Shown: positions 1 to 64,000 of the stretch, one piece after another
Numbering within the stretch: the first letter of the stretch is position 1
Layout: each line of letters begins with the position of its first letter
Assembly: GCA_003971905.1 (NCBI GenBank)
Contig: RSEE01000023.1
Coordinates: forward strand, 310,001 to 374,000
Reading direction: 5' to 3'
Source: Moniliella sp. 'wahieum'
Lineage: Eukaryota > Basidiomycota > Moniliellomycetes > Moniliellales > Moniliellaceae
DNA: 64,000 nucleotides
Position numbers and translations under genes: made by a program
Notes under the pieces: generated by a model
Seen by the model: only the letters and a program-made list of their open reading frames with translations
What the model was told of the DNA's origin: nothing
The model's database searches: none

Positions 1-2
1 CC

Positions 3-1824
3 TCCACACCATCACCTTCCTCCTCCTCTAACACCGGTCCATTATCCAACACACTGACCAGCACAGCTCTCAGTTCCTCTCCACTCCGATCTTCGCTCAG
101 CTCCTCCCCTTCCTATGCTAGCAGCAGTTCCAGTGCCAGCAGCAGTGCGTTTCCTGTACCCACCGGGGCCCACCACCGAGGCTTATCCGGCGGGCAGATT
201 GCCGGTATTGTGGTGGGAAGTGTGTTTGGTGCGATCCTCCTCCTCCTCCTCTTCGGATTTGCAATCTGGTTTCTCCGCCGACGAACCAAAGCGCAATCGA
301 AGTACAACAACACGGAGGTGCCTACCTCGAGGTCCGCAGAGGCCGTTTCGCCTAGCACAGCGGCGCAGCCCCCGCCACCACCCCGGGAGCCAGAGCAGCC
401 CCGATAATTATCCCATCCCACTCGACCAATGCTATCGATGACACCACCCAATCACCTTTGTCCCCCCATTCCGTCGAGACGCCATCGAGCAAGAATCATG
501 CAGTTTCTTCCTCGGTCCGCCCTGAAGTTGCGGTTGGGCAGTACGGCGAACATCGAAACGCAAGGCAGTCACCCCACTTTCCTCAGAAGAAAGCTCACGC
601 GCCTTCTCCCGCTGGACGACTGTCGTGGCTTTCCCCCATTCTCCCCGGCCCCTGGGGCACCACTAGAGATGAAAGCCACCCCACCACGACGTCCTCCCCT
701 CAATCGTTTCCCGTGCAGTCTCCTCCTTCAGCCGCACCACAGGAAACTCATGACCCTTCACAAGCGGTCCCTCTGGCTCCCCTCGAATGGAGACGAGCCA
801 GTCAGAAGGCTCCCTTACCGAGCAGGGCGTGTACCTCCCTGCTTCCGACGGAGTCCTGCGCAGAGCAACGGTGGCACGAGGAGAAAGTGGCGGGTCACAT
901 GCCGAACCGATTCCGCAGAGGAGGGAAGGGCGCACATCTGTGTCGGATGATGCCTTATTGGCCCCCACCTCAGCGCTCGGCAGGCTGGCTGCCTCACCCG
1001 TCGAACTCCGACCAGGAATGCAGCAGCCCGTGACCACCGACTTGGACCGTAGTTCCGGGGGGAGCAACGTTCCCCTGGGTCCAGAAGCGGCTCCTGCACG
1101 CAAATCGGCCTATTCCTTTCTTTCGGAAGGGACTAATCTTCTCGGGCCCGGCGCAGATGCCCCTTCTTCTGGATCGGGGAGCAATGAGGACAACACCGAT
1201 GTTTCGGGGCATGCATCGCAAGAATCGCACGCCCCGGCACCCACCCGGGGCCATCTCATTCTGCTCACGATGTGATGTATTCTCGTGAGGATGAAGAGCC
1301 GCGACCCGATATCAGTACACAAGGAGGGGGAGCGCGAGAGGAGCCCTTGACCGTAGGGATGGTTTCGGTGCCTTCGGGATGGGGCTCTAAAGAGAGAAGG
1401 GAGAGCGAGACAACGGCAAGTACGGTGGTGACCCAATCCTACTACCCAAGTGGAGTGGCAAGCACAGCAGCCACATCTCCTTCCCCTCCTGGGTCGCGGC
1501 GACAGAGCCACCTCCTCCGCCCCATCTTGCCCAAGACGAAGAGAAGAGCCCGAACGTCAACCCACCTCTCTCGTTACCCCGAGCCCAGACCAGGGCACCG
1601 ATCAGCGGCGGTTCACATTTGGTCCGCCGGATTCACCGAGTGAGATGCGAGCCAGGTTTGTCAGCGCTGGGGAGGTGCCCATGGGACAGACCCAAGCGCC
1701 CACCTCTTCTGCCCCGAGAAGCGGGGACACCCCCACCACGCCCCTCTCCCCTCTCGGCTCTTCAGACGGAGCCGAGCCGAGTGGGCAGACGAGCGAGCAA
1801 GACTCCCACCCTTCCTCCCACTAG
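3..1824 (+). CDS. Ser/Pro-rich single-pass membrane protein, 5' end outside window
   Basis: The gene is already open at base 3. Its first stretch is a Ser/Thr/Pro-rich, probably O-glycosylated outer segment, followed at about 195-278 by one long hydrophobic span (starting GGQIAGIVVGS) and a basic stop-transfer RRRTK. This gives an extracellular N-terminus and a long cytoplasmic tail. The tail is Ser/Pro-rich and continues through several frame changes (near 405, 790, 1275 and 1500). It ends with a recognisably ordered segment containing RRFTFGPPDSPSEMRARF at about 1609-1662, with the stop at 1822-1824. The build resembles fungal cell-wall sensors of the Wsc/Mid2 type, but the sensor domain lies outside the window, so no function is claimed. 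The frame changes match the homopolymer losses seen throughout the window. Confidence 0.6.
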
Positions 1825-3276
1825 GGGCACCGCGGTTGAAATGGCCCCTCTCCTCTTCCCTCCTGCCCCTGCCCCTCTTCCCTGCTTCATCCTCTATAAC
1901 CCTGTGTAAACTCCAGGACCAGAATGTCTGTTACCCTCCGTTTTCCTGTGGGTTTTACCACCACTTTGGCTGTCTTTGGCCCGTCCTGTGTCCGTTATGG
2001 GTGCCGCGCGTCTAAGGTGCGCGCCTCTCCGTCTCCTTTTATTACTTTTCTCAAGGTGCATAATTCCTCCCTTTCGTTTCCTGTCGGGTTCGCGAAGCTC
2101 TCGTTGTTTTCGCTCTTTTGCCGTTGTGTGCATGCCCCTCTTCGAGATTGCATTCGCTTTTTGGGCACCACCAAGGTGGTCGCACGCCCCCCTCCTGCTC
2201 TTACTATACTCCCTTCATTTTCCTTTCACCCGTGCAAACCGTAGAAAGTACCAAACGCAACCGTGCAGAAAAGATGTGTGGACGCCACTGTTGATGACAG
2301 ATGACATGTCGATGACATGATGTGATGGACCACCCCCGTACTGAGTGTTGGAGGGTGTACACCTTCCTACTTTTCCTCCCGGTTTTATTTGATGTGCATA
2401 CCAAACACTGTGGCAACCATGCCAGATGGGATGACAGCGATGCCACACCTTCGCCCTTGGTCCCCTTGCTGATGGCAGGGTCTTCCCCGCAGCCGTGCCT
2501 GCGTAGAAAAGCTCGCTCCAAAGAACTGGTCGACGTTTGTCGCCAGGTCTGGTTTGGGGGGCGGTGTGGTGATTGAGAACAACGTTACATTGACGCTCCC
2601 CCGATTTGCTTCCGTAGGTTTGGAATGAAAGTGCGGTACAGTGCAGTCGGCATTCATGACGGCATCGTGGTCTGTAGCCAATTCCCATTCCACCCACCCC
2701 AGCCTCTATACCACGTCCATTTCATTGACAGAGCTTAAGGCTGGGACAGGGGGAACATATACTCTCTCGGGAGCTTTCCCTCCCTTTGACAACCGCCATG
2801 TACTACCGATTTCAAAGCACGAGAAGCATGCCACGTTCACCAAAAGGCATATTGCCCAAGACGAACAGCTAGAATCACATGCAAAGGGGAAAACATGGGA
2901 CAAAGACATCAAAACATGCCAAGCCGCGGGGATGAGGACGGCGAGAGGCCACGTGGTGCCGTTCAAGTATGTTTTTGCTCCTGCGTAGCTCGCGGGCCAG
3001 CATGCATACTCTTTTCCAACCGTCTCTTGGTCCCGGGTATCTTACTGGGTGGTGTAGTAGTTCCATCGTGACTATATACTTCAACTTCTTCTGTTCAACT
3101 GTTATCATCCTGACTCCAATTTGATATGGGACACAACCGGCAGAAAAAAGAGTGGTAAAGAGTCTGTCTAATTAAGCATGCAATAGCGAGTCAAGACGAA
3201 GCACTGGTGTAGCAAGGGCACAGAAAACGTGTATGGAGGGGCACTGAGGGTTTAAGGGAACCCTGTTGCGGACCCC
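1825..3276. other. Intergenic region, no supported gene
   Basis: I see no ORF here with protein-like composition or a recognisable family. The region is pyrimidine-rich on the + strand from about 1840 to 2230. It contains one short copy of the dispersed element REP-A at about 2716-2760, listed separately. Confidence 0.5.
2716..2760 (+). repeat. REP-A short copy 1
   Basis: This stretch carries the core CAGAGCTTAAGGCTGGGACA in the context 'catttcattgacagagcttaagg'. It is nearly identical to the element at 7555 and closely related to those at 10464, 10668 and 41296. Here it stands alone, with no recognisable copy of the gene body that accompanies it at 7.6 and 10.7 kb. Confidence 0.6.
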
Positions 3277-4448
3277 TTACAGTGTGTCGGTCAAAGTTCC
3301 GACAGGTCGGCCATTGTAGGCCACTTCATACACTTCAGTGAAAAGCGGGTAATCTTGCGTCCGTCCCCTAGCAGCGAGGAAAAGGTGGATCTCCTTTGCG
3401 GTCACTGTACCCTGCAGTTTTTGGCCATTGAGCAGCTCCGCCTCCAACTCATCAAACGACTTGCCCGTCTTGACGAACGCCTCCGCCACCCGTCGGTTCC
3501 TCCCTCCATAGCACGTTGTGATCAAGTCAGCAACTCCGGCGGAGGTCTCGGTAAATGTCTCTGACTTGACAGGAAGAACTCTTGGGCGAAAGTCTTCATC
3601 TCAATCAGCCCAATCCGCATGATGGCGGCCTTGGCATTATCGCCCCAGCCCAGGCCATCCACAAGACCGGCAGCGATGGCCACCACATTTTTCAGCGCAC
3701 CCCCAAGAGAAACACCATACACGTCTTCCACCAGCCCCACCCGGAACTTGGGCGTCTCAAACAGCTTGTGGAACAGCTCTGCCCATGCTCTCTGGCCCTC
3801 TCGGTAGCCAATAGTTGTTTCGGAAAACTTGCCACGCGCCACTTCTGACGCAATGTTGGCCCCCGACAAAGCGGAACACTTGCACCCCAGGTACTCTTCA
3901 ATCACATCGGCAAAAACACGGATGTGGGTCGTCTGCACCTCCACACACCCTTGATCATGGAGATGGCGTGGGAGTGCGGAGCGATATGCCCTTGGAGCTG
4001 CTTGCACAGCCCATCGATAAATTGGTGGGGGTGACAAAGAGAGCAGGTTCGCATCCCGCGCCGTCTCGACGGGGTCGGGGCAGGCATAGATGTTGTTAGG
4101 CAAACGGACACCGGGGAGGTACTTGACATTCTCGTGGTCCGAGTTAATAATCTCGGTGAGCTTGCGGCCGTTGACCTCCTCCTCGTAAACGTACATCCAT
4201 ACCCGCTCTTGGAAGAGGTGCGGGAACCGGCGTACGTTATCTCCCACAATCTTGGCAATGGCGCTGCCCCTACAGAAAGGGGGGGGGGGGACAAGGGTGG
4301 AGTCAGTAGCTATCCTTGGCATGAGCGCAGAGGCTCAGCCTCAGCCACGGTAGAAAGTACACCAGGGACGACGGAGGGAGACGTACCAGTTGCCGGAGCC
4401 AATGATGGCAATCTTGAATTGCGTGTTGGCAGGTGGGACGGCGGACAT
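3277..4448 (-). CDS. GPD1: Glycerol-3-phosphate dehydrogenase (NAD+), cytosolic
   Basis: This enzyme reduces dihydroxyacetone phosphate to glycerol-3-phosphate with NADH, feeding glycerol and lipid synthesis, osmoprotection and redox balance. Exon 1 (4387-4448, starting [20 protein letters not shown]) carries the GxGxxG dinucleotide-binding motif. An intron at 4270-4386 (GTACGT...CTGTAG) splices Trp in phase to give [14 protein letters not shown]. Later conserved blocks are [23 protein letters not shown], the substrate-lysine segment [18 protein letters not shown] and the C-terminal [20 protein letters not shown], then [16 protein letters not shown] and [11 protein letters not shown]. The family identity is secure. 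Four single-base losses interrupt the frame (about 3572, 3943, 4026-4030 and 4036-4038), each in or next to a short homopolymer. The length, about 350 residues, is normal for the family. Confidence 0.93.
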
Positions 4449-6305
4449 GGCGGTGGTGGAGGGGAGGTGGAGAAGGCTAGGAAGAGAATGGTTGGGAGAT
4501 GTCTGCAGCTGGTGGGGGGCAAGCTCTTTTCAGCGGGCGCTTCTAGATCCAGGCACCAAGTCGGAGGCACGGGTATTTGCGAGATGGATGACACGGAAAA
4601 TTATTGCCCAGCCCCCCAACGCCCCCCAGAGGATTAATGTCAGTCAGTCGGCTCCGGCTCCGGCTCCGGCTTCTGGAAGAGCCGGCGGCGCCCGAAGCAG
4701 GGGGCGAGGCAGTCGCGTGGCGCGCCGGATGAGCGATGAGCGCGACCAATACTATAGGCGCATTGCGTTGGGATGTGGGCCCCAATTCCTTGGTTCGGGC
4801 GTGTCCCAGCACCGCACTGAGCATGATTATTGAGCAGCCTGAGCTGTGCAAAGGAGTTCAGCAACCCGTCGACTTTTGAGTGTTGAGTGTTGCGTATCGA
4901 GCACACTGAGGGGCCTGAGGGCCTGATGAAGCACGGAGTTCTCAATGAGTCCGTTGCCAATTGCGCCCAGCGGGCACACGAAAGGCACGTGAAAACCGCC
5001 TGGCAGAGGCCAGCCACAGCCGGAAGCCAGTGGCCAAGAGCTTCAAAGCTTCTCAAGCTTCTATCGTCCAAGCTGATCACATGCAGATCACAAGCTTCAA
5101 GCAAGTGTCCAACAGTGCCACAGGTGCCTCAGTTCCACCCGGCCGTGTCCAACCAGGCCCAACTCTGCCCAACCCCGACCACCTAGCGACCCCACCAGCC
5201 AACCTTCAAAGCGTCAACCCACACACCACCTTAACAGTGAGCGGAACCTGCGTCCAGACTAGTAACTAGTAATAGCCGCCGTCTGCTGCTCCGTCAGCCA
5301 ATGCCCCTTCCGCCTAGGCGGTTAGCAGCCACGTGACGTACGGCACGTGATGCGGATATTGCCACTTCATTTGCACCGATGCCCACAACAGCTGCGACAC
5401 GCACCTGTTTCCGCCCTGCACTGCGGATCTCGGTTGGCTCAGCTGAGATCCAGGGCTAGTATACGAACAAGGGACGAACATGTCCAGTGGACGTGTTGAG
5501 CAAGCGTTGAACATTGAGCCGTCACGCCAATAGCATGAGGAGCTTGAAAACCCCTGGCTGGTGCCCACCACCCACCACACGCCCACCATGTCGGATGGGC
5601 TCAAACTCCTTCTTCCCCCCCAAAGCCACAGTGTGTTTAGCACACTCTCGGACAACTGTTGTGGGACAAGCTGCCAGCAGCGTCAAAAAGCTTCAAGTTG
5701 GCTCACGCCGAACGGCTGGTATGCCAGGTGGCCCACAACAGGATGGCAGTGCGGAACTAATCCTGCATGTCCCAACAGCCTCTATGATGATGTTCCCGTT
5801 CCCTTACTGATTCTCAAACCCTTTTCCGGGCCTCTGGGCCACCAGAACAAGTCAAACATCCCACACCGCCCTCCCACAGTGTGATTTCTGCCCTTGGTGC
5901 TCCATCGACGCCGGCACCCCTCATTAATGTCGACCTGGTGACCAAGACGCGGGAGAGTGTCCGGATGCTCTCCACATATACGTGTCCCAGATGTGGATAA
6001 TAGCGTGCTGGTCGCAGACTCTCCGGGAGCGGGACGTTACGGGGCGGGAAACGAACAGGATGTGATTGTGTGCAGAAGCGTCACCTTTTTAGGATGGGCA
6101 TACCTGCTATACGACATCCTTTCCACACCCCAAGGTGATCATGATGGCCGCCTTCCTCGTCTACTATACGCATGCATAGCTTGCCCCACAGGCTTTCTTT
6201 CAACACTACTAAAATGTTCTTTGCGCGCGGAGTTTCGCTCAGCGCTCACTCAGCTGTTCACAACAGCCCCTTCCTGGATCATGCAGATCATGTATCATGC
6301 AAGCT

Positions 6306-6332
6306 CAACGTTCAACGTTCAACGTTCAACCC
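6306..6332 (+). repeat. AACGTT inverted repeat, left arm
   Basis: Four near-perfect copies of the heptamer CAACGTT end in CAACCC. The reverse complement of the whole 27-nt block is identical to the first 27 nt of the block at 6793-6824, so the two form a perfect inverted repeat separated by 460 nt. Confidence 0.85.
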
Positions 6333-6792
6333 TTCAAGCTTCATGGTACCTGAGTTCTGAGAACCTGAGGTCTGGCCCCTGGGGGCAGGATGACGTTGAT
6401 GATGGTACAGAGTGCGGGGGATACGGATTGGGGGATGTGTGATCGATATGCAACGAATTATTGTGGCGTGCAAGCATATAACGAAGTGCTCAAGATCTGA
6501 GACGAGGTACGGTCTGGTACGGCACCGGTACGGCGTTATATATGTACTCTTGAGTACAAGTGGCGCCGCCGGGTTTCACTGCGGCCTGGTCACCGGTCAC
6601 ACACTGGAGACAAAAATGCCGCCAGGGTTAATCGATAATCGATCGATTATAGATTTAATCGATTAGGTCTAGTTTTGAGACGCGTGATGGAATAGAATCA
6701 GAGTTCTGAGATAGATCTCTCATTATAATGATCCTAGTTACCCAGCGATGTCCTAAGTGCAGTTATGCAGTGGTAAAGAGAAGACAGGAGCT

Positions 6793-6824
6793 GGGTTGAA
6801 CGTTGAACGTTGAACGTTGAACCC
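6793..6824 (+). repeat. AACGTT inverted repeat, right arm
   Basis: This arm starts GGGTTGAACGTTGAACGTTG and contains four TTGAACG units ending in GAACCC. It is a perfect inverted match over 27 nt to 6306-6332. It lies 16 nt before the polypurine tract. Related shorter AACGTT clusters occur near 14550-14632 and 48757-48800. Confidence 0.85.
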
Positions 6825-6840
6825 AGACTGAGGATCACAG

Positions 6841-6982
6841 AAGAAGAAGAAGAAGAAAGAGAAGAAGAAGAAGAAGAAGGAGAAGAAGGAGAAGAAGGAG
6901 AAGAAGGAGAAGAAGGAGAAGAAGGAGAAGAAGGAGAAGAAGGAGAAGAAGGAGAAGAAGGAGAAGAAGGAGAAGAAGAAAG
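6841..6982 (+). repeat. GAA/GGA polypurine microsatellite
   Basis: About 140 nt of almost pure purine on the + strand begins as GAAGAA repeats and becomes a regular AAGGAGAAG 9-mer array. All six frames give meaningless low-complexity peptides (poly-Glu/Gly, poly-Phe/Ser, poly-Leu), so it is not coding. A mirror-symmetric polypurine tract of this length can form triplex (H-) DNA. Confidence 0.9.
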
Positions 6983-7306
6983 TGGCACAAGACCAGAGAG
7001 GATAGGGATGTCGGCGTGGTGTCTGGATGTTGAGTAAGGTGGTCAGGATGATCGATGACCGGGAGAGGTGGCTGACCCATAGGATCCTGGCTATTGACCA
7101 TCCATGCATCCCATATATCTTGTGCATGCAACGATTCTGTCGAAGATGACAGAAAGGGCTTCAACTTGAACGGGAACATAGTATGGTGGGAACTGAAAGT
7201 AATGAAGAGGGTATACTCAAGAGAAGGCTGGATCTTTTTGAAGTACACCATCACGTATACTATTGGCACACCGGCCACGGCCGTTTGCACCAAAAGCACA
7301 AAAATG

Positions 7307-7350
7307 CACCATACACCATACCCCATACACCATACACCATACGCACCACA
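7307..7350 (+). repeat. Short tandem array, 'caccata' unit
   Basis: Roughly six imperfect copies of a 7-nt unit (caccata, with one copy 'ccccata') in direct tandem. No gene association is visible. Confidence 0.75.
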
Positions 7351-7554
7351 TACATCTTTAATTCTTGCAAACCACACGGCCCTATCATGCATCATGCCGC
7401 ATTCTTAAAAACAACTATCAGTGTGGCATGTATAGCGTAGAGTACTAGGGGCAGATATCAACGCACATTCGTTGTGCACGTCTGTTTTTGTATGTAATAT
7501 TTGCTTACACACTGTCGGAATGCTCGAAACTGAGAAGTAGTATCTCCTGTGTTG

Positions 7555-7600
7555 CTTCCATTTCATTGGCAGAGCTTAAGGCTGGGACAGGGGGAACGCT
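7555..7600 (+). repeat. REP-A copy 2, at the 3' end of the family-X ORF
   Basis: Contains CAGAGCTTAAGGCTGGGACA followed by GGGGGAACGCTACGTCTAAAC. On the minus strand it lies just downstream of the ORF at 7655-8068, in the position of a 3' UTR. The same order is seen at 10668 with the second gene copy. Confidence 0.7.
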
Positions 7601-7654
7601 ACGTCTAAACCTAACCGTTCATCTTGCGGGGGTTACTTGGGGGCGCTACCAGGG

Positions 7655-8068
7655 TCAAGGAACCAGGGGGATCGCCAGGATATCAGGACCCTCCGGCTCG
7701 CGCCATCCGGTCCCGTACCCTAGGTAGCGCGTGTGGACACGGATGAACGTGGTTGACATCCGAGCGAGGAACCATTTCCACTGAGACTTGGTAGCCAACT
7801 CCTTCCAATGCGCAAACAACTTGCCCGCTGTCTTGGTGCCGTAGTATCCTCGCGTCGTCAAAACCAGGGGGAAAAACCGCTCTTGAGTGCGTCCCTGGTA
7901 CTTGGCGTTCTTGTCGCATTCTGCTTGTTCAAGCATCCGAAGCAGCTCCTTCTCCCGGCGTTCCAAGGGGGTTGCGGTGCTCTCATGCACCACCCTCTGG
8001 AACGCGCTCTGCGCCTCCAGCATACAGATAGAAAAAAGAGAGTCTGATACAAAAAAATATACTGACAA
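7655..8068 (-). pseudogene. Family-X unknown protein, copy A (probably truncated)
   Basis: I do not recognise this family. The ORF reads AQSAFQRVVHESTATPLE, then RTQERFFP, AHWKELATKSQWKWFLARM and HTRYLGYGTGWREPEGPD. It aligns through its whole length with copy B at 10769-11387. One internal segment (about 7815-7870) is out of frame relative to copy B (LVLTTRGYYG here, GFDDAMILRY there), bracketed by two compensating shifts. The 5' part present in copy B upstream of AQSA is missing here and replaced by an unrelated start. No signal peptide or transmembrane span is seen. Protein-level conservation between the copies, despite nucleotide divergence, suggests descent from a once functional gene. 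It could be a relic of a mobile element or of a lineage-specific gene family. Confidence 0.5.
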
Positions 8069-8758
8069 GGTTCAACCGGATACCGCGTCTCTCATATACG
8101 ATTGTCGGAGCTTCCTATAGTTTCCTTCAGAGCACGGGACGCCACTATATATGGCGGTAAGAAATTGTGATAAAGGGGGCAATATACCTCCACACCCGAG
8201 AGACAGCATGAGTGACAAGACGGAGATGGGGGAAAGGGCGCAGATGGATTGCATACATCTATGGACGCAGAGGAGGTTATGTACCTCCTCAGGAAGGGGG
8301 CACAGTCGAGAGGTGGACACAGGATCTCCCAACTGATAAGAATCACGCCATAGTGCCCATACGGGTCTAGTGGCCAAGGGGCCCCTAGCACGGCGTGAGT
8401 CTGACAATGAGTATGGAATGGAGAGACGAGAGCTAGTCAATTGCTCTCGAAGAAGACACGCGAGACGGATGAGACACAGGGAGATCATGAAAATCCAAAA
8501 AGGGAATTTGAGGCAAGAGAAGTATGTGAGGGAGCAGGGGGAATTTTGCCGGTACCGTGGTCAACAGAATGGGGAAAGGGGAGAGGAAGGGAGGGGGGAG
8601 GGGAAGTCCGGCCGGGGGCGAGATACACAAGGGAAAAATTGATGCTTGTGCCACAACCTGGATGAAAGGTCGAAAACTTGCAGAGATGCAAAAAAGGTAT
8701 GAAGGAGGACAGAGAGGATGACCGAACGAAGGTAATGAGGAAAAAGCCGCATCACACG
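8069..8758. other. Intergenic, purine-rich on the + strand
   Basis: The stretch from about 8400 to 8750 is strongly A/G-rich on the + strand (for example around 8570-8610). I see no supported gene or defined repeat unit. Confidence 0.4.
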
Positions 8759-10400
8759 TCAACGGGAAAAGGGGATCTTACATCGTGATTGGGCTAAATG
8801 AAAGAAGAGGGGGTAAGGATGAGCGCACCGATAAGTCAAGGGGGGCAGCGTGTCATGTTCTTCTTCACCTCCAGTTGAAGGGGAAGGATTTTCCGTGTTT
8901 TTTGGTGGGCAGGGGACAGAAGTCAAAGCGGTAGCCAATTCCTCAGATTTAGAAGAGGGAGGACAGGTATGTTCCTGTTTGAGAGACGGTGGCGCGGAGG
9001 GACCCAACTTGGGAAGAAACAGATGCATCACCAACAAGAGCTACTGAGTCTGGGTCAGCTTCACGAGAAGGAAGCATTGGTTCCCACATGCTCTTCGGTT
9101 TGGCAGGTGCACCGTGGGTCGTTTGCTTGAAACTGGGGCTGCGTGTGTGCTGATCTTTGTGTTTCCCATTGGACTCGGTAGGAGCGGCTGCGCCTCCGTC
9201 GGACGTCACGCCCCTTCATCTCTTCAAGAATGATATCCCCTAGGTGGCCAGAAATTGAAATATGTGGGATGCGACCCAGGAAATGTGTTCGTCAGGAGAA
9301 TCCAGCGTTTCAGCCGCAGGAGGAGAGGCTGCTTCAGCTTCCGGAATACCGCTAGACCGAGGGAAAGGTGCGTTTATCTTTGCCGGAGGTGGTTTGGGAG
9401 GAGACGAGATAATCGGTGGGGCGGGGCGAAAGGAAAAGTCGGGTTTCCATTTGCGTCGCCTATATGTTGCATTGTCAAAACGTGAGCGATCGCAGGTTAG
9501 CAATGCGTTGCACAACAGAAGTCTCATCCGGGGGCAAAAACGAACATGTGCAAAAAGTGTTGCAAGTCCTCTTGCGTTCGTTGCGCTTCGACACGCCGCG
9601 CATCCAGTCCCTCGCCATGCAGGTTGAGATCTGCTGGATGATCTGAGCCGAAGCGTGAGACGATGGGGCCTTGCGATGTGGTGGCGTCTCCTCCAGGGGT
9701 GATGGAGATGGGGGTGAATTCAAGAGGGTGTGGTGGTGTCGGTAGAGAACGACGGACAGGTGGCATGGATGTTGAAGATGTGGTATGGATGGAAATGGCA
9801 GAAGGGGCCGATTGACTGCTGCTTGCCACGAGCGGAAGCTGGGGCGGGAGAGAGTTAACATCACTATTACTGTGTGTAGGCTACTGCGAAGGGGAGAGGG
9901 ATGAAGGCTGGGGGAAAGGTGGGGTTCGGGATTCTTTTGGGCTGGTGAAGCTGGTGCAACAAACTCGACAGAAACCGCATCAGGTTCCACCACTGGCGGA
10001 GGAACTTGCACTGATACTGGTTTTCGCTGCACGGCTGTTGGAACAGAAGGTGGTGGGACGGAGGTGATGGAGGGGGCTGGGGGAGAAGGGAGCGATGGAA
10101 TCGAGCCGTGGGGCTTCGAGGGAGGAAGCGGGCAACAAGAGTGTGGGTGCGGAGGTTGTGGCTGTGCCTGCGCATGCTAATGACTTGCTGGTGGTTGCGC
10201 GTCGGATCTTGACTTTGGCCAAGACCATCAATCAAGCCTGCCTCATTGGAGGCAGAGCCTTGGGCGAGGTCAGGCCCCCACTACGATGGAACCAGCGCGA
10301 CAGCAAGCCAATCTTGCCCATGATGATCGTGGAGAAGATGAACAACAGAATCAGGAGTGCTCCAATATGCAGCCAAAGGGGGGGCGGGTCCAACACGTGA
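8759..10400 (-). CDS. Ser/Pro-rich protein with one N-terminal membrane segment, unknown function
   Basis: I do not recognise this protein. Reading the minus strand from about 10390 there is a hydrophobic segment (LWLHIGALLILLFIFSTI) followed by a basic GKIGLLSRWFHR, which would anchor it in a membrane. A long Ser/Thr/Pro-rich middle follows. The best-ordered block, about 9700-9450, reads GLDARRVEAQRTQEDLQHFL, then DETSVVQRIANLRSLTF and TYRRRKWKPDFSFRPAPP. After it come Pro-rich and polar segments, including DSPDEHISWVASHIFQFLA and GKHKDQHTRSPSF, and a possible C-terminus at 8759. The reading frame changes several times (near 10230, 10010, 9520, 9235 and 9030), consistent with the homopolymer losses seen elsewhere. 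The start codon is not resolved; no in-frame ATG precedes the hydrophobic segment. Amino-acid composition and block order make a real gene likely, but its limits are approximate. Confidence 0.45.
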
Positions 10401-10463
10401 GGGTGTGTGTGGCTATACGATGAAATTAAGGGCTAAACGTTAAAAGAGGGTGCATATAATGGA

Positions 10464-10620
10464 ACCATATCATTTGACAGAGCTTTTTAAACTGCTTAAG
10501 GCTGTGGGACAAAGAAACGCTCTGTCTAAACCGGCCGGTACATTCATCCGATTCAAGCTCTGATGTATATACTTTTTTGCGGGAGCATTTGGGTGGCGGG
10601 TAGCTCGGCAGTGGCGCCCA
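10464..10620 (+). repeat. REP-A copy 3, partial duplicate
   Basis: A diverged copy: 'catatcatttgacagagc', then a small insertion, 'cttaaggctgtgggacaaagaaacgc', and a tail resembling the region next to copies 2 and 4 ('cattcatc', 'gcatttgggtggcg'). It lies directly next to copy 4 as a local tandem duplication and is not followed by a gene body. Confidence 0.55.
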
Positions 10621-10667
10621 TGGTGGGTGCCACAACCGCTCAAAAACTTTTTATCTCTAGACTTCAT

Positions 10668-10730
10668 CCATATCATTTTGACAGTGAGCTTAAGGCTGGG
10701 ACAGGGAAACGCCACGCCTAAACCGACCCG
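10668..10730 (+). repeat. REP-A copy 4, at the 3' end of the family-X ORF copy B
   Basis: Contains GAGCTTAAGGCTGGGACAGG followed by AAACGCCACGCCTAAACCG. It occupies the same position relative to the minus-strand ORF as copy 2 does at 7555, so the element and the ORF were duplicated as a unit. Confidence 0.7.
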
Positions 10731-10768
10731 TTCATCTTGCATGTGCTGCTTGGTAGCGCCAACCCCGC

Positions 10769-11387
10769 TTAAGGAACCAGGAGAATCGCAAGGTGATCAG
10801 GACCCTCTGGTGCCTGCCATCCGTTCCCGTACCCGAGGCAGCGCGTGTGGACATGGATGAACTCGATGAACGTGGTAAGCATCCGAGCGAGGAACCATTT
10901 CCATTGAAAGTCAGTAGTGAAATCCTTCCAGTGCGCAAGCATCTTTTGCTCGCTGTCTTGGTACCGTAGTATCATCGCGTCGTCAAAACCAGGGGGGAAA
11001 ACAGCTCTTGGATGCGTCCCTGTTACTTGTCGTTCTTATCGCATTCTGCTTGTTCCACAGCAGCTGAAGCAGCCCCTTCTCCCGGCGTTCCAAAGGCGTC
11101 GCGGTGCTCTCATGCACTATCCTCCGGTACGCGCTTTGCGCCTCCTGCGATCTTATGTCGCGCAGCGTGTGGTCCACCTCCATTCCTGATCTCCCGATTG
11201 CTCGGCACGAGCCCCAGCTGACCGACGGGCCGTAGTCCCGGTTGTCTCTCCTCGTAATTGTATACCTGCAATGGGTATATTTGTCACGCCCCGCACCCAG
11301 TATGATATAGTCTGCTTTTCTATAAAGGCGCGATATTGCTGGTGTGTTACCGTCTACCACTAAGAATACTATGGGTTCATCCGCCAA
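10769..11387 (-). CDS. Family-X unknown protein, copy B
   Basis: The family is unrecognised. This is the fuller of two related copies. The minus strand reads DEPIVFLVVDGNTPAISRLY, KADYIILGAGRDKY, RDNRDYGPSVSWGSCRAIG, AQSAYRRIVHESTATPLERR, then, after one lost C near 10990, FPPGFDDAMILRYQDSEQKM, AHWKDFTTDFQWKWFLARM and HVHTRCLGYGNGWQAPEGPD, with a stop just after. The first block (about 11270-11387) may be a separate exon: 'cacattgtag' at about 11400 and 'cattgcag' near 11270 look like acceptor sites. An upstream minus-strand stretch to about 11,740 is also open and could be the N-terminus. The core shared with copy A is rich in Trp, Phe and His and is probably a folded domain. No catalytic motif is apparent. 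Confidence 0.45.
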
Positions 11388-11979
11388 AGACAGACGGGCT
11401 ACAATGTGGTTTATGGTGAGATCCCCTATCCTGAGAAGAGATCGCCAAGTCAGTGAAAGATTTTATACGCAAAGCCAAGGAGAGAGTGCCGCCATCACGA
11501 ATTTCGGATAAGAACCAAGTATTACCGGCCGAGCTGCGGAGAATTTGGAAGACGACACATAATGCCTCGCACTCAACCTGCGCTAGTGCGTCGAGCAGGA
11601 CCGGACCAACAGATCTGGGGGATGGACTCCAGGTCCTGGGTACTTGCGTGGTGGGAGAGGGGTGGATTTTGTCGCGGATCGCGGCTCCAGGACCAACTGG
11701 CCACAGCCTGAGGCAGGACATCCCCAAGATTGATGGCATTACCTGTCAGGGAGACGCCTCTTGCAGTGGCGGTATACAGTCTCAAACCAATTGTTGTGCC
11801 ACCTGCTCCGCACCATGCTGATGGAGGGTGCAAAGGACGATCATTTTCGACGTGCTCATGAGCTTGCCTCTCCGGATGGGAGGATGCGGCAGCACGCTTT
11901 ACTCGTATGTTGCGCCCCATGCACGTGCTGTGGGCCAACGAGGTCTCAAGGACTATCTTGCTCCAAAGATCAGTCACTT

Positions 11980-12036
11980 GACTATAGCTAGCTTGACTAG
12001 CTTGACTAGCTTGAAGCTTGCAATGAAGCTTGAACC
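11980..12036 (+). repeat. CTAGCTTGA tandem and AAGCTT palindromes
   Basis: Three direct copies of CTAGCTTGA are followed by two AAGCTT palindromic words. Similar AAGCTT-rich sequence occurs at 60581-60716. Confidence 0.7.
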
Positions 12037-12718
12037 GTTTGACTTGGTGATGCAGTCTTCTATATGTCACAGATGCCACTTGTCAAGGGCATGTGGGTAC
12101 AAAATATGTGTGCGGGAGGGGTGTGGCGTGGGGTAGCGGCGATATAGGATTTTTACTCGTACGTTGCGCGATCGATAAAGGACACAATAATTGTGCGTTG
12201 CGCGTATCCCCGCAAAATATATGTTCAACGAAGTTAACCCCACAAAAACTCCTCGTTCTCATTATCTTATTGCTGTGAAGCATGCGAAGTTTATGTTGAG
12301 GAGCTCCGATGCTTTGTTGCACTCGTATCTCGGCCAAAATTGCAGGGCTCGCGCTGCGTCATAGAGGCGAATTATTCGAAACAGCTCTCAGAGACCAAAG
12401 GCTGTGGAGCAGCCACAGGGTGGCTGGTGCGTTTGGCCAAGATCCCTTCAGTCCCTCCTTAGGCCTAGGAGTCCCGTGTTGTCTTCCTCCTCGCGCAGCA
12501 AGACGCGGCAGCGAGACCGGCTACTTGATGTTCCTCTGTGTAGGTGTTGTTGGTTGGCTTGACCACAACCAAAACCACACCACCACACACTCTCGCGGAT
12601 TTTGCATCGCTGCACACTCTCTCGATGAGGGCCACCGGAATAACTCCAGGTCTCCATCATCAACTGCGTGGAGGACAGTGGCGTAAGCCCAAGTCTTAAA
12701 AATATGTTTAAAAGGGAA

Positions 12719-12726
12719 GGAGACCA

Positions 12727-12763
<37 letters not shown>

Positions 12764-12775
12764 CTGACAGGAGAC
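12719..12775 (+). repeat. GGAGACAG tandem array
   Basis: About six imperfect direct copies of a 7-8 nt unit (ggagacca, gagaccgg, agacagg x3, gacagg). The array is purely purine except for C and reads as a simple satellite. Confidence 0.75.
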
Positions 12776-13564
12776 ATCGACTATAGTGACTAGAGCAGTG
12801 AAGGGTGGGTGCGCACACAGTCCACGAACGGGGGACCCCGTTTTCCACCCGACTATAGTAAGTGAGCGGCACGGATCAATATATGATTTGGAGGGCCGTG
12901 CAGGGGAACTCCAACACTCTCACCCGCAGTAGTACACTGGTGCAATGGATATACCCCCGATAGTGCGCGATGGATGTGATCAATGATGCCGATTATGCGG
13001 GGAGTGCGGGGTGGCCGCGGCGATAAAAAAAATGGGCAGATACGCGTCACGCGCCACCGACGAATTGCGATAGCGTCACGCGTGTCACACGCATCACAGT
13101 ACGTCAACACAGTGCGTGTTTTAAAAAAGAACTGGTCACCCGTAAGCGAGGTAACCGGTACCCGGTTACCGAATCGATAATCACATGCATCACATGCACA
13201 ATCGAGATCCATCTCTGCAGCTGCACCTAGAGTAGACGTCGGGTGCAAGGGGGCGGATGGGTGTAGCAGCTCCCTCTGTTCGTGCCTCTTTGTGCGTTAT
13301 GCTTTCCGAAGCACATACACAGTATCAGTAGCTCGAACCAATTGTAGGTGTGGCCTGGGGTGGCAGGTGTAGCACTCTGTAGGGGTGGTGAGGCTGGCGG
13401 CGAGGCCGTGACGCGTGAGGCCTGAGGCCACCGTGAGGCACTGGCCGCCGGCCCCCGAAGGGAAATTTGCCCCCCTAAATTCACCGGCTGAGGGAGCTGG
13501 AGCACGCCTGGGCCGGCACGGAGGCGCTTGCGGGCCTTGCGGAGTTCGCTGAGGTCGGTGCCAC

Positions 13565-13660
13565 CTCTCAGGCCCTGGGGCCTGAGGCCCCTGAGAGTAT
13601 CGATAACCGGTTACTATTAGCCGATAACCCTCAGGCTGAGGGCCTGAGCCTCAAGCCTCA
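13565..13660 (+). repeat. GCCTGAGGC palindrome cluster
   Basis: Repeated CCTGAGG/GGCCTGAGGC words in both orientations, separated by GATAACCGGTTA-type palindromes. Similar words occur at 13410-13440, 15165-15180 and 63690-63720, so this is a recurrent vocabulary rather than one array. Confidence 0.6.
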
Positions 13661-15839
13661 CTAGCACTATCAATGATCAATGAGTGACCGGTGACCGGGC
13701 GACCTGTGAACGGGTGACCAGTGATCACGGTCTGATCGATGATCGAATATCGGTAATGAAAACCGGCCGGTAATTCCGGTAATTACCAGGCGGGTTACTA
13801 GGTTACTCCGGCACTGGTTACTCCTCTGGGGTTCTCCGCGGTGATAAAACTTGGTTTCTTGTTTGCTACCCTAGGAAAACACTTGACACCGTGGGGGGGG
13901 GGGGGGCAGCAGAAAGCCTATGGCCCCTAAAAACGATTGCCCAGAGTCCAACAATCGCACCCTTTGTGGATGAGAGGCCACGCCAGCAACACCAGGCAAC
14001 ACCACACACTCCCTCTTTGCCTGTGCAACAGAAGTCTCTTTTGACCTTATTCGATGTAGGGCCTTCTTAGGCCCTATGACTGTCACTGGAATTCGTGTGT
14101 GAAATTGTGAATGAGGACTGGTGGGAATGCGCTTGATCCATGAGCGCACGATCCATAAGCATGGAAGATGAGCATGTTGAATGCCGGTGGTGAGCCGGTG
14201 ACCGGTGAGTGTTGATCGTCACCACAGTGAGTGTACTGAAATGCGCTGGCGAGTATCTGTACGGTGAGTTAGCATTTGACCTAAACACAGTTGATGAGTT
14301 CATTAATCCTCGTACTGAGTACAGTACCCACCGACTGTGACTTCGCACTCAACGCGAGTTGCTGTCCTGAGGTCTGACGGCCTGACCGGCTGAATACTCG
14401 AACTGACCAGTGACTGAGTACGAGTACTCAATACTTACTCAGTACTCAACGTTCAACTGAGTACTCAACTTGGTACTCAAAGGGAGTTGCTGCCCTCAGA
14501 CTGAGGCCTCAGACTCAATCGCACTCGATACTACTCGGTCAACCCGGTCAACGACGTTCAACGTTGAAGGTTCAACCCGACGCGATTAAATGAGTACTCC
14601 GAGCACTGTTAGTTCAACGTTCAACGTTCACTGTATGTTCACTGTTGGACTGGGTCTTTGGACTTCCGAGCTCACTCACTGTGCTCAAGTAGTGTGGTCG
14701 CTCGCCACGTTGTCAGCAGTCAGTTCACTATTCACTAGCAACTAGTCACTAGTCACTAGTCACTAGGTAGTCACTCCAGCAACCCTTCTTGGCGCTCGCA
14801 CGGAATTAATTGAACGTTGATGCATTGAAGGTTGTGGGGAGACGAGCGGGCTAGTCGCGGTGGCCGAAGAGGACTGGGTACTGGGTACTGATGTGGCGCT
14901 GATGCGGCAACATAACGGGTAACCGGCAATGTTAATGAAGACTCGATGACGTATGTTGCCATAGGGGACGTGTGGCACGTCGCGAGGGAACAATACTGTC
15001 CGTGTGCTTCGTCCTATACTACCACCTTGGGCACCAACAGGCACTTATTGACTGTTGCCAGCTCGTAAATGGAAGACACTATGTGACTGGTGCGGATGTG
15101 GGGCGGGGGCAAGAGCTCCGGGTGTGGACTGCTGCGGGCTCGTCTCTAGCTTCAAGCTTTGCCCGTGAGGCCTGAGGCGAGGGGTCGCCTACTGCACCAT
15201 TAGTTGCAGTAGTATGCATCACACGCACATCACAAATGCCGCAGCAGTCGCGAGAAGGGGATCAACACCCGCAATTAGTGGTGCATCTGTGCATTTGTGA
15301 GGGATACCAGGGATACGATCGATCGGATACCGATCCTACGGGGATCGCGCTGCCAAGGCCGGAGATAGTAGTGGGCCAGTTGGTGGCAATGCTGTACTTA
15401 CCAGAGGTGGGGCTTGCTAGGACCTGCGTTCCTGTGCACGTTCCTGCGTTCCTGTGCGTTCCTGCGTTCCTATGCCGGTTCCTTTGCCTTAATAGTTTGG
15501 CAGGAGCTGTTCTACTGCTGCACCTTTTATTTTTGTTCATAGCGCAAGGCCACACGGCCAGTGCAATGGGAAAATGTGGGTGAGAGCAGCGACTGGGGCC
15601 AAGGAAGGCCAAGGAAGGCCAAGGACCAAGTGGCAGAGCGGAGCGGCGGTATGTCCATTTGTAGTAGTAGGAGCTTCCACCTGCTCTCTGCAGCTCGAAG
15701 AATCGCGCTGCTTCAAGCGTCACGCGTGACGCGCCATGCGTCATGCGTCGCTTCTGCCACTTTGGATCAAGGTGGCGATCGGCTGCTACAGCGCAGCGGA
15801 GTGACTAGTGGCCAGTGACCAGTCAGTGAAACCAGTGAC

Positions 15840-15975
15840 TACCATTCGCGCGTGTTCGTTCACGCGTCACGCGTCACGCTCAGCAGGCTCACCGGCCACC
15901 CCGCTCACCGGCAATTATCGGCACCGAGTTCATCTTGTTCACGCGTCACCGCGTCACACGTCACACGTCACCTAG
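15840..15975 (+). repeat. ACGCGTCAC repeat cluster
   Basis: Multiple CACGCGTCACGCGTCACG words in direct repeat, with further copies at 13040-13100 and 15715-15745. ACGCGT is also the core of the fungal MBF (MCB) binding site, but no promoter lies here. Confidence 0.6.
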
Positions 15976-17474
15976 GTCCATCACTTTTTTCTTTTTTTCG
16001 TTCGTCGACCATTGATCGATCCATGGCCATGCCTTCCAATGCGGGGTGCGCAAGGCACAAGAGTATGAAGTGGAAGCAGCTGGAGGGGTGAGAACTCTGG
16101 AGACTATTTCGGGGAACATTGCACCGTTCCACATTTCTCCACTCATCGATCATCGATCATCTGCATCAGTACCAGTACGTGCCCACTACCCACGCACTCA
16201 CGTACTCCCGTAAAGACGAGGCCATGCTGTGCGTGTGATGCACTTGCATGGCATGGTTGCACTGGGTGGCGCAGCCGGGGGGCTGTGTGGGATGGTTCTG
16301 CAATGAGAATGAATAAGCCATGCACTCTTGCGTACTGCGTAGCCCCCCCTTTGGTACGTAAACCATCCAGGTTTTAGATTTCATTGCCTCCTCCCCAAAT
16401 CCACTGCGGGGGTGCGGGGATGTCTCAGGTTGCTGGCCGCACGGGACGGCTGTCGACTTCCCATCCCTGCCCTTGCCGCAGCAGGCGCGTTTTTTCTGCA
16501 CACAATGCCGTGTGTCAGTGATGTCATCGATCGCCGGCATGGTTCCCTCGCTCCCGGGGTCCAGTTGCATTGCTGTGTGTGACAAGCAGACAGCGTGGGG
16601 CTCCACCGGCCTGAACGCTTACACTTGCCGTCCGCCGGAGACACCGGCGCCTCCGTTGTACCGCTCGGGCGCCTCGCGCGGCCCGCATACCGCCGGCAGC
16701 AGCCGCTGGAGGGACTGCGAGAGCATCCCAAACGGAGCATGCAGGTGGGATGCTGCGTAGCGAGTACCCAGTACTACTGGCTCAGTACTCAGTACGTGCG
16801 CACATGCTTTTAGCGCTACGAGCTGTGGGGGCTATTGGGCGATGCTGGCGCCCTGCTCTTCGCGCTCCCGGCCTAGCGCGTGCCACGTTTCACCCGTCTG
16901 ATATCACACGCCGGAAGCCGCACCTGCCGCACCATGCACCATGCACCATGATGCATGCATGATGCACCTCCGTCACCTCCCATCTACAGTCGCGCGTGCG
17001 CTTGATGCGTGACGTCGCCGCGACACCCAAGTGGAAGAGACACGGTGGCGATGTGGATGTTGGGCAGGTGCAGCTGCGTGGCGCCTGGCTGGCAACGAGC
17101 CGGCGCTTCCTCGCATACTTCTCCCAACGCGCCCAGCGCGGCGCGCAGCGCGGCATTAATGGACTCGCTACGTACTGCTTCCTCCCCCCGGATTTCTGGC
17201 ACAAACCAAAGCCGCCTCGAGCCAGACAGTCGCACTGGATCGGTGTCGACGTTGACCGGTGACCCCCCTGCCTGATGCACCCGAAGCTCCCCGCTTCTGG
17301 TGGGGCACTGGCGCCGTCCGCCGATGACCGGTGATGCATGATGATCGATGTGCACCGGCTCTCTGTGCTCGGCTGCGGTTCTGCGGCCCAGGCTCGGCCC
17401 CGCAGAGCAGCAGCCTGCAGCAGCCCTTTCCCCCTGCGTTCCTGCTGTTCCTGCCGTTCCTCCCGGCAGGCTGG

Positions 17475-17587
17475 CACATTTTCACTCTCCTGCCCCCCCC
17501 CCCAGATTGCATATATACCCCCGCATTCGCCCCCCGCTCTTTTCCCCACACACCCCCACAACCACAGCTTCCCCTCTCCCTCTACCA
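17475..17587 (+). promoter_or_regulatory. Core promoter and CT-rich leader of the sugar transporter gene
   Basis: A TATA-like CATATATA at 17510-17517 lies 70 nt before the start codon. It is flanked by an 11-C run (17493-17503) and followed by a pyrimidine-rich leader ending TCTACCAATG. TATA plus a CT-rich tract before the start is typical of strongly expressed fungal genes. Confidence 0.5.
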
Positions 17588-19332
17588 ATGTGGACCAGCA
17601 CTGCTGGCCTTTCCGGCCGCCAGCTTCAACTGGCCATTACAGTCACCGCCGTCATGGGTTTCTCCCTATTCGGCTACGATCAGGGTCTCATGTCTGGCAT
17701 CGTGAACGGCGACAAGTTCACTCAAGAGTTCCATGCTCTCTACACAGCTTCCGGTCGATCAGAACGCCCCGCCAGACCCTCATGTCACGGCGTACAATAA
17801 GCATGTCTCCGTTCTGCAAGGCGCCGTGACGGCCTCCTACGAAATCGGGTGTATCATTGGGGCAGTTTTCGTCCTTCTCTACGGAGAGAAGTTTGGTCGT
17901 ACCCGCAGTATGGTTTCCGGCGGTCTCATCATCATCATGGGCACTATCATTTCCTGTTCTTCGTTTAGGCACTCCTGGGGCCTCGGTCAATTTGTTACCG
18001 GTCGTGTCATTACCGGTGTGGGCAACGGGATGAACACGGCGACCATTCCCGTCTGGCAATCGGAGTTGTCGGCGGCGCACAACCGTGGCTTCCTGGTCTG
18101 CTTTGAGGGCGCCATCATTGCCGTTGGCACGTTTGTTGCGTACTGGGTCGACTTTGGCATGTCCTACGCCAACAACTCGTCGCAGTGGCGTTTCCCTGTT
18201 TCGCTCCAGATCCTCTTTGCCGGTCTCACCTCGGTCGGTGCCTTGCTCCTGCCCGAGTCGCCGCGTTGGTTTATCAGCAAGGGCCTCGACGATGAGGCTT
18301 TGTATGTCATGGGCCGCCTGCAAGGCTTTGATGCACCTGACGAGAAGGCCATGCACGACTTCGAGATTATGAAGGCCGACCATCGGGCCAAGGACAGCGG
18401 CAAGTCGGCTTGGTCCCAACTGTTCCAGTTTGGAAAGGGCCAGGAATTCCAACGCATGATGGTGGGCGCTTCTGGTCAGTTCTACCAGCAATTCACGGGC
18501 TGCAACGCTGCGATTTACTACTCGACCATTCTCTTCCAGAAAGACCTGAAGCTGAAGGGCAAGCTTCCTCTGATTATCGGTGGCGTGTTTGCGACGGTGT
18601 ACGCACTTGCCACCATTCCCTCGTTTTGGATGGTGGAGCACATCGGCCGTCGCAAGCTCTTCATTATTGGTTACGCTGGGCAGGGTCTGAGCTTTATATC
18701 ACGTTGGGTTGCTTGGCCGGTACTCATGGAAGCAGCGACCGGGAGACACCTAAGGGTGCTGCGGTTGGTCTCTTCCTTTTCATTATCTTCTTTGCCTTTA
18801 CTCTTCTCCCTCTGCCCTGGATCTACCCTCCTGAGATTAACCCGGCCCGTACACGTACTGCCGGTGCCTCGGTCGCGACCTGCACCAACTGGGTTACCAA
18901 CTTCGCAGTCGTTATGTTCACTCCTGTCTTTTCCGATGCCACCACCTGGGGTGGAATCTACCTCTTCTTCGCTCTGATGAACTTTACTGCCATCCCGATT
19001 GCCTACTTCTTCTTCTTCTACCCCGAAACTGCCGGCCGGACCCTGGAGGAGATTGACATTATCTACGCCAAGGCCCACACCGAGGGCAAGTGGGCGTTCC
19101 AAGTGGCTAATGAGATGCCCAAGCTGGACCACGAGGAGATTCTGCGCCTCCAGACCGAGTACGGCCTGGGCAACTCAGGCTCCCCTGCCTACTCGGACAC
19201 CACTCTGACCGCCTTGAACGTGACATGGCCAAGGACACCCCCACTCAACTTGAGGACCGCGACGAGTTGGGCGAGAAGACTGCGCCTACACGTTTGAATG
19301 ACACGGACGCTGACGCGCGCGTCTCTCCTTGA
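17588..19332 (+). CDS. MFS sugar (hexose) transporter
   Basis: A plasma-membrane proton-sugar symporter or facilitator of the sugar porter family with 12 predicted membrane spans. Conserved landmarks are FGYDQGLMSGI in helix 1, YGEKFGRTRS after helix 2, the GRVITGVGNG segment, PVWQSELSAAHNRG, PESPRWFISKG in the central loop, QQFTGCNAAIYYS in helix 7, EHIGRRKLF, LPWIYPPEINPARTRTAG and the C-terminal YPETAGRTLEEID. About 570 residues, normal for fungal hexose transporters, with an acidic polar tail. Three one-base losses break the frame: near 17731 (CCC to CC), 18693-18695 (TTTT to TTT) and 19214-19216 (GG to G). Restoring the frame at the last one moves the stop to 19330-19332. No intron is needed. 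Exact substrate cannot be told; glucose or another hexose is likely. Confidence 0.92.
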
Positions 19333-20319
19333 AGATTCCCCCTCCCTCTTCCCCTAGATATTCCGTGCGGATTTGACGTTCTTGTCAATTGATGATACAC
19401 CTGCTCTTTGCATTTTACACACTGTCTATACACATTCCAGTAGTAATTCCACACGGTATATCGTTCTCGCTGCTCGCCCCATTGCGGTGAACCCATTCCT
19501 TTACGGGGAACTGTGCCCACATTGTACATTGCAAACTCGTGTTGTGTCGCCAATACTGCTTTGCATTCACAGTTGATTGAAGACTATATACCAACTGATG
19601 GTCCAACGTTCAGACTGTCACCGCACCAATGAGCAGCACACCTGTAGTAAGCCCCACATGCTCAGGCGACTCCAAAGATGCTTAGTAGACAATCCAAAAG
19701 GGGTTCCGACTGACGGTTAGGTGCTGAGTATGGCGGCCACCGGTTTTTTGGCCCTCTAGAACAAAACGCTGCAGTGTAGAGTTCGATACGTTTTTGGTCG
19801 CATGTGGTAACATTACCGCAGTAGCGCTAAGCAGGGAGGGGCGAGGACACCCTTGCGTGGAATGCCCGAGGACATGATACCGGATGTGTGCCTTTTTGAA
19901 TAAGTGCATCATTAATTATGCCACTACTGTGTGCCTCCGTCGGTAGTATACTCAGCACTCTCCGACGAGCAAGTCTACAGGAGAGGGTAGCCTGTCACGG
20001 GGCGGGCCGAGACCTTTGGTGGGCCGGCTGCTCATGTGGCAAGGCTGCGTCGGCACCGGCTTGGGCCGTAGTAACGTGTCTGAAGCCTCGGACGGGAGGG
20101 GGCGCAGAGGCGGACAAACACTGTCTCAACTGAGACTGGATAGATGCTGGAAATCGACGCGGCAAGAGGAGGACTCGCGCGACTGGACTGACGGATTTCT
20201 GGAGGACGAGGCCGGAGGAGGAGTCGGACGCTAAAGAGGAGGTTGCCTGTACTGGATCAATTGGCTGGAAAATGGGCAGGAGTCAGACAGGATAGGGTTG
20301 AAAGGACAAGAGGGTTGAT

Positions 20320-20509
20320 GTCACAGTCGGGGCTAAGGCGATGAGGGAGACCAGAATCGGACTACGCCAAGGGGTGTAGCAATCGTTCGTGAGGAAGAAG
20401 CAAGAACAGAGGACATGGTGCGAAGTGGAAGGACCAGGGAACGAGCAAGACGCTCGAGGCGAAGAATTTGGAAATGGGAGCGAGATCAGTCAAACTATGA
20501 CAGTTGACG
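20320..20509 (-). repeat. Dispersed repeat REP-B, copy 1
   Basis: About 190 nt that, read on the minus strand, aligns end to end with 41342-41535 on the + strand. Shared words include CTGTCATAGTTTG.CTGATCT at one end, CTTGCTTCTTCC.CACGAAC in the middle and CGCCTTAGCCCCGACTGTGA at the other end. Differences are scattered substitutions and small indels. Confidence 0.7.
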
Positions 20510-21520
20510 AGAATGGAGGGTGGGGGAAAGGATCCCCATCGACCAGGGGTACAGGCAAGATCAAAAGGGAAACGGATACAAGGGGGGTGTAGAAAGGAAG
20601 ACACGTCAAAAGCGGAGTTGGTCGCCGCAGGCGCGACCGAGAATGGAAAAGGAAACGGGGACGGGGCGACAGTCGTCGCAACGACACTGGAAGCTCGGTG
20701 GCCTTATTTAGGTCAGCGGACTTGGACTTTTGGCCGGTTGGGGGGGGGGGGGCACTATCGCGCGGATACATGGCCCTTCGGGCCACGGTACCATCCTCAC
20801 ACTTGGTTGGCCTGCGGAGCACGCTCTCCTGTGGTGAGCATGTGAGGAACAGGCGGGCCTTTCCACCGCAGCCTGTAACATAGTCGGTCGATCAGTCACA
20901 CAGAGCGGGAGCGAGGTTACCGGTTACGCAGTTACGAGTGAAGCGAAGAGCGGAGCGATGGTGGTGATACAGCGGACACCAACTGCAGAGACGGAGGACG
21001 GGAAAGGCTGGCGCGCGCACAACGCGCGCTATATGGGATGAACTGGCCTACTATTAGCGCCCCTGAGCCATGGCACCGGCCTTTACTTCGGCAAGCTATC
21101 ATATATCACCCCCACGTCATAACACCAATAGTCGTTAGCCTACTGTAGCTCGTCCCAGGACCGCCCAGCCAGGCCAGGGGCCACAACCGGGATTGCGTTG
21201 GGAAAACCCATTTCCTGTCACTACTACATTAGTTTTCCCGGCCGGCGACAGGTACCCTGCCGGCCGCGACGGGCCAGGGCGCGCCCCCCCACAGCAGTCG
21301 CCCTTTGAACCTTCCCACCAACATGCCTGCCCCCAAACCGATGCCATAGGGACGGCCACCTGCAGAAGCTCGTGCTCAGGTCGCAGGGGTACGTTGATAG
21401 GTGGCGGCAGCGAGTATGCATCACGTGAGAGGGGAGAGGGGACGAAGCTGAGCCTCAGCCTTCAGCTGAAGTCGATGAAGCAGAACAGATTATCCGACAC
21501 GGTCGAATTGTCGATTGGCA

Positions 21521-21560
21521 GTTACTAGTTACTCGTTATAGTTACTAGTTACTAGTTACT
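21521..21560 (+). repeat. GTTACTAGTTACT array
   Basis: Direct copies of GTTACTA around ACTAGT palindromes. Same type of word as at 14725-14770. Confidence 0.7.
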
Positions 21561-22186
21561 GCCACTAGTCAGTACCACTAATACGTAGTCCACAAAATAA
21601 AAACAGAGCATATCTTGCAGCGCCCTCTTGGCGTTGCTCTGTGGCCAGGGTGTTCTATAGCGGCATAGAATTACGTGCGGAAGAGCGAGGATGGCCATGT
21701 GCTGTGGTATAGGATGCGCCAAGGGCCGCAACATAGAGGCTCCCGTACTGCTAGGCTGCACGCGCACCAGCTCCATGTGCAACCGATGGCCGCCACGCGT
21801 CACACGGCGTCACGCCGAAAGTTGCTGGCGCGATTCGATTGATGGGAGGGCGCGAGCAGCGACGCGGCCAGGCGGGGCGCTCTGGGGCGCTCTGGCTGGA
21901 ATGATGACGATGTGATGCGTGATGCATGATACATGATGCATGATTAAGATTTGCAACAGGCGAGGGGTGACTGATGTCATGGTGTTTCAGTGGGTGACAT
22001 TTTTATCGCTCCTTCAGCGCTCACAGCTGCGCCGCAGACTAGGAGTACGAGGTGGTAGAGTGTCCTACGGTCGATTGCACTGTATTCAAAGCACTACGCC
22101 TCCGCGTAAAACCCAGCCAGACCGAAGCTGGTTGACGTGTTGGCGTTTGCATTTTGTCCTCTCCTCCCCTACCACCTGCTCCCTAT

Positions 22187-23471
22187 GGTCTTCCACCTCC
22201 CGGCCGCTTTCCCCCCCGAGGGCGTTTCGCTCACCGTCCCCAAGTCCGACAGTTACACCACCCAGCTCAATCTCGTTCCCCAGCCGCCAATACGCGCAGC
22301 GGTGGCATCCACACCTTCCGCCTCGACGCCTGGCCAACCTACCCATCCCACGTTAGCTGAGGAGTCTGATGCGCCTCCCGCGTACCACCCCACACACTCG
22401 CCCACCCCTCCTTCGACAGCCACCGAACAACTGGCCAAAGTCAACAATGACAAACAGTCTCCCACGACCAGCCCTCTTGCGTTTTGTCTAGCACCCGCCC
22501 CTTGCCCTCTCACAACCCATCCCCCCCACCACCTCCAAATCGGGTCTCTTGGGTAAATTGACTGGGTCCAGGAAGACGACATCCTCATCTAGCTTGCCAT
22601 GGTGCTTCGAGTTGATCTCCGAGGAGCAGTACGAGCCGTTGGCTACCATCCAAGAGACGGGACCCAAAACGTACACGATTGACGTCACGTCACCTCCGTT
22701 GGGAGAGAAAAAGGTGGCCGAACCAGGGAAGCACGTTGCGCGGATCAGTAGGCATTTTCGTGATCACAAACTGTTGTCTCCACGCCTTGGGCGAATGGGC
22801 GTGGCAAGGATTATTGAACAAGCAACTGTTCCTTGAACCCGTTAATCCAGATGAGAATGGTAATCGGCCTCGCTATGCGTTTGTTAACTTTGGTACGTCT
22901 GCATTTCCGGGTGGATTGGCTTTTCGGTGGTCCCGTAGGCAATCGACGAGGTCGTTACGTTCGGCGCGACTGACCTATATGATGTTATATCCACCGATTC
23001 TCGGTGCTGAACAGCGATGAACGTGGTGCCCCGGTTGGAGGTGATCAGCAAATGTCCGGATGTGGTTCTTGCTTGCGTTGGCCAGTCTCTATCCCCTCCT
23101 CCACATTCGCAGGAGGAATACGATACCAAGTTCACCACGAAATCCAGGAAGCCCAGATCAATAACGTAACCCGTGCTCGCCGTTGGGAAACTACCTTGTC
23201 CGCGCATTTCCCGGGCATCCGTCTAAGGGAAAAGCCCCCTAGAGCATGCTCGCCCGCCCAGCACGACAGAACCCCAAGCGCCCCTCCCATTTCCTCCATC
23301 GGCTTGGATCCTGCCGACCATCAATGCCCGCCCCCTGACTATTCGCCTCACTCGCTTGAGCCGATCACGATCAGTGTGGATTGGATGGGACATACCTTAT
23401 CAAATGTGCAGTGGTTCCTCTTTTTCTCTTTGGGCGAAGAAGCATTCCTTCATTTTCGGACTTTTGCATAG
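22187..23471 (+). CDS. Hypothetical protein, weakly supported
   Basis: I do not recognise this gene. A start at 22187 gives MVFHLPAAFPPEGVSLTVPK, a Ser/Thr/Pro-rich stretch with a PPAY motif (a possible WW-domain ligand), then after a frame change GLLGKLTGSRKTTSSSSLPW and ELISEEQYEPLATIQETGPK with TYTIDVTSPPLGEKKVAEPG. A further segment reads LEPVNPDENGNRPRYAFVNF and ends at a good donor (GTACGT at about 22893). An acceptor (CCCGTAG near 22939) leads into AIDEVVTFGATDLYDVISTD. A later block has EYDTKFTTKSRKPRSIT, and the end contains PPPDYSPHSLEPITI. Composition and one plausible intron argue for a real gene broken by base losses. The 3' limit is uncertain. Confidence 0.35.
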
Positions 23472-23948
23472 ACGTTGTGTGTGGGCTGCGGGTGGACACG
23501 GGCTGGGTCGTTCCACCTGCACAAGCATCGCCCGTGTGCAGCAGCCCTGGGCTCTGTATGATACACAGCATATACTCCAGCCTCCCTCCAACAATGAACC
23601 ACATGACGCACGTCCAGTATCAATCTACAGGCAAGCGGGCAGAAGGACAGCTAGGAAGAGTAGCTGATTCCATTGTAGGGAAGAGATGTCGGCAAGACCC
23701 ACAACATGTGGTCACCACACGTACGGGGAGAGCATCCAGCAAACACTCTGTCAGTTACACCGGTACGATTTTGGTTGAGGCAACTCCCGTACACCGTCCG
23801 CACCGTCGGCTCGGTATGAGTACCGGGATGAAAGCTACTAACAAACGAACGAAAAACATCTCTACCCCTAACTTCACCGCCTCGTATGCCCATCGTATTC
23901 ATTGTGCATCGCATCGTACTGGTAGACATGGTCGCAGAACGAACGTGC

Positions 23949-26900
23949 CTAGAACTCTTCGAAATGTGGAGGGCAGCGTAGCGTGTCCCATCGCGCCCAG
24001 TACGCCGCCCAGGGGGTGAACCCCACCTCACGCAACAGCGGGACGACGTCAGTCTCGCCACTCCGCAATAAGGCTTGAAGGGCGATGCCTGGGCAGGAGC
24101 GTTTTCGAGCTGCTACGGCTGCTAGAATGCCAAATGTGCGCTCCGACGAGTTGCGAGGGAAAAAAGTGCGGTACTCGTCCCAGATCGCGTCAAACTTGTC
24201 CGTGTCCTGCAAAAGAAGTGCTTTGTGGTACAGGGCTTGCGTCCTAGCCTCCTTCTCAGCCTGTGCACTTTGCTTCTCCAAAGGCGAACCCAGCTTCTGC
24301 CGCAGTGCAACTAAATCCACTCTGTCCAAAATAGCGTTGGCTGCAAGCAGGGTCTCCTTGCGGTCCTTGCATCCCACAGCGGTATCCAGACGAGCCACAA
24401 GCACCGCCAGTTGGTCCGGGAATTCGGCCTTCAGGTATCAAGGAGGGCCAGACGGGCATGCACATCCTCGATTTTTTGAGCAGCATGCAGAAGCACAGTC
24501 AACGGGTCCGAACCACGTTTCTTCCCAGGTACAACGTAGCGGACTGGCACTTGCCATGCCCCAACGAAAGTGTGCCTGCTAGCACGTCCCCGGGTGCCGA
24601 GGCTGCACGCGTATCAAGAAGAAGTACCTTCCGTTCCTGGGGGAGCAAGGTGTATCCCAACCGAGCCGGCCGTCCAGGACCTAGGAGTTGGATATGGTCC
24701 TCGTACAAGTCGATCTGGACTGTTCCCTTGAAGGCACAGCGGGCAGTCAACAGGGCTTGCTTGAGAGTATTGAGTACCGCTACATCCTCATGCAGCATCT
24801 GAGCACGGATGGTGTACACCCCTTTTTCCAACGTAGCAGGACGAGGGTACACATCCCAAAGAAGCAGCGGCGCCTGTGGCTGTCATATACTTGCAGAAGC
24901 AATGGCAGAGGAGCATCGTACATATGCCCGCTGGTGGGGCTGAACCGCATCGTAGACTTCTCCCGGACACGGAGGGTGTAAGTGAGCACAAGCTCGAACA
25001 ATGGATGGCCATTGGGAAGGAGGTCACGCCGAGGAAGCGCACGGAGCGTGCTCCCCTCAGGACGAAGGAATTGCAACCGGGTGTCTAGCTGGATCCTGGG
25101 GTTCAGCGTTTCGGGGCGAAAAGATGATACGCACTCGATCTTACTAACCTCACCCGCGACCAGGGTGAGGTCCGAAGGAAAGACCTGAATCCCGTGAAAC
25201 TCCAGGGTGAGTTCGTAGGAGAAGCTTTGAGGTGATAGGAAGTACTCAGCCAGGGCAAGTTCGAGTGTCATCCCACCGCGGACAGGGAAGGTGCGCGTAG
25301 AGAGCTCTCCTTCGACGGAGGATAGCACAGGTGCCGTTTCCACGTGGTGGAGCCGCTCATGGGGGAGAAGTTGCAAGAGGTGAATCCATACACGCGCGTT
25401 CGTTCCTGCTGAATGGTTGGCTGTGCGTAGGCTAAGCGAGGCCCAGGTGGCCCTCGGGAACCTCCAGGAAGCGGCGCATCACCTTGCCTTGGGACAAGTG
25501 TCCCGTATAGCGCATCGTCGGCTCACATCGCTCGGGCTTGGTAACAGTAACAGGGATGGTGAACAATTTGAGGCCGGTAGTGGAATCATAGGCATCGATC
25601 TGGCAATGATGCAGTCCAACAGGAAGAGAGGTAGGGTCCACACGGACCTCAAACGTGCGTCCGCTGGACCCAAGAAAGACGTGCTCTGGAGCTTGTACCC
25701 ACGTGGCCGAGGGAAGAAAGGTCACGGGAAATGGAAGGAGTAACTTTCCTCTGTCTTGTGGACAGGAAATGCGGGGCGAACAGAAACTTGGAATGCGCTG
25801 AGACGGGATGTCTCCATGGGTTCGCGCAAGTAGATGCCGCGTTTGTTGGTGCTCTTATTCTTGCTGTCCTTGCCTGGCGGGGTGATGGCAAGTTGGAACT
25901 CAACATCTTGGGATGGATGATCCTTCCACTTGATGAGATGATCCCAGGCGTCAGCGATTTGAAGAAAAGGGACAGAGAGGTCATCCTGCACATCCTTCCC
26001 GGTCTGCTGTATTGCACTAAAAACGCGCCAAGGCGAGATAGGAATACCACGCTGCTTCATCCCAAGACTAGGAGCGCAATAGCTCCTGCCACATGTGGGG
26101 CGGACATTGAAGTCCCATTGAGCAACATGCTTTGGGATAGAGTATATTGGCAAACCGATGTGATTGCTGCACCAGGAGCAAGGATGTGGACGCCTGCCGC
26201 TCCATTTGCCGCTGGTCCACGTGAAGACCAAGTGGTAACGTTGCCTGGTGCCGCGTCAAGCGGAGCGTATTCCGCCTTCTGCATTGAGCCTGGGGTGACG
26301 TAGGCACCCACAGAGAGTATGCCCGTTGTGGTTCCCCCCGGCTGCCCGATTGTGGAGAGCGCGGGGCCGTTGTTGCCTGCCGAGGCAATAAAGAGAAGGT
26401 TGTGGTCCCGGATTAGCGGCTGGATCGCAGCCAAAAAGCGCCGGCGTCCTCTACGCCAAACGCCCCATCTTCCCCAAAAGAGAGGTTTGCCACGTCCACT
26501 TGAGCATCAAGGAGAGCGCGTGCAGCGCGTAAAAGCGCTTGACCAGTCTCCATGGTCCCACACGCGGATCACTAATTCGAAGCGAAACAATTTCACAATT
26601 GGGTGCGAGCCCATCTTGCTCGGTGCCAAAACTGGCTCCAACAATACCTGCGACGTGCGTCCCATGGCTGCCGGACACGGTGACGATGCTGAGCGTAGGC
26701 GTGGAACCGGGATGATCAAGAAGGATGTTGACCGAGTAGGAGAGGCGATCCATATGACCAAAGAAGCGCCATTGGTGTTCAATACGGAAATCGGTCAAGC
26801 CGCGGCCGTAGGATAGGTCCACAGTGGCTGCTGCGGCGCCCAGGTCGACCTCAAGGCTGTACGACGGCAAACCCAAGGAAGCGTCATAGGGATCCCCCTC

Positions 26901-27534
26901 GCCACCTCCGACGAGAGCGCGGAAATGCTCACCATCATGATACACCACTGCCTCGATAATCGGGCCAGGGTCGTCGTACTGGGCCCAGAGCGCGTCCAGC
27001 ACCTCCAATCGAGCCTGGAGTTCGTCCTTTGGCCCATTGGCTGCATCGAGCTTCCTGCGGGCGTCGGCTACCAAACGCGCATGCTCGACGCGGAAGGCCT
27101 CTTTGCGTTGAGCAGAAATGCGCTGGACCAGATTCGCTGGCCAAAACTCATATGCACGTTTGGCGCCGGCGTACCACACCCCTGAGGGATTGATGAGCGG
27201 CGCTAGCTGCAGCCTCGACGTGACAGGAGAACATAGGGTGTGGTCACAAATGTGCTGCTCACATCCACAAGATGCACGTCGCCCGCACCTGCTCCAGTTA
27301 GCCGCCGTACACCGAGACGAAGGGGGACATACCAGAACAGTCGATCGCATCCACCACCTTGCCTGGACCATCAAGCCCAGCAGCAGCAACGTCGACCCCC
27401 GTGTCGAGGATGGCGACGCGCACCTTGCGGCCATCAAATGTGGGATTGTCCCTCACAAAAGCCCTGGCCTGGGTAGGTGTAGTAGGCATCAGGCCATCCA
27501 GAGGGAATGGCGGCAGTGCAGGTGGGGTCGCCAT
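23949..27534 (-). CDS. TPP2: Tripeptidyl peptidase II (subtilisin family, S8)
   Basis: A large cytosolic serine peptidase that removes tripeptides from peptide N-termini downstream of the proteasome. The catalytic triad is visible: Asp in VAILDTGVD (about 27400), His in GSHGTHVAGI (about 26665) and Ser in LNGTSMSAPHVAGA (about 26110). The oxyanion-hole Asn lies in IASAGNNGP, and the family-specific insert DPGPIIEAVVYHDGE sits between Asp and His. Introns at 27289-27332 and 27207-27262 have good consensus sites and splice DCSG to GAGDVHLVD and on to LAPLINPSGVWYAGAKRAY. The C-terminus LLREVGFTPWAAYWARWDTL ends like human TPP2. The gene encodes about 1160 residues, close to the usual 1250. Several one-base losses break the frame (near 26450, 26240, 25730, 25430, 24800 and 24420). 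The start MATPPALPPF at 27534 places the Asp block about 45 residues in, as in the family. Confidence 0.92.
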
Positions 27535-27734
27535 GAGAGATGGTGGTGTTGGTGCGCGCTGAACCAGGGAGGGATGCCTAGGCTGATTAATTGATTGGCG
27601 GAGCAGGTGAATCGAGTTATCACGTTAATCGATCAGCTGCCACGGAGTAACTTATCGATTGGGGCTGCTGCTGAAATGTCGAATTCTGACTGATCTTGGT
27701 GAGAGAGAAGTCGACTAATTTTGTCCAAAAATGA

Positions 27735-27821
27735 TGCTTCAAAGGGGAATCGAACCCCTGTCACATCGATACGACACTGGCGTGATGGCAACGATGTAGT
27801 ATACCACTAACCCATTGAAGC
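27735..27821 (-). tRNA. tRNA-Gly(GCC) with a 16-nt intron
   Basis: On the minus strand the acceptor stem GCTTCAA pairs with TTGAAGC (discriminator A). The D-arm reads TGGGTTAGTGGTA, the anticodon stem is CATCG/CGATG around the loop TTGCCA-T, and the T-arm AGGGGTTCGATTCCCCT is perfect. The loop is interrupted one base 3' of the GCC anticodon by 16 nt at 27770-27785, the canonical position of nuclear tRNA introns. It lies between TPP2 and the FAD oxidase gene. Confidence 0.9.
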
Positions 27822-28102
27822 GTATGAATGTGTGCATTTAAACAGTGCCCTTTGCCTTATCGCTGATGCCAGAGTCTGCCTATGCGTGCAAGTTCATGTG
27901 CAAATTCTTGTCCCAGCACTCGCTCCTATCAACCACATGTCCTTCGGTATTCTCAAGCCCAACATTGCAAGGCGAACGAGTGGATGATAGCACTTTGGCA
28001 TGGCATACCGAACATCTATGTCAGTGGGTGCCCCGATGTCTCTCGTCGTCGTCTGCCTTTTTGATCGACCCACACAGTGGGCCTACAGATGAGGCGTCTG
28101 TT

Positions 28103-29382
28103 CTAGCCACCCGGCAGTCCTCGTAGCTCCTTGATTGGCCCGTCTGGACGAGAGGGATCAATAGGGGTGACACCGGGGCGCCAGCGCCAACGATCAGAGT
28201 AGCCTGGTCCAGGCGACCCAGCAACGCGTCCGCCACATATTGCCCCATAATGGGCAGAACTTGAACGAGTGGCCCGAGTCACCAGTCGCCAGCAAGAGGC
28301 TCTCCCCAAAATCTGGGTGGGGACATAAGAGCCAATTGGCGTCGGGGCTGTCGGTGCACCAGCAGATGAGGGGGTCCAGGATTGGGCGACCACTCAACCG
28401 GGGCATCATCTTGGCGATCAGCTTGTGCATCGCCTCCAGTGCCTCGTCCGGCACGGCGTACTTGATCTCGGAAGGCAGCGAGACGGGGCCCCAGGGCGTA
28501 GGAGTGGTGTTTCGGTACCCAGGAAACTCGTTGCACAACTTGATCCTCCCTTCGGCCGAGGCGGCTCAAAGAAGAATCCCATTTCTGAATGGTCAATGAC
28601 TGGTAGCCCTTGCAGTTGGGCCGCCTCGTCGGGGCTGAGCTGGATGTGACCCACCGTCCAACACTTGGAGTCACACTGCTGTTTTAGGTCGACCAGCCCT
28701 GGGGTCCAGGCGCCTGTGCAAAACTGCGTGCCGTGTGACATGGGTGGTGCCGTCGCGGGTACGCACGCGGTTATGCGTTGGCCTGTTGCGTCCGTTCAGG
28801 GGCCATGTCAACCACCTCACCCTTGTCGCCCGAGAGAAAGTAGCGCCGAGCCGCTGGGCCTCCTGAGCAGCAGAAGCGATCGCATCGCTGGCCATCGCCC
28901 AGCCGTTCACTCCGTTCCACATACCGAACCAATCATCAATGTCACTCCCGAGCCAGCGGAGTGCAGGGACCTGGTCCTTGATCGCTTGTCCATCGTCCAA
29001 CACTTTTGTCTGTCCCGCAAAGTATGGATCGGCTTGCATGCGCCGATGGGGGGCAAAGATGAGCTGCTCAGCAGCAGGAGTGTGACGCGTAGAGGCGTCG
29101 CAGGCAATTACCCAGCCTGTTTGGTGGAAGTGGGGGGAAAAGACGGGGTCCGACTTCCAGGTATCAAGCATCTTTTGCCAAGGCAGTGTAGAACGGGTCC
29201 CGGTATTCAGTGCGGACAATCTTGTTGAGATCGTTGCCTGCCGACACTTGGCTGGGAGGAGGGAACTTGTCAAGAGCAAGAACCTTGTATCCCCGCCGGA
29301 CCAAATGCAGTGCCGTAGAGGATCCGAATGTGCCACCGCCACCGATAATGATGATGGTCTCGTCTTTGGTGGGTGGAGGCAT
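28103..29382 (-). CDS. FAD-dependent amine oxidase (fructosyl-amino-acid/sarcosine oxidase family)
   Basis: A flavoenzyme of the DAO/MSOX superfamily that oxidises a secondary amine (sarcosine or Amadori compound) and releases hydrogen peroxide. The start MPPPTKDETIIIIGGGGTFG at 29382 opens with the FAD-binding GxGxxG fold, then SAGNDLNKIVRTEYRDPFY, a motif typical of fungal amadoriases. Later blocks are YVV.TGAWTPGLVDLK, HIQLSPDEAAQLQGLPV, EMGFFFEPPRP, KLCNEFPGYRN, LLLATGDSGHSFK (the second FAD contact) and a C-terminus RWRWRPGVTPIDPSRPDGP ending at 28103. About 425 residues, as expected. Frame breaks occur near 29175, 28810, 28745, 28560, 28270 and 28180. No intron is required. No peroxisomal SKL-type tail is seen. 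Substrate cannot be decided between sarcosine and fructosyl amines. Confidence 0.85.
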
Positions 29383-31199
29383 GGTGGTGGTGGAGAGGCT
29401 GATGCAGGATAGTGAGAGATGATGGAGGAAAGGGTCGAGAGTTATAGCACTTCGGCAATCCTGTCCTCTCAAAGGTTGAACAATGTGGCACCAGATCAAA
29501 ATATTTGAAAAGACGCTGGACTCAAAGATGGCGGAGAATGAGCGCAACGTCTAGTGGTCGTGTGGTGCAAACTGGCAGGGGTGTGGGTGGTTTGTCTGGT
29601 TGCTTGAAGGTACTCTCGGCTGATAGTGTTTTGACTCAAAGGGTCCCAGTGACACGGCGCTGTGTTCGGAAGCCCACAACGTCCTAGATGGTCGTACCGT
29701 CGTTTGACTTTACACTAGTTGCTAGGCGCTGGTTCTATAATCGCTTTAAGCGTCAACGCGTCAGCGTTCAACTATAACGCCTTCCTTGGACCTATGCACC
29801 GACCCAAGACGACCTAAGACCTGTTCTCTGTTTTTACGCCGAAGCGGGTAAAAGCGGAGCGAGCAATGGTGTGCTTCCAAATTTGCCGGCAGGCACGTGA
29901 AGTTGCACGTAGACCAAGTTTGACTCTTGAGCAGTGAGCTTGAAAGGAGTCGCAAACGGGCCAGGGGCAGTTGATATTTGGAGCAGATAGCGAGCAGGAG
30001 GGCAGATCTCGATCCCTATCGATATCTCCATTAAATTGGTACGAAGATCTAAGATCTAAATGCTCGGCTCAGGAGCCGAAGCCCAAACCGAACCAGCGAC
30101 ACACCGCCCCGAGCCATCCCAAACTTGCGCATGGAGGTGCAGTGGCACCGGAGCAATCGATTGGAAATTGGAGGCAATTAGCAGCAGTGTCGGCCCTGGA
30201 AGGGAGACAGCTGCTGTGCTGGTATTGTGGGGCATAATGATAACGGTGATCCCGGTGATCATCATAACGTCTGCAGCTTTTCTCGCAGTTGATGCATGAT
30301 GAACGATGCATGATGCATTATACAACTTGCCAGGTGTGTCTCATGCATCATGCATACTGGTAGCTGAAGGCGTGAATACTGTGAGTGCGTGAGTGTATAG
30401 TACTGTTGCTCAAGATGAGCCCCAAGCGATTTCTGTCGTGCTTTGCTCACCGCGCTCACGTCCGTGAGCTCATAATCGCTCAGACTGAGGTGCCAGAAAA
30501 CCCCTGCAATTACTCCCCGCCCACCCACTGAGTAATGAGTCAGTGCCACGTACTGAACACGCTGAGCGCCGAATTAAGAGAGAAACAGAACAACACGGCT
30601 CGATTCAAGTCTTACAGTGTGGCTGTTGGCATAACCGGCATAACCACGGAATATCTCACCTTTGAACCCAAGGGCGAATGCGAGCCGATGCGAGCCCCAG
30701 CCGGTACAAGAACATACACTTTTGCCGCAAAGCGCCGCCGTTTGTATGGCGGAGGGGGTGGCAAAATGGTAAACCGCGCCGCACCCGTGCCTTCTCCCGC
30801 ATGTCTAACTGTGGAAACCTCTCACAGTGTACAAGAGGGGTGTGGAGGGAGAGCAACGCGCGCCAACCTAGTCTCCGTGCTTATTTCCTGCACCTCTCCC
30901 TGCTCCCCTGCAATGTGAGAGAGATAGCGGAACTGATCCACAAACTGCCGATTGCTTTTCTCGATCCTTGGCACCAAACCACTGCTTCTCCTCTGCACAA
31001 GGGGGATGTTTTAGGTACAGAGAGATAGCATCTTTTGCGCAACGCGCGTTAGCGGTTCCCGCGTATACGCTTTTCTATACTCTGTTGCGTTACCGGGTTA
31101 CCACTGTCTGTTCCTACTTACCTTTCCACCCCCCTCTCTCCTAGTCTTCCAAGTCGATGACGACAGTTGATACTGCGCGGATAGGTCTTTGAGGTCACC
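29383..31199. other. Intergenic region, divergent promoters
   Basis: Lies between the divergent oxidase (-) and UNC93-like (+) genes. No supported gene. ATGCATGATGCAT words occur at 30288-30355. Confidence 0.5.
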
Positions 31200-31290
31200 G
31201 TATATAGTGTCCCCAATCTCATTTCTCCTTCTCTGCTTATCTCCTCTATCCCTTCCTTTCGCTTCCACCACATACATTCCGACCAACCCC
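31200..31290 (+). promoter_or_regulatory. Core promoter and CT-rich leader of the UNC93-like gene
   Basis: GTATATA at 31200-31206 lies 85 nt before the start codon and is followed by an almost pure C/T leader (about 31215-31265). The arrangement matches that of the sugar transporter gene. Confidence 0.45.
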
Positions 31291-32977
31291 ATGTCAACAA
31301 ACGACAAGCTAACGGACTTCAAGGCTGAGGGCGAGACCAAGCCTGAGGTGGTTGTGGCCACCCCAGAAGGGTACGACGACGGCGGAGTTCCAGCATACAC
31401 AGGCGAGCGTCCAGCCCGCCACTGGTGGTTCGTTGGGTCCCCGAGGCCGTTTGGCGATGGCGCCGAACCTCATTTGCCCAGATGCTCACCCTGTCTGCGT
31501 TAGCCTTTTGCGGCCCAGCGATGGGCGACGCCATCTCCAACTTAGGTGGCGGCGGGCTGGCCACAGCCAATGCGTTTCTTGCCGCATCGGCGTCTGAGTA
31601 TGCCATCATGGCTGTTCTGTGCTTTGTCGGCGGCTTGCTCATCACCCGTTTTGGTGTCGTGCCAGTGGCGATTGTAGGCTCGGCATGTTTCCCCTTGTAC
31701 GTTCATCCCTTTTATTGTATTGTGTCGCATGGGTCTACCATGTATGTGTGCGAGGAGGAGAGGTCACTGACGTGTTGTCTTTATTGATCTCTATAGCGAT
31801 GGTTCTTCCCTCTACGTCAATTCCAAAGGGTCCAACACTGCCTACCTGATCGCGGGTGAAAGCATTGCAGGGTAGGGAATGCGCTCTGGTACGTGTGCGA
31901 GAGCTGTCTCGTGCTTAGTTTGCCCGAGGCCAAGCACCGAGGAAAGTACGTGTCGTCCCGTTTCTAGTATAAGAATTGTGCAGGATCGTTCTTCCCCCTA
32001 TGCGCGTTTCCCTGACCACATGTGCAATAAACAGATACCTGGGCATGTGGATCCTGTCGCGTAATCTGGGCCAGCTGGTGGGCGGCGCGATCAACTTGGC
32101 GCTGAACGTCGACGATTCGGCTGCGGGGTCAGTGACGCCATCAGTGTACATTATCTTTATGGTGATTGAGTGCCTTGGCTTTCCCCTCTCATTTTTCCTC
32201 ACCGACCCCAAGAATGTGATTCGCTCCGACGGCACGACTATCAAGACCACGGCTCACAGCGGATGGAAGAATGAGTTCAAGCTGCTGCTCAAGACGGCAG
32301 TCTGGCCCTTTTTGGTCCTCTTGCTCCCCATGAGTTTCTACTCCTTCTTCTACATTAGCGTGTACAACAAGTACCTTACCGACATCTTCTCTGTGCGTGC
32401 GCGCGCGCTTAGCTCCCTCATCAGCCCCGGGTTCTGCGTCGTGGGTTGCTTTGGCCTGGGCGTGCTGTTGGACTACCAGCGGTGGAACCAGCGGACACGC
32501 GCCTACGCCGGTCTTGCCGTTGTTTTCCTCAGCGCAGCCGGTCTGTCAGTGTGGTCAATTGTGGTGCAGGTGCAGTTTGACCGTCACAGTCCGGGGGTGG
32601 TGGTGGACTGGACGAGTCCGGTATGGGCTAAGGCGTTCCTCAACTTCTTTTTCATCAACACGTTTGGGCCCATTGGGCAGAGTTACGCATATTGGCTTTT
32701 GAGCTGCCGGGCAAGCGACGTACAGTCGAATGCGCGCCTCGGCGGCGTCTTCCGCTCCGCCGAAGCTATTGGTCAGGCCGTCTCGTACGGTCTCATGTCG
32801 CGCAAGAATGTGAGTGCCTTGGCTGGCTTCATTGTCAATGCGGCATTGATGGTGGCGTCGTTTGCACCGACGGCCGTTGCCGCCCACTCGGTGCCACCGG
32901 TCGAGGTCACTTTGACCGCCGAAAACGCGGCTTCTGCCAAACCAGAAACCAAAGAAGCCGACAAAGAAGACGCGTGA
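31291..32977 (+). CDS. UNC93-like MFS membrane protein
   Basis: A multi-span membrane protein of the MFS superfamily, UNC93 branch; transported substrate unknown. Start MSTNDKLTDFKAEGETKPEV at 31291. Helix 1 reads FAQMLTLSALAFCGPAMGDA with the family's GGGG turn (ISNLGGGGLATANAF). An intron at 31697-31796 (GTACGT...CTATAG) is followed by SSLYVNSKGSNTAYLIAGES and NALWYVCESCLVLSLPEAKH. A second intron at 31946-32034 (GTACGT...AACAG) restores RGKYLGMWILSRNLGQLVGG. The downstream exon is uninterrupted to the stop and includes SFYSFFYISVYNKYLTDIF and NFFFINTFGPIGQSYAYWLL. It ends with a charged tail KPETKEADKEDA. Two frame breaks occur, near 31425 and at the GGG of about 31869-31871. One extra G at the latter gives IAGVGNALWY. 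About 480 residues, usual for the family. Confidence 0.85.
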
Positions 32978-33612
32978 ACCGCGTGAACAGAGGCACCACC
33001 GATCCCACCCCTTTTGTCACGACTTGCTTCGGTCCTATAGGGCTGCTCAGTACCTAACTACACCACACAGGGCGCACTAGGGACGCTGCCCGCACGCCGT
33101 TGCGTTGTTTGTATAATCTTTGCTCTGACGGACTGCGTCTTCGAGGGGGAACAAACCACTAATCCCCACCCACCGGTATACATATCACGTTGATACGACT
33201 CAAATGGGGGGAGATGGCGCTGGGGTATCCTAGTGCTGCATCTGTGCTAGTCATAGTAGTGTTGCAGCCAGCATAGCCGATGTTGCGCCGGAAGAGTACG
33301 GGGGCGTCCATAGTCTTCGCTCTTCAGCCCCCCCCACCGGACGGCTTGGCTGACGGTGCGCGGCTGGACTGCTGTACACAAAAGGGTATCTCATCGGTAG
33401 TCCAAGTAGCCGTTTCCTTCATTTGCGATGCCTGCTGGTGCATCCCCATGCGTATGTGGCCGAAACTAGGAACGAGCATGGCAGTCGGCCTAGGGACTAG
33501 AACGAATGCCAGCGGAGAAGACACTGACGACGTATTCGATGGGGCGAAGAGGGCTGGGGATGGACACCCGGGATTGAAATTGCAAACCGACGCCGGCATC
33601 GACCAAAAAGAG
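32978..33612. other. Intergenic region, nothing recognised
   Basis: 3' flank of the UNC93-like gene and 3' flank of tRNA-Ile. No coding sequence or repeat stands out. Confidence 0.45.
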
Positions 33613-33711
33613 TGGTCAATATGAGGCTTGAACTCATGACCTTGGCATCACCAACACTCTCCAAGCGGAGACATATTAGTACCACGCTCTGACCAACTGA
33701 GCTAATCGACC
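33613..33711 (-). tRNA. tRNA-Ile(AAU) with a 25-nt intron
   Basis: On the minus strand the acceptor stem GGTCGAT pairs with ATTGACC (discriminator A, one G-U pair). The D-arm is AGCTCAGTTGGTCAGAGC, the anticodon stem TGGTA/TGCCA surrounds the loop CTAATA-A with anticodon AAT, and the T-arm is present (GTTCAAG loop). A 25-nt intron at 33649-33673 sits one base 3' of the anticodon. Confidence 0.9.
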
Positions 33712-33754
33712 ATTTACGATTACATCAGGCCAGGTCCAATGGACTTGTGTCCAC

Positions 33755-36546
33755 TCAGGTCATTTCCTTGCTGCTGGTGCTCTTCAATTGTTGATTGACT
33801 GCCTCCGAACTGAGTCTGGACTGGCTGCTCCTAGCTCTCAACATCTCACGCCAAGCTGCTCGGAATACACGAAGACGGGCAGGGGTACATGGTATCATTC
33901 CAACAACAGGCCAAACAAGCAGGACAGATCGTCTAGGCTGGTCATCAACGGTCCAGGGCAGTGCAGTAAGGTAGGTGGTATACTTCAGCACCTCCCCCAG
34001 CAAGTAAACGCGCCGGCGGTGGAAGTTGGCTTGCGCACGCGCCGCGTCGGTGCGCAGCTTCAGTTCGCGTTCCAACGCCACCTCCAACATTGGCACCGTC
34101 ACATCCCACGTTTTCTGGCTGGGAGTGGTGAGGCTAGCACGCGAACGCGCGTGGGCCGGGCCCATCGGCCACCGCGCATGGAGCGTAGGCAAGAACGCTT
34201 CGTGAGCCAGCAGATCGGTCTGAACCTGCAACAGGCGAGCACGCAGTTGTACCTGTTGCTCCGCCACGCTGCGGACAGCACCCACAAGCGGAGGCATCGG
34301 TGTGACCCAGAGCGCAACGTGCAGCGGCATCTCTTTCTCAGTGCCAACCGTACGGAGGTGGCAAGATGTTCCCGGGATCCTGTGAAGCGTTCGACGAGAG
34401 AAGAGGTAGACTTATTGGAGCGCAAAGAGGCAAGCGAACGGCCACTGCCGCGCCACACCACACTCGAAGTTGGAGTTGTTGAAGGCGTCTCGATACGCTC
34501 CTCCTCATCCGACAGCGCAGAGGCCAAGGAGTACGTCGAGGAAGGCCGGGGCAGCGGACCCCAGCCGTACTCCTCTGACCCCACGGCCGGTGGCAGGGGG
34601 GGGCGCGTGCACCGGGCCGCCCAATAAAGGCAAGCGTTCACCCACTCACGAGCTAACAGCGGAGTCCCCGCCCCAAATACCCATATAGCCCCCGAGGGAA
34701 GATGAAGCGTCCACCCTGTCTTGCCCTGCGGGGGTGGGAAGTCTCCCACGGGCCCAGTCCAGGGATCATTCTTCTCCCCGTGTGCAGGAGCGAGACGAGC
34801 TCGGGAATGGGTGAGGGGAATTTCACCCGTGAGGACCGCATGGGCGCGCCAATTCCCATCACCGACAGGGGAGTTGTTGTGGGGCAGAGAGCCGACGCCC
34901 AGACGGTAAAAGCGTAAACGCCCCTCTTCAACTAGGGCAAAGGTTTCTGCCCACGAACGCAGATCCCGGTCTTTGACTCGCTTGCGCATTTCGCCAAGCG
35001 CCTGCTTACGCAACAGCAGACCCGACATGGGTGCCTCAAGGACCTCCGAGCCGTCCGCCTCTCTTTCGACCGTAGAGCTAGACTGGGAGAGACGGGATGC
35101 TGCAGGCGAACCCGATGGAGCTGGGGAGCGTGACCTGGATCTCCGAGAAGGGGTGTGGTGGGGACTGGAGGGCGGGATAGTCAACTCGATGGGGGGGAAA
35201 GAGCTGGTGCTCGCCCCAGGAACGAAGAAGGATGCTTCCCCTCTTTGGAACATCGCTGCTGCCTCGTTTGGGGACATCGCCGCTACCAGGCGCAGGGAGC
35301 CGGATCTGGTGGGTCTTGACACCCATGTACATGTCCTTCAAGAGAGTTTTCATGTCGGTACCCCACGCTTTTTCGCGTTCTTCCGTTTCCGCCTCCTCGT
35401 CAATTGACAGAGTGGAGAGTCCGGCAACGCCGAACGGCCCTGTCCCCAAAGACATGCTGATCCGATTCAAGGCGCGGGCCGCCCGACCTGGGGCATGTAT
35501 ATGTGCTCCAGTGCTCGGGGCGGGAGGAGGACCGGGGGGGAGATCGAGGGAGGGAGACTCTCGTCCCAGTCCCAGGGAAGATTCGGATCGTACCTCAGGC
35601 TCCTCTTCCAAATCGGCTCCGTGTTGGGTGAGCCAGGTGGCAGCAGGTGCCAGTCCATCCGCTGCAAGGGCATGCATCGTGTTCAGCACATAGAGCGAGT
35701 CATATGCCGTCCGTTAAGATCCGCAATGTGCAAGTCGGTGTTGAGCAAGACCAATGAGTAAGCAAGCGAATGGACAGCAGCAGGAGAGAGGAAAAGGAGG
35801 GTCCGTTGTGGCGAAGGTAGGCATTCCCAGTAACGCTGAGCAAAGCAGCGAGTAGGCGGTCGACCTGCTGGGTTTCAGCCTTGAGGTACAAGTGGTCACA
35901 CAATCGTCGGAAAGCAGCGTCTAGTCGAAGACCATGGAAATCAAGGCGAGAGAAGTATGCAGGCAGAGCTGCTTGGGCTTCTGGAAGATCGGAGCCGAGC
36001 CAGGCAGCGACTTTACTGCGCGGGAGGAAGGAGGCGTCACCTGTCCAAATGCGTCGGGCTAATGACTCGCCAATAGAATCGGCGGCGGAATCCGATACGA
36101 GCTCCTGGGTCGTGGGGGCAGGGGGGAGGCAGAGGTGGTGGTGGTTGGGGCGTGAGGCGAGGCGCGTTTGGAGACCGCGCCATCAGTTGGGGTGGAGATC
36201 GGGAGGGGTGGGGCGGAGAGGGGTGCCTTGGAGGCAGAGGTGGGGTCGAGGAAGGATTGGTCCAGAGCGAGAGCAGGCAATACGGGTGGGGCATCGGATA
36301 TAGGGAGTGGGTCGTGGGTCGTGGGGGGGTGCGGCGAGAGGCAGCGGCCATGTGCATCCAGGTCAAGAGCCGGCCACTCGTCTCCTTCATTCGCCGCCGA
36401 GAATTGCCAGGGGGGGGGTCATGAGTGGTGGTGGAGGAGATGGAGTCGGTGGCCGTGCTGAGGGAGTGGGAGTGGGATAGGGAGGAGCCTCGCTGGCTCC
36501 GCGGGGGCGAGGCGGTGCGCGAGGTTCCACGGCGGGCCATGGGCAT
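33755..36546 (-). CDS. Sec7-PH guanine nucleotide exchange factor for Arf (Syt1-like)
   Basis: Activates Arf-type small GTPases at membranes of the secretory or endocytic pathway. After a Ser/Pro-rich N-terminus, the Sec7 domain begins about 36100 (DSIGESLARRIWTGDASFLP) and continues LDAAFRRLCDHLYLKAETQQ, where the Glu of KAET is the expected catalytic glutamic finger. It then runs VDRLLAAFAQRYWECLPS and HSLAYSLVLLNTDLHIADLN to about 35640. The PH domain (about 35040-34560) reads APMSGLLLRKQALGEMRKR, LTGEIPLTHSRA, LHLPSGAIWVFGAG and WVNACLYWAARCTRP, the last two typical of Syt1. A C-terminal helical region (LEVALERELKLRTDAARAQA, YLLGEVLKYTTYLTAL) ends at 33755. Frame breaks occur near 35842, 35690, 35225 and 34330. 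The start at 36546 (MPMARRGTSRTASPPRS) is the first Met of the Ser-rich lead; an upstream start cannot be excluded. Confidence 0.85.
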
Positions 36547-37475
36547 GGCGGCGCAGCTGGTGCCAGCGCGAGACGTGGCCCGAGTCGGAGGCGGAGGGGA
36601 AGACGATGGCGCGGGGAGCGGCGGACGCGGGGGATGTGGGGGGTGCGGGTCCTGCTTGGCGCGACGGGCGTGGGCGCTGCCGTGGGAAGGATGCGGCACG
36701 CGAGATGGGCGCTGTGGAGGAGGACGTGGGGGGGGTGGGGGGGGGTCGGGGCGGCAGGGGGGGGGTGTGGAGGCTGGGGATCGTCAGGGGCGTGGAGGCC
36801 GTAAGCTGGCGGGGTGCGGTGCCCGGCAGCACGTGGACGGAGCACAGGCAGAAGAGCGCACCCGCGCATCCGCGCCCAGCACACTCAGGCCGTCCCATCC
36901 GCGCCACACACACTGGCGCCGTGCCAAGCGGTGACAACCCTAGGCCATGCGCCGCGCGCGGCCTGCTCGGCTACGACCTGCCAGGGCACCCTCCCCGCCC
37001 CCTGCACCATCCTGCACCCCTTGCAGGGTGTCGAAGCAGGATGGCTTATCGCCTGGCCACTGCCCCCGCGCCCGGTCACATGTCACATGTCATATGCTCA
37101 TCACACATCACGTGACGCCACCCACAGCTTGTCACACCGACACGTCACACGTGTCACAGGGGCCAGCCGCGATCACAGCGATCCACGAGCCACGGGTCCA
37201 AGTGGCACTGGGAAACAACCCCCTGTTTCCTATGTGGGTTGTTTCCTATGCCCATTCACCATCGACATCATCTCATCGGCCATTGAATTTGACATGGGAC
37301 TCCATCAGATACTACTACCCCTTCCGTCCTACAAAAATGGAAATCCCATTTGCCCTATTTAGATCTTAGACCTCAGAGATCTACACCTCACTCAGGCCTT
37401 CTTCACAGGCACATGCAACCAAGTCATATGATTCATCACAGCAGAGCCAGGTGTCATAGTCGCTTTGGTGTATCT
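36547..37475. other. G-rich intergenic region
   Basis: The 5' side of the Sec7-PH gene is very G-rich on the + strand, with several runs of 5-9 G between 36725 and 36770. A Pro-rich frame on the minus strand extends to about 36884 and could be an N-terminal extension of the Sec7 gene, but it is pure low complexity. From 37075 to 37150 there are CACATGTCACATGTCATATG words. Nothing else is recognised. Confidence 0.4.
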
Positions 37476-40400
37476 CTACTCGTCCGCGTCCTCGGAGCCA
37501 AACCCGTCCGACCATTCGGCGATCATGTCGAAGCCCTCTGGTTCCACCATATCCGCCATGTCCAACTCGTAATCCGGATCGTCCCAATCCACCTCTTCGC
37601 CGTAGTCTGTTCCCTCCGGCACAGTTGCCTTCTTGTTTCCCGACCCACCCTTGCCTTGGTGCTCAGAGGTCGAATCAGTTTTGCGGTCGACGTTCGTACT
37701 CCCTGGGATGCCCTTGGATGAGTCATGCACGGTGCCGGAAACATCAGTCTTGCTCTTGACTTGAGATGCAGCTTTCTCACCCTTCAGCCCCTCAGGTACA
37801 GGCGTAACACCATCCGCGGGATCTTCATGTTTAGACGGAGGTTGCGTCTGGGGAGCAGGCTGTTGGGAAGCATTTGTCTTGGAGATCTTGGGCTGCGAGT
37901 GCACGTCCTCAGGCTTGGATTTGGACTCAGACAGCTTCTGCGCCTCTGGAACGGCCACGCCAACGGTTTGGGCCTCTTTCTTCTGCTCTGTTTCCTTCCC
38001 TTCTTCATTTTCTCCGTCATCTTCTTCATACTCTGGTTCCCCGAGGAAATCGCCGTATCCTGCATCGTGGTCCACCCCCTCCACCTCATCCACATCTTCG
38101 TCCACATCCAAATCATGCTCCAAGCCGAGGTCCTCGCTGTCATCCAGGCCGAGACGCGACGTAGAGCCACCCAATCTCTCCGGCCGAGGCTGATCAGCAG
38201 AATCTGAAGACACAGAGGTATGTGGTGCAATAATGCTCATAGGGGGCCTGGAAATTCCGTCAACGCCCAAACCCACCCGAGTCGGCTTTGTTGTGGTGAA
38301 CGTGGCCCCGGTATTGGAAGGAGCAGGAGAACTGGTGGCGCTTTCGCTGGTCTGAGCGGTAGCAGAATTGCAGGTTTGGTCCTTAGTTTGATCCATAGCT
38401 TGGTCATTTGCTTTGCCTTTAGCTTTGCCTTTAGCTTTGCCTTTAGCTTTACCTTTAGCTTTACCCTTAGCTTGGACTTTATCTTGGTCTTGATCTTGAT
38501 CATTGGCTTGATCCTTAGCTTGATCCTTAGCTTGGTCCTTGGCTTGGTCCTTGGCTTGGTCCTTAGCTTGATCATTAGCTTGGTCTTTAGCTTTGCCTTT
38601 AGCCTGGTCCTTAACTTGGCCCAGAGACCCGTTCTCGGCCTGATTCTTAGGCTCATTTAGCCTCGTTTTCAGTCGTCCCCTTAGTTACGCCCTTGACCAC
38701 GTCCTTAGGTTCGTCCTTAGGTTCGTTTTTAGGTTCATCCTTAGGTCCGTTCTTAGGTTCGTCTTTATATTCGACCGTAGGCTGGCCCTTGTGCTCTTTT
38801 GTGGTTCCCTCCTTGAACTTCGCTTGGGAGTCTTCATTTTCCATCTCTCCGGTTTCTCCTGGCTCGTGGGAGCGGTCTTGGCTTCATGGGCCTTGTGAGA
38901 TTCAAACGTGACCTTCTCGGGTTTGTCACCAGATCCGGCCGTAGTCTGCATAAACATTTTTGAGGTGGCTGGCGCATCCAGCGTTCGCTTTTTGTGTGGG
39001 GGTACCAAAACGGGACCAGTGGGAGCCGAGGCGTTCGTCTTGGGTGCGGGCACGGACACATGGGGGGGCAAGGAAGTAGGCTCTACCTTGAGCTCATCCT
39101 TGACTTTAGACTCTCTACTGGGCGTGTTCTGCTCCTCAGAGTCAAGAGCCGCCTCCTTACCCATCTCATTCTCCTTGGGCTTTTGCTTCTCCTGAGAGCT
39201 GGCTTCAGCGTTCGCCTCGGAATTTCAGACTTGGACACCAGCTCCGCTCCCTTCTTTCGCCCATTTTCTGCACCAGTATCCTTGAGTTCTTGTGACTGGG
39301 GTCCTGGAGAGAAGAAAGTGTCTGGTAAAGGCTTGGAAGGCACCTGCTGCCCCGTAGCTGCGGCTGACCCAGCACCCAAAGGAAACGCAAACTTGAAGCC
39401 TGTCATGGCAGGCGCTTTCCTCTCCTCATCAGGGGGAAAGGACTTGGGTCGGATGTTTCCTGGCGCCGAGGGAGTAAAGGAGTGCGCGCCCGCTCCGCTG
39501 GCTGGGGTTAACCCTGCGGCTGCGGCATCACCAACAGCATGTCCAACCAATGACGGCTCGGAAGTCTGTCCGAGCGTGCCAGGCCGTTCACCCAGACTGA
39601 ACCGGTCAGTCGAAGGCAGAACATCTGCTGTAGGGGTCCGCGCGCCAAGGACGACGGGAGGCCCCGCGGAAATGGGGAAATCGGGAAGGGCCTCAGTACG
39701 ATGAGTGAGAATCGGGGTGGACTGGGCGTGGTAAAAAGCAGTAGCTACAGCGGGGCCCGTGCGCATGCGGGTGAGGACCTGTGTAGCCGCCCGGGAGGAT
39801 GGGCGAGATGAGGAAGAGGAGGGCGAGGATGAGCTAGCGAGTAAGGCAGGTGTGTCGGGCGCGGCCATGTGTGCGCTGAGCTCGAGTTGATCCAAAGCGA
39901 GCGACGAGACGAGTGATTGGGAGGCGATGCTGCGCATCGTCCCAAGTATCACGCCAAGAGGTGGCAGCCTCGCTTGCTGTGTACGTCGCGAACGTTGAAC
40001 CGACAAAGAGGCCAAACGGTCTTCCAACTCATCCGTCTGTCGTTGCATCTCATCCATCTTCTTCCTCAATTGGACCTGAGCCGTGGCTTGTTCGGCCCCA
40101 ATTTTCTGACACGCGCTGGGCAGCGTACTCAGGGTCCATCTGTGCCTGCACAAAGCACGCACCCTCGATTCTCTTCGCCTCTAATGCCGCCCCCCCATTG
40201 CGCAAAGCCGTGATCCGACAGTTTTCCTCTGAACAGTTCTTTCCCAGTGATTCGACCTGAGAAGCAAGCTCGTCAATCACAGCTAGCAGTTGCTGTGCAT
40301 CTCCAAGAGCCCATGAGCCAGAGAGGTCCGCAAGCTTCTTTTCTCCCGTTCGACGCCTTATGCCAGCAACTTGCTCCCCCTGGTCTCGGGCGCGATTTCT

Positions 40401-41024
40401 TAACTGGATAAAAAAGTTAGTTCCTGATCAAGCAGTCGACCAAAACGAAACATACTGATGCCAGATCATGCTCGAGAGACTGGTAGACATTGTAAAACGC
40501 AGTTTGAATCTCTTGTGTAACTGCCGCAGGATCTGATCCAGCGACAGTAGGCAGTGAAGAATGATGAGGGGGAATAACGGGTGAAACAAAAGAAGGTGCA
40601 CCAAATGGTGTAGACTTGTCCTTCTCCACCGCCGCCATGTCGACATTCAAGTCTGACTGGTTCTTCTTAGGAATGTCTTCGTTTTGGACAATTTCAGTAG
40701 GAATCCTCGGGCCAGCGAGACTGGCAGAATGCTTCGCACTAGGCGGTGAAGGCGCCGGGGGATCAGCCTTCGGATGCGTAGCCGGATCAGAAGCGGTTAC
40801 AGGAGATGGTGACTTTGGCTCGGTTTAGGTGTTGCCTTACTTGCCTCGCCCAGACCACTGAAAGCAGAAGATGAGGATGCTTCTCCCCCATTTTCCCCCT
40901 TGGCAGTAGAGCGAGATTCCGTTGGCGGCGTCAAGACTGCCTTCGGTGCGTCCGGCCGCTTGTCAAGCCCCTGAGAACGTTGGGTTTTGCCTTTCTTTCC
41001 CTTCGAGTGCTTCCCGCCGGGCAT
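37476..41024 (-). CDS. Coiled-coil protein with tandem KDQ/KGKA repeats and acidic C-terminus
   Basis: I do not recognise a named family. Start MPGGKHSKGKKGKTQRSQGL at 41024 (very basic). A Ser/Pro-rich segment with KPSPKSPSPVTAS follows, then a predicted helical and coiled-coil region: AVTQEIQTAFYNVYQSLEHD, intron 40404-40455 (GTATGT...AACTAAC...CCAG), LRNRARDQGEQVAGIRRRTG, DAQQLLAVIDELASQVESLG and QLRKKMDEMQRQTDELEDRL. After this is a long disordered part with TGFKFAFPLGAGSAA. At about 38660-38390 come tandem repeats of AKDQAKDQ and KAKGKAKGKA, and then a strongly acidic tail ending DMIAEWSDGFGSEDADE at 37476. Frame breaks are near 40815, 40115, 39220, 38845 and 38665. The coiled coil plus disordered repeats could suit a scaffold such as a nuclear-pore component, but no propeller and no FG array is present, so this stays open. 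Confidence 0.6.
38390..38660 (-). repeat. In-gene tandem repeat encoding KDQA/KGKA units
   Basis: About 270 nt of short tandem units (ttagcttggtcc, ttagctttgcct and variants on the + strand). In the gene frame they encode alternating AKDQ and AKGK tetrapeptides. In other frames they give meaningless hydrophobic or basic peptides. A weaker related array (PKDEPKNE-type) follows at about 38690-38790. Confidence 0.8.
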
Positions 41025-41295
41025 AGTCGGGCTTGATGGTGGTTGGGATGGAGAGAGAAGACGATGTTGGATCGTTGATCGTCGATCATTATTGGTGGGT
41101 AGAGCCGTTGTGGACACGCTGTCAATGCTTACGTACACCACCTGGGTAGCCAATTCTTTGATGAAGGGGGAAGTCCGTGCGCACAGAAAATGGGACATCC
41201 ACCCCCGCCCCACACTCATCATGCATCACCACGTTCGTTTATCCTAGTAACCATGGCCAGCACGAGCCTTGACTTCTTTGCGTCTTCTGATGTAT

Positions 41296-41341
41296 TCATG
41301 TCATTTACGGGACTTGAGGCTGGGACCAAGAAACGCTGCAC
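41296..41341 (+). repeat. REP-A copy 5, diverged
   Basis: 'tcatttacgggacttgaggctgggaccaagaaacgctgcacc' matches the REP-A core (cattgacagagcttaaggctgggacagg.aaacgc) with several changes. It lies immediately upstream of REP-B, so here the two repeats form one composite unit. Confidence 0.5.
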
Positions 41342-41535
41342 CTGTCAGTGTCATAGTTTGGCTGATCTCGCTCCTATGTTTCCAATTTCTTCGTCCCGAC
41401 GAGCGTCTCGTTCGTTCCCGGCTGTTCTTCCGCTTCGCCCCACGTCCTCTGCTGTTGCTTCTTCCCCACGAACTATTTCTACAACCCTTGCCTAGTCCCG
41501 ACTCTGGTCACCCTCGCCTTAGCCCCGACTGTGAC
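41342..41535 (+). repeat. Dispersed repeat REP-B, copy 2
   Basis: Aligns over its whole length with the reverse complement of 20320-20509. Both copies end with CGCCTTAGCCCCGACTGTGA. Confidence 0.7.
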
Positions 41536-41812
41536 AGTCAGGCTCGTTCATTGAGTTCATCGGGCGAATAAACCGCAAACAAGACCATCCCTATTGGCCC
41601 TCCCTTCATCGATCCCCAGTCCCTCTCCATCCTCTCAGTAATACTAAGCACAGGGACGCTCAGGACATAAAATGCCCGACCACCACTCATCAACATACAT
41701 TCAAACTTGATTCGCCTCTGCGTATATACGCCCACGCAACCTTGGCACTCACAACCATCCCCCGTTTCAGTGTTCTCCCCTCCTTTTTAATGTCGTTGAT
41801 GATATCCAACCC

Positions 41813-44800
41813 TCAGGGTGTCCAACCCCCCAATCTCAACTGAGCTGTTATCCTCGACAGCCTAGAGAAGATAGGCAAGTCTCCCCTCCATTCCTGCGCG
41901 GCAGGATACAGATTCGTGCTAATCTGGTGTCCAGCGCCCCCCAGAAGCACCTCCTTCTGTATAGGCACTGAAGCCGGTTGTGAATGCTGTCGGCTTTCGA
42001 TACTTGGAGTGACACCAAAATGTGCTTTCTCCATGTCCGAAGGCTGGAGCAGTGCCACTGCCTCCTCATCTTCTTTGGACACGGAAGGGGAAGAGGAAGA
42101 GGAACTGGACGGGTCCTCTGTGTGAGAAGAGAGGGAGGGCAAGGTTGACCCCTCCGATCTTTGGTTTTCCTCAGGATCACTGGCCCTGAGGGATCCCGCC
42201 CCGCCCGTGCTCTCAATGTCCAAGGAAAAAGATGGCGGCGTCTGTCTGGAAAGCCAAGTTGGATGAGGGGGCGTCCTCATCCCCAACACGGAGGCACTTT
42301 GTTCCAGTGGAACTGGAGTTGATGATGCGTTCACTGGAGGAAAGGCATCCAGCGGAAGTAAAGGAGTGATATTTTTCCCCTCCACCTCTTCATCCACGAG
42401 AATCTTCGGTGGGTGTACGTGGCAGGTCGATCCCAGCTTTCCTGGATCAATCCATGGCTATTACCCCCGAGCGCTGTCCGTTCGCCGACGGTAGAATAAG
42501 AGGTAAGCAGCGGGGGTCTTGATCGCATCTGCAACCAAGATGGGGGTGACTGTGTCATCATTAAACTGGTACCACTTTCCCCTTCAGAGGGTCTTGCAAA
42601 AGCAGTATAATGGCCACCCCGTTGCAATCCATAATGGTTAACCACCGCATACAAGTCATACACGCATCCTTCCTTAGTGTCCCGCGCAGACAAAGGGGCG
42701 TGCCCATACGCGCCCAAGTCCAATTCGTAGGGGAAGCACCAAATCGTCCAATTTGCAACTCGGAGAGACAGCTGAAAAGCGTTTAAGGTGAATGACAAGA
42801 ACGTCGGGCAACTTCCACAACTGGATTTGTGGTGGCTTTTCGACGCCGCTCGCAGTTGGTGCAATACCAAAGGTCTCCTTCACCCAGCTGTTCGGGTAAA
42901 CTCATCTAAACAATCCCGAAGCGTCAGGCCCTCCTTCTTTTCTTCCCCTGTGGTAGAAGAGATATCTTCTGTTCCTTCTGGTCCTTTTGAGACATTTTTG
43001 GTTCCCTCATGTGGAAGAGACTCGTCCGACTTGCGCTGTGTTGACTCCTTGTTCTGCAAATTCTCTTTTCCCCCCGTAGGCCGAGAGTTTTGGACCTCGA
43101 ACATTCCTGTGCTTGCCCCCTCGGACCATACACACGCAACCCCTGCCCACGAAGAGATGAATGGAGTGGGAGGCCTTTCCCCTGATGGTTCATCAGGCCT
43201 GTTGGAGTGCTCGTCGCCCTCAGAGAGTAGCCGCTCAACCCGGATTTCAAAGCTCTCGTGGTTTAATCCACCAGCTGAACGAGGGAGTTCTCCCTCGCCC
43301 TCGAAATAGAAATACTCTCTTGTACCGAGGAGACGTGGCGTTGCCTTCTCTGCAGATAGCGAGGCAGTAGTAGACCCGGGGACTTCATCCCGACTTGACG
43401 GATGATCGAGAAGGGAAGAGTACTTCCCACAATAGTATTCCTTGGTGTAACGCATCTCCACCCGACAGCGGACCCGATCCGGTTTATTCCGCAACGCGGC
43501 CGGCACAGTAACGAGAAGAAAGCCTCATATCCATCTCCCTTTCGCTGGAAGCTGAACACAGGTACAACGACACCGCATTGCCCCTTCCTTCTGGGCCCAA
43601 CATGTGCCGATCCACTTTCCAAGGCAGCAAGTACGCGACAAGGACGTCTTGACCTTCTCCCAGTTCGGCGACGGGATCCCAGTCGTTGCACCAATGTTGG
43701 ATAACATGATCGCGGACCAAGGCGAGGACAAGGCGATCAACAACGCGAACGTGACAGGCAGTAGCAACGCGTTCCTTGACATGAACGAGAATGCTATCTC
43801 GGCGCACCTCGATGGGCAGCCACCAGGCTGGGTTGTGGTAGGGGATTACCAACACGTCGGTGCTCCAGGTGCGGTGTGTCGGAACAGGCAGAGTGAGATA
43901 CATAAAGGGATCAAAAGTGAGGGACTCCCTCTTGCACGCAGAGCAAATCAAAGTGGACTGGAACTGGCCCTGGAAAAGGTCCACAATGATACTGTCGTTC
44001 CTACCTTTGTAGAGATCCCAATGGGCCTGGGCAAATGCAGCTCGTGCTTCGTCGTTACCACCTTTCCACTCGGGGAGAGAGGAGGATGGCTTGACCCGCG
44101 CTCGATTTAGGTCCTCGTGTAGTGTATCCAGTAGGAAGGCGAGCAATTCCTGGCTATCTTGCTGCTCAAAACCAGCAAACTGCGATCCCAGCGCGGCAAG
44201 GGAGTTTTTGAACTCCTTTGGGCTGACAGAATTTTTGGAGTATGCAACTCCATCGTTCTTGCTCTTCCGGTTTGGATCCCACATGGCCTTCAGGAGCCGC
44301 TGAAACGCTAGGGCCAGTTTTCCTCCAGATCCCAGCGGATTGTGGCGATTAAGTTCCTGGGACACGATGGGCGCCATAAAGTAGGCTTGCATCTCACGCG
44401 TATGAGAAAGACATTGGATGGCACTGTTCATGTAGCAGGTGTTGCCCAAGTTGTCCAACCCCACCACACCCGGTACAAGGGTGTTGGGGGCTAGCCTGGG
44501 TTTCCCCTCTTGAGAACCTAAACTAGTATCCTTCAGGCGTGGAGGGCAGGCAGGGGTGGGAATAGCCTGCTCTACTGTCTTGACAGTGGCGGAAGGCAAG
44601 GTGAGAGGGCTCGTATGAGGTGCGAAAGAGGGCTTGGGGTTCATTTTCATCTCGTACTTTACTATAGACGAGGAGGACGAAGAACGCCTGGGCTCATCTT
44701 TCCCATTGGTGCTTTTCACTCTTTGTTCCAACTTATTCTCCTTCTTGGCGTTCAACTCCTCCGGCTGGCGCCCCCATTTCGTCCACTTACTGGTAGAATA

Positions 44801-45863
44801 GGTCCGATTTTCAACAGGGAATAACTCTGTCCCAGCCCTAGGATATGGATGAAATCTGGTGCCAGGTAACTTGCTGTAAATGGGATTGCGTTCTTGTCGC
44901 TCCAGTTGCGCGGGTACGGGGTCGGCGAGTTCTTCCACTCCCAACACATGGAGGGGCAGGGAACACTCTCCGATCATTGGATCTACTTTATCCATCTCGA
45001 TGGTCTCCCACAGAGAACCGGTCGACGCAATTAGCGCGAGGCTTATATCCGAAGGGGATGATACCAAATCGGGGACATAAGCTTGGGGGAGACGGGCAAG
45101 GCGAAGAGATTTGGAAGAAAGGTTGAGTCCAGCTTGGGCTTGAACCATTACGACGCTCAATCGGGTGTTATTGGAAGGGTAGAGCGTCACTTTTGTGCGT
45201 GCATTTGGTAGGGGTGGGAAAGATCCGATTCGGACAACCCAAATGTCCACGGGGTAGAGGTCAATGCTTAGATTTCCACGGGGGGGTGCGGCTACTACGA
45301 CGGGCCGGGGGAAAGCAGGTCCGTCGACCTTATAATCTGAGCTAGAATGTGGGAAACAAACCAGGCAGGCAACGGTTAGTCTCGCGTTGTTGGGTATTGT
45401 ATAGAGTGAAGACGGGAGGACTACTCCTAAACGACGAATACGTACCCATTTACTAGAGAGAGCCAGATGTTTTCGGGGACTGTGAAGAATTCCTCTTCAC
45501 GCAAATTCCGGCGGAGATGAGAGAAGCCGTTCTGGTCCGGTGGACCAGCAGCAAGGCGCCATGTTTGGATATGCCCACTTTCAAAGTACTTCGGAAGCAC
45601 GTACCATGTCTCCCCCAGTCCAAACGGAATGTTGTGGCAGAGGGCACATAAGAACTCATCAAAAATGGCGGTAAAGGGAGGCCAGAAACTTTCCCTCCTA
45701 GAGTTAAAAAAAGCAGGAGGCGACGGAGTGCGACAGGTAACGGGCTCCAGCGACGAAGTGGGCCGGACTGTTTCTTCAGGAAGAAGGATTGGGGGCGGGA
45801 GTGGGGACGGCTGCGAAGTCGTTTGGGTGGCATGGTCTCGTGGAAAGAGAACATGTTGCCCAT
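41813..45863 (-). CDS. Ubiquitin-specific protease (UBP12/USP15-like, peptidase C19)
   Basis: A deubiquitinase with a DUSP-like N-terminal region followed by a split catalytic domain. An early segment reads GETWYVLPKYFESGHIQTW. After an intron starting near 45445 (donor GTACGT, acceptor at or near 45337) comes VDIWVVRIGSFPPLPNARTK, a ubiquitin-like linker. The Cys box is GVVGLDNLGNTCYMNSAIQ (about 44440), followed by GFEQQDSQELLAFLLDTLHE. A zinc-ribbon CSACKRESLTFDPFMYL precedes a long acidic insert, and a second pair of cysteines occurs in DLWYCTNCE. The His box is YGLQRGGHYTAFARP (about 42610), followed by WYQFNDDTVTPI and AAYLLFYRRR. A Ser/Pro-rich tail ends at 41813. Frame breaks occur near 45700, 43510, 42880, 42740, 42580 and 42420. 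The start is uncertain: ATG 45863 (MGNMFSFHETMPPKRLR) is used, with a T-run slip near 45705 needed to reach the DUSP segment; an exon upstream of the acceptor near 45900 is possible. Confidence 0.85.
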
Positions 45864-46676
45864 TTTTAGTGTTCAAGTCACACTGCAGCCACTGAAAAGA
45901 AAAGCCGTAAGAAGGTGTGGAGGAACGGGAAATGTGGGAGGTGGCGGTGTCGGAGGTGGAGGTGGGTTAGGTGGAGGTGGCGGGCATCTATATCGCCTTT
46001 CTTTGTCTATGCGACGATGCCACATGACGTGGCCACTTGTACGTGAAAGAGAGGTACGGCAGGGTGTGTATGTGGTCAAAACCCGACGCACAAACCCCCA
46101 AGAATTTGTGTCTACCTCACCCCAAACGTGAGTAGACTTCCACATTTGCGTTGTGCTCAGTATGACCCTAACCCCCCGCGGTACCCACAGACCACCTATA
46201 TGCCAGTGATTATATAGTCACGTATATGAGTGCTACTCTATGTAGTAGTCACTACTCCTATATTATGACGCGCTACTACTATACACACCTCTCATTAGTA
46301 CTAGTATCTCTCTAGTTCCCTTCTATACTGTCGAGCAAGATACAAAAATCCACTGTACAGGGAAGACGCGCACAAGGGATGAGTAGGTCGATGAGGTGTA
46401 GAAGCATAGGCAAGAGCAAGAGAAGCAAGTGAAAAAAACAGGAGGGGTAACAATGAGTAGTACGAGAGATTGCGAAAGAAAGCATGGAAAGGCATAGAGT
46501 ATAGGGGAAGAGCACTCGGATCACGCATTCGAGACGATCCCAATGTCGCCTTCATTATAGAAGCCATTCAAGCTTCGACTGAGGCCGAAACATGTACTGT
46601 TGTAACAAAACTGAACATAGTGGCGGAAGAGCGAGAGAGTTGGCACAATCGGCGGCGTTGACAACAAGCTCTCAGC
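45864..46676. other. Intergenic region, 5' side of the protease gene
   Basis: A minus-strand CTTTTCAG acceptor-like site near 45900, preceded by a Pro-rich frame, may mark an upstream exon of the protease gene. Otherwise there are AT-rich sequence with TAGTAGT words (46200-46310) and no supported gene. Confidence 0.4.
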
Positions 46677-48631
46677 TCAGGCCTGTTGTGTCTCTTCGGG
46701 CCAGGGCCTGCTGCTGCGGGCCTGATGCTGGATCCAAGCTGATACATCGCCCGAGGGGCGGTACCGGCGACCGTACCCACTCCCTTCGCCATCAGGACGG
46801 GAACGGCGCCGGGCAAGTTTGCGTGTCTCGCCTTCTACCACACCTGCCAAGCTCGACCTGGGCGGGTAGGCTGCCCTCGGGGTAAAGGGTGGCGGGAGCG
46901 TAAGGGTCATACTCGTCATGGGAGGGCGCCTTGCGCTTGTTGGAGGGGGAGCGGACCACTTCACCATACAATGGCTCCGTGGCCTCGTATGGATCCAGGT
47001 TCAGGTTGGCCACATGGGACGAGACGGACTCCAGAGCTAGAGCGGTGCTGGCCCGTGCGTGGCTTTGTGCCAGCGGGGTCTGACTCGGAGCAAAGGAGAA
47101 GGGGCGCTGGGTCCCTTGGCCGAAGGCTCACTTGGGGCGGAAGTGACAGTGGCGACATCGGTCGCAATGGAATGCGGGTTTTCCGAGGATGGAACGGAAC
47201 GAAGCGGGTCCGGTTCCTCTTCTTCGCTGCGGAGCTTGCCGTATTGTCCCCACCACCAGAGGCATACGATGTCCCTTGTTCCTTTGTCTGGCGGAGGGTG
47301 GGGAGGCCTGCAGCCGCACCGGTTCCCCCTCCAATGGCACAGCACGGCGAATCGGGCTCCTTGGACGCGGTCCAACGGGTCCTATCCGTGCCTGATTCGA
47401 TCCACGGGACCCTGTCGAGCGGTGTGTCGTAGCTGAGGCAATAGTAGCTCCAGACCTGGTCCGCATCAAATCTCCTCCCCTGGTGGTGGAGGTGGACTTC
47501 ATGCGCACGTGCCCGTTTTGCTTGCGAGAAGAAAACTCCTGCATTGACATCTTTTCTCGTGGGCGGGTAAATGCACCAGGCCGCGGGCGTGGTCCTTGGG
47601 TGCGTCCTTGGCGCACTGGACGCTCAGGGGAAGGCGGGGGTACCGATACATTCCGCCTTTTTCAGGAGAAGCGTTGAGCACCAGCGGCGCATCCTCCTCC
47701 AAGTCAGGACGGTAATCTTCCTCCAGAGGAGCTTGGGGAGTTGAGGTAGAGGGGGAGCGGAGAAGACATATGGTTTACTGTCCAATTTGGAGGGGGGTAG
47801 CGGGGGCAGATCTCCGTACCCTCCCAGCTCAGGCTGGGTGAATTGTGGTGGCGTGGGGTCGCTAAACGGGTTGGAGAATGGGTCATTCTGTGGCACGGGA
47901 GGAAAGTAGGCTGGCTCGGCCAACCCAGAGTGGTGGGCTTGCTGGCGGCGTAGGCCAGTGCCGAGTTGGCATGTTTGGGTGCTTTCTTAATGGTCAAGGG
48001 GACAGTTCCTTCGGAGACCATTTCCACGGGTTGTACTGGCGAGACGGGGCGGCGCGTAGCGATCTCCTGAGACAAAGGGATCAATGGCGGCGCGGTTACT
48101 GAAGGGGTCGTCGGCCCTTTGGGGCCAGGGAGCCAAAGACAGCCGCGGCCGAGGAGGGATAGGTGGGATCGTCGTCGGTGAGCATGGCTCGGTGTGTGGG
48201 GCCCGGGCCCCGATGGCCACGTAAGACGGTATTTTTTCTGCTTGGGAGCGGATGTGTTGAGTTGCGGAAGAGCCTGGGCGGCGGCGACAGAGGTAGATGA
48301 GGCCGGCCATGAGTGCGACCCAGGCAATGGCGCCAAAGAGGAGGAAGAGCGGGGTGGTGAAGAGGATGTGGCCATTGCCGTAGACAATGCCCTCGGGGAA
48401 GTCGCCTGGGTTGGCTGCGCGAGGTCGGTGACGACCTCGGACGCCTTGATGGATCTGGGGGCGAGTGCCTGGGAGGCCGCGTGGGCGAGGGAGCGGGTGG
48501 GGGGCATTCTGGTGGCGCCCGGGGCGGTGCAGCGTCGAGGCGTGGCAGCGGACGAGGGTGGTGGGGGCGAGAGAGGTGGGCAGGCAGGCGGGGGTGCTGG
48601 CTATAGCGAGGCAGGATTGTGCGCTGAACAT
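46677..48631 (-). CDS. Single-pass membrane protein with long cytoplasmic tail, unknown function
   Basis: I do not recognise this family. Start MFSAQSCLAIASTPACLPTS at 48631 could be a signal peptide. After a short outer part (AHAASQALAPRSIKASEVVT, GDFPEGIVYGNGHILFTTP) there is one strong membrane span (LFLLFGAIAWVALMAGLIYL, about 48360-48300) followed by CRRRP. The long tail contains EKIPSYVAIGARAPHTEPC, a Pro-rich NDPFSNPFSDPTPPQFTQPE with LPPLPPSKLDSKPYVF, EEDYRPDLEEDAPLVLNAS and, near the end, NLNLDPYEATEPLYGEVVRS. The tail has several NPF/DPF motifs, which in known proteins bind endocytic adaptors. Frame breaks are near 48530, 48425, 48000, 47720, 47640 and 46860. The stop at 46677 is the best of two candidates (46792 is the other). 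Confidence 0.55.
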
Positions 48632-49110
48632 CTATCTGCGCAGCCATCCTGCTCGCCCCGCCTCAGCTCGCAGCGCAGGGCCAGTGTGGCTGCTGGCGGC
48701 TCAAACCATGCGAGGTGTGCAGCGGGGCGTCCGGCAGCTAGTATTCACCCAGTCGTTGAATGTTCAAAACGGGCATCCACGATTGAACGTTGAGACGTTG
48801 AGGCCAGAGTGTCAAAGGGTTAGAGTTTCAAGTTTACCCGGTACGAACATCGCACGAGCGCCCAGCGCTGAGTCTGAGCGCTGACTCCGCCCGAGGATGC
48901 TGGTGCGGTCCGTCGGGCACCCACCGCTGTCCCGCAATCTGAGTAGGCTATTGGATCCCTCTCGGCGCCATTCTGCGTGGACTGGGGCTTGAACACTTCT
49001 TTCCGCTACTCATCTCTCTCCTTTGGAGCTACAAGCCCACGTTGCGAAAGAGGCTGATGAAAACATCATGACGGGCTTATGATTCCACAGGTGTCCGTGT
49101 TCTCATTAGT
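48632..49110. other. Intergenic region, nothing recognised apart from AACGTT words
   Basis: Contains an AACGTT/GTTGAATGTTC cluster at 48757-48800 related to the repeats at 6.3-6.8 kb. It forms the upstream flank of the membrane-protein gene and downstream flank of FMP27. Confidence 0.45.
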
Positions 49111-52100
49111 TCATCCGTCTAGCCTGGAAAACATAGGAGGTGCAAAAATGCAAAACAGCAGTATATGAGTGGTGGTGAATCCGGTGAAGGGTGGTATGCA
49201 GTGCTTGGGCGACAAAGGAGGGAGACTACGGAGAGTGGGGGAGGGCGTGGGTAGGGGGGTCGCTGTCGCCGAGTGCGGGATGCTCCGTTGGGGCATGGTG
49301 GAAGTGGAGGCGTGTACGGGGCTATGCAGGCGGCTGCGGCTGAGCAGGCTGTGGACTCTGCCCATGTCGTTGGAACGGACGCCAGAAAGCGCACTGCCCG
49401 AGGGAGCGCGCTGCATGCTGCTTGTTGCCCAAGCGCGAGATCTCCATCGAGGTGAATCGGAGCTGGCGGACAAGTACCCGGCCAGCTCTCTATCGGGGGA
49501 TTTGGGCTCGGCAGTTCTCCCGCGCTGAGCCTTGGCCGCCACAGAAGCGGCTTGCTTGCGCACCTTGTCTCGCAGCGCTAGGGCTTGGCGACATTCTGGG
49601 CGGCGATGCCGAAGGAAGCCCTTAAGGATTGTGGTGCGCTGGCTCCAAGCCAGCGAACAACAGCTAGAATCCAATGTCAGCACCAGTGCGTCAGAACAGG
49701 TTTAAGGGCATGAGACAAACCCTTTCTTGAACGCATCCATGACAGCCTCCAGTGTGCCTGTGGTTTTGTCTCAGTTCCAGGGGGGGCGTCTCGACGACCG
49801 AATCTAGAGGTTGACCAGTTTGTGTCCCGCGGGTAGGAGAGGCAAACAAGCGTTTGGGAATGCGAACATACAAAACGTGCGATTCCGTGCTGCCCGCTCC
49901 CGCACACGATGCAATCTGCATCGTGGTCAGGTCCAATCGTCCCATTCGGTCAAAGTCGGGTGCGACTTGCCCGCAGTCTTGTTCTGCCTCGCTCTAAGCT
50001 CAACGATAAAGTGGAGGCATCGCGGTCGTTGCTGCCCGGACGGAGCGGGCTGCCTCTCGCGTAGGGTTGACCCCCTTGTGGGGACTGCTGCCGCGACCAC
50101 CGAAAACTTGAACACTCCGAGCGGTGGGACCACGATCCGCACGAGTCTGAGAATCCGAGTCACGTTGGCTCGCAGAGTTGGGAGAGGGGGTCAATATGTG
50201 TCCGGCCACCCTCAGGCGCTTTTCTCGTCCAACTCATCCCCTTTTTTGTGGCGCGAGGGAAAGACGTATTCAGCAATCTCTTTGCCGATCGAATCTCTAA
50301 TGGACATGAGGGGTGGATATCCACTTCAAATCGATCCACAATGTCGATCCCACCGACGGGAGCTAAGACTGCCAGACGCCTCGATGAACCGTTTGTTCTC
50401 AGCCATGTAGTGGCGTTGGCCTCCTTGTACTTGCTAAAGATGAGGGGGAAGATTGCATCCGGCCGTACGTCCCGTGCCTTCGACGTCACAGATCGACAGG
50501 GCATTGGCGATGGAACTGTCAGTCTTGCTCACACATGTGAAGCTGGTGCCATGGACGTGAAGTTCGGCTAAATGTTCGGCTTCCAGCTCTGTTCGGCGGA
50601 AGGCGAGACGGGACTTGGCGGCGGTACGGAGCATGGTCCAGACAATCTGCTCTGCGTTGGCCTCGAGACGCAACGCGCGCTTTTTGTCGGAGTCCTGGCC
50701 CGCTTGCTGGTCCTGAGCGGTTTTGATAGCGCTCATGAAAAGAGCCAACTCATCAATCAGGTCACGTAAGGTGAGACGTGCACTCCCCCGCGTCAAGCCG
50801 GCCCTGCTCATTCAGAAATGTGTAACTGGCCTCGTAGTCTTCGTGGAGGTGGGAGCTGCCCAAATTTTTTCTTGTAATGACGATACAACGCGGGTCAAGT
50901 TGTGCGAATCGGTAAAGTCAAAGGCCAATAGCAAGGTTTTGAGACGCTCTTGGCGCTGCTTGTAAGCGGGATCACTGTACAAGAGCAATTTGGTTGCACT
51001 GTAGATCGCTCCAAACTGGTCCGCATCGGCAACCACTTTAGCGGGGGCGCGGTTACACGGACCAAATTCGTCTGGTGAATTAGATGTTCTTGTCCTTTGG
51101 GACTTGCATCGGCGTCACAGCCGTATCCTCGTTAGCCAGACGAAGTGGATTGAAATGATCGTACTGCACCATGGGCGCAAAATGGGAGCTAAGCTGGTGA
51201 AAGCCTTCCCAGACGGTTTGATGTTCCTCCTGGTCGAACGGGTCTAGAAGGCCTCGATCGGAAGCACACGGGGTGCATCGGCCTTGGCAACCCATAACTT
51301 GACACTGTCCGCAATGAAGAAGGTTCTGTTGAGAACGTGAGAGTTGATCTCGTGATCTAATGCCATGGGGTCGTGGACGCTGAAGGTGGTAAGACGCAAG
51401 CGCACGGCTGTAAGTACGACGGAAGAGGCCCTGTCCAGATCGCTGCGAAGAATGATCTGCGGACGCAAGATGGCGCAGACAGTACTCTTGCGTATCTCAA
51501 GCTCGGGAAGGATTCCACGATATGGATCGACTATCAACGACGGAGCAAGTGGAGGGGTGCCTTTTCCTCCGTCGTAGTCGCTCCTGCGGAATCGAAGAGA
51601 CGAATCGTGTCATCCAAGAGGGCGCGAAGCATTTCCGCTCCTCCCCCAGGAGCAGCACTGGTATCGGGTTTCTGCCCCAAACGCAAATCTTGGATACTTT
51701 TGAGGGCAGCTGCTCGGAGGAAAATGAGCCTGAGCCCGACGCATACCTCTGGAAACGTAGTACCGGAGGAGGATGTTCCTTGTACTCTCCGTCCAGAACA
51801 AATGGGGCAATGCACCACATAACGATTGGAAAAGCGTTCCCAATGCCCATGAAGCTCGCTCAGCTCTCGTCGACGAGCCACCGTTTCGTCCGGTACATAC
51901 GTCGGAACGGTCCACAACCCATCCGAATGGACTTTGCTCTTCGTGCGGAGAAGATCATCCGGATCTTCCTGGTGTTTCTGGAGTTTATGCTTACGTCGAT
52001 GGGTTTGCACCCCGCAGCCGTCCATTTGGGCGGGAACGAGTTCAGTAAAGTCACGAATAATGTGAATCGATCGTTGGCGGTGAGCCGTCTTCGGCTCCGT

Positions 52101-55100
52101 ACGCAGTTCAGCAATTCGCTCATTTAGCAACTTTTGTTGGACCTGGTCCGGACCTAGAACGAATTACAATGTTAGTACTTTATTATCCGGATCGATCATG
52201 AGATGAGAGAAGACGTACTGTGGCATTGGCCCATCAAGCATCTGTGTGTGCCTTCGTGGCCAAACTTGCTCTCGCCGTAGGCGCCCAAATGAGCATGCTC
52301 TCCTGCCTCTTTGGCAGCGGCGAATTACCCTCCTTCATGGCACGTTCTTGATCTGCTTTGATCTGAAGTTCAATCTCTCCGCGTAGGAGTGCGGCGGAAG
52401 TAATTGGATGCAGGCCACTCCAGAACCTTCTCGCTACGAGCGCGAGACCGCAACTCGGGTACTCGGCCAATGCGTGAGCCCAATTCCACGTAATCCCGCA
52501 TGTCCCACCAACCACTCGAATCGCCTTGCGACTCGTCTGGACCATCTTGCAGGAATACCGCGCCGCCGAGTCGTCATTAAAATCATCGGCTTTGTCCCCC
52601 AACATTGCAGCCCAGTGGGCCGCCCGACCGAGGTCGAGAATCCTGGCCGCACAGACCCGCATCTCTCCCCCTCGGCAATCAACCTCAGCAGCACTAATGG
52701 GCTTGTGGAGTCCAGTCTGGTTTTTCCGGCAGCGTTCTTGAAAAACGTTTCTTGCTGCCGCTGGTGCAAATCAACATTGAACGTCTCCACCCGCGCCTTG
52801 AGTCCGAGGAACAAGTTCGCACCCCGTCGGTGCCGCGCCGCATCGTGCTGGAGGTAAATGTGGGAGAAGAACATTGGTGCCAGGTCGATTCGATACTTGA
52901 TCGTTGCGCAATGTTGCCCAAACTTCGGGGAGGGGGAAGGGAGCGAAGGGAATAATGGGCCCGCACGAATGGGAAGACTGAGGCACTATTGAACAGAGCG
53001 ACCCAGGCAAAAAAGTGAGCAGAAACGAGGGGCGTGACATACAGACTGTTGGTGTCCTCCCTTCTGTCGAGCGAGCGTGAGAGCGAACCGAGAGTGAGAG
53101 ATGGACATGATGGTGTCTCCATCCAATATAGGAGTCACCGCGTGCAGTAGTAGAGAGCGTATCCAGATATTCGGGGGTGCGGGGAAGCACCTTCCAATGG
53201 GATACTGTGTTGAAGAAGCGGCATGAGCGATAAAATGCGTTGGGGCTTGTACACTTGGGATGGCTCACGCAATCTGGCCCACTGCAGGTCCGTTCCAGAA
53301 CAAAGCCCACCCCCATACCACGTTTCCATTGAGCGACCACACCACCTTCTGTAGTGGTATGGGGGGCAAATCGATACGATGTGGTCCATCTTGTGAAGGC
53401 ACACTTCCTTCAGTTGCAATCGAGCCCGGTCCATGCGGACGGGCCCTCAGGGAAACCAGGCCGCAAGCGAGAGGGGTAGCAAAGACGTTCAGATCAGGAA
53501 TAGCCAGTTCATAGCTCCAGAAAAGATCTGGATTACCTCGCGCTCTGAGTTTTGCGGGGGAGCAATTTGGACCCGCACTCCACCAGACCATACCTGGACC
53601 CAGCCAGCCCATGGCCTCGGAGGTTATATGGATCCCGACTTCCTTTCTGTATGACCAAAACAAGTTAGTTCCAAAATCCGACATGTGTGAGAAGACGCGT
53701 ACCAAGAAAAGCTGCACAGCCGAAGGCGCATCCACCAGAAGCTCAAAGCTCCCATGGAGAATGAGTGGGATCTTATCCCAGAACCCGATTTTCGGGCTGG
53801 GATCGAGTGGAGGCGAGCTGAATCCGTCAAATACCTTGGTAACTTCCGCAATGGCGGGGACATGGACTGCCCCCAAGCTAGCTGCAGGGGCGCGGTAGAC
53901 CGGATTTGAACAACGGGGTGGCCAAACATCTTGGTTGGCATAGTGACCTTCGGAATTTGCAGGACATAGTCTGTCCCGCAGGCACCGATACAGTCGGCAT
54001 GAACGAGGCAGGCTTGGAGATGACAAGTAGATCGCTCATCGCCCATCTGCTCAGCAATACACAGATCCGTAACAAGATGGAAAGCCGCAGGTGAGTGGGG
54101 TTCTCCTTTTGGTGGTCGTGCCGGGTCGAACGGTTCGATGGTGTCCGGAAGAACATGCACCAAGGGCAAAGGGTAGTCGCGCAAGGAGCATAGCCACTCA
54201 TCCATCTCCCACTCAAGGTGCATGGGTATAAAAATGGAGAATGTCAGCCCCTCTGGAATGGGATCGCCGAAGGAATCGATATAGTCCCGGGCCGATGGCT
54301 CTGTCGCTGCAAACGTGTAAGGTTGGGACAAACGTAGGTCAACATGCGTCATAGTCGAGCGGAAGAGAGGGGAACAGAGGTGCATATCCCGAAGATGCTG
54401 CCAAGGACGTTGCGAGTTAGTGCTCCCGGCATCCCAGTTGGCCATCACGGTGGGCGCAACGGGATAGAGTCCCCGCAGCTTGGCTCGAACCTGTTCCTCC
54501 TTCTGTCGCACCTCATCCTTCGCGTTATTGGCGACCTTGATCCATTCCTTCGAGTTGTACTCCTTCAGTCTATAGTGACGGCTTCAATCGTCGCGGTGAC
54601 GGAATCAGTGGAGTTTGAGGCGTCATCCTCCGATTCGTAGAGCGACCCAGGCTCCGGGGTCTCCCTCTCTGATATGGAAGAGGTGCTCGACGCAGGGTGT
54701 CCAAAACCTTTTGTTCGGAGCGGTGATACTTTCCGCTGAGCAACGATGGAGCTTCCTGAACGCTGCAGAGAGGAGAGAGTCCGGGAGTGATGCAGTTTGT
54801 GCTTCTCCCAGCCAAAGGAAGGCCTATTTCGAGCCGATCCGGCCGGATTCGCCGAACGATGAGAAGAGAGAAGCGCTTCCATCTCATCCTGGAAAGCCGC
54901 TTCTCGCTCTGCACGGTAATGCGCTTCATCTGACCCAACGCGCTGGTAGATGCGCAGAAAAGAGTCCAATAGACTGTCCTCCATCTCGATCACAAGAGTA
55001 CGAAGGCGCAAACGTATCGGTGGAAGCGGGAGGGGTTTCATCTCGCTGGGCGCAACCTTGTAGTCCAACTGTCCCAATAGGGCTTCATGGGCCAACTGCT

Positions 55101-58100
55101 TGGTGGCCTTGACTCCTACCGACGTGCCCACAACCACTTCGTGGAAAACGAATTGGAACGGAATGCACAGGTGCGCATGTTTGCCCGTCACGAGCAATGA
55201 AGGCCAATGCTTGGTTTCCTCCACCATCTGTTTTGCTGGGCCAAGTGGCTCCGATGGCTCGGTGAATGTAGTGGATGAAGCGGTGATGATATTGCTCGGA
55301 TCTAAGCGCAAGGTGGACCAATCCACCTCAATCGCACCGTCATCCCAGCCAACCAATTCAGCCCACTCTAGCTCATCCAGAGGCTTCCAAAGGCCCATCT
55401 TGTTTTGGTGCACAGCCCCAACCAAATGACGAAACTGGAAGAGAAAGTTAGGTAACTTGAGCGCCCCATTCTCGCCCCTAGGAAGTGGGAAAGACAAGCT
55501 CTGATGCGCCGAGATATCAGCCACTCCAAAGAAGAGATGAAGCCCATTGGGGAGACGAATCGGCATGTCCAGTCTTCCGAAGGTTAAATCGAAGGAAACG
55601 GATCTTGGTTTAGAACTAGTGGATATGCCATCCCTTTCGTCTGATTCGGACTCTGGCTGGACTTGCGAAGAGAATGGAGCTGCCGTCCCAGAAGACGAGT
55701 CCATTGCCTTTTTCGCTGCCACCCATACCCTTCGCACAGCCGCAAGGGCCATAAATAGAACATAGGTGTTGGCCAGCTCCGTCACAACGGTAGTGCAGGC
55801 TGGGAACCGGGAGCGGATGATGATTTCGTTCCCCACGCCCGTGGAAGGCGGAAGGATCACGTCAAAGGTGCTTAAGGGGACGTGCAGGAGCAGGTGGGGG
55901 CGATGCTCAGTCTCAACGTCAGGGACAGAGGGGGGCCCGGAGGCCTTCCTTCCCGACGAGATGGGTCGATCGCCATCACATTCAATTCATACATTGTTGA
56001 ACGTATGAGTAAGGCTTCTCCAGTACTCTGAGACTGAAAAAAGGCGGCATCCAGCGCGTCGGGCTCCAAGTTCAGTTGGCGTCGGCTTTGCTGGGAGGTA
56101 AACCACGCCTCGCTTTCCCGGGGAGACGTACGGACCGCTGCGAGCTCCATTCGCCAGCGGGGAAAGAGTGTGCGGATGCCGGTGACAGAACTGGTTAGAG
56201 GCGGGAGGGGTGGGCAAAAGGGAGGAAGCTGGTATGCCAGTGTAGTGGCGGGGGCGAAACCTGGTATGGGAGTTAGCACAGCCAAAACAAGAGGAAGGAA
56301 GAACAGCGTACCATCCCTGCATGCCGGTGGAGGCGGTGGCGTTGAGGAATTGGTGGGTGTCTGAGGGGAAGTATGCTGACCGGCAAGGTGAGGGCCGCGT
56401 TTCGGATCCAGCGCCGCACACCTCCCATCAAAGTCTAGGAGATTGAGGTTAATATAGAATCGATGGGAGTGAGAGGGAACCTCGTCTGCTGCGGTACCGA
56501 CCGTACGAGCAGGGGTTCGAACTCGCTTGCAATGGGCGGGCGTGGAGGGCGTGGCACGGATGTATGGGCTTGGCGCACCAGCTCCATCATACGTCCTGTG
56601 GCAGGCGAGGTTCTCCAATACTAGCCAAGTGAATGGGGTATCGAGCTTGACCCTATCGCACGAGTGCCAGTAAGGGTACCCTGGGTATGGACGTGGATGG
56701 AAGGCTGCCGACATTGGTCAACAGTAGACCCAGCCGTCATGTTTCCCTCAAGCAATGCCTCGAGAACGTCGAGGATGGTCTCATTTTCCGTCAAGCGAGC
56801 TGCGTCGAAGGAGAGACGAGAGAAGCCAGCAGAAACTATGCTGCGGGATTGAAGGATTCCCTCACGGGGTGGAAGGTGCTGGATGTCCGCATGCAACTCC
56901 CTCGCCCTTGCGATGAGGCAGGTCCGATCTGGTCCACTGACGGTCCCCTTCACCTCTCGTACCGACAGTTCCGCCAGAAGTACAATCCTAAATTTGGAAA
57001 CGAGGCGGTCTACCAGAAGAGCCACAGGGTCGCCACGTGGATTGTTCTTCGAAGACGAGGGGTGCTGCCGCATCATCCGTATCAAAGCAGTGAGGAGGCT
57101 GGTATAGTCGTCCGGCGGGTGATCCAAAGGAAGGGACCAAAACCCATGAATCTTGGAGACTCCCACCTCAGCGTGAAGCAGGGCGGATTACCGTCGTTCG
57201 GAACAAGAAGCTGTTCCCTTAAGAGTCTGCAGGGATCCTAGGGGGTTACCTGCGAGGAGATCGATATCCGTGAAGAGATAAACGCGGGGAAGAGACGGAG
57301 GTGAACGTGGTCTAATGACCAGGTTCCGATCAAATCGATAATCCGCGGTTGCTGTTCGCTCTTGCGCATTGCCTGGTTTAGTTCCACGCCCATCGAAACA
57401 GTCCGCCTTGTTTCTTCTCCAAAAGCGCGGACGGTGTGAGCTGAAAGGATGACGGGCCAACATCGAAGGATAAGAGAGATCCATCGTGAGACCCCCCCTT
57501 GACAGGGTTGGGCGAAGTCACTGCATATAACAGGCGCACGGCACCCAGCCGGACGTCGGACTGATGCACAAGCCGCAGCCAGGCAGGAGCACAGACGTCT
57601 CCTTGAAAAGCTCCGACGCAGGGGGGGTATCATTAGAAGCGGGGGAGGGTACACTTTGCCTCCTCCGTTGCGCTGACGCTTTGGCCAGACGAAGAAGAAC
57701 AAACAGGGCATTGATATCAACCACCACCGGTGGTAGGGTCACATCGGCTCCAATGGCGCGCAGCGAAGCCTCAAACGGCCCCCAAGAGAAGGAAAAACGT
57801 TCCTCCTGTTCTTGACCACCCAAACTTTCCTGTCCCGCCGCTAGAGGCGGATCAAACCCAAAGCTCAACACCGGTTCGCCACGCCGACTTTCGTCTTTTT
57901 CCATGGTCGCAAAGCGATGGTTGTGTAGATGTCGTCTTTATGAAGACGTGGCCTTTATCTGGGCAATGGACGACGGAGCGAGACATCGGCGAGTCCGGGA
58001 GAGAGGTGGAATCTGCCTCATCGATTCCACCCCAAGAGCTGCAAGTGCCCTTCCAAGAAGAACCAGAGGAGAACGACCAAAAGTGAGTGGACTGGGCAGA

Positions 58101-58904
58101 AGGGAACGCTTGCCGTGGGTAAGGTACGGAGGATGGGACCATATAAACTTGTACATCTGCCCACGACACCCGCGCCACCAACTTCATCCGCAATGACACG
58201 GATGCCGCATTCATCAACGATTCGTCCAGCTCATTGGACTTGGAGGTGGGCAGACCCTCCTCGGTGCCAAAGGAGGGCCGACGAAGAGGGTGCCAAGTCC
58301 GCCTTGCCCCGAGCCAGAGCGAGCGGCCCAGCTGAGGTGAATGTGCCGAACACGTAGGTGTACGCTTGATGGTGCGGGCTCCGCATCAGGCACGTCCCAC
58401 TCATGAGAGGGGTCCATTGGACTTGTAGGCGGGAGATCGATGTCGATGAGCGCGGCAAGGAAAGGCAAGACTAAAGTCTGGAAAAGGACTGCGACGACAA
58501 AGCGGCAAAAGAAATAGCTGCAGCAACGAAGCGCGTCATGCCAAAGCGTCCAGCCGCATGTCCACATGTGGTGAGGAAGCGCACGTGGAAGTAGAAGAGG
58601 CGTCGTAACATGAGGGACGAGGCCGGCGAGGGCGCTGCACCTGGGCAGGGATAGAGACGAACGTGAGCTGGGGATCGCTGACGACAAGAGAAATTAGAGC
58701 GTAGCCCGGATCTGCCCGAATGCCGTTCCATCGGAGTGAGAGATACGCGATGGAGGCGCTGACGTCGCGTGTGCTGCGGGCGCTGCGACCCGCCAAACGG
58801 ACAAGGCCACGCTTGGCAAGGGCCCAGAAGAGCATGTAGATGCCCACGGCGACCAGCAGGGCGCCGGCGACAGCCGCCCAGCTGGGTATGTGGTAGGGCT
58901 GCAT
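49111..58904 (-). CDS. FMP27: Fmp27/BLTP2-family bridge-like lipid-transfer protein
   Basis: A giant rod-shaped protein that bridges the ER to other membranes and carries lipid along a hydrophobic groove. The start MQPYHIPSWAAVAGALLVAV at 58904 opens with the single N-terminal membrane anchor. Recognisable family blocks in order are: IRLRLRTLVIEMEDSLLDSF (about 55010); FWDKIPLILHGSFELLVDAP (about 53770); GLKARVETFNVDLHQRQQE (about 52800); GLWTVPTYVP (about 51910); AILRPQIILRSDLDRASSVV (about 51470); VADADQFGAIYSATKLLLYS (about 51020); LRLEANAEQIVWTMLRTAAK (about 50670); LAVLAPVGGIDIVDRFEVDI (about 50370); and, near the C-terminus, DKTTGTLEAVMDAFKKGFVS (about 49730). Total about 3200 residues, somewhat longer than yeast Fmp27 (about 2600). 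Twenty or more frame changes occur; some are introns (for example a donor near 52200), most are homopolymer losses. The exact stop (49111 or a nearby frame) is uncertain. Confidence 0.85.
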
Positions 58905-59341
58905 GCTGGCCTCAGCAGCGACGAAGGAGGCAGCGCAGCAGGCGGTATGTGGCAGGCGATGCGAGGCAGGCGATGGAAGCGCAGGTGGGGTGGACAGCTA
59001 CGCGCACACGATGTTGGATGGTGGGGGCACACCTCGAGCAACGCCAAGACGGTCTGTAAGCGGCCGCATTACAGCCGAAGCCACGCTGAGCCTCAGCGCT
59101 GCGCTCGGTGAGTGCTCAGTACGCGCAGTTCAGCCTCGCTCACGTTTTCATCACCTCTAGCTGAGCAAGCTGAGTCCCTGCCATGCACTTGCCTGCTCGC
59201 ATGCCGCATATCAATGCCCTTCAAATTGAACTAGGAATCTGCGCATGACGTAATCGGACCCTCTCTTATTCCTCCGACTCCCGCCCCCCCTTGACCGTCT
59301 TCGCGTCGGCCCATCCTTGGTCCGCACAGACCAACACGAAA
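58905..59341. promoter_or_regulatory. Shared divergent promoter region of FMP27 and MOG1
   Basis: A 437-nt gap between head-to-head start codons, with no ORF or repeat of its own. It must contain both promoters. No TATA box is obvious on either side. Confidence 0.4.
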
Positions 59342-59946
59342 ATGCCCCAAGTCTACCAGCTCTTTGGCGGTGCCATCACGGCAGACTATGTGGCCCCTGA
59401 TTGACGCAAGCGACCTACGCCAGGTGCCCGACACTCAGGAAGTCTATCTTAGCCCGCATGACGGCGCGAGCTATGTCTGGATGTGCTCCAGCCCTCCCTG
59501 CCCGCCACCTCGACGCCCGAACAGGCCATCAAGCAGCACTTTGACAATCTCGCCCACGACAACGATGCCCACTCGGCAGCGGTGCACAAGGTCTCCGCAT
59601 GCTCCCCCGGGCCAGCACAGGAGGAGGGAACACCGACCCCGGTTCTGCTCGAGGGGGTGCAGTACGTCAAGAAGACGGGGCAGGGCAGGCCGGTGGACGA
59701 GGTCGGGATCTACCTTGCTCTCTGGCGTCTCGCCCCGCGCAAGAGTATGATCTCCTCTTGTCACTCAACATTCCTCGGCCTCACCATGCTCAGGGCAGTG
59801 TTCCTGAGCCCGACACCGTTCCCGACCCCACGGCTGCCGACAAGGAGGCCGGCGCGGTGACCGCCGAAACAGAACAGCTGTACGTGGCCCGGTTCAAGCA
59901 AACTGTGGCCTCCCTCGCCATCCGCGACTGGGGCTTGTTCGTATAA
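59342..59946 (+). CDS. MOG1: Mog1-type Ran-binding nuclear import factor
   Basis: Binds the Ran GTPase and promotes nucleotide release and nuclear protein import. Start MPQVYQLFGGAITADYVAP at 59342 matches the family's N-terminal YxLFGGAI. Then, after one lost C at 59394-59397, LIDASDLRQVPDTQEVYLSP is the most diagnostic family motif. After one lost G at about 59479 comes VLQPSLPATSTPEQAIKQHF. Then PVLLEGVQYVKK, DEVGIYLALWRL, EYDLLLSLNIPRP and the C-terminal FKQTVASLAIRDWGLFV. About 200 residues, normal length. A third frame break lies near 59740. It is transcribed divergently from FMP27. Confidence 0.88.
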
Positions 59947-61289
59947 GTACACCCCAACCTGCAATCTCGTGGCACCTCATCCATCAGTCCCGATGCACTT
60001 CATCAATCATCCTGCACCAGCCCCTCTGCCGTTTCCCTTTCTCCAGCCCAAGCTACCTTACCTGTTTGCTTCGGAGCTTCAGTCCTGCATCGGTACTCTA
60101 TACACCGCATCTTGCTCTTCGTCTTCGGGCGTGATGAACAACTATAGCTCCGCGCATCGCGCATCGCGTATCCGCATTCTTGTAGACCCGTACAGACAAG
60201 GGCCCGTATGGTAAGCGTTTCTTTAACGAAGTGGAACAAGGTGGACCGGACCTGGCGCCTCAGAGCCCGGCGCGTAGGCTATACTGTTGTACTTGGAGAG
60301 GAGTGCGGCTAAAACTTAAATGTGTGCGTCTCAGCTTCCGCGCCGCCTGTGTTCGGATATTGGCGGAGGCGGAGAAATGCATGACAGCGGACAAGGCAAC
60401 GGGTCGGAGTGCCCATCTACCGATCAATCTACCTGCCCTGGGCCGGGTTACTCCCTGCTGCGCCTACCCATCTGTAGAGTAGCCTGTCGGTAACCGTTCT
60501 TGACACGTCGGTGCGTGTGAGTACCGAATGATAAACGACGAAAACAGCAGAGACAAGAACGCATCGGAGTTCCTTGGTCTGAAGCTGCTTGAAGCTTGAA
60601 GGGCTTGAAGCTCCTGAGTACCTGAAGCTCTGAATCTTTAAGATCTCTCAGATCCCACGCTTCAAGCTTCAAACTGCAACGTTCAAGGTACGTTCAAGCT
60701 TCAAGCTCTTGAAGCTGACAGAAGGGGCCTTGCCCAAAACGGAGTGGGTCAACAAAGCACGTCAGAGAGCCCGCCCCACCCAGAAACGCATCGCCGGTGC
60801 ATCCCCCACCTGCTTGCATTGATATCCCCGCACCTGCCACACCCGCCCGTCAGACCCTCTTGAAAACAGCATCGACGGAAGTACCCCTCAAAAACCCCAC
60901 ATGGCCACTGGGGCAATATGAGCGCTATATTGTGTACTAGTCCGCTGACCCTCAGCCCACACCCGGCCGGCAGCAGCCGGTAGAAGCCGCGGCGAACCCT
61001 AGACCAACCCCTTGGGAACAAGTGAACTGCCGCCAGCGCCTCAGAGCGCGGCTCGGCGCGGCCTAGCACGCGGCTCTCTCGGCCATTTTGCCTCTTGCAG
61101 TACGAAATAGTGACCAATAAATAGGCGGCAGTCCCAGTTGTTTTAGCTCTCGATATGGACTCTCTTTGAGAGATAAAAACCCTCTCTCGGTGGGCACCTT
61201 GGGAGCGAGGGTGAGTATTACCAGCCCCGCCAACTAACCCATCTAATTTTCCGCAACCATCACTCCCGCGGTCTCAATCTCGGACGCTG
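59947..61289. other. Intergenic region with AAGCTT palindromes
   Basis: No supported gene. A cluster of CTTGAAGCTT/GCTTCAAGC words at 60581-60716 could fold into several hairpins. A CCAAT-like ACCAATAAATAG at 61113-61124 may belong to the promoter of the following transporter. Confidence 0.45.
60581..60716 (+). repeat. GCTTCAAGCTTGAAGC-type palindromic repeat cluster
   Basis: At least eight AAGCTT or GAAGCTT words in both orientations within 136 nt, together with one AACGTT word. Any pair can form an inverted repeat. Composition is similar to 5040-5100 and 11998-12036. Confidence 0.65.
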
Positions 61290-62982
61290 ATGGATGTGGA
61301 ATCCTCTCCTCCAACACAGGAGGAATCCAGCTGTGAGCCTCAATGTCTGTTTGACCGTATGCCCTCGCTGTCCTCACAGGGAAGCAATTCTGGGTCCTCC
61401 TTAAATGTGGCCCAAGCCGCGAGCAAAGACAACGAAAAAGAATCGGACATGGCGCCCGTGGTAGTCCAATGGGATGAGGGGGAGGCGGCCAACCCACTGA
61501 ACTGGAACAAGACGTACCGCTGGTTCCTGTCCTATTGGGGGGGGTGCTTGTTGGGTGCTCCACCTTCATCTCCACTGTGCCAAATGGAACCCTGGATGAA
61601 ATTCTCGCCGAGTTTCACGTCTCGCACGAGGTCGGGGCCTTGATCATCAGCTTGAATGTCTTGGGCTTTGCGCTGGGTCCGTTTTTTTGGACCATTGAGC
61701 GAGCACGTGGGCAGGAAACCCGTCTTTCTTCTTTCCACCCTGGGAACTTGTTTGTTTTCCCTTGGCTGCGCCCTCGCCCCTAACATTGGAGGCCTACTCG
61801 TCTGTCGTTTCCTTGGAGGAGTATTTGCCGCTGCACCGTATGTCTCTTCTACTTCACGGCTCTTGTTCCACCGCAGTAAACAATTAACCAACCCTCTTTC
61901 CTTTCCAGACTCGTTATCTCGGGATCCTTATCGGAGATCTATGGAACCCCATTGGGACTCAGATGATTGGCTATGGGGTCTTCCCATCGCTTGGACCCTC
62001 GCTCGGGCCTCTGGTCAGTGGGGCAATCTCCGTAACAGGCACCAGTTGGAGGTGGTCATTCTGGGTGGCGACGATGTTCAGTGGGAGTATGGGTGTTATC
62101 GCCGTCTTCTGTGTGAGAGAGACGTATGCTCCCATTCTATTAGTTCAGAAGGCGAAACGGTTACGAAAAGAGTCGCAAACAACAGTAAGATATGTAGCAC
62201 CAATGGAGCTGGTGCCACTCAAACCCAGGGAATTGTTGAGCAAGACGCTTCTCAAGCCTTTTATCATGTTGGTCCAAGAGCCTATGCTAGTTGGCTGCAC
62301 ATTTTGTTGAGCTATGCTTTTGGTCTCCTCTACCTCATCTTTGAGTTTTATTCGTCGTACCGGGAAATTTACGGGCTAAACCCATTACAAGAGGCGCTAT
62401 GCTTTCTTCCTTATCTGGTCGGATCCCCCTCTCCTGCGTCGCATTCTACACGATCGTCGCGCGGTACCAACGCGATCTGGATGCCGCCAAGGCCAAGGAC
62501 CCAGACGCCAAGCTTCCTCCCGAAAAGCGATTACCCATCGTACTCGTATGTGGGCCATGCATGGCTATAAGTTTCTTTTGGTTCGGCTGGGCCAGTTACA
62601 AAAAAGCGTACGGCCCTCTCCCCCCACTCTTTCTCTTCAGAACAAAAGTCTAACCAATGGACTGCTGTACAGGACGTTATGGGCGCCACTATTTAGTGGA
62701 CTGCCACTCGGGTTTGGCATTGCAAGTGTCTTTCTGGGCACCATGAACTATCTTGTGGAAACCTACCGTTCCCACAGTGCGATCGCTCTTGCGGCCCAAA
62801 CCACGGTTCGGTGTTTGGTAGGCGGCGGGTTCATTCTGTTTGCAAACCAAATGAAGGCGCGCTTGGGAGTTCATTGGGCGTCCTCCCTGTTGGGCTTTTT
62901 GGCACTGCTTCTAACCCCCATTCCGTTTGTTTTGTGGTTGTATGGAGCCAAGCTCCGGTCTTGGTCCAGATTTGCCTTCTAA
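61290..62982 (+). CDS. MFS drug/polyamine exporter, DHA1 family
   Basis: A proton antiporter of the 12-span DHA1 group in the plasma membrane. A charged cytoplasmic N-terminus ends in EAANPLNWNKTYRWFLS, the typical NPxNW entry to helix 1. Then VPNGTLDEILAEFHVS, GPLSEHVGRKPVFLLS (motif A), an intron at 61838-61908 (GTATGT...TTCCAG) joining FAAAP to LVISGSLSEIYGT, then GPSLGPLVSGAISVTGTSWR (motif C-like), RETYAPILLVQKAKRLRKES in the central loop, VARYQRDL and PEKRLPIVLVCGPCM. A second intron at 62608-62672 follows, then LPLGFGIASVFLGTMNYLVE and the closing YGAKLRSWSRFAF. About 510 residues. Frame breaks occur near 61540, 61681, 61949, 62292 and 62425. Exact substrate unknown. Confidence 0.87.
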
Positions 62983-64000
62983 CCTTGCGACCACTCACGC
63001 CCCTGGCCCGCATATTACCCTGCTTTTGGGATTCTATATACCCTGTCGTATTCACCAAATATATGGCAGGAGCTGCCGCTGTCATATTGAGCGGTTTCTT
63101 TATCTCTAATACTCTATCGGAAGAGACAATATATCAACCCACTGCATTGGAAAACAGGGAACCTACCCCCCAAGGGAAAGATGGGCCAAAACCCTCTGGC
63201 GCGCCTGGGGGAAGAAATTTTCGGGGTGAGGGAGGCGGGGAGTGCGCGTAGCACAGCCTCAGACAGGCTCCCCGACCAGTCTTCGCCTCTGAGAGACCTG
63301 AGATGTGAGAATCGCACCGTCGTTGACTCTTTTATTATTGTGGCCATCTTCATGTTTTCGTGTATCGGTGCCACCACTCTGATGCTCGGGTTTTTGTACT
63401 CTAAGTTCTTCATAAGGGGTTTCTACTCAGTACGTACTTTCATTCTCGCCTGTAAGCTTCTGTGTATCGGAGTGGATCTGAGGTCTGTGCCGATAAACTA
63501 GTACTACACAACTATGAGCTCCTGCTGTAGCCCATATCACATCCGATCAGTATGTCCTAGTGGCGTGACGCGTGACGTCTGATGAAGCAAGTTGCATGTG
63601 ATGCACATGATGGAACCCGTCCATGTGCAGGACCATCGATCATCGACCCGTCCTCAGGACTGAGTGTACTCAGGGTACTAGCTGTACTCCAGCTGAGGCC
63701 CTGAGGCCTGAGGCTCAGCCGGAGCAGAGATCTCAGACTGAGAGCTACCAGCTGTTGCTCCGGCGTGGCAACCATGTGATGTTGTGATATACCGATGATA
63801 TGATGGGTGCGGTATATGTGACACTACGCCATGCGTCTTGCACTTGTGTGACAAAAGCGAATGTGGTTAGTGGGGCCTGGGGGGCACAGATAACATACGG
63901 CACACCCGCCGACGAGAGACGAGGCGGAGCACAAGGGGCAACAGGCATAGCATGTAACATGGTAACATGGGGCAAGAGCACTGTTACCATGTAAGGCCTA
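62983..64000. other. 3' region, no supported gene
   Basis: A short + strand ORF starting at 63064 (MAGAAAVILSGFFISNTLSE) and one overlapping at 63181-63501 with a hydrophobic segment (FIIVAIFMFSCIGATTLML) are visible but lack family resemblance. The last 500 nt contain CCTGAGGCCTGAGG and GTAACATGGTAACATGG words of the same type as the island at 13-16 kb. Confidence 0.4.

Follow-up and report, generated by a model that had tools for sequence, protein, structure and literature searches.

The window that we analyzed is a 64,000-nucleotide stretch of contig C23 (C23:310001-374000). The assembly to which it belongs totals 69,493,810 bases in 223 contigs, and its gene content and rRNA suggest a fungus. 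It carries genes for NAD-dependent glycerol-3-phosphate dehydrogenase (GPD), a sugar transporter, Hobbit/FMP27, MOG1, and an MFS transporter (Table 1), along with two tRNA genes. A dispersed repeat lies at positions 20009-20861; among the best 40 of 908 candidates scored, its pieces are ~80-87% alike and are found on many contigs. A UNC93-like gene proposed for the locus around 31869 was not confirmed, as the two frames found there on the matching contig, C8, have no Pfam match at 0.001.

Table 1. Genes and stretches of interest in the window, with positions counted from its first base
Feature	Position	Strand	Basis
GPD, main exon	3277..4280	-	Pfam and seven-copy alignment
Sugar transporter, with frame changes near 17746, 18693, and 19202	17344..19294	+	Pfam; C8 comparison
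Kilobase densest in one-base shortages (27)	49501..50500		Window/C8 alignment
Pieces of the Hobbit/FMP27 gene	49679..55986	-	Pfam; C8 comparison
Nearly identical stretch of both alleles	51001..58000		Window/C8 alignment
MOG1, in two pieces in the window	59397..59737	+	Match on C23 and C8; on C8 the gene is a single open frame of 231 aa
MFS transporter, broken in the window; 495-aa open frame on C8	61214..62700	+	Described only

Alignment of the window with C8:620001-700000 shows that the two stretches are collinear. They differ by 1,785 substitutions in 61,280 aligned bases; this and the other window/C8 counts leave out alignment blocks of fewer than 1,000 columns (part of window positions ~6,983-8,406, and small gaps between blocks). 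A 3-kb probe, for which the best 40 of 908 candidates were scored, has two full-length places, one on C23 and one on C8, that are 92% alike; its remaining matches within that set are pieces of the dispersed repeat. GPD and MOG1 lie almost equally far apart on the two contigs. MOG1 is a single-copy gene in most fungi, and its matches in the assembly are confined to C8 and C23. We infer that the two stretches are alleles, or belong to two nuclei, of one organism. A mixture of two species was considered and rejected, since alleles account for two full-length probe places at 92% likeness. Both tRNA genes match their C8 copies apart from the flanks and are therefore uninformative with regard to error.

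The preliminary description of this DNA held that nearly every clear gene in the window is frame-broken by the loss of single bases. The breaks themselves are present in the window letters, and each of the 27 listed C8 frames (at least 250 aa, with at least 60% aligned to the window) differs from the window by one or more indels whose length is not a multiple of three. These frames correspond to fewer than 27 genes, because some overlap on opposite strands. Stop-to-stop frames of at least 400 aa number five in the window, compared with 11 over the corresponding stretch of C8. The details of the description were partly wrong. When its 11 named sites were compared with C8 within 15 bases, six proved to be one-base shortages in the window (3572, 4026, 4036, 31869, 59479, and 19214, the last of these 12 bases off). 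The other five comprise a two-base shortage at 59394, a two-base excess near 3943 (aligned at 3942, in a CA repeat), a one-base excess that aligns at 17746 for the site named as 17731, and two sites, 18693 and 61949, at which no length difference was detected within the 15 bases. At 18693, the Pfam match of the sugar transporter switches frame in both alleles; either both were miscalled or the break is truly common to both, and a possible shared true change at this position counts against reading the breaks as error.

To place indels and substitutions on a common scale, we divided the window into 500-base bins, of which 124 of 128 were used (those with 300 or fewer aligned bases were left out). 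Fourteen bins are nearly identical between the alleles and contain 8 substitutions vs 44 indels in 6,986 aligned bases, whereas the other 110 contain 1,763 substitutions vs 641 indels. Indels in near-identical copies are thus out of proportion to substitutions, as would be expected of indel errors in a consensus sequence. The same pattern extends across positions 51001-58000, whose 6,988 aligned bases include 19 substitutions together with one-base events in both directions (26 shortages and 7 excesses), and it is pronounced in the 1062-aa C8 Hobbit/FMP27 frame (window position ~52436 on), which differs from the window by three substitutions and 15 frame-changing indels. The alleles are almost without substitutions over positions 51001-58000 while being ~3% apart elsewhere, suggesting loss of heterozygosity, gene conversion, or recent exchange. 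In the 11 C8 frames of at least 400 aa, substitutions fall 99/101/211 on the three codon positions (211 of 411 on the third). Selection on the proteins is therefore visible in sum, although not in every frame; the lean to third positions is missing from some (e.g., 28/34/38). Yet 111 of 124 indels in these 11 frames are of one or two bases.

Shortages in the window exceed excesses, but the claim that almost all events are losses is too strong. In the 11 long C8 frames, one-base shortages outnumber one-base excesses by 72 to 22, and two-base shortages outnumber two-base excesses by 12 to 5; across the whole window the one-base counts are 226 to 156, and in the nearly identical bins 28 to 7. An excess in the window may equally be a shortage in C8, and picking long C8 frames biases the comparison toward C8 as the intact allele. 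Window frames of at least 250 aa, chosen in the same manner (18 frames), likewise yield more shortages in the window than excesses, 56 against 32, and so the choice of frames does not fully polarize the events.

We found no support for the assertion that losses are specific to short homopolymers. Of the 226 one-base shortages, 97 fall at unrepeated bases (122 expected), and the range of "1-7" originally given for the runs is uninformative because even an unrepeated base counts as a run of 1. Observed-to-expected ratios for the 226 shortages in runs of 1, 2, 3, 4-5, and 6 or more are 0.8, 0.76, 1.34, 2.98, and 4.1, and runs of 7 or more account for only 7 of them. This dependence on run length is weak; base-calling error limited to homopolymers would predict a strong one. 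Weak homopolymer dependence is not the profile generally expected of nanopore error, which counts against reading the breaks as error. We infer that a homopolymer-limited base caller would account for it no better than a long-read consensus that had thin coverage or was left unpolished. No clear base preference that might indicate a modified-base motif was apparent around 117 shortages. The shortages are patchy, with a variance-to-mean ratio of 2.5 per 500 bases.

Similar indels are found outside the window, contrary to the notion that the error is a property of this stretch. GPD is represented by several paralogues ~80% alike, for some of which two alleles are clear (C1/C25 and C8/C23). Seven copies on seven contigs were aligned over 1,010 columns, leaving out the outer 30 columns and the copies on C11, C102, C127, C138, C130, C29, C42, and C134. 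The alignment contains 12 indel events, 11 of them shortages, and all 12 are private to a single copy, as consensus error would predict. Six of the seven copies are affected: C23 has four private events (one-base shortages in three cases and a two-base excess in the fourth), C8, C28, and C44 have two each, C1 and C33 have one each, and C25 has none. The second allele pair, C1/C25, differs over ~9 kb by 230 substitutions and by 55 and 42 one-base gaps. HSP70 is matched unusually often, by 86 pieces spread over dozens of contigs (e.g., C6, C21, C83, and C74), some of them clustered. Using the 86 HSP70 matches together with the 8 of 19 GPD matches that are paired on one contig, and taking only junctions with a nucleotide excess below 40 (a cut-off that excluded none), we identified 25 frame jumps between adjoining pieces, on 15 contigs. 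Twelve junctions have an excess of -1, four of -2, three of +1, and one of +2, and the remaining five have other values. Some of the HSP70 copies may be true pseudogenes.

Untranslated sequence is hit as well as translated sequence. Between the rRNA copies on C21 and C37 there are 26 substitutions and 54 gaps over ~3 kb; 30 of the gaps are one-base gaps in C21, and 12 are one-base gaps in C37. The copies on C33 and C37 differ by four substitutions and 11 gaps over 1.7 kb. Against the Rfam model, the C21 18S sequence has six one-base gaps in part of the alignment, several inside conserved stretches; this copy is close to the end of its contig and might be a degenerate unit, which counts against the reading as error. 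The 5.8S rRNA has 14 copies, several near contig ends, and short spacers were seen at one rRNA locus. Together, the private GPD indels, the HSP70/GPD jumps on 15 contigs, and the rRNA gaps show that the indels reach both alleles, untranslated RNA, and contigs beyond this pair.

Of the biological explanations, the true decay of one allele or parental subgenome into pseudogenes fares best, and we regard it as very improbable. It would accommodate the surplus of window shortages in the near-identical bins and a MOG1 gene that is broken in the window and intact on C8. Decay of one allele should leave the other intact, yet on C8 the GPD copy has private shortages and the sugar transporter is split as well, although MOG1 is open. 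The third-position lean of substitutions in long frames, the predominance of indels over substitutions where the alleles are nearly identical, and the occurrence of the same frame jumps on other contigs also argue against decay. A true mutator, adding one-base indels to the genome by slippage of the mismatch-repair type, is more improbable still. It is compatible with indels outnumbering substitutions where the alleles are nearly identical and with the enrichment in runs of four or more, but slippage does not sit well with so many shortages at unrepeated bases and so few in runs of seven or more, and a living cell would have to manage with broken GPD, HSP70, and rRNA copies.

Programmed frameshifting, transcript editing, or codon reassignment could in principle keep the genes working as they stand, and the in-frame TGA codons of some HSP70 loci hint in that direction. 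Nine HSP70 loci contain 17 in-frame stops, of which 16 are TGA; these face many different residues, and reassignment of TGA was rejected on this ground. The confinement of indels to individual copies of one gene and the lack of a base motif around the 117 shortages weigh further against this group of mechanisms, and since rRNA is also hit, none of the three would explain the indels there. We consider it scarcely credible. The same applies to the broader proposition that the cell truly carries these frame-breaking indels, in both alleles and in some rRNA units, either as a mutator lineage or with a genome whose transcripts are repaired. That the breaks are unrecognized introns is hardly tenable: both window tRNA genes were called with introns and GPD seems to have one near its start, but the excess at the 25 HSP70/GPD junctions lies between -10 and +5, too short for an intron.

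The private GPD indels, the HSP70/GPD jumps, the near-identical bins, and the 18S gaps strongly support the original suggestion of sequence error rather than biology. Judged from the sequence, the frame breaks are very probably (probability of about 0.95) small indel errors remaining in the consensus, in an assembly that holds both alleles, or nuclei, as separate contigs. They fall on genes, rRNA, and other DNA alike, at a density that varies along the contig and with shortages favored. Their source may be a long-read consensus in which reads were split between the alleles and were not corrected by accurate reads, and thin coverage could produce the dense patches of indels.

Related problems are known from other assemblies. 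A report on an allele-specific assembly of Trypanosoma brucei describes indels as the most frequent long-read errors, which produce false frameshifts and affect protein-coding annotation (PMC8445201). Indels break reading frames in both cases; part of the error described there arose from collapsed alleles, whereas here the alleles are separate contigs. A study of diploid-aware long-read assembly describes primary contigs and haplotigs, polished in three rounds (PMC5632298), and there, as here, two contigs represent one locus.

The frame breaks in the window are an ordinary assembly artefact that is not confined to it. When no reads are at hand, comparing allele with allele inside one assembly provides a cheap test for such error. 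Gene and pseudogene counts taken from this assembly are unreliable, beyond C23 as well as on it.
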